From the NCBI GenBank assembly GCA_902765305.1, contig CACWZI010000013.1, forward strand, positions 1-37,164: DNA of 37,164 nucleotides, read 5' to 3'. The translations under genes were made by a program, and so were the position numbers. Shown here one piece after another: positions 1 through 37,164 of the stretch. Numbering within the stretch: position 1 is the first letter of the stretch; every line of letters begins with the position of its first letter. Source of the stretch: an uncultured Eubacteriales bacterium (GTDB lineage Bacteria > Bacillota > Clostridia > Christensenellales > Aristaeellaceae). The notes beneath the pieces were generated by a model, which saw nothing but the letters and a program-made list of their open reading frames with translations, did no database searches and was not told where the DNA came from.

Positions 1-96
1 GTGGGGGTTGGGGGTCGCAGGGGGAAGGGGGAGGGAAATGGAGGAGTATAGAGGGTGAAAAATTGGACTTGAAGCAGGACTTGAAATGAGGGAAAA

Positions 97-139
97 AGGA
101 AAGTGACTTTGCCCCTAACAGGGAAAGTGACCTTGCCCC
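97..139 (+). repeat. Left-end direct repeats, putative TnsB binding sites
   Basis: Two 19-nt units lie at 97-115 and 121-139, 24 bp apart. Both read GGAAAGTGAC-C/T-TTGCCCC and they differ at only two positions. Each is followed on the inner side by TAACAGGG or ATGACAT. A pair with the same 24-bp spacing lies in inverted orientation at 37065-37107. Paired short repeats just outside tnsA are what TnsB sites look like in Tn7-like elements. The exact transposon terminus outside position 97 cannot be fixed: I see no clear TGT...ACA ends. Positions 1-96 are purine-rich, with a G-rich start and two GGACTTGAA copies at 65-73 and 77-85, and hold no gene. Confidence 0.75.
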
Positions 140-180
140 ATGACATAGTATTTTTTCAAAATGGCGTTTTTGGGAGATTG

Positions 181-208
181 TTGCAATGTACTGAAAACGT
201 CGTAATAT
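181..208 (+). promoter_or_regulatory. Possible tnsABC promoter
   Basis: TTGCAA at 181-186 and TAATAT at 203-208 are separated by 16 bp, in the AT-rich stretch between the end repeats and tnsA. It is a weak sigma-A match and the only reasonable candidate I see. Positions 140-325 otherwise hold no supported gene. Confidence 0.3.
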
Positions 209-325
209 CAGGCATTTTGGCCATTATGCGGGGTTCTCATAAACACGTTTTTGGGGCCCCATTTTTATGCTGGGATTTTCGTAACAATTTGTTTTTTGGG
301 AAATAAAGTACGGGAGACGATGCAG

Positions 326-691
326 ATGCGCAAGAAGAATTATAAGGGACGATGCGAGAAACGTCAGGTTTCAAAATGTGAAGATGTATGCAGAACCTAC
401 GACGCTATCCAACGTGCATATCTGGACAGGCTGGAAGCGAATAGGAATATCAAGTCTATCAGATGCAATGTCACGCTGAAAGGCCCTACAGTGGAAGAAT
501 ATACGACAGACTTTGTCTGTATTCGAGCGGATGGGGAGATGATGGTACGGGAATGTGTATTCCGACGTTTCCTTACCAAGCCATTGACGTTGAAGCTGCT
601 GGATATGTCGCGTGAATACTGGACAAAACTGGGCGTGACAGATTGGGGGATTGTAATCGATGCAGAAAAACAGCCTGTGGGAACGGGATGA
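326..691 (+). CDS. tnsA: TnsA-like transposon endonuclease
   Basis: A 121-residue protein with the TnsA N-terminal nuclease layout. It has a basic Cys-containing start, a helix around YDAIQRAYLDRLE, then the core strand YTTDFVC with the conserved Asp, then MVRECV and LTKP. It ends with a DWGIVID segment. TnsA cuts the 5' strands at the transposon ends and allows cut-and-paste movement together with TnsB. Canonical TnsA has E/Q-x-K after the Asp strand; here the matching place reads E-C-V, with no Lys at that position. The start at 326 is preferred over 320 because GGGAGA at 312-317 gives normal spacing only to 326. The 3' end overlaps tnsB by 32 nt. It lacks the TnsA C-terminal (TnsC-binding) domain of Tn7, so it is a short form. 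Confidence 0.8.
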   Translation: MRKKNYKGRCEKRQVSKCEDVCRTYDAIQRAYLDRLEANRNIKSIRCNVTLKGPTVEEYTTDFVCIRADGEMMVRECVFRRFLTKPLTLKLLDMSREYWTKLGVTDWGIVIDAEKQPVGTG

Positions 692-2489
692 CAGCATCCT
701 GCGTGTGTTGGATGAGCGTGAGAACGAAATGCTGGTGATTGACTGTATCCACCCGGTAATGCCCATGTGGATCAGGAAAGATGAACTGTTGGGTTATACA
801 CAAATCGAAGAATCTGAATTGTGGCCTACTTTCAATGGTATATCACGCGAAGATGATATTCCTGTGGATGCCCAGAGAATCATGAGGGAACGCTTTACCA
901 TCATTACGGGTGTGATTCCCTATATCATGGACAAGGGCAAACGAAGCCAAATGATCGCGCAAGCTGCTTCGGAGCACGGGGTGTGTCGGAAGACTGTGCG
1001 TCATTATCTCTGCCTTTACCTCGCTTATCAGGATGTCACTGTGCTTGCACCCAAAGGCGGTGCTGTGGAGAAAGCACTCAGCGGAGACGAAAAGAACATC
1101 CGCTGGGCGCTGAACAAGTTCTACTACACGAAGAACCGAAACAGCCTGCGGACAGCTTACACGCTGATGCTGAAAGAACGGTATTGTGATGAGGGCGGGA
1201 ATCTATTGCCCGAATACCCCTCCTTCCACCAGTTCCGGTATTTCTACCGCAAGCACAAGAGTCTGCAGGACTACTACATCTCCCGTGAAGGTATAAAACA
1301 GTATCAGCGGGACCACCGGCCCTTACTGGGGGACGGTGTGCAGGAGTTCGCCTCTCATGTGGGTGTGGCCATGCTGGACGCCACCATCTGTGACATCTAC
1401 CTGGTCAACGAGGCCGGCGGGCTGGTGGGTCGCCCCATCCTCACGGCCTGCATCGACGCCTACAGCGGACTGTGCTGTGGCTATACGCTCTCCTGGGAGG
1501 GCGGGACGTACAGCCTGAGAGGGCTCATGCTGAGCGTCATTGAGGACAAGGCGGTGTACTGCAAGCGGTTCGGTATCACGATCGGCGAAGGCCAATGGGA
1601 TTGTGCAGGCATGCTCCCCGGCACGCTGGTGACAGATAAGGGTTCGGAATACGCCTCCCAGAACTTTGAGCAGATCGCGGAGCTGGGCGTCACGGTGGTG
1701 AACCTGCCCGCCTACAGGCCGGAATTGAAGGGCGTGGTGGAGAAGTTCTTCGACCTGATCCAGAGCGCGTTCAAGCCCTACCTGAAGGGCAGGGGCGTCA
1801 TCGAGCCGGACTACCAGGAGCGCGGGGCGCACGACTACAGGAAGGACGCCTGCCTGACCATGGAGCAGTTTGAGAAGGTCCTGCTGAACTGCATCCTTTA
1901 CTACAACGGCAAGCGTATCATCGGGAACTACCCCTACACCGACGATATGCTTGCGCAGGGGGTTCAGCCTAACGCAGTCGCGATCTGGAACTACGGGCGG
2001 AAACAGCCGCCCGCTGACCTGATTCCCGTCTCCCGTGAACAGCTCATCCTCACGCTGCTGCCGCGTACTACGGGCAGGTTCTCACGTTCCGGATTGAAGG
2101 TCAACCAGATGCGCTACAGGCATGACGACTACACCGAACAGTATCTCCAGGGTGGAGAAGCCGTGGTGGCCTATAATCCGGATGACGTGGGTTGCGTGTG
2201 GCTCATCGACCATGGGGCGTATGTGCGCTTCGACCTCATTGAGGGCAGATACGCCGGGAAGGACCTGAACGGTGTGCGGCAGGCACAGGAGAGCCGAAAG
2301 CGGCTGGTCAGGGCGGCGCAGGCGGAAAGCCTTCAAGCCCGAATCGACCTGGCGGATCACATCGAGACCATTGCGGGAACCGCGAAGAAAACCGGCGACA
2401 CCAAGCTGAAGAACATCCGCGGGAACCGCAGCCGGGAGCAGCTTCGGAAGCACAGGGATTACATGAAGGGAGGTACGAAGGATGATTGA
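660..2489 (+). CDS. tnsB: TnsB-like DDE transposase (rve domain)
   Basis: A 609-residue Mu/TnsB-type transposase that joins transposon 3' ends to target DNA. The N-terminal part (about 1-200) has helix-turn-helix-like segments expected to bind the end repeats. The integrase core follows, with the DDE residues visible: D240 in MLDAT, D326 in VTDKGSEY and E361 in ELKGVVEKFF. After it comes a Mu C-terminal-type beta domain (about 460-540) and a basic tail rich in Arg and Lys that probably contacts TnsC. Length is normal for the family. It starts inside tnsA and ends 8 nt inside tnsC, so the three genes form a tightly coupled operon. No internal damage is seen, so the transposase itself looks functional. 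Confidence 0.92.
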   Translation: MQKNSLWERDDSILRVLDERENEMLVIDCIHPVMPMWIRKDELLGYTQIEESELWPTFNGISREDDIPVDAQRIMRERFTIITGVIPYIMDKGKRSQMIAQAASEHGVCRKTVRHYLCLYLAYQDVTVLAPKGGAVEKALSGDEKNIRWALNKFYYTKNRNSLRTAYTLMLKERYCDEGGNLLPEYPSFHQFRYFYRKHKSLQDYYISREGIKQYQRDHRPLLGDGVQEFASHVGVAMLDATICDIYLVNEAGGLVGRPILTACIDAYSGLCCGYTLSWEGGTYSLRGLMLSVIEDKAVYCKRFGITIGEGQWDCAGMLPGTLVTDKGSEYASQNFEQIAELGVTVVNLPAYRPELKGVVEKFFDLIQSAFKPYLKGRGVIEPDYQERGAHDYRKDACLTMEQFEKVLLNCILYYNGKRIIGNYPYTDDMLAQGVQPNAVAIWNYGRKQPPADLIPVSREQLILTLLPRTTGRFSRSGLKVNQMRYRHDDYTEQYLQGGEAVVAYNPDDVGCVWLIDHGAYVRFDLIEGRYAGKDLNGVRQAQESRKRLVRAAQAESLQARIDLADHIETIAGTAKKTGDTKLKNIRGNRSREQLRKHRDYMKGGTKDD

Positions 2490-3387
2490 TGCCAACGCGC
2501 TCATCGGGGCGCTGCCCCGGATGCTGTCCGGGGATGAACTCATGCGGGCGCTGAAGGTGATGCCGGAGTACGACCCCGGCGTATGTGACCGGGATGAGGC
2601 CGTGCGCCTGATGAAGCTGTCGGACCTCTACGATATCTACCTCCCTTCCGCGATGAGCGTGGAGATCTACAGCAAGCTGTATCTCGCGCTCATTCGCAGT
2701 CTCCAGAAAAAGGGCTCCAGGCTGGCCGTCAGGCGGTATGCCGAGAACTACAAGGCGGTGAAACAGCGAGATTACAGCGGCATCCTGGGCGGCTCAGACA
2801 GCTTCACGATCATCGGCACCTCTGGCATCGGCAAGAGCAGCGCCATCTCCAAGGCGATCCGGCTGATCTCCGAAAACAGGGCCATCGAGCTGGAACAGCC
2901 ATGCGCGAAGATCGTGCCCTGTGTGGTGGTGCAATGCCCGTTTGACAGCTCCGTGAAGGGGCTCCTTCTGGAGATCCTGCGACAGGTGGACGAGGAGTTG
3001 GACACCAGGTATTACGACAATGCCGTGAGGGCGAGGGCGACCACGGATATGCTCATCGGCTCCGTGAGCCAGGTGGCGCTGAACCACATCGGGCTGCTGG
3101 TCGTGGATGAGATCCAGCATGTCGTCAACAGCAAGAACGGCAAGACACTGGTGGGCTCCCTGACCCAGCTCATCAACTGCTCCGGCATCTCTATCTGCAT
3201 GGTCGGAACGCCCGACAGCTGCCAGTTCTTCGAGCAGGCCATGCAGCTCGCCCGCCGCTCTCTGGGCCTTCACTACAGTGAATTGCCCTACGACAGGTAC
3301 TTCCGGGAGTTCTGCGGGACGCTGTTCGGCTACCAGTATGTTCGCAACCGGACGGACATTACGGAAGGATTATATGGAGGCGCATAA
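2482..3387 (+). pseudogene. tnsC: TnsC-like AAA ATPase, 3'-truncated
   Basis: An AAA+ ATPase that links target selection to the TnsAB transposase. Walker A is G112-TSGIGKS and Walker B is LLVVDEIQ (D209, E210), followed by a sensor-like MVGTPDS. The frame is healthy up to about 3360 (RNRTDITEG). It then ends in five residues and TAA exactly where sequence resembling the next gene begins. TnsC proteins working with a TnsA-TnsB pair are usually much longer than these 301 residues, so the C-terminal part is missing and no tniQ or tnsD follows. I infer that a deletion, a rearrangement or an assembly join removed the end of tnsC and its downstream partner. The ATPase core is intact, so residual activity cannot be excluded. 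Confidence 0.85.
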
Positions 3388-3415
3388 GCCCGCCGACGGC
3401 TAGCAGTCGCCTGAG

Positions 3416-3655
3416 ATGCCTACCGACGGCCAGCAGCCCGGCGATGGCCAGCAGCCGCCCGAGATGCCTACCGATGGCCAGATGCCCAGCGATGGCCAGC
3501 AGCCGCCCGAGATGCCTACCGATGGTCAGCATCCTACCGACGGCCAGCAGCCGCCCGAAATGCCCACTGACGGTCAGCATCCTACCGACGGCCAGCAGCC
3601 GCCCGAGATGCCTACCGATGGTCAGCAGCCCGGCGACGGCCAGCAGCCGCCCGAA
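3416..3655 (+). repeat. 48-bp coding tandem repeat, five copies
   Basis: Five in-frame 48-nt units at 3416, 3464, 3512, 3560 and 3608 encode variants of MPTDGQxPxDGQQPPE. A degenerate sixth unit follows (MPADGQMPASGQ), and a damaged partial unit precedes at about 3389-3415. The units differ at scattered third positions and at the x residues. Confidence 0.9.
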
Positions 3656-4921
3656 ATGCCCGCCGATGGCCAGATGCCTGCCAGCGGCCAACGCACAGGT
3701 CTGATCGATGAATTGCTGAGCGCGGGCGTTATCACTCAGGAGGAGTACGACGCCATCTCCGCCGCGATGCCCGCAGACAGCCAGATGCCCGGCATGCCCG
3801 GTGAAGGTCAGAATGGTCAGATGCCCGGTATGCCCGGCGACAATACTTCCGCTGAATACAGCGCGGCGGCCACCGTTACTGAGAATGTCGACGGAGCGAC
3901 CTACACATCTTCCACTGACAGCGAAAACGCTGTACTGGTCTCCGGCGACGCGGTCGAAGTGACCCACGCGACGATCACGAAGACCGGCTCCAGCAGCGGT
4001 GAGAGCGCGGACTTCAACGGCGTGAACGCGGCTGTACTGGCCAAGGAAGGCGCGATCCTGTCCATCAGCGATACCACAGTGACCACGGACGGCACCCACG
4101 CCAACGGCGTGTTCAGCTATGGCAGCGGCACCACCGTGAACGTCTCCAACACCACCATCACCACCACCGGCAACAACTCCGGCGGCCTGATGACCACCGG
4201 CGGCGCGACGATGAACGCCGACAACCTGACCGTTTCCACCAGCGGCAATTCCTCCGCGGCGATCCGCTCCGACCGGGGCGGCGGGACGGTGAACGTGACC
4301 AGCGGCACCTATGATACCACCGGCGTGGGCTCTCCCGCGATCTACTCCACCGCCGACATCACAGTATCTGATGCGACGCTGTCTGCGACCAACTCCGAAG
4401 CCGTTGTCATTGAGGGCGGCAATTCTGTCACACTGAACGACGTGGACATCACCGGCTCCAACGCCACGCTGAACGGCCAGAGCACGCAGAAGACCAATGT
4501 ACTGATCTATCAGTCCATGTCCGGCGACGCCAGCGAGGGCAGCTCCTCCTTCACGATGACCGGCGGCGCCATGACCGCAGAGACCGGCAGCATGTTCCAT
4601 GTGACAAACGTCACCACGACGATCACTCTGGAAAACGTGGATTTCACCTATGCCGAGGACAGCAGCGTGTTCCTGGACGCCTCTGCGGATTCCTGGGGCT
4701 CCAGCGGCAAGAACGGCGGCAATGTGACGCTGAACCTGGTGGACCAGGCCATCACCGGCGCGATCACCTCCGACAGCGTGTCCTCGGTGACCGTGAACCT
4801 GGACAGCGGCTCCACCTGGACGCTGACCGGCGACAGCTATGTGACCGCCTTCAATGGAGATCTGAGCAATGTCGACCTGAACGGCTACACCCTGTATGTG
4901 AATGGCGTGGCTGTGAATTAA
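3416..4921 (+). pseudogene. Secreted repeat/beta-helix protein, 5'-truncated
   Basis: The frame holds five 16-residue Pro/Gly/Gln repeats, then a short SHOCT-like helical motif (LIDELLSAGVITQEEYDAIS). A long Thr/Ser/Asn/Gly-rich region (about residues 140-500) follows, with the regular strand spacing of a right-handed parallel beta-helix. Relatives in Clostridia are secreted surface proteins with suspected carbohydrate binding. No signal peptide is present. The reading frame continues upstream of the ATG through another repeat unit that carries TAG (3401-3403) where the repeat has CAG, and then runs into tnsC. No ribosome binding site precedes the ATG at 3416, which lies inside a repeat. I therefore read this as the 3' part of a longer gene that has lost its promoter and signal sequence. 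The beta-helix part is otherwise open to its stop. Confidence 0.75.
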
Positions 4922-4934
4922 ATCATTATACTTA

Positions 4935-4966
4935 CGGGAGAAGTCTCAACGGCTTCTCCCGGTTTT
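4935..4966 (+). terminator. Rho-independent terminator
   Basis: CGGGAGAAG (4935-4943) pairs with CTTCTCCCG (4953-4961), a perfect 9-bp stem with a 9-nt loop, followed by GTTTT. It lies 14 nt after the stop of the beta-helix gene. Confidence 0.85.
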
Positions 4967-5338
4967 CATTTGATAACAGGCTGTCACAGTAATGGGGGCA
5001 TTGTGCTTCTCTCCCTGTTCCGGATATAAAAACTTGGTGCTATCGGATTTTACTTCTGCCAGAACAGAACGGTATCATGCGCTGAGCGCCTTGATAATTC
5101 ATGACGCGATAAATGGACTCCAAATTGCCCCAATCTTCAGAATCCATCCACGGATGCGTTTCCGAGTATTATTGCACATATTGATAAAGAATGCAGACTG
5201 CCCAAAGTTGCAAGGGCGCGGTGACATTGATCCAACGATGCCGGCGACGCTGCTTGATTCCAGCGAAAACAACGCTCGATCCGGCCGGTTTTGTCGCACT
5301 CTCGTGGCGGTATATTCAATTTGGATGCGTTGTGATAA
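4967..5338. other. Intergenic stretch without supported gene
   Basis: About 370 bp between the terminator and the DUF134-NifX promoter. Open frames occur on both strands (for example 4992-5342 plus and the end of a minus frame at 5099). None has a ribosome binding site, a recognisable domain or convincing codon use, and the frames cross the downstream promoter. I call nothing here. Confidence 0.5.
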
Positions 5339-5384
5339 TTGACATATGCCAATAAATGTGCTATTATGCTTCTGACATATGTCA
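5339..5384 (+). promoter_or_regulatory. Promoter with two palindromic operators (copy 1)
   Basis: TTGACA (5339-5344) and TATTAT (5362-5367) are 17 bp apart. TGACATATGCCA (5340-5351) overlaps the -35 box. The perfect palindrome TGACATATGTCA (5373-5384) covers the expected transcription start. The same design precedes the paralogue at 18039. Two half-site-matched palindromes flanking the -10 box suggest repression by a dimeric regulator, possibly the DUF134 protein itself (inference). Confidence 0.7.
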
Positions 5385-5401
5385 GGAAAAGGAGGTGCGT
5401 T

Positions 5402-6127
5402 ATGGCCAGAACACCCAGATGCCGACGCATACGCGGCTACCCGGATTACTGGAGCTTTGCACCGCAGGATGAAGGGCGGGCGGAGGTCATTGAAATGACG
5501 CTCGACGAATACGAGTGCATACGGCTGATGGATCGGGAGAAGTAGACACAGGAGCGATGTGCAGAGTGCATGGGCGTGGCCCGCACCACCGTCACCAACA
5601 TCTATGAGAGCGCCCGGAGCAAGCTGGCCGAAGCGTTGGTGGAGGGAAAGATCCTGCGCATCGGCGGCGGCAGCTATCAGCTGGAGAATCAGGGAACGGG
5701 GCGAATCGACTTGAAAGGAGCGAACACCATGAGAATCGCGGCAACCTATGAGAACGGAGAGATCTTTCAGCACTTTGGACATACGGAGCAGTTCAAGCTC
5801 TATGATGTTGAAAACGGCGCCATCGTCAACACGCAGATCGTGGACTCCAACGGCAGCGGCCACGGGATGCTGGCGGGCTTTTTAAAGGAAGCCCAGGTGG
5901 ACGCGCTGATCTGCGGCGGCATCGGCATGGGCGCGCAGATGGCGCTGAATGAGGCGGGAATCCGGCTGTACGCTGGGGTGCAGGGTTCCGCGGACGCGGC
6001 GGCGAAGGCCCTTGCGGAGGGAACGCTGAATTACGACCCTGACGCCCGCTGCGATCATCATGGGCACCACCACGGCGGCGACTGCGGCCATGACCACTGT
6101 GCGGAGCATCATTGCAGCGGGAATTGA
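5402..6127 (+). pseudogene. DUF134-NifX fusion, interrupted by TAG
   Basis: The frame codes for a DUF134 helix-turn-helix domain (about 1-100), a dinitrogenase iron-molybdenum cofactor (NifX/NafY-like) domain (about 110-215) and a His/Cys-rich metal-binding tail ([17 protein letters not shown]). Codon 48 is TAG (5543-5545); the intact paralogue at 18039 has Leu there. The frame is otherwise open on both sides, so this is one point lesion. The start at 5402 follows AAAGGAGG (5388-5395). The proteins are thought to bind Fe-S or Mo-Fe clusters and to work with Mrp-type carriers, but the exact substrate is unknown. The NifX part could still be made from the internal start at 5729. The GNAT gene begins 3 nt after its stop. 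Confidence 0.8.
5729..6127 (+). CDS. NifX/NafY-like cluster-binding protein (internal ORF)
   Basis: A 132-residue reading frame within the interrupted fusion gene, starting [10 protein letters not shown], with its own AAAGGAG at 5714-5720 and 8-nt spacing to ATG 5729. It holds the complete Nitro_FeMo-Co fold (pattern [10 protein letters not shown], then [12 protein letters not shown]) plus a 20-odd residue His/Cys tail likely to bind metal. The equivalent ATG in the paralogue (18369) also follows a Shine-Dalgarno-like AAAGGA, so separate translation of this domain may be an ancestral property rather than a result of the nonsense codon. Whether it is really expressed cannot be told from sequence. 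Confidence 0.6.
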
Positions 6128-6130
6128 GCT

Positions 6131-6670
6131 ATGGCAAACATCACACTTGTTCCGCTGGCTCCTGATGACAGAAACCAATTCATACTGGATAATCAAGAGG
6201 CATTCAATTACGGTGCATTGGAAGAATTCGGTCGCCGCGACGACCACTTCGAAGAAGAGGGAGAAATCATCTCCCGAGAGACCATTGAAAAGTCCATTGA
6301 TGGCGGCGAGGCCTATCGAATCATGCAGGACGGGCGGCCTGTCGGCGGCGTCGTTATCAGGGTGGACGGTGCGCGGGGCGATCTTGATCTTTTGTTTGTC
6401 TCCCCCAGAGCGCACAGCAAGGGCATCGGCTATGCCGCCTGGTGCGCGGTGGAACAACTGCATCCGGAAGTAACGGTATGGGAAACGGTCACGCCTTACT
6501 TTGAGAAACGGAATATTCACTTCTACGTCAATCGGTGTGGGTTCCACATTGTCGAGTTCTACAACAGCCACCATCCCGATCCCAACGATCCCGATGCCGG
6601 GCAGCAAATGGATGAACAGTTCCCGGACGGTATGTTTCGGTTTGAAAAGAGGATGAATCCCTCGTTTTAG
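6131..6670 (+). CDS. GNAT-family N-acetyltransferase
   Basis: A 179-residue GNAT fold protein predicted to move an acetyl group from acetyl-CoA to an amine. Motif A is seen as LDLLFVSPRAHSKGIGYAAW, whose KGIG provides the pyrophosphate loop. The beta5 and C-terminal strands are WETVTPYF and FYVNRCGFHIVEFY. The substrate is unknown. It starts 3 nt after the NifX stop and is thus probably co-transcribed from the 5339 promoter. The C-terminus (HHPDPNDPDAGQQMDEQFPDGM) is long and acidic, as in GNAT proteins seen widely in Firmicutes. No damage is visible. Confidence 0.85.
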   Translation: MANITLVPLAPDDRNQFILDNQEAFNYGALEEFGRRDDHFEEEGEIISRETIEKSIDGGEAYRIMQDGRPVGGVVIRVDGARGDLDLLFVSPRAHSKGIGYAAWCAVEQLHPEVTVWETVTPYFEKRNIHFYVNRCGFHIVEFYNSHHPDPNDPDAGQQMDEQFPDGMFRFEKRMNPSF

Positions 6671-6794
6671 GTAACAGGCGCGACACCCTTTCAACCTTCC
6701 GCACCGCGCGGCGCTTTGACGGGGTGTTGCGTATTCCGATAAGCATGTCCACGATGCCGAAATAATATACCGCACGATAAGGGCGCAATCCGCT

Positions 6795-7982
6795 TCAATC
6801 TCCATGTTCTTTGACAGCGCTGTTGGTCAGCAAGACGAGGGAAACGATCAGCACCAACGGGAACACTCCGCCGGCCAGCATGCCGGCTTGCAGATTGTCG
6901 CCAGCCCGCTGGCTCACCGCGCCCACCAGGCTGGGGGCGATCGCGCCGCCCAGGTCTCCGGCCATGGCCAGCAGCGCGAAAAGCGCGGTCCCGCCCCGAG
7001 GCAGGCGCGGCGATATGACGCTGATGGTTCCCGGCCACATGATGCCCACGGAAAAGCCGCACAGCACGCAGCCGATCAGCCCCAGCACAGGATTTCTGGC
7101 CAGGGAAGCCAGCAAATAGCAGCACAGGCACAGCAGTCCGGAGCCGATCATGTAGCGCGTCAGGTCGATCCTCGCGCCGAATCTGCCGTAGATAACCCGG
7201 CTGACGCCCATGGCCGCCGCGAACAGGCAGGGACCCGCCAGATCGCCCACCGCCTTAGGGAAGCCGAGCGCCGCTTCGGCGTAGGCGGAGGCCCATTGGG
7301 CCATGCCCATCTCCGACGCCCCGGCGCAGACCATCAGCAGGATGGCCAGCCAGAACAGCGGCGTTCTCAGCAGCTGCCCGATGGTCATGCCCTCGCCATC
7401 CTCCGTCAGTCTCTCGATGGGGCAGGTGGCGAAGTTATAGATGTTGTAAAGCGGGATCAGCGCCCACAGGCAGGCCAGTATCCGCCAGGAGCCGATGCCA
7501 AACGCCGTGAAGAAGAGCGAGGACAGCAGGATGACGCCCACGGAGCCCCAGCAATAGAAGGAATGCAGCAGGCTCATGACCGCCTCCTTGTGGTCGAAGG
7601 GGCACGCCTCCACGATGGGACTGACCAGCACCTCGATCAGGCCGCTGCCGACAGCGTAAAGAATAGCGCAGACGATGATGCCCGCAAAGGGGTTCGGACA
7701 CAGATCCGGCACGAAGGCCAAACCGATCAGCCCCAGCGCGGAGACGACCTCGGAAGCGACCACGCTCCTTCTGTAGCCGATGGCGTCCACAAATCTGGCG
7801 CAGAACACGTCCACCACCAGCTGGGTGAAGTAGAACGTCGTGGATATCAGGGCGATCCGGCCCAGGGGAATGCCGTAATCGGCATGGAACCTGAGAAACA
7901 GGAGCGGCGCGAAATTTGCCGCGATGGCCTGTGTAATGAACCCCAGATAGCAGGCCCGCAGGGTTCTTTGGTAGTTCTTCAT
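6795..7982 (-). CDS. MFS transporter
   Basis: A 395-residue major facilitator with about 12 hydrophobic helices. It begins MKNYQRTLRACYLGFITQAI, and helix 2-3 carries the loop DAIGYRRSVVASEV, matching the MFS motif A position. A second motif-like loop FGARIDLTRY starts the C-terminal half. Its distribution resembles sugar/fucose-permease-like or drug-type MFS members of Clostridia; the substrate cannot be called. The start at 7982 is preferred over the upstream in-frame ATG because GGGAG lies 10 nt before it and the preceding gene stops one base away (TAG at 7984-7986). That arrangement indicates translational coupling with the small hypothetical gene. Confidence 0.88.
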   Translation of the reverse strand: MKNYQRTLRACYLGFITQAIAANFAPLLFLRFHADYGIPLGRIALISTTFYFTQLVVDVFCARFVDAIGYRRSVVASEVVSALGLIGLAFVPDLCPNPFAGIIVCAILYAVGSGLIEVLVSPIVEACPFDHKEAVMSLLHSFYCWGSVGVILLSSLFFTAFGIGSWRILACLWALIPLYNIYNFATCPIERLTEDGEGMTIGQLLRTPLFWLAILLMVCAGASEMGMAQWASAYAEAALGFPKAVGDLAGPCLFAAAMGVSRVIYGRFGARIDLTRYMIGSGLLCLCCYLLASLARNPVLGLIGCVLCGFSVGIMWPGTISVISPRLPRGGTALFALLAMAGDLGGAIAPSLVGAVSQRAGDNLQAGMLAGGVFPLVLIVSLVLLTNSAVKEHGD

Positions 7983-7983
7983 T

Positions 7984-8262
7984 CTATTTTGTCTCCCTCC
8001 GCGCCGCATTGCCGCAGGATGCAGGAATGGCCATCTCCGCGATGAAGCGGATGAGACGGACCGCGTCCTCCGCCCGCTGGGTGAACACCTCGATTTTGTC
8101 GATCGGACCCACGAAGCGCTCCAGGCCGGTATCCGTCAGCGCCACGGCCGCGGCCTTGAGATCCAGGGCCCTGCCGTCGCTGTCCAGATAGCGCACTTCG
8201 CCGCTGCAGGTCCGTACCCTCTCCAGAAAACGGCGCGTATTGGGAATGCTGTAAAACGTCAT
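7984..8262 (-). CDS. Small conserved-looking hypothetical protein
   Basis: A 92-residue protein (starts MTFYSIPNTRRFLERVRTC) with a beta-alpha pattern: a short strand and helix, then strand EVRYLDSDGRALDL, then helices ending AEDAVRLIRFIAEMA. I do not recognise the family. GGGAGG sits 8 nt before the ATG. It lies between a tiny leader ORF and the MFS gene and is transcribed with them, so a role tied to the transporter or its substrate is possible but unproven. Confidence 0.65.
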   Translation of the reverse strand: MTFYSIPNTRRFLERVRTCSGEVRYLDSDGRALDLKAAAVALTDTGLERFVGPIDKIEVFTQRAEDAVRLIRFIAEMAIPASCGNAARRETK

Positions 8263-8264
8263 AT

Positions 8265-8321
8265 TCAGTCCCTCCCGATTTGCAGTGTGTCCTTCTCTTT
8301 TTGAGTGCCGTCGATCCTCAT
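8265..8321 (-). CDS. Possible 18-residue leader peptide ORF
   Basis: An ATG at 8321 follows a very good AAGGGAGG and opens an 18-codon frame (MRIDGTQKEKDTLQIGRD). It ends TGA at 8265-8267, 2 nt before the next gene's start at 8262. The last codons contain the GGGAGG used by that next gene. It could be a translated leader that couples or controls the downstream pair, or a remnant of a removed gene. Confidence 0.4.
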   Translation of the reverse strand: MRIDGTQKEKDTLQIGRD

Positions 8322-8372
8322 GAAAATACCTCCCTTGGCGGTCTTGTATTGCAAGCGTTCGCCTCGGAAGGT

Positions 8373-8401
8373 ATTATATTATCATTGTTATCCAAAAACA
8401 A
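8373..8401 (-). promoter_or_regulatory. Sigma-A promoter for leader ORF-MFS operon
   Basis: On the minus strand, TTGTTT (8401-8396) and TATAAT (8378-8373) are separated by 17 bp. They lie between the AraC gene and the leader ORF, which starts about 50 bp downstream. Confidence 0.65.
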
Positions 8402-8449
8402 TGCACATAGTTGCCATTTCATTGAACGATATTCCCAATTGCGAAAAGC

Positions 8450-9331
8450 TTAGCTCCTGCCCTGTCCGGGCGCGCAGCCATAGACGCGCCGATAGCGGCG
8501 GCTGAAATAGCTCTCGGAATTGAAGCCGCAGGCTTCGCTGATCTCACGTATTGTGCGCGTGGAATCGCCCAGCAGCCTCCGCGCCGTCTCCAGGCGGTAC
8601 TGGATCAGCGCGTCAATGGGCGTGCAATTCATATAGGCGTTGAAACAACGGTTTGCCTCGCTCTTGCTGACGCTGGCCGCGGCGGCGATGTCGGCGAGCG
8701 TGATGTTCTCGGCATAATGCGCGCGAATGAAGGCAAGCATCTGCTGGAGCCGGACCTGAACGGCAAGCTGCACCCGCGTAGCGCCGGTTCTTGGCAGCGC
8801 CTCCAAATGCCGAAAGATCGCCTCAAATATGCCGCTGAGCTGCCGCTGCACCGCCATCTCATGGCAGGCCCCGGCGTCGCGCAATTGCCGATAAACCTCC
8901 GCCAGCGCGTCGTTGACCGCGTCATGCCATCCCGCGCCGCGTTTGAACAGAATAAAGAGCAGGTCATCGCTCGCGGCAATGGGGCGAATATACCTCTCAT
9001 GGATGGCGCTGCCCTCCGGCGCGATGAGCGTTCCCGAAAAGACGATATTCGGCATGGCGTCGGGCCGCTCGCCCTCGATCTGCCGCATGGCGTGCAGCAC
9101 GTTGCCGTTGATCAGCAGGCTGTCGCCAGCCCCCAGCCGCAGCAGGGTATGGCCGACCTGTACCTCCAATATGCCGCTGGACGCCGTGACGAATTCAAAC
9201 TCCGGATGCCAGTGCAGCGGTATGGAGCGGGTGGGCAGCGCAAGAAACTCATCCTCGAAAAAGCTGATGGGAAAAACCGCGGTGTCGTGGGCCATGCGCT
9301 CCCGAAGCTGGCGGTCGATATTCATGGGCAT
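8450..9331 (-). CDS. AraC-family regulator with cupin sensor domain
   Basis: A 293-residue transcription factor. Residues about 20-110 form an AraC-type cupin (PLHWHPEFEFV, then LRLGAGDSLLINGNVLHAM) that would bind a small ligand such as a sugar. The C-terminal 100 residues hold two helix-turn-helix motifs, ITLADIAAAASVSKSEANRC and IREISEACGFNSESYFSRRY. The start at 9331 is set by AGGAGG 6 nt upstream. The gene is co-directional with and just upstream of the leader ORF/MFS operon, so it probably controls that transporter. It diverges from the two-component genes. Confidence 0.88.
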   Translation of the reverse strand: MPMNIDRQLRERMAHDTAVFPISFFEDEFLALPTRSIPLHWHPEFEFVTASSGILEVQVGHTLLRLGAGDSLLINGNVLHAMRQIEGERPDAMPNIVFSGTLIAPEGSAIHERYIRPIAASDDLLFILFKRGAGWHDAVNDALAEVYRQLRDAGACHEMAVQRQLSGIFEAIFRHLEALPRTGATRVQLAVQVRLQQMLAFIRAHYAENITLADIAAAASVSKSEANRCFNAYMNCTPIDALIQYRLETARRLLGDSTRTIREISEACGFNSESYFSRRYRRVYGCAPGQGRS

Positions 9332-9480
9332 GGGTATCCTCCTGCCGTTTGTATGTGATAACAGTATATCACATCGGACTGAACAAAGGAAGCACGTTTG
9401 ATTTTCAACAACAACGTTATGTTTTGTATGAGCGAGCTTGTCATGGATGACAGGCGCGCTTCTCTGCGCGAAATCCGGCG

Positions 9481-9509
9481 TTGATAGAACCAACACCGCG
9501 TGCTATAAT
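9481..9509 (+). promoter_or_regulatory. Sigma-A promoter of two-component operon
   Basis: TTGATA (9481-9486) and TATAAT (9504-9509), 17-bp spacing, 48 bp before the response regulator start. It is a near-consensus match. Confidence 0.75.
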
Positions 9510-9556
9510 TGGTTTGGACACTTCGATAATCTGAATCCCGGACGGAGCTATGAAAC

Positions 9557-10243
9557 ATGATTCGCTTGCTTATTGTAGAGGATGAGCCTCGGATGGTCGA
9601 GGCCCTTGGGGAGTTGCTTCGCAGAGAAGGCTATGAAGTATGCGTCTGTACAGACGGCCAACAGGGTATGCTTGCCATTGTTGACCGGGATTTCGACGCC
9701 GCGATACTGGATGTTATGCTTCCCGGCGCATCCGGTTTTGAAATTGCCGCCGCCGCGCGGCAGGCCGGGCGGTCGCTTCCCATATTGATGCTCACGGCCC
9801 GAGACGCCGTGGAAGATAAGGTGATCGGCCTGGACAGCGGGGCGGATGATTACCTGACCAAGCCCTTCGACGCGCGGGAGCTGCTGGCGCGCGTGCGGGC
9901 AATGACCCGGCGCGTCACGCCGGCCAATGCGGGCAAGCATTACGGCGACATCGTCCTGACCATGGACGGCTTTGATCTGCTCTGTCTGCATACCGGACAA
10001 TCCGTTCGCCTGACGCCAAAGGAGGCGAAGCTGCTGGACGCGCTGATCGAAACCGATGGCCGCACGATCACCCGGGAGCGCTTGGCGGTGCGGGCATACG
10101 GGTATCAGGACAATGCCGAATACAACAACGTCGAGGTCTACCTTACCTTCTTGCGGCGCAAGCTGAAATTCATCGGATCCAGGGTGGAAATCAAGGCGCG
10201 GCGCGGATTGGGCTATCAGATCAGGGAGGATGCCGGTGTATAA
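9557..10243 (+). CDS. OmpR/PhoB-family response regulator
   Basis: A 228-residue response regulator. The receiver domain (1-115) has the acidic pair in VEDEPR, phosphoacceptor D52 in AAILDVMLPG, a Thr/Ala at LMLTAR and the conserved Lys in LTKPFDA. The C-terminal winged-helix DNA-binding domain (about 130-225) contains RLTPKEAKLLDAL and a recognition region near YNNVEVYLTFLRRKL. It is phosphorylated by the histidine kinase whose gene overlaps its 3' end. The likely targets include the secreted proteins downstream, judged by gene order only. GGAG at 9544-9547 supports the start. Confidence 0.93.
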   Translation: MIRLLIVEDEPRMVEALGELLRREGYEVCVCTDGQQGMLAIVDRDFDAAILDVMLPGASGFEIAAAARQAGRSLPILMLTARDAVEDKVIGLDSGADDYLTKPFDARELLARVRAMTRRVTPANAGKHYGDIVLTMDGFDLLCLHTGQSVRLTPKEAKLLDALIETDGRTITRERLAVRAYGYQDNAEYNNVEVYLTFLRRKLKFIGSRVEIKARRGLGYQIREDAGV

Positions 10244-11480
10244 AAAGCTCAAGCGAAAAATCGTAGCGGCCATGAGCCTTTCGCTGCTGACGCTGTTTAT
10301 AGGAACGCTTGCGGTGATTTTCCTGACCAGCTATCGCGATATGCTGGCAGCGGACCGTGATATGATGGCGTTGTACGCGCAGGCTTATTGGGAGAACGGA
10401 AATCCATCCGGCGTGTTTGATCCGCCGCCGAACGCGGACGGCGGCCAGCCGCCGCAGCATATTGCGCCAGGCGGCTCAGGTTCGCAATTTTATTCCGTTG
10501 AAATAGATAAAGCCGGAAAAATCGCCGCCATAAACAACGAGCCTCACCGAAGCGGATTGGATGACGAGGCCATGGCCGGGATGGCGCGGGAGCTGACGGC
10601 GCACGCTCGCCCGGACGGGGTGTGGGAGGCATGGGTCTACCACACGGAGACGCGCGACGGACGGACGCTGGTCGTGATGCTGGATAACACGCTGGTCAGC
10701 GAAAGCGCCTCCGCGCTGCTTAAAAACACCCTGCGCTACGGAATCGTCATGGTGCTGGCACTGCTGTTGCTGTCCCTTTGGTCGGCCCGGCGCATGGTTC
10801 GCCCCCTGGAGGAAAACGATGCCCGACAGCGCCGCTTTATCGCGGATGCCAGCCATGAATTGAAGACGCCGGTTGCGGTGATCGACACAAACGCGGTTTT
10901 GCTGCGAAAGGATGTCGGAGAAAGTCGTTGGCTGGATAACATCGAAACCGAGAATCGGCGCATGGGAACGCTGGTGGGACAGATGCTAATGCTGTCGCGG
11001 CTGGATAAGTTTGCAATCGCCCATGAGACACAGGATCTGAGCCGCATCGTGGAAGGCGCGGCGCTTGCGTTTGAGGGTGTCGGCTATGAAAAGGGACACG
11101 CTCTAAAGGTCGAAATCGAGGAATCCATCGCCATCGAAGGGGACGGAGAGCGATTGAAAAGCCTGATGTCGATCCTTCTGGATAACGCGATGGAATACGC
11201 CCTCGAAAACGCGCCCGTTAGCATTCGATTGAAGAAGGAGCGTGGATGCGCCGCGCTTTGCGTGTCGAATCCCTCCGCCGCGATATCCGATACGCAGACG
11301 GCGCGCCTGTTCGAACGCTTTTACAGGGTGGACGAGGCGCGAAGCGGAGGAACCGTCAAACAGCATTACGGCCTCGGACTGTCCATCGCGAGGGAGATCG
11401 TCGAGGCGCATAAGGGATCGATCCGAGCGGAGTATGTCAACGGTTGTTTTACGGTCGATGTTTCATTTCCGGCGGCGTGA
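10236..11480 (+). CDS. Sensor histidine kinase
   Basis: A 414-residue membrane kinase. One transmembrane helix lies near residues 9-31, then an extracytoplasmic region of about 130 residues containing a Pro/Gly-rich segment (DPPPNADGGQPPQHIAPGG), and a second helix (YGIVMVLALLLLSLW). The cytoplasmic part has the H box FIADASHELKTPV (H207), an N box with N317 (LLDNAMEYA) and the G box HYGLGLSIAREI. The usual DxGxG is not recognisable; the place reads SNPSAAISDTQ, as in some Firmicutes kinases. GTG at 10236 is preferred over ATG 10230 because AGGGAGG abuts the ATG but sits 6 nt from the GTG. It overlaps the response regulator by 8 nt. Confidence 0.9.
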   Translation: MYKKLKRKIVAAMSLSLLTLFIGTLAVIFLTSYRDMLAADRDMMALYAQAYWENGNPSGVFDPPPNADGGQPPQHIAPGGSGSQFYSVEIDKAGKIAAINNEPHRSGLDDEAMAGMARELTAHARPDGVWEAWVYHTETRDGRTLVVMLDNTLVSESASALLKNTLRYGIVMVLALLLLSLWSARRMVRPLEENDARQRRFIADASHELKTPVAVIDTNAVLLRKDVGESRWLDNIETENRRMGTLVGQMLMLSRLDKFAIAHETQDLSRIVEGAALAFEGVGYEKGHALKVEIEESIAIEGDGERLKSLMSILLDNAMEYALENAPVSIRLKKERGCAALCVSNPSAAISDTQTARLFERFYRVDEARSGGTVKQHYGLGLSIAREIVEAHKGSIRAEYVNGCFTVDVSFPAA

Positions 11481-11514
11481 TTTCAATCGAATTTCAATTT
11501 TCACGCGCTATGAT

Positions 11515-11555
11515 GGTATCAGCAGGAAGATACTTTGCTTCCGCTGATACCGTTT
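11515..11555 (+). terminator. Hairpin between kinase and esterase genes
   Basis: A 15-nt arm (11515-11529) pairs with 11538-11551, with one bulged base, and GTTTT follows. It stands directly before the esterase ribosome binding site at 11557-11563. It is either the terminator of the two-component operon or a leader structure that controls read-through into the esterase gene. Confidence 0.6.
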
Positions 11556-11572
11556 TAGGAGGGATGTGCGCG

Positions 11573-13912
11573 ATGAAGAAGCTGTTTGCGATACTGTTGT
11601 CCCTGATCCTTGTGATATCCTGTGTCTGCGTTGCCGAAGACACGACGACCGCCTCCGATAAAGAGGCAATCGAAGCGGCGCTGAACCTGGCGAACAATGC
11701 CGATCAGGAATGGACCTACAATTCCGGCTCCGACGCCTGGACGCTGTCCGTGGTGATGGCCGTGACAAATCCCGTCATCGAGAAGGAGGAGGGCGTGTCG
11801 GTGTGCGTGCCCGGCGCGTATGTGGTGGGCATCGACACCGACGGCGACGGCGCGGCGGATGTGACGGCCCAGACCGCGACCGAGGCCGTGAAGGGCAGCC
11901 TGGTGATCGACTATGAATCTGAAATCACCAGCACCAACGGCCAGACCTATACCGCCGCGACAGCCCCCTGTATCCTGAACACCGGCGCGGCGGGCTACGG
12001 CAATTCCAGCAACACGACCGCCGCAGCGACCTATGCCGCCGAGGGCTACATCAACGTGGCCTGCGGCAACCGCGGTAAGCAGGACAGCTACACGGACGCG
12101 GACGGCAACACCGTGTATACCGGCGACGCGCCGAGCTGTCTGGTCGATCAAAAGGCGGCGACCCGCTTCGTAAAGTACAACATCCTGCTGGGCAACCTCC
12201 CCGGCAGCGTGGACTGCTGGGTGTCCACCGGCGGCTCCGGCGGCGGCGCGCACGCGGCCATGTTCGCGGCCACGTCCAACAACCCCGATTTCTACGACTA
12301 CCAGATCGAGGTTGGCGCGGTGGGTGTGTATCGTAACGAAGACGGCACTTACTGCACCACCGTCACCATCGACGGCGAGAAAGTGGAGCTCTCCGACGGC
12401 GCGTGGGGCTGCGTGGCCTACAGCGCCATCACCTCGCTGTACGAGGCGGATATGGCGCTGGCCATGGAGTATACGCTGAACACCGGCTTCAACTTCAATA
12501 CCGACTTCCAGCAGGCGCTGGCGGCGGTACTCTCGCAGGAGTACATGGAATACATCAACAGTCAGAATCTGACTGTTGACGAAGCGAAGGTCGGCTTCGA
12601 CCTGGACGGCGACGGCGAACTGAACAGCACCGTGGCGCTGACCATCGAATACGACGAAGAGAAGTACGCCGATACCAACGGTTACGGCGGCAGCTATCTC
12701 GACCTGTATCTGGCGGAGCTGACGGAGAACCTACAATGGTACGTGGACAACCTGGCTTACGCCGAGGGCTGGACGTGGTTCAACGCCGAGGGCGAGGCGC
12801 TGTCCGATGAGGATGTTGCCGCGATGACTACCGCCGACAAGGCGCAGGCGTTCATCGAAGGCCGTTATGCCAAGGGCAGCTCCGGCGGCATGGGCGGTCC
12901 CGGAGATGACATGGGCGGCCCCGGCGGAGACGGCGGCCCTGGCGGTACGCCTCCGGATGGCGGCATGGGCGGCCCCGGCAGTGGCAAAATGCCTTCCGAC
13001 ATGGGTGAAATGCCTTCTGACGCGATCAGCACGGATGCCGATGATACCACTGAAGCCATCACAGAAGATATGGGCGATATGCCCGCTGACGGCGAAGCGC
13101 CATCCGATATGGGTGAAACGCCCTCCGACACGACCGAAGCCGAATCCTCCGAGCGCAGCTTCGACAACGCCGATGTGGCGGAGAACAGCAGCGGCGATGA
13201 AATGGATGTGGGCACCCCTGACGCGGGCACAACCCAGGCCGCGGGCAGCAGTACCAACTCCAACAACTATTCCAGCTATACGGAAATGCTGGCCGCATAT
13301 GAAGCGGACATTGCCGGGATCCAGGCGGGCGACGCCTATGGCAAGAACATCGTGGATCTCTATAACCCACTGAACTACATCGGCGCGGAGTGCACCGCCA
13401 ATCCTGCCTGGATGCGCATTGTCTGCGGCGCGGTGGAGGGCGATATTTCCATGTTCAACTCGCTGAATATCCAGTTGGCCGCCCTGAACGCGGGCATTGA
13501 CGCCACGATCGAATGGCAGTGGGACGGCGGCCATGTGCCCAGCGAGGTGCTCGGCAACAGCCTGGCGCTTTGGGTGGACCAGATGTACGGCGAGTACGTC
13601 AGCGGCGTGGAGAGTGTGAAGGCCGAGGCCGAGCCGCAGACCGAAAACGGAGACGCCGAGTCCGCCACCGGCACGGATCTGTCCGGCTGGGTGAGCCTGA
13701 GCGATGAAGGGACGGTGTCCTTTGCGCTGGCGGACGGCATGGCCTATCGCACCAAGGGCGCGAGCAAGGCCGTGCCCGGCTTCGACGTGATCGACTACGG
13801 CCAGGAGGACTACGTGTTCGGCGACAGCGACACCGACGCCCGCCACTGGAGCGAATGGGTGCTGAAGGCGCTGCAGGAAAACCAGGAAACGCTGGAGGAA
13901 CTGTTCAACTGA
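11573..13912 (+). CDS. Secreted tannase-like alpha/beta-hydrolase esterase
   Basis: A 779-residue exported protein. The signal sequence MKKLFAILLSLILVISC ends in VISC, which fits a lipobox, with CVA-ED as an alternative cleavage site. The nucleophile elbow is STGGSGGGAH (S222); the acid is probably D624 in AVEGDIS and the base H654 in WDGGHVPSE. This order and these contexts match subtype B tannases and feruloyl-esterase-like hydrolases, which cut esters from plant polyphenols or polysaccharides. About 120 Gly/Met/Pro- and Asp/Ser-rich residues (about 440-560) are inserted between Ser and Asp and resemble the tails of the beta-helix proteins downstream. AGGAGGG lies 9 nt before ATG 11573. A strong terminator follows. 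The true substrate is unknown. Confidence 0.8.
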   Translation: MKKLFAILLSLILVISCVCVAEDTTTASDKEAIEAALNLANNADQEWTYNSGSDAWTLSVVMAVTNPVIEKEEGVSVCVPGAYVVGIDTDGDGAADVTAQTATEAVKGSLVIDYESEITSTNGQTYTAATAPCILNTGAAGYGNSSNTTAAATYAAEGYINVACGNRGKQDSYTDADGNTVYTGDAPSCLVDQKAATRFVKYNILLGNLPGSVDCWVSTGGSGGGAHAAMFAATSNNPDFYDYQIEVGAVGVYRNEDGTYCTTVTIDGEKVELSDGAWGCVAYSAITSLYEADMALAMEYTLNTGFNFNTDFQQALAAVLSQEYMEYINSQNLTVDEAKVGFDLDGDGELNSTVALTIEYDEEKYADTNGYGGSYLDLYLAELTENLQWYVDNLAYAEGWTWFNAEGEALSDEDVAAMTTADKAQAFIEGRYAKGSSGGMGGPGDDMGGPGGDGGPGGTPPDGGMGGPGSGKMPSDMGEMPSDAISTDADDTTEAITEDMGDMPADGEAPSDMGETPSDTTEAESSERSFDNADVAENSSGDEMDVGTPDAGTTQAAGSSTNSNNYSSYTEMLAAYEADIAGIQAGDAYGKNIVDLYNPLNYIGAECTANPAWMRIVCGAVEGDISMFNSLNIQLAALNAGIDATIEWQWDGGHVPSEVLGNSLALWVDQMYGEYVSGVESVKAEAEPQTENGDAESATGTDLSGWVSLSDEGTVSFALADGMAYRTKGASKAVPGFDVIDYGQEDYVFGDSDTDARHWSEWVLKALQENQETLEELFN

Positions 13913-13929
13913 TCCTTGAAATGCCAATG

Positions 13930-13966
13930 ATACTGTGGGAGCGATCCGGCTCCCGCAGTATTTTTT
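13930..13966 (+). terminator. Rho-independent terminator
   Basis: A 13-bp stem (13930-13942 with 13949-13961, one G-T pair), a 6-nt loop, then a run of T ending at 13966. It ends the esterase transcript. Confidence 0.92.
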
Positions 13967-13990
13967 AAGATGTGGTACGATTAGCGGACG

Positions 13991-14043
13991 GCGAACGAAG
14001 TTCGCGTCGCGCGGGTCGGCGGCATCCGCAGGATGACGCCGAC
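13991..14043 (+). other. Two tandem hairpins in leader of beta-helix operon
   Basis: GCGAAC-GAA-GTTCGC (13991-14005) is a perfect 6-bp hairpin. Next, GTCGGCG (14015-14021) pairs with CGCCGAC (14037-14043), enclosing a second 4-bp helix ATCC/GGAT and a 3-nt loop. Neither is followed by T residues. They lie 85-140 bp before the start at 14129, so a structured 5' leader is possible. Confidence 0.45.
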
Positions 14044-14128
14044 AATCGTTCTATCTTCAATACTGTTTTAAGGTTCGCGTGGATAATGATTGCATCGAAA
14101 GGGAAAGTTTCCAAGGAGGCTGATTCTC

Positions 14129-15900
14129 ATGAAGCGTATCTTGGCGGTTGTTTTATCATTGGTTTTCATTGTGAGCCTGTGCATGTCGGGCCTTGCCGAG
14201 GGCGGTCCGGGCATGGGCCAGCCGCCGCAGGGCGGGCCCGGCGCAGGCATGGGCAATCCGCCCGACGGCATGGGCGGCCCCGGCGGCATGGCGGAAGGCG
14301 ATGTCGCCAGCACGGGCAACGCCATGAATACGAGCGGCCTGATCGATGTGGCAGGCGGGACTGTCACAGCGGACGACAGCCTGGTCGGAGCGACCGAAAA
14401 CGCGGATGGGACGATCACGATCTCCGGGATTTCCTATGAGAGCGGTGACTACAGCGCTACCCTGCTGAGCGCCAGCGATTCAGACGTTTTCCTGACTGGC
14501 GCGAATATCGCCATGAATGTGGATGAAGCCGTCTCCGGCAATGAATCCGCCGGCACCGCGACCTACGTGGATTCCGGTACGCTGACGATCTCCGACAGCA
14601 ATATCGAGGTCAATGGCGCGGGACGCTACACCGTGGCGGCCACGGGCACAGCCACGATGGTGGTGGAGGATTCCGTGATCGTCGCAGGCGGCGACGCCGG
14701 GGCAGAGGGCAATACCACCTCCATCAGCGAACCGGCCTCCAACGCGGGGCTGCTGATCTCCGGTAACTCCCGCGCCAACTTCTCCGTGGGTCAGACCCAC
14801 ACCTTCTACTACGATTCGCTGTGCGTGGCCGACGGCTGGGCGGCGCTGTCTACTGATTCCGCCACCGGCAGCGGGCTGGAGTTCGTGGCGTGAACACCGA
14901 GGCGCTGGCGCTGCACGGCGGCTACGGCATCTACGCAGACACCAACTGCCGGGATTACCTGTACGGCGCGACGCTCGTCTCCGCAGAGGTGGGCGCGATC
15001 CTTTCCAATAACGGCGCGATTACAGTCGGTTCCTCAGGGGACGCAGAGACGGCGACGACCCAGGACGGCCACAGCGCTCTGGAATACCGCGACGGAGAGA
15101 TTGGCGAGGATATGCGCACGACCATCATCGCGGGCCGCAACGACTTCCAGCTGCATTCCCCCGACATGATGGGCGAGGGCAATTCGGACTATACCGCAAG
15201 CCTGTCCCTGAGTCACGCCACCCTCATCATCGACGATGCCATCAACAACGAAGGGTATGCATATATCTCAAATGTGAACGGCGAGACCTATACTGTTCAG
15301 GCCACCGAGGATTATGCCGACAAATATGACGACGCGGTAGGCGCGTACGTCGACTATGTGACCGGCGCGGCGATCCTGGTGAAATCCACCTCCGCGGACA
15401 TCGCCCTCAATGATGTGGAGATCCAGTCCTCCACGGGCGTGGCACTGCTGACGGCGCTGAACTCCGATTCCATGTCCCGGTATCTCAAGCAGGACGTCGG
15501 CAGCGGGGTGAACGTCACCGTCACGGATTCCACCATCGACGGCGACTTCGTCCACGACGATTACCAGCGGGATATGACCGTCACCCTGAATAATGCTACG
15601 CTGAACGGCGACATCACCTTCTCCACCGCGGACGAATGGAATGAAAAGTGGTTTGACTATGCGGATGACGAGAACGCCTGCTGGGTGAATCTGGATGCAA
15701 ACACCTACATCACCAATACCCATGCCACCGCGCTGACGCTGACGAACAGCTCGGTGTGGAACGTCAAAGAGACATCCGAACTGACCACGCTGACGGTTTC
15801 CGCCGATTCCGTGGTGAACGGCAGCATTGAAGCCGAAACGACTGAGACGCTGGACGACGGCACGGTGGTCTACACCAACGCCACCGTCACCGCGGCATAA
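14129..15900 (+). pseudogene. Secreted Gly/Met/Pro-rich beta-helix protein, frameshifted
   Basis: The gene begins with a signal peptide (MKRILAVVLSLVFIVSL, cleavage near GLA-EG) after AAGGAGG. A collagen-like Gly/Met/Pro tract (MGQPPQGGPGAGMGNPP...) follows, then a long Ser/Thr/Asn-rich beta-helix. The first frame stops at 14891-14893 (TGA). The next frame, starting at GTG 14890, continues the same fold to 15900. The neighbouring gene at 15914 covers the whole length in one frame, so I infer a 1-nt loss near 14888 (GCG-GTG read as GCGTG). The GTGA overlap means the second part could be a separate product by reinitiation, but it would lack a signal peptide. The likely role is a surface-attached carbohydrate-binding or adhesin-type protein; this is uncertain. 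Confidence 0.72.
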
Positions 15901-15913
15901 GGAGGATAAGAAA

Positions 15914-17854
15914 ATGAAACGGATTTTTGCGTTGATTGTAGCGGTTATATTGATCGTCGGTTCTGTCTGCGCGTATGCGGAGCCGCCTTCGGGCGGCCCC
16001 GGCGGCGGCCAGCTACCGCAGGGCGGGCCCGGCGGAGAGATGGGAAATCCGCCCGACGGCATGGGCGGTCCCGGTGGCTCCAATGAGAAGGCCGAGGGCG
16101 TGATCGGCTCCTGGTCGTCCGGCGGCAGCGAGGATTATGAATACAGCGCCGCACTGTACGTTACCGCAGAAGGCATTGACGAAGAAAAGTCCTCCACGGA
16201 GCGCATCGCCTCCGGCGCATACGACGCAAGCAGCTCGGACGGGATCGTCATTGAGGATACACAATCCGGCGACAACGGCATCATCGTGGTAGACGCGAAC
16301 TACGCCATCTCCAATGTCAATATCAGCTTGCTCACTGACGCGGACGGCTCCGATACCTGCGACTTTTCCGGCCGGGGCAGCGCCATCGCGGTCTACGGTT
16401 CCCAGGCCAACGTTACCGTCGAGGATTCTACCCTCCACACCGCGGGCGTGGCCACCATGCCCGTGTTCGCCGACGACGGCGCGACGCTGACCATCAAGAA
16501 CAGCACCCTGCAATCGGATGGCGGCACGCTGAACGCCGACTATCTGAACACACCCGATCAGGCGCTCATGGTCGCCCCGCCGTGGATTTTGGGCATCATG
16601 GGCACCTCCCGCTGCACCAACATGATGGGCGACAATACCACCACGAACGTCATCGACAGCGAGACCTCGGCGGGCGCGTGGGCGGTGCTGTCCACCGACG
16701 CGGGCAGCGACATGGTTCTGAATGTGTACGACAGCAGCCTGACCCTGAACAACGCCGACGAGAGCGCCGCCGCGCCGCTGCAGGCCGAGGGCGGTCAGAT
16801 CAGTCAGACGCTGGACAATCCCTACACCGTCAACTACGGCTCCGGCTACGGCACCTATGCCATCGGCAACGCCGTGGAGACCTTTGCCGGCGCGACGATC
16901 AATGTGGGCACTTACGCCACCATCTTCACCGGCGGCAGCGCGACCTACACCGCGCTGGAGGCGGGGGAAACCTACGAGCTAAAGAACAGCGCGGGCGAAA
17001 CCACCGCTACCTACACGGCCACCGAGGACAAGGCGACGGAGATCCACTCCGACACCTTCGGCTTCATGGTCCACCAGGGCAGCAATGCCATCGCCCTCGA
17101 GAAGGGCACCGTGGTGGACAGCGGCTACGCCACCTTCCTGGTGAAGTCCGGTTCCTCCAACGAGACCCTGACCGCAACTGTGGACGACGCGACCATTACC
17201 AACGGTGGCGTGCTGATCCAGGTGATGGACAACGATGACACCACCAACGGCGGCATGATGGACGCGGACGACCCGGAAAACACCAACGGCGGCAGCCAGA
17301 ATTTCAAGCCGTACCACACCGAGGACGCGGGCTTCAACACCGACGCGGCATCCGCAGGCAGCACCGCGCAGACCTTCACCTTTACAAATGGCGAATACAC
17401 CGGTAACATCTACAACGCCTCCGGCTCCGACGGCCTGGAGGGCACGACGCTGAGCGTGACCTTCGGCGAGGGCGCGGATTACAGCGGCGCAATCGCCTGT
17501 ACCTCCGCCATCCACGTGACCTATGAAGGGTCTGTGGCGGTGAAGGACAACGGCGGGACTGCCTTCGACGATGCGGACGAGGCCGCGACCTTCGCGGCGC
17601 AGTATCAGAACACTAGCTTTACCATCGAGGAATACTGGTCCATCGGACAGGTGGCGAACCTGGTGAACGACAACGGCGCGAACGCCGTGCACGTTACGCT
17701 CACCGACGACGCGGTCTGGACCGTGCTGGACACGTCCCTGATCGCCTCGCTGACGCTTGAAGGCAGCGCCCGCGTGATCGTCCCCGAAAGCGTTACTCTG
17801 ACGGTGGGCGGTGTGGAGTATACCAATTGCACGCTGACCGAGCAGGACTTGTAA
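15914..17854 (+). CDS. Secreted Gly/Met/Pro-rich beta-helix protein
   Basis: A 646-residue exported protein, with signal MKRIFALIVAVILIVGSVC and cleavage near AYA-EP. It is followed by the tract PPSGGPGGGQLPQGGPGGEM, then about 550 residues of short repeated strands rich in Thr, Asn, Asp and Gly that look like a right-handed parallel beta-helix. It is a paralogue of the 14129 gene: same N-terminal tract, same order of segments and a shared C-terminal pattern (VWTVLDTSLIASLTLEG). GGAGG at 15901-15905 lies 8 nt before the ATG, 13 nt after the previous stop, so the two form an operon. Function is not known. The context (esterase, two-component system) suggests cell-surface interaction with plant or host glycans. 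Confidence 0.82.
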   Translation: MKRIFALIVAVILIVGSVCAYAEPPSGGPGGGQLPQGGPGGEMGNPPDGMGGPGGSNEKAEGVIGSWSSGGSEDYEYSAALYVTAEGIDEEKSSTERIASGAYDASSSDGIVIEDTQSGDNGIIVVDANYAISNVNISLLTDADGSDTCDFSGRGSAIAVYGSQANVTVEDSTLHTAGVATMPVFADDGATLTIKNSTLQSDGGTLNADYLNTPDQALMVAPPWILGIMGTSRCTNMMGDNTTTNVIDSETSAGAWAVLSTDAGSDMVLNVYDSSLTLNNADESAAAPLQAEGGQISQTLDNPYTVNYGSGYGTYAIGNAVETFAGATINVGTYATIFTGGSATYTALEAGETYELKNSAGETTATYTATEDKATEIHSDTFGFMVHQGSNAIALEKGTVVDSGYATFLVKSGSSNETLTATVDDATITNGGVLIQVMDNDDTTNGGMMDADDPENTNGGSQNFKPYHTEDAGFNTDAASAGSTAQTFTFTNGEYTGNIYNASGSDGLEGTTLSVTFGEGADYSGAIACTSAIHVTYEGSVAVKDNGGTAFDDADEAATFAAQYQNTSFTIEEYWSIGQVANLVNDNGANAVHVTLTDDAVWTVLDTSLIASLTLEGSARVIVPESVTLTVGGVEYTNCTLTEQDL

Positions 17855-17867
17855 CTTACAGGAACTG

Positions 17868-17900
17868 AACCCGCCGATGGCCCCAGGCTGTCGGCGGGTT
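17868..17900 (+). terminator. Terminator-like hairpin
   Basis: A perfect 10-bp stem, AACCCGCCGA with TCGGCGGGTT, with a 13-nt loop, 13 nt after the beta-helix operon. Only TT follows, so it is a weak intrinsic terminator or an RNA-stabilising hairpin. Confidence 0.6.
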
Positions 17901-17977
17901 ACTATTCAGATGACAGATGAGCGTCGACTTATTTGACACAGCGGCCCAGATTTTTTTATAGAAATCCGGCGGAATTA

Positions 17978-18024
17978 TTGACATAAGTCGAATTTGGTGG
18001 TATTATAATTATTGACAAATGTCA
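17978..18024 (+). promoter_or_regulatory. Promoter with two palindromic operators (copy 2)
   Basis: TTGACA (17978-17983) and TATTAT (18001-18006), 17-bp spacing. TGACATAAGTC overlaps the -35 box and TGACAAATGTCA (18013-18024) lies at the start point, just before the ribosome binding site. The architecture is the same as at 5339. Confidence 0.7.
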
Positions 18025-18038
18025 GAAAGGAGATGGCT

Positions 18039-18764
18039 ATGGCAAGGCCAGTCAGATGCCGAAGAATTGAACGCATGCCGGTCTATCGCAGCTTCTCCCC
18101 TGATGATGTATCAGCAACCGAGATCATCCAAATGACGGTGGATGAGTATGAAGCATTGCGACTTCTGGATGATGAAGGTCTTACGCAGGAAGTCTGCGCC
18201 GCTCGTATGGACATAGCCAGGACAACCGTCACGGCGATCTACGACAGCGCTCGGAAGAAAGTTGCAAACGCGCTTGTACATGGAAAGCGGCTGCTGATCA
18301 CAGGCGGATGCTGTGCGTATGAACCGGTTGAGATCAATCAGGAAATCATGGAGAAAGGAAGTACATGTATGAGAATCGCAGTCACCTACGAAAACGGAGA
18401 GATTTTCCAGCATTTCGGACATTCTGAGCAGTTCAAGCTGTATGACACAGAGAATGGCAGGATCACAGGAGAACAGGTAGTAAACACCAATGGAAGCGGA
18501 CACGGCGCGCTGGCCGGATTCCTTCAGGCAGCGAAAGTTGACGCGCTGATCTGCGGCGGCATCGGCATGGGCGCACAGATGGCGCTGGCTGATGCGGGTA
18601 TAAAACTCTATGCCGGCGTACAGGGGTCGGCGGACGCGGCGGCGAAAGCTCTCGCGGAGGGCAGCCTGGAGTATGACCCGAATGCCCGCTGCGATCATCA
18701 TGAACACCATGACGGCGATTGCGGCCATGACCACTGCGCGGAACATCACTGCCGAGGGAACTGA
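18039..18764 (+). CDS. DUF134-NifX fusion metal-cofactor protein
   Basis: The intact 241-residue paralogue of the 5402 gene. Residues 1-100 form a DUF134 helix-turn-helix domain (LTQEVCAARMDIARTTVTAI) of the sigma-70 region 4-like type. Residues 111-215 form the dinitrogenase iron-molybdenum cofactor fold ([32 protein letters not shown]). The tail [16 protein letters not shown] is a likely metal site. It may both sense and carry Fe-S or Mo-Fe clusters and repress its own promoter through the flanking palindromes (inference). GGAG at 18029-18032 picks ATG 18039. An internal ATG at 18369, with AAAGGA before it, could give a free NifX domain. Mrp follows 13 nt later. Confidence 0.85.
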   Translation: MARPVRCRRIERMPVYRSFSPDDVSATEIIQMTVDEYEALRLLDDEGLTQEVCAARMDIARTTVTAIYDSARKKVANALVHGKRLLITGGCCAYEPVEINQEIMEKGSTCMRIAVTYENGEIFQHFGHSEQFKLYDTENGRITGEQVVNTNGSGHGALAGFLQAAKVDALICGGIGMGAQMALADAGIKLYAGVQGSADAAAKALAEGSLEYDPNARCDHHEHHDGDCGHDHCAEHHCRGN

Positions 18765-18777
18765 GGGGGCATTGGAA

Positions 18778-19608
18778 ATGAGCGAAAACTGTAATCACGT
18801 TTGCAGCAATTGCGGCGAGGATTGTCCCAGCCGTAATGGCGAGAAACCCGATTTCTCCGCGCCCGCCAATGCAAGCAGCCATGTGAAGAAGGTCATCGGC
18901 GTAGTGAGCGGCAAAGGCGGCGTTGGCAAATCCCTGGTGACTTCCCTGATGAGTGTGCTGATGCGCCGTCGTGGACATGCTGTGGCGATATTGGATGCGG
19001 ATATCACCGGTCCCTCGATTCCCAAGGCCTTCGGCGTTCACGGCCAGCTGTTCGGCGATGAGGATGGCCTGATTCCTGCCGTAAGCGCCACCGGTATCGA
19101 GCTGGTATCCCTGAACCTGCTGCTGCCCAATGAGACCGACCCCGTGGTCTGGCGCGGCCCGATCCTCGGAGGCACAGTCAAACAGTTCTGGTCAGATGTC
19201 AAATGGGGCGATGTGGATTTCATGTTTGTGGACATGCCGCCGGGAACAGGCGACGTACCGCTGACGGTATTCCAGTCTCTGCCGCTGAACGGCATTTTGA
19301 TCGTCACTTCACCTCAGGAGCTTGTAGGCATGATTGTGGAGAAGGCTGCAAACATGGCGAGAATGATGAACGTCCCTGTCCTGGGAATCATCGAAAATAT
19401 GAGCTACTTCAAGTGTGACGCATGTGGCAAGGAGCACCATATTTTCGGCGAAAGCCATCTTGAGGAAATTGCCGGACGCTCCGATATCACTTCTATTGCC
19501 CGTTTGCCTATTGATCCTTCCATCGCGGCTGCATGCGACAACGGCAACGTGGAATCGCTGGATGCTCCCTGGCTGAACGGTATTGCAGATATGCTTGAGA
19601 AGCTGTAA
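18778..19608 (+). CDS. mrp: Mrp/NBP35-type Fe-S cluster carrier ATPase
   Basis: A 276-residue P-loop protein of the Mrp/ApbC/NBP35 family, which holds and passes on [4Fe-4S] clusters to target proteins. The N-terminus has a Cys cluster (CNHVCSNCGEDC) typical of the Clostridia form. Walker A is SGKGGVGKS (K51). DADITGPSIP, MPPGTGD and SPQELVG are diagnostic motifs. The bridging pair CDACG near residue 217 forms the dimer-interface cluster site. It follows the DUF134-NifX gene closely, a common neighbourhood that supports a shared role in cluster assembly or delivery. Length is normal and no lesions are seen. The start at 18778 is chosen because it opens the Cys motif. Confidence 0.92.
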   Translation: MSENCNHVCSNCGEDCPSRNGEKPDFSAPANASSHVKKVIGVVSGKGGVGKSLVTSLMSVLMRRRGHAVAILDADITGPSIPKAFGVHGQLFGDEDGLIPAVSATGIELVSLNLLLPNETDPVVWRGPILGGTVKQFWSDVKWGDVDFMFVDMPPGTGDVPLTVFQSLPLNGILIVTSPQELVGMIVEKAANMARMMNVPVLGIIENMSYFKCDACGKEHHIFGESHLEEIAGRSDITSIARLPIDPSIAAACDNGNVESLDAPWLNGIADMLEKL

Positions 19609-19631
19609 AAGCTGTGCCAGGAACAGTGGAC

Positions 19632-20234
19632 GGCATGGAAACCTTTTTTTCGCTGAATCGCAGCGCTCCGTTTCTGGTGCGGGAAGGGACCTGTGAAAAC
19701 TGCTATGGTATCAAGGAAGGACTATTGCGCTACATTGGTATTCAAAGCGGAGTCCTGAAGAAACATGAAGAACGTATCCGATACGTGAGCGGTGTGCATA
19801 CGATTTGCGAGGGTATCTGGCTTGTCCCGCATCGCAGGGCGGATTATTCGTCGATTGCGCTGAGAAACGATCTGTACACCGTCAGCAACGACGAGCGCGT
19901 TCCGGATGATTTTGCGCACGAGCAGAGCCTTGTCATTGAAACCGGCCAGGGACTGGTTGTCTTTAACAGCTGTTCTCATACAGGTATGACGAATATCTTG
20001 ACAGATATCCGGGAAATGCTGGGCCGAAGCGATGTGTGCGCATATGTTGGCGGCCTGCATCTCTATGAGATGACAGACGGGGAATTGGATGCGCTTTGCG
20101 TGGAGATACAGTGTACCCCTATCGCGCATATCTTTACAGGGCATTGCACGGGAGATCACGCTTTCAGCTTTCTGAAAGAGAGGCTTGGCGAACGGATCGT
20201 GCAATTCTCATCCGGATTCAGATACTTTTTCTGA
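19632..20234 (+). pseudogene. Metallo-beta-lactamase-fold hydrolase, N-terminal half missing
   Basis: The frame matches the C-terminal two thirds of the dihydropterin-aminobenzene phosphate synthase-like MBL proteins often found beside mrp. It has EQSLVIETGQGLVVFNSCSH, then VGGLHLYE, then HIFTGHCTGD and a closing GFRYFF. The first half, with the metal-binding HxHxDH, is absent: only 20-odd nt separate the frame from the mrp stop. Without those ligands the protein should be inactive. I infer a 5' deletion that brought the remainder next to mrp. The start given (ATG 19635 or 19614) is arbitrary, since no ribosome binding site is clear. Confidence 0.75.
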
Positions 20235-20342
20235 CGGACATACCGTTCCCGCTTATTTGAGTTTTCCAGAACAGAGAAGAAGTGTTGGACTACGCACAAC
20301 CGATGCGTCGGCAACCGATTTCAAATGAGTAGGTGAATAGCG

Positions 20343-20471
20343 ATGACAAACCATTACGATCCCATGGCAAGCCTGCGGCGCATGGTCTTCCACGAGGGCG
20401 AGGACGAAATTGACGTGTTCGTCTGTTACCCCGGCTACTTGGACGATTACTATCATATCCGTACTCTATGA
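20343..20471 (+). CDS. Small ORF, 42 residues, probable gene fragment
   Basis: ATG 20343 opens a 42-residue frame (MTNHYDPMASLRRMVFHEGE then DEIDVFVCYPGYLDDYYHIR) with GC-rich third positions like real genes here. There is only a weak AGGTGA upstream. I do not recognise it. It lies between two gene remnants and may be the start of a gene cut short. Confidence 0.35.
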   Translation: MTNHYDPMASLRRMVFHEGEDEIDVFVCYPGYLDDYYHIRTL

Positions 20472-20621
20472 ATCCGGCACCGCCGCAGATGGGGCAAGCC
20501 CCATCACAACCGGATTGATTAGAGAACCAGCGTCGATCTTTCCCAGTTTTCTTTGAGTATAGATTCTGTATCCTGCTGAACAAATCCTACGCTGTGATCA
20601 CACTGGACGTTTTGTTTCACA

Positions 20622-20894
20622 TTACTGATCCCCGGCTGACGGCATTGACTTGCAATCAGTGCCGTTGGACGGGGACAGACAATTCTTTGCTTTTTCTGAA
20701 GAATAGCAGTAGTTACAGAATGTTGACTTCACCCCATTCACGGTCACTTCTCCTTCAACAGCCGCCAGAACGTGCCTTCTCCTGTCGATCCGCTTCATCT
20801 CCACCAGCTCGCTGCGCGAAGGGTCAACCTGGATCGTAGCGTTCTCAGTCTCAATGACGAACTTCTTCGGCTTTACTACCGTGGTGACCTCCAT
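20622..20894 (-). CDS. Hypothetical protein, 90 residues
   Basis: A minus-strand frame with convincing codon use. It starts MEVTTVVKPKKFVIETENAT and continues with QVDPSRSELVEMKRIDRRRH and VEGEVTVNGVKSTFCNYC. The pattern is beta strands followed by a basic helix. I do not know the family. No good ribosome binding site precedes ATG 20894, and the same frame stays open only 11 codons further upstream to a TAG. It may be the surviving part of a larger or mobile-element gene. The 3' part (after about residue 66) loses its natural look, so it may be read-through beyond a break. Confidence 0.4.
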   Translation of the reverse strand: MEVTTVVKPKKFVIETENATIQVDPSRSELVEMKRIDRRRHVLAAVEGEVTVNGVKSTFCNYCYSSEKAKNCLSPSNGTDCKSMPSAGDQ

Positions 20895-20938
20895 ACCGAC
20901 TGCACCGAATTGTTCCAGGTAGAGGGGCTAAGTCAAAC

Positions 20939-20960
20939 CACCGGCAGAGCCGCTGGTAAG
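20939..20960. repeat. Short imperfect hairpin, possible IS200/IS605-type end remnant
   Basis: CCACCGGC-AGA-GCCGCTGG pairs at 7 of 8 positions. Hairpins of the form ACCACCGGC...GCCGGTGG are seen at ends of IS200/IS605-like elements in gut Firmicutes. No tnpA is present here, so this is a weak inference. Confidence 0.25.
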
Positions 20961-21079
20961 TGACTTTGGCAAAAAACGAAATGTCTGTCGTCAATTTTTG
21001 GGAAGCGGTTTTCACGTCAGAGCAATATACTATTCATGAAATCACGGCAGACATCCAATTGCCAAGGGAGGAAAAAAAC

Positions 21080-21265
21080 ATGAATCTGTTTCACAAAACG
21101 ACACAAGTGGTTCTCAGATCTGAGGAGCAGCGAGATGAATACATCGAAAAGCTGCAAAAGGCGCATGTGGATTATCGGGTTTTTGAAGATCAGGAGACAG
21201 TTTACAGCAGGGACAAGCGCTTTATCTTCCGCATCAATGCGGCCGATCTGAAAAAGGTCAGCTGA
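21080..21265 (+). CDS. Small hypothetical protein, 61 residues
   Basis: A 61-residue soluble protein (MNLFHKTTQVVLRSEEQRDE, then IEKLQKAHVDYRVFEDQETV) with a charged helix and two strands. GGGAGG sits 8 nt before ATG 21080, which makes this the likely start rather than the ATG at 20960. The form resembles small putative adaptor or regulatory proteins of Firmicutes, but I do not recognise a family. It is convergent with the AraC gene, with a 38-bp palindrome between them. Confidence 0.6.
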   Translation: MNLFHKTTQVVLRSEEQRDEYIEKLQKAHVDYRVFEDQETVYSRDKRFIFRINAADLKKVS

Positions 21266-21319
21266 AAGCTTCTTGCTTCGGAAGCGATCTGATTGTGAGA
21301 TATTCTTTTCAGCGTCAGT

Positions 21320-21357
21320 ATGCCTCCGTATTTGGATTAATCCAAATACGGAGGCAT
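21320..21357. terminator. 38-bp perfect palindrome, possible bidirectional terminator
   Basis: Each 19-nt half is the exact reverse complement of the other, with no spacer. The arms contain TGCCTCCGTATTTGGAT. It sits between convergent genes and overlaps the last codons and stop of the AraC gene. No T run follows on either strand. Confidence 0.55.
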
Positions 21358-22209
21358 CATCAATGAACGGTATTCTCCGGGCGCCATACCCTTTTCCGCG
21401 TGAAAGACCCGGTTGAAGCTGGAAATGCTTTGGAAACCGGAAAGCATTGCGATTTCAGTAATCGTTTTATCCTGATCTGCGAGTAGCTCGATTGCCTTTT
21501 CAAGACGGATCATATTCAGCCATTTGTTGAAATTTGTCCCTGTAACATTTCGGAAGATTCTGGAAAAGTAATCCTTGCTGATTCCCGCCATATCCGCCAT
21601 TGTGCTTTGTGACAGATCATCTGCCGTAAGATTGTTCTTGATGTAATCCGTCACGAGGATCATGCGATGCATTGCCGAGTCCGTGTAACTGTAGGCTTCG
21701 CCGCTTTTGATCTCGGGGGCAAACTCTTCACGGTGCTCATCCAGCGCCAGCATGAATTCCATTAGTAGCATACAACAGCGCAGTTCACGGTCCGGAGCAC
21801 AGGAGAGGAAAATCTCCTTCATCCTGTCTGCGAGACTTTTCAGCCTGACAACAAGCTGGGGATGTGCATGTATGCACAGCACATGCAGATTTCTGTAGAA
21901 GTGCATGATCCTTTGGAGATCAAACAGCGAATTGATGAACCCGTTGCTGAACTGAATTACCAGAGAATCCTTTCGGTCCGCATTGATGATAGAATGCATT
22001 TCCATGGGCCAGACCAGAAGAAAATCCCCTTCCACCAACTCGTATCGCCTTTGATTCACCATGAAGATATTGGTATCTCCAGGGCCAACCAGCACGAACT
22101 CACCGTAAGAATGCCAGTGCGCCTGATAGCTACGCTCTTGGCATCCGGTTGACAAATTGAAGGCGCTCACACGATCGAAACCGTAATTCTCATATTGGCT
22201 GTAATCCAT
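21337..22209 (-). CDS. AraC-family regulator with cupin sensor domain
   Basis: A 290-residue transcription factor. The N-terminal cupin (SYQAHWHSYGEFVLV then GDFLLVWPMEMHSI) would sense a small molecule. The C-terminal two helix-turn-helix motifs are LSQSTMADMAGISKDYFSRI and ITEIAMLSGFQSISSFNRVF. AAAGGAG lies 6 nt before ATG 22209 (upstream ATGs belong to the ruined SDR frame). It is the last gene of the minus-strand reductase run and may tune it in addition to the MerR-type promoter at its head (inference). The final residues overlap the palindrome at 21320-21357. Confidence 0.9.
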   Translation of the reverse strand: MDYSQYENYGFDRVSAFNLSTGCQERSYQAHWHSYGEFVLVGPGDTNIFMVNQRRYELVEGDFLLVWPMEMHSIINADRKDSLVIQFSNGFINSLFDLQRIMHFYRNLHVLCIHAHPQLVVRLKSLADRMKEIFLSCAPDRELRCCMLLMEFMLALDEHREEFAPEIKSGEAYSYTDSAMHRMILVTDYIKNNLTADDLSQSTMADMAGISKDYFSRIFRNVTGTNFNKWLNMIRLEKAIELLADQDKTITEIAMLSGFQSISSFNRVFHAEKGMAPGEYRSLMMPPYLD

Positions 22210-22268
22210 AATGACTCCTTTGGCGACGACGAAATGGGATCGTCGAATCATTGGTCTTGCCTTCAGCC

Positions 22269-22714
22269 TTAGCATGCGCCGATGCTGCCCGCTTCGGAGG
22301 AAATGTTGACGACAAGACCATGTCGCTTTTTTTCAGAAGGGGACAGAACGTCTGGATGACCCGCAGCGGCCCCGCAGCGCCCACGTTCACTGAATCGGAG
22401 ATGTTGTCGGGGTTCGCTTCCATCACAGAGGCGTTGTAGTCCGGCGCGGTGGTCACCGCGTTGTTGATGATGGTATCGAGGCGGTCGACATGCGCGGCGA
22501 CGGCCTCACTGGCGGCTCTGACGGATGGCGTGTCCATAATATCCATGACAAGTACGGTCAGTGCTTCGGGATACACGCTCAGCAGTTCAGCAAATGCATC
22601 GGTAGACTTCCGCACACAGGCGAACATCCTGTCTCCATGCTCCAGATAACGCTTGGCCAGGTTGAAGCCCAGTGCCTGCGGCCTGCCGGTACCTGTGATC
22701 AAAACATTTTGCAT
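22269..22714 (-). pseudogene. Short-chain dehydrogenase/reductase, frameshifted and truncated
   Basis: The frame starts MQNVLITGTGRPQALGFNLA, a Rossmann fold with TGxxxxxG, then LVMDIMD and the INNAV motif (NNAG equivalent). Near 22320 the frame breaks. Reading one base over restores GLVVNISSEAGSIGAC, the classic SDR strand carrying the catalytic Ser, but this ends after a few residues at TAA (22269-22271). One base (C) seems lost in the codon pair for Asp-His. The Tyr-x-x-x-Lys catalytic part is absent altogether. The gene is therefore dead on two counts. It follows the aldo/keto reductase by 15 nt in the same operon. Confidence 0.8.
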
Positions 22715-22729
22715 GGTAGTCCTCCTCTG

Positions 22730-23644
22730 TCAAAGCGTATAGCAATCCTGGTCGAAGAAGGGAAAGTCGCGAACCATCGGCAGGCGGGCGGAGAGAAGGC
22801 CTCTCTCGGATTCCGACAGGGGGTTGTCCAGCACTTCTTCGATATGCTCGACCGCGAAACTGAAGTGCGCGAAGTTTCCCGGCGGGATCAACGTATCCAC
22901 GCCCAACGACAGCGCGTATTTGACCGCCGCGAGCAGCAGCTCCGGCTCTTCGTCGATATCGATTGGCTTGCACCAAGACTTTGGATACTTCGATGCATAG
23001 CGCTCGTCCTCGCCCCAGGCGCGCTCGATCATGGATTTCATGCACAGGAGACCCACACTCTTCTGACGTGCGACGCTCCGAAGCATCTCTCCCATACTGT
23101 GTGCCATGTGCATATGCCAGTTGAAGGGAAAGAGCACCGTGTCGAAATCGTACAACTCAAGCGCCTTCAACGCGACGGACTCGTTGTGTACGGTGATGCC
23201 GATCTTTCGAGCAATGCCCTTTTCTCGCATGTCGCGCAGCAGCTCCATCGCACCGCCGGGTGCGAAGACTGTTTCCAACTCCGCCATGCTGACGAGCCCG
23301 TGAAGCTGATAGACATCAAACCAATCGGTGTGCAGCAGCTTCAGGGATTCCGTCATGTCCCGCTCGGCACCAGTCCTGTCGCGCTGGGCCGTCTTACAGG
23401 CCAGTAAGACATTTTTTCTGTATTGCCTGAGCGAATTTCCCATCAGAAGTTGCGCATCCCCATAGCCGGGTGCGACGTCAAAGTAATTCACGCCATGATC
23501 TATGGCCCATGAGACAAAGTGATCGGACATGCCCTGTCCGTTGCCGGGGATCACAGCCTTGTCAAAATGCTGGGACGAGACCACGCCGCCATAGCTGACC
23601 GCGGAGACCTCGAATCCCGTTTTCCCAAGTTTTTGATAGCGCAT
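22730..23644 (-). CDS. Aldo/keto reductase
   Basis: A 304-residue NADPH-dependent aldo/keto reductase with a TIM-barrel fold. The catalytic tetrad is visible: D56 (NYFDVAPGYG), Y61, K84 (LLACKTAQ) and H115 (VYQLHG). The start at 23644 is chosen over 23668 because AAGGAGG lies 8 nt before it. A C-terminal region with SWCKP and PPGNFAHF forms the cofactor loop. The carbonyl substrate is unknown. It is the fourth reductase of its class in this cluster and lacks the Fe-S tail of two others. Confidence 0.88.
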   Translation of the reverse strand: MRYQKLGKTGFEVSAVSYGGVVSSQHFDKAVIPGNGQGMSDHFVSWAIDHGVNYFDVAPGYGDAQLLMGNSLRQYRKNVLLACKTAQRDRTGAERDMTESLKLLHTDWFDVYQLHGLVSMAELETVFAPGGAMELLRDMREKGIARKIGITVHNESVALKALELYDFDTVLFPFNWHMHMAHSMGEMLRSVARQKSVGLLCMKSMIERAWGEDERYASKYPKSWCKPIDIDEEPELLLAAVKYALSLGVDTLIPPGNFAHFSFAVEHIEEVLDNPLSESERGLLSARLPMVRDFPFFDQDCYTL

Positions 23645-23680
23645 GAGGCCGACCTCCTTATTGTCCATTTGAAATGATCG

Positions 23681-24250
23681 TCAATAATACATATCGAATC
23701 CGTTCTCAAGGCGCTCCACATAGACCCTTCCGGCCTCGTACAGCGCCGGGAGGATGTAATCCCGGTTGTACCGCACCACGGGGATGCGGTCATACGCGCG
23801 CATGCCCATGTGGGTGAGGCCTCGCTCCAGCTGCGTCAGGCATTCCAACGTGCCCCTTCCCGTGCCGCCCGCGCAGGCGACGAGGACGCAGCGCTTCCCA
23901 GCCAGGAAGTGATTGTGTGTGGCATCGCACCTGCGAAGCCGGTCGAAGAACGCCTTGAAGCATTCCGTCATGTCCGACCAGTAGACCGCGCTGATCCAGA
24001 CGATGCCGTCCGCCTCCGCCAGCGTCTGATAGACGGCGGCGAAATCATCCCGGATAACGCACATCCCCTTCTTATTACAGGTTCCCCAGCCGTTCCCGCA
24101 GGCTCGGCAATGCTCGATGCTCTGCCGGTTCAGATGAATCTCCTGCACCTGAGCGCCCACATCCGACAATCCGCGCGCAAACTGATCCTTTGCTGACGCC
24201 GTCAAGCCGTCTATATTCGGGCTGGACCATATTATCGCTACCTTTTTCAT
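23681..24250 (-). CDS. Flavodoxin-fold NAD(P)H-dependent oxidoreductase
   Basis: A 189-residue flavodoxin-like FMN reductase (multimeric flavodoxin WrbA/iron-sulfur flavoprotein type). MKKVAIIWSSPNIDGLTASA is the FMN-phosphate loop. EHCRACGNGWGTCNKKGMC is a Cys-rich stretch seen in this group that may hold an Fe-S cluster or disulfide. DGIVWISAVYWSDMTECFKA contacts the flavin. It is expected to reduce quinones, flavins or electrophiles with NAD(P)H. The stop lies 37 nt before the aldo/keto reductase start, so it is co-transcribed. The start follows an AGGAGG-like site. Confidence 0.88.
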   Translation of the reverse strand: MKKVAIIWSSPNIDGLTASAKDQFARGLSDVGAQVQEIHLNRQSIEHCRACGNGWGTCNKKGMCVIRDDFAAVYQTLAEADGIVWISAVYWSDMTECFKAFFDRLRRCDATHNHFLAGKRCVLVACAGGTGRGTLECLTQLERGLTHMGMRAYDRIPVVRYNRDYILPALYEAGRVYVERLENGFDMYY

Positions 24251-24268
24251 TTGCGTCCTCCTTATGTA

Positions 24269-24960
24269 TCACCGACCGCACAGCAGTGTGCAGAATCCCA
24301 AATCATAGACGACAATGCTCTGACCAAAGAGCTCCGCCGGTTTACCTTGAACCGCTCCGTCCAGGACGGCTTGAGCGCCGTCATGCAGTTTTCGAATAAC
24401 GGCGGGAGAAACGGGGATATCGGCGTGGGACGGCCATATCTCGTCAAACTGGTCGGTAAAGGCCTCCAGGTGTTCCAGACTTGCGATATAATCCTGCATA
24501 TTCCGATGGTCGCCGAACATGAAGATACGTCCATGCGCCTGGATGGGGCCCCGCTGATCAGCACCTTGTTTTGGACGTCCAGCACGGCAATGCTGCCTGG
24601 CGTATGGCCTGGCAAATGGATGATCCTCAATTCACGATCTCCGAGATTCAGAGCATCACCCTCCCGAACGGGGAGGATCGTCCCTGGCTTTCCCGAACGT
24701 CGGTAGACGGGTTCCTCCGCGGGATGCATGTAAAAGGCGTCGAACTGTTCATTGCTGCCGATATGATCCCTGTCCGCGTGGGTGTTCAGCAAGGAAAGCG
24801 GAAGGTTTGTAAGTCCCGCGGCAATATCCCTCGCGTTGTTCAGGTTCATGCCGGAATCGATGAGCAGCGCCTTCTCCGTGCCCGCGAGCAGGAACAGGCG
24901 GACGCCTCCATCCTCGATTCTCCAGGTATTCTCATGGATCTGAATGATTTCGCAGTTCAT
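24269..24960 (-). pseudogene. Metallo-beta-lactamase-fold hydrolase, 1-nt frameshift
   Basis: The start MNCEIIQIHENTWRIEDGGV leads to the metal-site motif NTHADRDHIG (H61, D63, D65, H66), then HLPGHTPGSIAVLD. After VLISG the frame is lost near 24545-24552. The correct continuation (PIQAHGRIFMFGDHRNMQDY and on to LGFCTLLCGR) is in the next frame and ends at 24269. A run GGGG-CCCC there is probably one base short. This is the only lesion. The family includes glyoxalase II-like thioesterases and lactonases, so the product may help detoxify aldehyde adducts, which suits its neighbours. If the base is a sequencing error the gene would be intact (230 residues). Confidence 0.82.
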
Positions 24961-25041
24961 GATTGTCGTTCCTCCGCAGCTTTCTCCAGACAGTATACGG
25001 TCCGCGCCAGTCTCTTTCCGCTTTCGGTCTTCATGTTGTCA

Positions 25042-25332
25042 TCAACCTTTTTTACCGTCGACGATGACGACGTTCATCGGTTCGACCTCGACCTTTTCCC
25101 AGACGTGTTCGGCAATGTACGGCTCCGAATTCAGGTACTCGTCGAGGCGCGCCCGGCTGTCAAATTCCATGATCAGCACGGAGCCCTTCATCCTTCCCGC
25201 GTCGTCCAGCAGCCCGCCGGCGCAGATGACCCTGCCCTTGACCCTGCCCATGTGCTCCAGATGCCGCGGCCGGACGGCCATCCGCCTTTCCAGCATATCC
25301 GCACCATCGTATGCTTTGATGATGAATTGCAT
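25042..25332 (-). CDS. YciI-like protein
   Basis: A 96-residue ferredoxin-like fold protein. MQFIIKAYDGADMLERRM begins it, then the conserved RPRHLEHM and GGLLDDAGRMKGSVLIMEFD, which carry the His and Asp that define the YciI family. Some relatives act as dehalogenase or muconolactone-type enzymes; most have no known role. GAGGTG lies 8 nt before ATG 25332, so this start is preferred over the GTG at 25341. It is in the reductase operon. Confidence 0.85.
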   Translation of the reverse strand: MQFIIKAYDGADMLERRMAVRPRHLEHMGRVKGRVICAGGLLDDAGRMKGSVLIMEFDSRARLDEYLNSEPYIAEHVWEKVEVEPMNVVIVDGKKG

Positions 25333-25355
25333 TTTTGTCACCTCGTCGTATTGCT

Positions 25356-25646
25356 TCAGAGGGTGCTCATATACTTTTCAATGATCGTATCAACGACAAA
25401 CTCGGCTTTGACTGTCTTCAGCCTTGCGATACGCGGCTGCTTTCCGTGTCCGGCAAGGGCATCTGCGTCTCGCCACTTCTCCAGCAGGAACAGATCATCA
25501 CTGCCGTCCGTCGGGATAAAATAGTCGTACTGTATGTTGCCCTCATCAGCGCGGGAGGCTGCGTCAATGCCCTCCGCCGTAATCAGTTTCAGGAATGCTT
25601 CACGCTTTCCCCGTTTGCACTTATAGGTTACGTTCAGAACGATCAT
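25356..25646 (-). CDS. Antibiotic biosynthesis monooxygenase-like protein
   Basis: A 96-residue dimeric alpha/beta-barrel (ABM/quinol monooxygenase YgiN-like): MIVLNVTYKCKRGKREAFLK, then NIQYDYFIPTDGSDDLFLLE and the helix ADALAGHGKQPRIARLK. Members oxidise quinols or similar small compounds without a metal. The start at 25646 follows AGGAGG, and the upstream open frame is a shadow of the SGNH gene. Intact, and consistent with an electrophile or quinone stress theme. Confidence 0.87.
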   Translation of the reverse strand: MIVLNVTYKCKRGKREAFLKLITAEGIDAASRADEGNIQYDYFIPTDGSDDLFLLEKWRDADALAGHGKQPRIARLKTVKAEFVVDTIIEKYMSTL

Positions 25647-25680
25647 GCCCGTGTACCTCCTGCCATAATGTCCTGTGCTC

Positions 25681-26337
25681 TCAATCCAGCATTTCCCGGA
25701 TCTTCCCGGCCACAACAGGAGCCAGTTTGGCGTGGTCCGCGCGGGAATAGTGCAGGCCGTCCACGGTGTTGATCTCGAAACCCAGCGCCGCGCAGTCGAT
25801 GAAGCCGCAGCCATGCTTTTCGGCAATCGCCCGGTACAGCTTTCCGAGCTCGCAGCTCTTGCGATAGGCCGTCGGGCCGAAGCTGGATCCGGCGCGTATG
25901 GCGGCGATGTCCGGATGCGTCGGCGCGGGCGCGATCAACAGCACCTTCGGCGCGGGATAGCCGTAATAGGAGACGCCGCACGCGCGCACCAGCGTCTCCA
26001 TACCCCTTGCGATCATGGCCGCGCTGAGGTTGAAATAGTCCTTGAGCTCGTTGCAGCCCAGCTGTAACACCACCAGATCCAGCGGCGCGTGGGTGTCCAG
26101 CGCGGTCTGCAGCCCCTTCAACCCGTTGCGCCCCGGCATGTAGGGATCGTCCCACATCAGGGTCCTGCCGTTCAGGGCGTCCTCAATGATGTGGTATTCG
26201 GGACCGAGCAGGCTTCGCACCAGGGCGGGCCAGCGTTCGGTCTCATTCATGCGCTGATAGGCGTCCGCTTCCGGGACGTACCGGGCGCTGTCATAGCCCC
26301 AGGTGTTGGAGTCGCCGTAGATCAAAACGTTCTTCAT
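25681..26337 (-). CDS. SGNH-fold hydrolase/esterase
   Basis: A 218-residue GDSL/SGNH lipase-esterase. Block I is LIYGDSNTWG with nucleophile S10. Block II/III are LNGRT and LQLGCNELKD (the Gly and Asn of the oxyanion hole). Block V is DGLHYS (D193, H196). Such enzymes remove acyl or acetyl groups from small molecules or sugars. There is no signal peptide, so it is cytoplasmic. Its ATG overlaps the stop of the upstream aldo/keto reductase by 4 nt (ATGA), a sign of coupled translation. Confidence 0.9.
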   Translation of the reverse strand: MKNVLIYGDSNTWGYDSARYVPEADAYQRMNETERWPALVRSLLGPEYHIIEDALNGRTLMWDDPYMPGRNGLKGLQTALDTHAPLDLVVLQLGCNELKDYFNLSAAMIARGMETLVRACGVSYYGYPAPKVLLIAPAPTHPDIAAIRAGSSFGPTAYRKSCELGKLYRAIAEKHGCGFIDCAALGFEINTVDGLHYSRADHAKLAPVVAGKIREMLD

Positions 26338-27458
26338 GAATCCAACCTCGCGCTGGCGTCCTTGAGCAGTTCGATGATGGGCAGGTGCTGGGGACAGACG
26401 CCCTCGCACTGGCCGCAGGCCACGCAATCGGCGGCGCGACCGTGCCCCTGCCCGATGAGACCTTTGTAGAACGACTTGGGACGGAACTCCTCGTGGTACA
26501 GCTTCATGGTGTTCACGGCGCGGAACACGTCGGGGATGGCGATGTTCATCGGGCACCCGTCGGTGCAGTAGCGGCAGGCGGTGCAGCCGATCTGCTCTAC
26601 GGACATGATGACCCGGCGCACATCCTCCACCACTGCCTTCTCCGCGTTGGTCAGCGGTTCAAAATGGGTGATGGTCTTTATATTGTCGGCCATCTGTTCT
26701 GGGCTCGACATTCCGGAGAGTACGGTCATCACGCCTGGCAGTGAGGCGACGAACCGCAGCGCCCAGGAGGCGACGGAGGCCTCGGGCCGGACGGCCCTGA
26801 ACCTGGCCTCCAGCTCCGGCGTCAGTTTAGCCAGCGTGCCGCCCTTGACCGGCTCCATGACGACGATGGGCACGCACCGGCTGCGCAGGATCTCGTACAG
26901 CCTGCCGGACCGCACCACTGGGTTCTCCCAGTCGGCGTAGTTCAGCTGGATCTGCACGAATTCCACCTCTGGGTGGGCGTCCAGCAGCTTTTCCAGGTAT
27001 TCCGGGCTGCCGTGGAAGGAGAAGCCGAAGTGGTGGATCTGCCCCGCGGCCTTCTTCGCCATCGCCCATTCCCAGCAGTTCAGCCGGTCGTAGGTCTCGC
27101 CGTTGCCGCCTTCCTCGACGGAATGCAGCAGGTAGAAATCGAAGTATTCCACGCCGCAGCGCTCCAGCTGTTCATTGAAGATGCGGTCCCGGTCGGCCTC
27201 CTCCTTCATGCACCAGGCGGGCAGCTTGGTGGCCACCGTGAAGCTGTCCCGCGGGTGGCGCTTCGTCAGGGCTTCCTTGACGATCTTCTCGGAATTGCCG
27301 CCGTGGTAGACATAGGCTGTGTCAAAATAAGTCAGCCCAGCTTCCAGATAGATGTCCGTCATCCGGCAAACCTGCTCCAGGTCGATGACGCCGTCCTTTT
27401 CGGGCAGCCGCATCAGGCCGAAGCCCAGCTTCGGCATTTTGTTCAAATCGATGCTCAT
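26334..27458 (-). CDS. Aldo/keto reductase with 4Fe-4S C-terminal domain
   Basis: A 374-residue reductase. The barrel carries D46 (TYFDTAYVY), Y51, K78 (ATKLP) and H112 (YLLHSV). The C-terminus has two cysteine clusters, CTACRYCTDGCP and CVACGQCEGVCP, matching the 4Fe-4S dicluster tail of anaerobic AKRs that take electrons from ferredoxin. The start at 27458 lies 8 nt after AGGAG (27464 is too close). A paralogue with the same tail lies at 30887-31981. It overlaps the SGNH gene. Confidence 0.9.
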   Translation of the reverse strand: MSIDLNKMPKLGFGLMRLPEKDGVIDLEQVCRMTDIYLEAGLTYFDTAYVYHGGNSEKIVKEALTKRHPRDSFTVATKLPAWCMKEEADRDRIFNEQLERCGVEYFDFYLLHSVEEGGNGETYDRLNCWEWAMAKKAAGQIHHFGFSFHGSPEYLEKLLDAHPEVEFVQIQLNYADWENPVVRSGRLYEILRSRCVPIVVMEPVKGGTLAKLTPELEARFRAVRPEASVASWALRFVASLPGVMTVLSGMSSPEQMADNIKTITHFEPLTNAEKAVVEDVRRVIMSVEQIGCTACRYCTDGCPMNIAIPDVFRAVNTMKLYHEEFRPKSFYKGLIGQGHGRAADCVACGQCEGVCPQHLPIIELLKDASARLDS

Positions 27459-27505
27459 GATCATTTCTCCTGTCTTGTATCGCGTTTCTGTGGGCAGCCG
27501 CATCC

Positions 27506-28432
27506 TTACGGCAGGTACTTGCCGGCGGCGAGGTACAGCTGATACCAGTCGTGGTGCGACAGCTTGACCTTGCTCGCGTCGCAGATGTCCCGCAGGTGAT
27601 CGGGATTCATTGTGCCCGCGATGGCCTGCATTTGGGCCGGATGCCGCAGAATCCACGCGATGGCGATGGCGGTCTTGGAGACGCCCTCCCGCTCCGCGAC
27701 CTCGCCAAGGGCCTTGTTCAGCTCCGGGAAGTCGGGGTTGTCCACGAACGTCCCCTTGAAGAAGCCGTGCTGCAGCGGCGACCAGGCCTGAATCGTGATG
27801 TCGTGCAGGCGGCAGTAGTCCAGGATGTCCCCGTCCCGGTTGATGGAGAACTCGGTGGTCTTGTTGTTCATGTACAGCGGCTGGTCGATCAGCTGGCTCT
27901 GCTCGATGGAGAACTGGAGCTGGTTGAACACCAGGGGTTGCTTCACATACTTTTTGAGCAGCTCGAGCTGCAGGGGCATCACGTTGCTGACGCCGAAGTG
28001 TCTCACCTTCCCGCTGTCCGACAGCTTCTGAAAGGCCTCGGCTACCTCCTCTGGCTCGAAGATGAGGTCGGGGCGGTGCAGCAGCACCACGTCCAGGTAG
28101 TCCGTGCCCAGGCGGCGCAGGCTGTCGTCCACACTTTCGAGGATGTTTTCTTTCGTCCAGTCGAACTCATTGCGCTCAAAGCACAGGCCGACCTTGCTCT
28201 GAAGGATGATGTCCCCGCGCTTGATGCCGGTCTTTGGGAAGGCGTCGCCAAAGCGTTGTTCGCACTCGCCGTTGGTGTAGCAGGTGGCGTGGTCAAAGAA
28301 TGTGACGCCCAGTTCGTAGGCGTTGCGGATGACCTTCGCCGCCTCGTCGATGGACAGCGGTGCCATGCGCATGCAGCCCTGTACGATGGCGGAGACGTTC
28401 TGGGGCCCGTTGACGACATTGATGGTTTTCAT
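27506..28432 (-). CDS. Aldo/keto reductase, YdhF type
   Basis: A 308-residue single-domain NADPH aldo/keto reductase. D47 (TFFDHATCY), Y52, K80 (LQSKVG) and H119 (VVLLHRPD) give the tetrad. It begins MKTINVVNGPQNVSAIVQGC and carries an SRR-type cofactor region near the C-terminus (AIAGTMNPDHLRDI). The substrate is unknown, perhaps short aldehydes or sugars. It starts 15 nt after the Gfo/Idh gene in the same operon. It has no Fe-S tail. Confidence 0.9.
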   Translation of the reverse strand: MKTINVVNGPQNVSAIVQGCMRMAPLSIDEAAKVIRNAYELGVTFFDHATCYTNGECEQRFGDAFPKTGIKRGDIILQSKVGLCFERNEFDWTKENILESVDDSLRRLGTDYLDVVLLHRPDLIFEPEEVAEAFQKLSDSGKVRHFGVSNVMPLQLELLKKYVKQPLVFNQLQFSIEQSQLIDQPLYMNNKTTEFSINRDGDILDYCRLHDITIQAWSPLQHGFFKGTFVDNPDFPELNKALGEVAEREGVSKTAIAIAWILRHPAQMQAIAGTMNPDHLRDICDASKVKLSHHDWYQLYLAAGKYLP

Positions 28433-28447
28433 GATGAGAACACCTCC

Positions 28448-29422
28448 TTAATACCCGATTGCGGCCAGCGCCTTATCCAGCGTCCTCGCGGTGGCAAGAG
28501 TGAAGTCTGCGCTCACATGGGGCTGCTCGCCGAACGCGATGCAGCGCCCCAGCTGAGCGACTTCAAGGCTGTAGTTCTGGGGAACATCCACATAGCGGGT
28601 GATGGTCTGTTCATCCGTGACGACCTGATAGCTCAGCCGCCCAGCCTGGTTGTATTCCGCGTCGGTGCGCAGCACGCCCTTCGTGCCGTGGATCTGCAGC
28701 CGATCCAGCTGCTTGTACTGCTCGGTCGGCAGGGTCATGCCGCAGGTGAAGACAGCGCGGGCGCCGTTGGGGTAGTTCAGTATCCCTGTTGCGAGCCGAT
28801 CCACACCCTGATCGGAGAAATCCGCGACGGCGCATACGCTTTCGGGCTCGCCCAGCAGCCACACGGCCTGGCTGATGCAGTAGCAACCCAGGTCGTACAG
28901 GCTGCCGCCCAGTGTTTCCTTGCGCATGCGGATGTTGGAGAGATCGTAATCGGAGGTGACGAAGGCATTTTCCAGGTAGCATACCTCTCCGATGGTTCCT
29001 TTGTCCAGCTCCACCTTGATCGCGGCGATCAGCGGGCTGTGCAGATAGGCAAAGGCCTCCATGAGGATTATGCCGTTCTCCTTTGCGGCTGCCTGCATTT
29101 CCGCAGCCTGCCCCGCAGAGGGAGCGAGAGGCTTTTCACACAGGATATGCTTGCCTGCCTTCGCAGCCTTGATCACCCATTCATAGTGCAGCGTATTGGG
29201 CAGGGGAATGTAGACCGCTTCAACGACAGGGTCTGCCAGAAGCGCTTCATAGCTGCCATAGGCCTTTTCAAAGCCAAATTCCCTCCTGAATTGTTACGCC
29301 TTCTCAGGACTGCGTCCGGCGATGGCGTACAGCTCGCAATTCTCCGCCAGCTGCATGCCGGGGATGGTACAGCCCCTGGCGATATTGGCCGTGCCCAGTA
29401 CGCCCCATTTGATTTTTCGCAT
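28448..29422 (-). pseudogene. Gfo/Idh/MocA-family oxidoreductase, in-frame TAA
   Basis: MRKIKWGVLGTANIARG is a Rossmann start, and EKPLAPSAGQAAEM carries the conserved Glu-Lys-Pro of the family. Codon 43 is TAA (29294-29296), between AGRSPEKA and QFRREFGFEKAYGS, where relatives have Glu or Gln. The frame is open before and after, and the rest of the protein (about 281 residues) is complete to LDKALAAIGY. A single base change explains it. The product of an intact version would be an NAD(P)-dependent sugar or polyol dehydrogenase. The second half could be made from ATG 29176 but would lack the NAD-binding part. Confidence 0.85.
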
Positions 29423-29456
29423 TTGATTACCTCCTGTTTCGCTCCGTGGTTTTGTA

Positions 29457-30215
29457 TTACAGCGCTATCTCTTCCATGAGCACGGGAATCCTGCAGGCGA
29501 CCGTCACGCCGTATTTCGCGTCAAGGTAGTCCGCGAAGGCCCGGGGATTCCCCGGATTGTCGGCGAACATATCCCAGTGGCCGGGGATGACCAGGCCGGC
29601 TCGAAGCTCGCCCGCGAGATCGACTGCCTCCTGGAACGTCATGTTCCCGATGCAATCGCGGCGATACCGAGCGCCGTCCCTTCCGTTGATCGGCAGCAGC
29701 GCTGCGTCGATGGGACCGAAGGCTTGCAGCAGCGGCAGCATGCCCTCGTAGCGCAGGGTATCGCCCGCATGATAGATTCGCTTTCCGCTGCCCTCGATGA
29801 TGTATTGCAGGCAGGGATAGCGGCCTTCGCCGTCCGGCGAGAGGAATTCATGGGCCGCAGGGATGGCGTGGATCGTGATATCCCCGATTTGCACACACTG
29901 TCCCGCGTCTATGGGCAGCAGTTGCTCTTCAGGAATGCCATCTCCGAGAATCGACTGCCGGTGGATAGACGGGAAAACAAACCTTGCCTTTGGACAGTTT
30001 GATGCCCAAATCCGCCATGCGCCACGGTCGATGTGATCCAGATGATCGTGCGTCCCCACAAATCCATCGATGTCCTTCACTTCTCCGGCGGGAACCGGGG
30101 CGTTGGTTGTGCGTCCCGGACAGTTAGAGGCGAAGTAATCGACGAGGATGGTCGTTCTGCCCATCCGGATTCGCAAGCCCATCTGGCCGAGCCATGCGAT
30201 GGAAACAAGCGACAT
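29457..30215 (-). CDS. Metallo-beta-lactamase-fold hydrolase, UlaG-like
   Basis: A 252-residue MBL hydrolase. The metal site is THDHLDH (H56, H58, D60, H61); IYHAGDTLRYEG, LLPINGRDGARY and VIPGHWDMFADN are family signatures of the UlaG/L-ascorbate-6-phosphate lactonase branch. These hydrolyse lactones or phosphodiesters of sugars. No export signal. The start follows the nitroreductase stop by 4 nt. Intact. Confidence 0.9.
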   Translation of the reverse strand: MSLVSIAWLGQMGLRIRMGRTTILVDYFASNCPGRTTNAPVPAGEVKDIDGFVGTHDHLDHIDRGAWRIWASNCPKARFVFPSIHRQSILGDGIPEEQLLPIDAGQCVQIGDITIHAIPAAHEFLSPDGEGRYPCLQYIIEGSGKRIYHAGDTLRYEGMLPLLQAFGPIDAALLPINGRDGARYRRDCIGNMTFQEAVDLAGELRAGLVIPGHWDMFADNPGNPRAFADYLDAKYGVTVACRIPVLMEEIAL

Positions 30216-30219
30216 CGGA

Positions 30220-30744
30220 TCACACCCTCACGATATAATCGGCCTTTCTCGGCTTCGCCACGGGCTGCTCGCAGGCCGCGTAGCCCAGGGCAATGGATGC
30301 TACGCCTGTCAGCGTTTCGGGCAGCCCCCACTGCTTCAGCAGCGCCTTGCCCTCCGGCAGCTCGAACATCTGCTTGCAGCGGTGGATCCAGCAGGAGCCG
30401 AGGCCGACGGCATAAGCCGCGTTCAGCATATTCGTGCAGACCGCCGCGCCGTCCAGCTCGTGGGTCACGCAGGCCTGCGTCTCAAAGACGAGCAGTATGG
30501 TCGGCGCGCCGTAGTAGGGATGGGCGGCGGGATTGTTCAGCACCTTCGCGTTTAGCGCGTCCACCGCGGCGACGTTTTCCGGGCTCTGCACGGCGACGAT
30601 CTGCACGCCCTGGGTGCCCGCGCCGGTGGGGGCGTAGGTGCCCGCCTCCAGCACGGCGTTCAGCGCTTCATCGGCGATCTGGTCGGGTTTGTAGGCGCGG
30701 ATGGCGCGGCGATTCTTCAATACTTCCAATGCTTCAAGCTTCAT
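30220..30744 (-). CDS. Nitroreductase family flavoprotein
   Basis: A 174-residue FMN protein. LKNRRAIRAYKPDQIADEAL is the N-terminal FMN-binding signature, TYAPTGAGTQGVQIVAV the second loop, and GLGSCWIHRCKQMF the conserved C-terminal FMN loop. It reduces nitro or quinone compounds or flavins with NAD(P)H. The start at 30744 follows AGGAGG. A 142-bp gap to the upstream reductase makes a separate promoter possible, but I see none that is clear. Confidence 0.9.
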   Translation of the reverse strand: MKLEALEVLKNRRAIRAYKPDQIADEALNAVLEAGTYAPTGAGTQGVQIVAVQSPENVAAVDALNAKVLNNPAAHPYYGAPTILLVFETQACVTHELDGAAVCTNMLNAAYAVGLGSCWIHRCKQMFELPEGKALLKQWGLPETLTGVASIALGYAACEQPVAKPRKADYIVRV

Positions 30745-30886
30745 GAAGAGATTCCTCCTGTTGTGTGTTTGGACGATGGGATTGCGCAGGTCAGAGGTGA
30801 ACAATCAGTGTAGAGCAGGATGACAGGAATCGGAGTAAAACGTCTTGCATGGATGCTCGGCGGGCCTTCGGTCAATCTGTTCTCCG

Positions 30887-31981
30887 TTACTCCAATGCTG
30901 CCGCGCACTGCTTGAGGTATTCGATGATGCCCAACTGCTGCGGACAGGCAGCCTCGCACTGTCCGCACTGGATGCAGTCGCTGGCCTTCGCGCCGGAGCG
31001 GGTCTCCCAGGCGTAGTTCTTCCGGGCTTCGTCCAGCTGGCCGAAAATCATCTGCCGGTTCATGGCACCGAAGATATCCGGAATAGGGATGGACATGGGA
31101 CAGCCCGGAACGCAGTAGCGGCAGCCCGTGCACTGTATGGAGGCCACAGCGTCCAGGGCCTCCTGAGCACGCCTGATGACAGCCTGTTCTTTCTCATCAA
31201 GAGGCTTGAAATCCGCCATGAAGGAAAGATTGTCCTTCATCTGTGCCACGTTGCTCATGCCGCTGAGCACGGCCAGCACATCGTCCAGTGACGCTGCGTA
31301 GCGGATCGCCCAGCCCGCAGGGCTAAGGGACGGGTTGGCAGCGGTGAGAATATCCTTTACGAAAGCAGGCGGATCCGCCAGTGTGCCACCCTTGACGGGC
31401 TCCATGATGGTGACCGGCTTATCGTGCTTCCGCGCGACCTCCCAGCAGCGCCGGGACTGCACGCGGGGATTGTTCCAGTCGGCGTAATTGATTTGCAGCT
31501 GCACGAATTCCACCTCCGGATGGGCGGACAGAAGCTCGTCCAGCAGCTCCGGGGAGCCGTGGAAAGAAAAGCCGACGTGCCTGATCTTCCCGGCGGCCTT
31601 CTGCTCCCGGACGAAATCCCACAGGCCATAGAACTCGTATCGCTTGTAGTTGTCGCCCACGCCGGAGAGGGCGTGGAGCAGGTAGTAGTCGAAATAGTCC
31701 GCCTGGGTTCGCTCCAGGCTGGTGAGCAGCTGCGCCCTTGCGTCCTCGGAGCTCTTGGCGACGCGGGCATTCAGCTTGGTGGCGAGAGTGTATTTCTCCC
31801 GTGGATAGCGCTTCACCAGCGCCTCGCGGGTCGCCTCCTCGGAGCCCTCATAGACGAAGGCCGTGTCAAAATAGGTGCCGCCCGCGGCGATGAACAGGTC
31901 AACCATGGTTTTGACCTGCTCAATATCGATCGCGCCGTTTTCCAGCCTGGGCAGCCGCATCAGTCCAAAACCCAACTTCAA
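30887..31981 (-). CDS. Aldo/keto reductase with 4Fe-4S C-terminal domain
   Basis: A 364-residue paralogue of the 26334-27458 gene. The tetrad is D39 (TYFDTAFVY), Y44, K69 (ATKLN) and H103 (YLLHALSG). The tail has CTGCRYCVPGCP and CIQCGQCEAACP. The start is TTG at 31981: AAGGAGG lies 8 nt before it and no ATG fits the frame nearby. It is 42 nt downstream of the iron alcohol dehydrogenase, the first gene of the MerR-controlled operon, so it is among the genes most directly tied to that promoter. Confidence 0.88.
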   Translation of the reverse strand: MKLGFGLMRLPRLENGAIDIEQVKTMVDLFIAAGGTYFDTAFVYEGSEEATREALVKRYPREKYTLATKLNARVAKSSEDARAQLLTSLERTQADYFDYYLLHALSGVGDNYKRYEFYGLWDFVREQKAAGKIRHVGFSFHGSPELLDELLSAHPEVEFVQLQINYADWNNPRVQSRRCWEVARKHDKPVTIMEPVKGGTLADPPAFVKDILTAANPSLSPAGWAIRYAASLDDVLAVLSGMSNVAQMKDNLSFMADFKPLDEKEQAVIRRAQEALDAVASIQCTGCRYCVPGCPMSIPIPDIFGAMNRQMIFGQLDEARKNYAWETRSGAKASDCIQCGQCEAACPQQLGIIEYLKQCAAALE

Positions 31982-32023
31982 ATGGCATCTCCTCCTTGAG
32001 AGTGCATCAACAGGTGTGGTAAT

Positions 32024-33199
32024 TTACAACATAAGCCGGTAGATGTTCGCGCAATCCTCCTCGTTCAGGGTGGTGAAGCCGGAGAGGAGGCCCGTGCGGC
32101 CATTGCCGCGACACAGGGAGTCCACCAGCTTGGGGATGTCCTCCTCCTTCGCCCCCAGTTCGGCGAAATTCTTCGGCATGCCGATGGAGATGAAGAAGCA
32201 ACGCAGGGCCTCGATGCCCGCCTTCGCGGTGACCTCGGGGTGGGCGAAGTCCATCTGGCAGCCCCACACCCGCACGGCCACCTTCGCAAAGCGCATCACG
32301 TCGTGATTCATCACATAGGTGAAGTTGGCCGGCAGCGTCACCGCCAGGCCAGCGCCGTGGGCGCAATCGTACAGCGCGGACAGCTCGTGTTCGATGTCGT
32401 GGCTGGTCCAGTCCTGGCTGCGGCCCACGCCCACGGCGTTGTTGTGGGCCATCATGCCCGCCCACATGATGTTGGCGCGGGCTTCGTAGTTGTCCGGGTC
32501 CGCAATTACCCGCGGGCCCTCGTGGATCATGGTCAGAAGCAGCGCCTCGATCAGCCGGTCGGTGACCTCCACCTCCTTGGTGTTGGTCAGGTACCGCTCG
32601 TAAAGGTGCGCCATGATGTCCGTGATGCCGCAGGCGGTCTGGTAGGGCGGCAGGGTCTGGGTCAGCGCCGGGTTCAGTATGGAGAACTTTGGGCGGATGG
32701 CGTCGCCGGTGGCCCCGCGCTTGAACATACCGTTTTCGTTGGTAATGACGGAATCCGGGCTGCCCTCGCTGCCTGCTGCCGCGATGGTCAGTATGGTGCC
32801 GATGGGCAGGGCCCTGTCGATGTACTTGCCGCAGTAGAAGTCCCAGAAGTCGCCCTCGTGCACCACGCCCGCGGCGATGGCCTTGGAGGAGTCGATGGTG
32901 CTGCCGCCGCCCACGGCCAGCACGAAGTCCACGCCCTCGCGCTTGCACAGGTCGATGCCCTGGTACACCAGGCCGCTCCTGGGATTCGGCTTCACGCCGC
33001 CCAGCTCCACGTAGGGGATGGCCTCGGCCTCAAGGGACGCCTTGACCCGGTCCAGCAGGCCGGAGCGCACCACGCTGCCGCCGCCGTAGTGGATCAGCAC
33101 CTTCGTTCCGCCGAAGCGCTTCACCAGCGCGCCGGCGTCCTGTTCGCGGTCCTTGCCGAAGGCAAAATAGGTGGGGGAGTAGAAATTGAAATTGTTCAT
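32024..33199 (-). CDS. Iron-containing alcohol dehydrogenase
   Basis: A 391-residue Fe-ADH of the YqhD/BdhA (butanol dehydrogenase) type, which reduces aldehydes with NADPH. The dinucleotide loop is VLAVGGGSTIDSSKAI. Metal ligands are D194 and H198 (GITDIMAHLYE), H267 (DWTSHDIEHEL) and H281 (YDCAHGAGLA). Length is typical. It is the first gene after the 19-bp-spacer promoter, and AAAGGAGG precedes the ATG. Together with a divergent MerR regulator this resembles aldehyde-responsive units such as AdhR-adhA of Bacillus. Confidence 0.93.
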   Translation of the reverse strand: MNNFNFYSPTYFAFGKDREQDAGALVKRFGGTKVLIHYGGGSVVRSGLLDRVKASLEAEAIPYVELGGVKPNPRSGLVYQGIDLCKREGVDFVLAVGGGSTIDSSKAIAAGVVHEGDFWDFYCGKYIDRALPIGTILTIAAAGSEGSPDSVITNENGMFKRGATGDAIRPKFSILNPALTQTLPPYQTACGITDIMAHLYERYLTNTKEVEVTDRLIEALLLTMIHEGPRVIADPDNYEARANIMWAGMMAHNNAVGVGRSQDWTSHDIEHELSALYDCAHGAGLAVTLPANFTYVMNHDVMRFAKVAVRVWGCQMDFAHPEVTAKAGIEALRCFFISIGMPKNFAELGAKEEDIPKLVDSLCRGNGRTGLLSGFTTLNEEDCANIYRLML

Positions 33200-33261
33200 G
33201 GAATGGCCTCCTTTTGTCGATTGCGATTGACATATGAAGGGATCTACTGTAAGATATCGAT

Positions 33262-33292
33262 ATTATAGAGCTTAAAGTTACCTCTAAGTCAA
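33262..33292 (-). promoter_or_regulatory. MerR-type promoter with 19-bp spacer and operator
   Basis: On the minus strand, TTGACT (33292-33287) and TATAAT (33267-33262) are 19 bp apart, the long spacing typical of MerR-activated promoters. The spacer holds the inverted repeat CTTAAAGTTACCTCTAAG (33271-33288), much like operators of the AdhR-type MerR regulators. It drives the alcohol dehydrogenase operon. The divergent merR start is at 33327. Confidence 0.82.
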
Positions 33293-33326
33293 TAGATCAA
33301 TTCAAAAAAACAATCCGGAGGGAAAC

Positions 33327-33740
33327 ATGTATACAATCCACGAGGTTTGCGAGAAATCGGGCTTGACGGCGCATACGCTTCGCTATTATGAAAAAGAAGG
33401 GCTTCTGTCCAATGTGAGCAGGAGCCAGGGCGGGTTCCGCCAGTATTCCGATGAAGATTTGGAAGCCGTTGGGCTGATCTGCTGCCTGAAGAATACGGGT
33501 ATGCCACTGTCGGACATAGCGAGGTTTATGGAATTGACCCGCGAGGGCGACCAGACGCTTCGGGAGCGATGCGAGATGCTGAAAAGGCATAAGGAGGTCG
33601 TTTTGGGGAGAATGTCGGAGATGGAGCGTCACCTGGAAAAGGTCACGCATAAGCTCGATCATTTTTCAAGTAAGCTTTCGGAATATGAGAAAAGAACAAA
33701 GCCGGGCAATTTGAACGAGACAGACTTATTCGGTGTGTAG
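33327..33740 (+). CDS. MerR-family transcriptional regulator
   Basis: A 137-residue MerR protein. The winged helix-turn-helix begins MYTIHEVCEKSGLTAHTLRY and continues with GLLSNVSRSQGGFRQYSDED, followed by a long coiled-coil helix (about 85-125) for dimerisation. There is no Cys-rich metal loop. The C-terminus is short, as in aldehyde- or electrophile-sensing members. The gene is divergent from the Fe-ADH operon with the operator between them, so it most likely activates that operon and its own expression. GGAGG lies 6 nt before ATG. Confidence 0.92.
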   Translation: MYTIHEVCEKSGLTAHTLRYYEKEGLLSNVSRSQGGFRQYSDEDLEAVGLICCLKNTGMPLSDIARFMELTREGDQTLRERCEMLKRHKEVVLGRMSEMERHLEKVTHKLDHFSSKLSEYEKRTKPGNLNETDLFGV

Positions 33741-33758
33741 ACAACGGAGGGTTATACC

Positions 33759-34784
33759 ATGCTTACCTATGTCGTCGTGGGATCGGGCTACCGGGCGGAA
33801 TACTTCGGGCGCATCGCCCGGACGTGGCCGGAGCTGTTCAGGACCTGTTACCTGTGCCGCTCGGAAGAGAAGGCGGCGCGGATGCGCGCGAGCACCGGCG
33901 CGGAGGCCGTGCTGACCGCCGAGGCGGCGATGGCCTTCCAGCCGGACTTCGTCGTTGTGGCGGTGGATCGGGGCCATGTGGCCGATGTCGCGGAGGAGTG
34001 GATCGGGCGCGGCTATCCCGTGGTGGCGGAGACGCCCGTGGGCGACACCGAGGAGAAGCTGCAAAGGCTGGAGGCGCTGGCCGGGCGCGGCGCGAAGATC
34101 GTCTGCTGCGAGCAGTACCACCGCTATCCCATCCTCGCCGCGGGTCTGGAGGCCGTCCGGCGGGGCGACATCGGGACGCCGCAATCCGCCTATATCTCCC
34201 TGGCCCACGATTATCACGCCGCCAGCCTGCTGCGCAGGGCGCTGATAATCGGCGGGGAGCGCTATGAAATGCGTGGCGTCCGTTCCGTCGGTCCCGCCGT
34301 GAACACCGATTCCCGCTACGGGGCGATCCTGGACGGCTCCGCGACCGGGGAGGTCCGGGATCGGGTGATGATCGACTATGAATCCGGCAAAACCGCGATC
34401 TACGACTTCGCGCCGCTGCAATACCGATCCTATATCCGCTCGCGCCACTTCACCGTGCGCGGCGATCGGGGCGAGTGGAGCGACACGACGGTATACGGCC
34501 TGGATGGGCGGAACGCGCCCTGCAGGACGGCGCTGATGCCGGAACTGCCGGAGCGCTACCGCTGCCTGGACACCCAGTACCTGCGGGACCTGCGCAAGAC
34601 CTGGCGGCCGGAGCTGTTCCTCGATACCCTCCAGGATGAATACGCCATCGCCACGATCCTCCTGGACATGGGGGACTGCCTGCGGGGCGGGGAATCTCCC
34701 TATCCGCTGTGGGAGGCCGTCGAGGACGCCCGGTTCTGGCTGAGATTGCAGGAGGCGGTCGGGGCCTCCGACGCAAGGCATTGA
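33759..34784 (+). CDS. Gfo/Idh/MocA-like oxidoreductase
   Basis: A 341-residue protein with a Rossmann start (MLTYVVVGSGYRAEYFGRIA) and the family pattern VAETPVGDTEEKL in place of the usual EKPL. A C-terminal alpha/beta domain follows. It would oxidise or reduce a sugar or polyol with NAD(P). Two features are unusual: the catalytic Lys of EKP is replaced (ETP), and CEQYHRYP follows at the next conserved position. The function is therefore less sure. It is 18 nt after merR and 19 nt before the ACT-MBL gene. Confidence 0.8.
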   Translation: MLTYVVVGSGYRAEYFGRIARTWPELFRTCYLCRSEEKAARMRASTGAEAVLTAEAAMAFQPDFVVVAVDRGHVADVAEEWIGRGYPVVAETPVGDTEEKLQRLEALAGRGAKIVCCEQYHRYPILAAGLEAVRRGDIGTPQSAYISLAHDYHAASLLRRALIIGGERYEMRGVRSVGPAVNTDSRYGAILDGSATGEVRDRVMIDYESGKTAIYDFAPLQYRSYIRSRHFTVRGDRGEWSDTTVYGLDGRNAPCRTALMPELPERYRCLDTQYLRDLRKTWRPELFLDTLQDEYAIATILLDMGDCLRGGESPYPLWEAVEDARFWLRLQEAVGASDARH

Positions 34785-34803
34785 TCGGAAGGGGGGCGAG
34801 CCT

Positions 34804-36243
34804 GTGAAGAAGACCTATATCACCACCATGCCCAACCACATCGGCGCGTTCTTGAAGGCGAGCGAGTGCTTTGCGGAGCTGGGCGTGAACATCACCCGCG
34901 TGAGCTACAACAAGGCCGTGGATTCCCACACGCTGTTCATCGACGCCGAGGGCGGCGAGGACCAGCTGCGGGAAGCGGACGCGCGGCTCCAAAGCATCGG
35001 CTATCTCAAGACCTCCGGGGATGAGAAGGGCATCGTGCTGCTGGAGTTCCACCTGAAGGATGTGCCCGGCAGCGTCACGGCGGTGCTGCGCCTGATCCAT
35101 GAGTTCCAGCTCAACATCTCTTACATCAGCTCCCAAGAGAACGGCACGGACTACCAGGCGTTCAAGATGGGCCTGTTCGTGGAGGACGCGGAAAAGCTGC
35201 GGGCCTTCCTGGACCGGGTGGAATCGCTGTGCCCGGTGCGCGTGATCGACTACAATCACTCGGAGCGGGTCTACGACAACAGTATCTTCTATCGCTCCTT
35301 CGTGTCGGGGCTGATGCAGACCATGGGCCTGCCGGAGGACAGCCGGGACGGGCTGCTGGTCAATTCCAATCTCGTCATGCAGATGCTGGACGAGAAGGGC
35401 CTGTCCCCCTACAAGACCTTCGAGAGCATCGGGCGGTTCGCGGAGCTGCTGGCCGTGTGCCGGGGCGGCGCGTTTTCCCCGCGCATCACCCGGCACGGCA
35501 TCACCGAAAACACCGAGGTCACGTTGATCGAGCCGCCCTGCGGCAGCAACACCGCCATCCTGCAAAGCTGCGGCGAGACGCTGTTCATCGACTGCGGATA
35601 CGCGCTCTACCGGGAGGAGATGGAGGCGATCTTCCGCCGCGTCCTGCCGGATTGGGACGGCATGGCGAAGCGCATCTTCATCACCCACGCGGACGTGGAC
35701 CACTGCGGCCTGCTGCCCCTGTTCGACGAGGTGCTCGCCAGCGAAAAGACCAGGGCGTGCCTCGCGCTGGAATACGCCGGCAAGCCGGGCTTCCGGGAGC
35801 AGAACCCGTTGCACCGGCCCTACATCAGCATCTGCAAGACGCTGACGGGCTATCGGCCGCCGGACCCGGACAAGGTGCGCGGCCTCTGGGACGCCCGCGG
35901 CGAACAGGCGGAGGCGCTGGAGCAGATCGGCTTTTTCCGGTTCGGGGAATTGAACTTTGAAGTCTACCAGGGCAAGGGTGGCCACCTGCCGGGCGAGACG
36001 GTGCTGATCGACTATGCCCACCACATCGCCTTCACCGGCGACATCTTCATCAACATGCGCGGCATGACCCGCGAACAGGCGGCCTACAACCAGTACGCGC
36101 CGGTGCTGATGACCTCGGTGGACACCGACCCCGCGCTGTGCGCCGAGGAGCGCCGGGCCATCGTGCAGCGCCTGGGCGCGGGGAAGTGGCAGGTGTTCGG
36201 CGCCCACGGCATGAAGAAGGATTACCAGGTACAGGCAGAATAA
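34804..36243 (+). CDS. ACT-ACT-metallo-beta-lactamase fusion protein
   Basis: A 479-residue protein in three parts. Residues about 1-70 and 75-150 each look like ACT ligand-binding domains (ITTMPNHIGAFLKASECFAE and LEFHLKDVPGSVTAVLRLIH). Residues about 220-475 form a metallo-beta-lactamase hydrolase with THADVDHCG (H295, D297, D299, H300), ALEYAGKPGF and HHIAFTGDIF. ACT domains usually bind amino acids, so the hydrolase may be controlled by one. The start is GTG at 34804 after a G-rich ribosome binding site. No damage is seen. The substrate is unknown. Confidence 0.85.
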   Translation: MKKTYITTMPNHIGAFLKASECFAELGVNITRVSYNKAVDSHTLFIDAEGGEDQLREADARLQSIGYLKTSGDEKGIVLLEFHLKDVPGSVTAVLRLIHEFQLNISYISSQENGTDYQAFKMGLFVEDAEKLRAFLDRVESLCPVRVIDYNHSERVYDNSIFYRSFVSGLMQTMGLPEDSRDGLLVNSNLVMQMLDEKGLSPYKTFESIGRFAELLAVCRGGAFSPRITRHGITENTEVTLIEPPCGSNTAILQSCGETLFIDCGYALYREEMEAIFRRVLPDWDGMAKRIFITHADVDHCGLLPLFDEVLASEKTRACLALEYAGKPGFREQNPLHRPYISICKTLTGYRPPDPDKVRGLWDARGEQAEALEQIGFFRFGELNFEVYQGKGGHLPGETVLIDYAHHIAFTGDIFINMRGMTREQAAYNQYAPVLMTSVDTDPALCAEERRAIVQRLGAGKWQVFGAHGMKKDYQVQAE

Positions 36244-36259
36244 AGAGGAGGATGCTGTT

Positions 36260-36670
36260 ATGTATAAAGTCAAGGGCAAGTGGGCGCTGATCACCGGCGC
36301 GGCGCGGGGTATCGGTTATCTGACGGCATAATTCATGGCCTCACAGGGCTGCAACCTGATCCTGCACAGCAGGGATTTAAAGCACACGGAAAAGGTGCTT
36401 TCAGAGGTTCAGGACATGGGCGTTAGCGCGCGAGCTGTGGCTGCCGATCTGAACGATCTTACAGCGGTGGAACGGATGCTTGGCGAAATCGACGCCATGG
36501 GCGTCCAGGTGGACATCGTTTTGAACAACGCGGGCCTGCAGATCGCCTATCGGACGGACTATCTTACTACGCCACCCTCCGATTATGAGATCAGCTTTCG
36601 GGTAAACACCATCGCGCCCGCGATGATCATCCCCAACAGTGTAGCACAGCTCTTGGAGAGGAGCTTTTAA
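36260..36670 (+). pseudogene. Short-chain dehydrogenase, in-frame TAA and 3'-truncated
   Basis: MYKVKGKWALITGAARGIGY is an SDR Rossmann start with TGxxxGxG, followed by TAA at codon 24 (36329-36331), then FMASQGCNLILHSRDLKHTE in the same frame, and NNAG at VLNNAGLQ. It ends at 36670 after 136 codons without the Ser-Tyr-Lys catalytic region, whereas SDRs are about 250 residues. AGAGGAGG precedes the ATG. The 3' loss lies where the AT-rich right-end region begins, so it may have been cut by insertion or deletion of the mobile element. Confidence 0.82.
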
Positions 36671-36738
36671 ACTACTACTCTATAATACGAGGGTATCCCA
36701 TGAAGCCGGATTACAAGAACTGGATAGGGCCTGCCAAG

Positions 36739-36794
36739 TATAATAGTTATTGACAAATGGCAGAAGCAATATAATGCGGATCGCAGTTAGATAA
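36739..36794 (+). other. Decayed third copy of NifX-type promoter and start
   Basis: TATAAT (36739-36744), then the operator-like TGACAAATGGCA (36751-36762), then ATG 36774 opening MRIAV before a stop at 36792-36794. Five residues match the NifX start MRIAVTYENG, and the motif matches TGACAAATGTCA of copy 2. It is short, so chance is possible. Confidence 0.4.
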
Positions 36795-36824
36795 GAAGAA
36801 GCTATTTAAGGGTGAAATGAAATA

Positions 36825-36980
36825 GTGGACAATTCGAACAGAAAAAGCTTGAAATCTGAATGCTTCATGTATTATAATAACAGTAAGATATACTCAATCG
36901 GAGTTTTTCAGTATCATGGTGATACTGTTTTGATACTGGAAAAGCCTGAAAAGGTGTGCAGGAGAAGGAATATAAATTAA
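36825..36980 (+). CDS. Possible small ORF near right end, 51 residues
   Basis: GTG 36825 opens 51 codons in the AT-rich end (MDNSNRKSLKSECFMYYNNS, then KIYSIGVFQYHGDTVLILEK). A weak AGGGTG lies upstream. Strand pattern and charge look protein-like, and base composition is unlike the neighbouring cargo. A hairpin CAGTATCA-TGG-TGATACTG lies within it (36909-36927) and is followed by TTTT, so an RNA feature is also possible. Confidence 0.35.
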   Translation: MDNSNRKSLKSECFMYYNNSKIYSIGVFQYHGDTVLILEKPEKVCRRRNIN

Positions 36981-37064
36981 TAAAGATATGAAATAAATAT
37001 ACAGATAATTAAATTGAGATATTGATAGAAATATCTTGTCGAGTGGGAATAGCAGTCATGTCAA

Positions 37065-37107
37065 AGGGCAATCTCGTTTTCCCTGTTTGGGGCAAAATAG
37101 TTTTCCC
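37065..37107 (-). repeat. Right-end direct repeats, putative TnsB binding sites
   Basis: Read on the minus strand, units at 37107-37089 (GGGAAAACTATTTTGCCCC) and 37083-37065 (GGGAAAACGAGATTGCCCT) match the left-end units at about 14 of 19 positions. They have the same 24-bp spacing and the same inner flank TGACAT. The arrangement is an inverted copy of 97-139, as expected for the other end of one element or of a close relative. Positions 36671-37064 otherwise hold only the two small candidates listed, and 37108-37164 holds nothing I can name. Confidence 0.72.
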
Positions 37108-37164
37108 TTTGCTCGTATGAAAACCGAACAGAAAACCAGCTCCGGGAACCGTGCTCAGGCATCG

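Follow-up and report, generated by a model that had tools for sequence, protein, structure and literature searches.

Repeat pairs at the edges of a contig with Tn7-like tns genes may come from the outer ends of a short non-coding mobile unit present in two copies

The two pairs of 19-bp repeats near the edges of the window (the whole stretch of 37,164 bp that was analysed) are best explained by two copies, in the same direction, of a non-coding mobile unit of about 594 bp, here called M, with each pair forming the outer end of one copy, and we give this explanation as a whole about an even chance of being right. The window is one entire contig, C13, of a 3.88-Mb genome in 177 contigs, and it is cut inside a repeat at its edges. 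The initial annotation had described four repeats with 24-bp spacing, and these were confirmed at 97-115, 121-139, 37065-37083 and 37089-37107; unit identity across the ends, given as about 14/19, was found to be 13-14/19. The features of the window are as follows, the proximal end of M being called a and the distal end b.

1..145, no strand: distal (b) part of an M copy, with the contig edge inside M and the terminus TGACA at 141-145
1-35, no strand: G-rich tract in the b part of M
97..115, minus strand: inner TnsB-like site of the b end, single-site scan score 22.6
121..139, minus strand: outer TnsB-like site of the b end, single-site scan score 24.4
146..319, plus strand: tnsA leader, outside M, with the junction TGACA followed by TAGTATTTTT
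320..691, plus strand: tnsA, 123 aa, nuclease domain only (Foldseek 1t0f_A TMq 0.74, 1f1z_A TMq 0.75)
660..2489, plus strand: tnsB, 609 aa (Mu-transpos_C 21.5 bits against a cut-off of 21.7)
2482..3387, plus strand: tnsC, truncated (TniB 2.3e-14)
36920..36937, no strand: TGATACT repeat TGATACTGTTTTGATACT, like repeats near other guaA-core sites
37041..37052, plus strand: copy of the guaA 3' end core GAGTGGGAATAG, outside any guaA gene
37059..37164, no strand: proximal (a) part of another M copy, with the terminus TGTCA at 37059-37063 and the contig edge inside M
37065..37083, plus strand: outer TnsB-like site of the a end, single-site scan score 23.3
37089..37107, plus strand: inner TnsB-like site of the a end, single-site scan score 25.9

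With a 49-bp end matrix the two pairs scored 56.6 and 59.8, partly by construction because these two ends, with five others, went into the matrix, and the best of 20 window shuffles scored 14.7. The pairs had been read as bracketing a 37-kb element, which is the wrong direction. TGACAT, taken for the inner flank, holds the terminus TGACA, with its counterpart TGTCA at the other edge; the element extends outward from the left pair and not inward, and the right edge behaves likewise. A target duplication was checked for just outside 97 and 37107, and none was there. Window 1-145 matches a second copy (G000:C22:89804-89948, minus strand) at 99%, and the match ends at 145. The final 99 bases of the window recur unchanged at the end of contig C19 and, in reverse, at that of contig C22, and identity ending at exactly 99 bases fits an assembly break at a repeat. 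Both window-edge types, a and b, occur within one stretch of C22. The reservation that the ends could come from two related elements was right, each pair belonging to a copy of M. The proposed Tn7-like layout of about 37 kb held in its Tn7-like character, but not in taking the pairs for the ends of one element, since the arrays face outward and flank copies of the ~594-bp unit. The Tn7-like signs are a TnsA-type nuclease fold, a DDE-type transposase, a TniB-like TnsC, paired end sites and 5-bp duplications, with TniQ/TnsD in relatives.

M is 594 bp long when contigs C19 and C22 are taken together, and no gene was recognised inside it. From a to b it has the terminus TGTCA, a pair of 19-bp sites with 24-bp spacing, what looks by eye like a stem-loop with a T run, some 300 bp more, a G-rich tract, an inverted pair of sites and the terminus TGACA. 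M is MITE-like in that it is short and non-coding, has inverted ends and exists in several copies. Whole or partial matches were found in 10 of the 28 genomes of the genus, and the genome of the window has two proximal and two distal M edges (all 17 candidates scored). M, its ends and its place can be read directly, and M moves alone. A 603-bp M in G152 (C150) lies 6 bp past the guaA stop with AAAAC on either side. In the genome of the window, C19 runs through guaA and CGTTC into M and C22 runs from M into CGTTC, the duplication CGTTC/CGTTC being read across both contigs. The M copy of G167 (C45) has imperfect duplications, and the empty form of its site occurs behind two other guaA genes. A perfect 5-bp duplication was present in two of the six tns-free M copies with both flanks read, and a matching duplication was absent at the tns-free copies on G108 C26, G108 C52 and G169 C20. 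The repeats of M are putative TnsB sites. GTCCC-type sites occur in G168 and on G108 C50, and the N-terminal part of TnsB in both is unlike that of the window (48% identity over residues 2-75 between G108 and the window), while tnsB of G168 is 93% identical in DNA to that of the window from window base 1086 on. Thus, the site type varies alongside the N-terminal part of TnsB, which supports the repeats as TnsB sites.

Among 20 proximal ends from the genus and from G096, a genome of the same family, 15 sit 6-7 bp past the guaA 3' core GAGTGGGARTRR, a count that leaves out more distant relatives (IMG/VR loci). Eight of these 15 are at guaA-like genes and the rest at isolated core copies; the five ends that do not fit this pattern are on G108 C26, G108 C52, G158 C156 (two) and G169 C20. 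One of the IMG/VR ends (L158) follows a gene read by eye as ppdK. The genomes of the genus have several guaA-like genes each, with recurring flanks. The isolated cores were considered as random mimics, and this was rejected because an identical core marks known integrase islands at guaA. The att core of GIflu-1 is GAGTGGGAATAAT in the consulted part of PMC13418153, Tn5801 uses the guaA 3' end with an 11-bp repeat according to an excerpt of PMC4844618, and guaA appears as the site of the integrase island GIsul2/Tn6591, and not of Tn7, in a portion of PMC8239412. M is like these guaA-integrating islands (as far as the same excerpts describe them) in using the guaA 3' end and unlike them in having a 5-bp duplication, where they have an integrase and a core duplication. 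In the parts of the literature searched guaA was not found as a Tn7-type target, and neither guaA nor “GMP synth” is mentioned in the sections of PMC8649781 and PMC10293859 consulted. We infer that TniQ/TnsD picks guaA, and the pattern suggests that guaA is a Tn7-type target in common with the integrase islands.

The tnsABC(D) operon lies just outside the distal end of M. As initially annotated, tnsA adjoins the left pair and reads inward, but it is outside M. The window contains a tnsB-type DDE transposase and a tnsC ATPase; D240, D326 and E361 of tnsB, which by our own assignment are the DDE residues, are invariant in all four aligned sequences. Homology of the truncated tnsC to intact tnsC (G167, G168) ends at 3365/3367, and no TniQ/TnsD was seen after it in the window. 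Intact-looking relatives have a tnsC of 411-419 aa and a TniQ/TnsD of 379-488 aa, the latter recognised by profile PF06527 (2.9e-15 in G168, 1.5e-11 in G519). A DNA match to the tns stretch of the window was found in at least 6 of the 28 genus genomes, a lower bound from scoring the best 10 candidates per genome. One locus in which M is followed by TAGTA and tnsA was present in each of the window, G108, G166, G167, G168 and G170, and the leader junction of the window recurs on G167 C6 and G108 C50, and as TAGTAC on G168 C33, G170 C35 and G166 C105. The flank before M was readable in four of the six (CTCCG, GTACT, CTCCA, AGTCA) and was never TAGTA. The constant TAGTA side with a varying left flank means that the operon is bound to the outside of M, and that M and the operon have reached different target flanks. 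In the M-tns locus of all six genus genomes with a tns match, the arrays enclose M and not tns. The other window genes scanned (ten and further ones) are metabolic, regulatory, transport or unassigned. The stretch at 27.5-33.7 kb was considered as specific cargo and rejected, since it resembles scattered genes that occur piecemeal in all 28 genus genomes and need not be the cargo of any element.

The predicted fold of the clade TnsA matches Tn7 TnsA (1t0f, 1f1z; TMq ~0.75) and ends after the nuclease domain. PF08722 matched 7 of 11 clade proteins, with E up to 1, and the copy of the window gave no match. The catalytic residues of Tn7 TnsA are taken here to be E63, D114, Q130 and K132. Fifteen clade TnsA proteins were recovered and 11 of them aligned with three ordinary TnsA, the other four being alike by eye. 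In the MAFFT alignment all 11 keep D114, with Q130 replaced by E, K132 by V or I, and E63 by Q or M (Gln in the clade, Met in G519). The hhalign alignment shifts the Lys column by one, and that position reads F, Y, Q, E or S, again without Lys. The two alignments thus put the lost Lys at different columns, an invariant Arg lies close by in the clade, and one of the three ordinary comparison proteins, from Paraburkholderia, has Arg for the catalytic Lys. The prediction from these residues is that the clade TnsA has lost its activity. TnsA-defective systems are reported, in the part of PMC8188705 available, to give mainly cointegrates, with the transposon duplicated and the backbone inserted, and tnsA point mutations stop cut-and-paste and not replicative transposition, as stated in the corresponding part of PMC8649781.

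The best explanation, at the even chance given above, combines the outer M ends with replicative transposition of M from a tns-carrying donor, the window being donor DNA. M, with its place at the guaA 3' end, would be the substrate of a Tn7-like transposase; TnsB would nick the 3' strands only, TnsA would no longer cut the 5' strands, and M would move mainly by copying from a tns-carrying donor. The product would have the order target-TSD, M, donor, M, TSD, and the window would be a piece of the donor, its tns operon decayed, lying between two direct copies of M. If M is copied in this way, the donor junction should be constant (TAGTA) and the target flanks variable, M should be present in two direct copies, donor contigs should have outward ends at both edges and the outer duplications should be equal, and all of these predictions fit. 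CGTTC on both C19 and C22 would fit a cointegrate product, but the joins of the window pass through a repeat at which the assembly breaks. With two M edges of each kind, proximal and distal, in the genome, two joinings are possible, C19-M-C13-M-C22 or C19-M-C22 plus a closed C13-M. By the former there may be an element M-window-M of 38 kb, flanked by CGTTC at either side, whose ends would lie outside the window. No M-tns-M with matching outer duplications was found on a single contig. A search of 72,556 plasmids and 50,697 phages for close relatives gave no match above 60% identity, so that a circular donor is unseen, which counts against this explanation, as do a 95-bp leader match on G170 C1 with neither M nor tns adjoining and the perfect duplications in no more than two of the six tns-free M copies. 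A broader proposal, which we put forward only tentatively, is an inside-out, guaA-homing branch of Tn7-like elements in which a non-coding cassette of ~0.3-0.6 kb carries both ends, tnsABCD and cargo are the donor backbone outside it, TnsA is nuclease-dead and cointegration is normal; if this is true, cointegration places the entire backbone between two direct copies of the cassette.

The main rival, possible in our view but less probable than copying, is that the b sites, inverted ahead of tnsA, serve as an operator at which TnsB represses tnsABCD, in an ordinary element whose far end is unseen, lone M units arising when b serves as an end by mistake. In prototypic Tn7 the tns promoter is inside an end, which is in keeping with this reading, and relatives whose TnsB identity goes down to 49% (L153) still have a b array directly in front of a leader of the TAGTA or TGGTG type. 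The Arg of the Paraburkholderia TnsA and the G170 leader fragment without M weaken copying and strengthen the operator. Against the operator, the 49-bp matrix, run over 354,817 bases, gave no pair beyond M as the distal end of a tns-bearing element; there was no further pair within 105 kb on G167 C6, nor within ~15 kb in G519. Little downstream sequence is available in G108, G166, G168 and G170, the contigs of carriers other than G167 ending within ~19 kb. Single 19-bp sites downstream on G167 C6 numbered four weak ones against three in a shuffle, with no pair, and no consensus promoter was found on the plus strand of window positions 1-400.

We consider it improbable that C13 and M form a closed circle or a tandem copy (an excised island), with C19-M-C22 as a separate lone M insertion. 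The less-conserved M halves (AAAGGG; GGGAAAAAGG) are both on C13 and the consensus halves both on C19/C22, as a circle would have them, and joining yields core-AGTCA, M and TAGTA-tns, whose flanks are those of G166 C105. But C13 has no tyrosine integrase, no replication gene was among the genes sampled, and the copy number is deduced from contig edges. A single Tn7-like element of 37 kb with the four repeats as its ends accounts for inverted pairs at both ends and tns genes beside one of them, but the direction of the termini and the second copies, of which that of the left edge stops at 145, refute it as stated, and the flanks differ (TAGTA vs AGTCA); we regard it as very improbable.

A layout like that of the window was also found in G096 and, beside guaA and without the TAGTA junction, in G519, from another family of the order. 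By eye it is present in five of ten IMG/VR loci (L150, L153, L154, L157, L158); L149, L155 and L156 are too short to reach, L152 has the leader without a visible array, and L151 is not clear-cut. In a set of eight IMG/VR records, outward ends bound both sides of G535 (35 kb) and G537 (122.8 kb), like the window, G541 has an a-b pair before tnsA, G538 has one end, and the other four have none. The system is like Tn7 and TnsABCD elements in its TnsB, TnsC, TniQ/TnsD and TnsA-fold protein, its paired TnsB-like sites, its 5-bp duplication and its insertion just 3' of a conserved gene, and unlike them in that the tns operon is outside the ends, TnsA is the nuclease domain alone with catalytic residues replaced, and the target is guaA. 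Tn5053/Tn402 have TGTCA-type ends, as M does. These elements and type V-K CAST, both replicative relatives, form cointegrates, as M would, and are without tnsA, unlike the system here, which keeps a reduced one. TIME and TIME-COMP, Tn3-derived mini-elements and their composites in the part of PMC13367494 consulted, are also short non-coding mobile units of which two copies can flank other DNA, but M belongs to another transposase family and has transposase genes attached to one copy. Should the copying route be right, it shows how cut-and-paste can be lost by an element that keeps a TnsA relic, and it offers an example from nature of an entire backbone inserted at a site chosen by a protein. 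According to the excerpt of PMC8649781, one published tool for finding the boundaries of Tn7-like elements pairs intergenic inverted-repeat arrays on both sides of tnsB; it could miss a branch with both ends together before tnsA or, as here, draw it reversed. As judged by eye, a serine-resolvase-like gene adjoins M in L151 and another is in the cargo of G519; such genes would suit a copying element.

Comparison of the tnsB region of the window (660-1085) with that of G168, a genome of the same genus (L099:12772-13200), indicated that residues 1 to ~142 of TnsB were divergent and that the remaining TnsB was near-identical. The end sites of M, the non-coding Tn7-like unit, diverged jointly with these first ~142 residues between G168 and the window. 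This pattern reads as the exchange of a specificity module.

At the right edges of L151 and L157 (two IMG/VR tns loci) and of the IMG/VR records G535 and G537, a putative sigma-70-like promoter was seen by eye ~30 bp upstream of the proximal M end, and AAGGT follows this promoter. The M copies of L157 and G535 contained GACCTTG, which could pair with the AAGGT; this pairing potential suggests that a transcript may fold across the proximal M end. Just inside the distal M end, window 1-35 is a G-rich tract with predicted G-quadruplex potential, and such a tract was retained in many M copies.

Two M ends abutted as b-GGAGT-a (distal end b, proximal end a) in G158 C156 (L094:19150-20000), a junction that resembles a tandem insertion. 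An apparent IS3-type element splits the first of these M copies. In G170 C1 (L083:1084-1178), a 95-bp tnsA leader remnant was present without M ends or tns genes.

The short-chain dehydrogenase gene at window 36261-36670 was interrupted by a stop codon near 36330. In L160 (G519, another family) and L170/L171 (G535), the tns neighbours included RloA/RloB-like and resolvase-like genes by eye, and an FtsK/SpoIIIE protein, a helicase, a DUF932 protein and a GmrSD-type protein by profile.

The guaA gene on C19 of the window's genome (L102:18116-19804) contained a short in-frame repeat (protein RREASPLG), which occurred four times in tandem in a reading frame upstream of guaA (L102:16629-17159); related copies adjoined M on contig C22. 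From its sequence, this repeat looks like a protein-invading repeat. The guaA-like genes gave at most four matches per genome and had at least four kinds of recurring flank downstream (L112-L140); a TGATAC-type repeat is present in some of these flanks, and a tyrosine integrase adjoins others.
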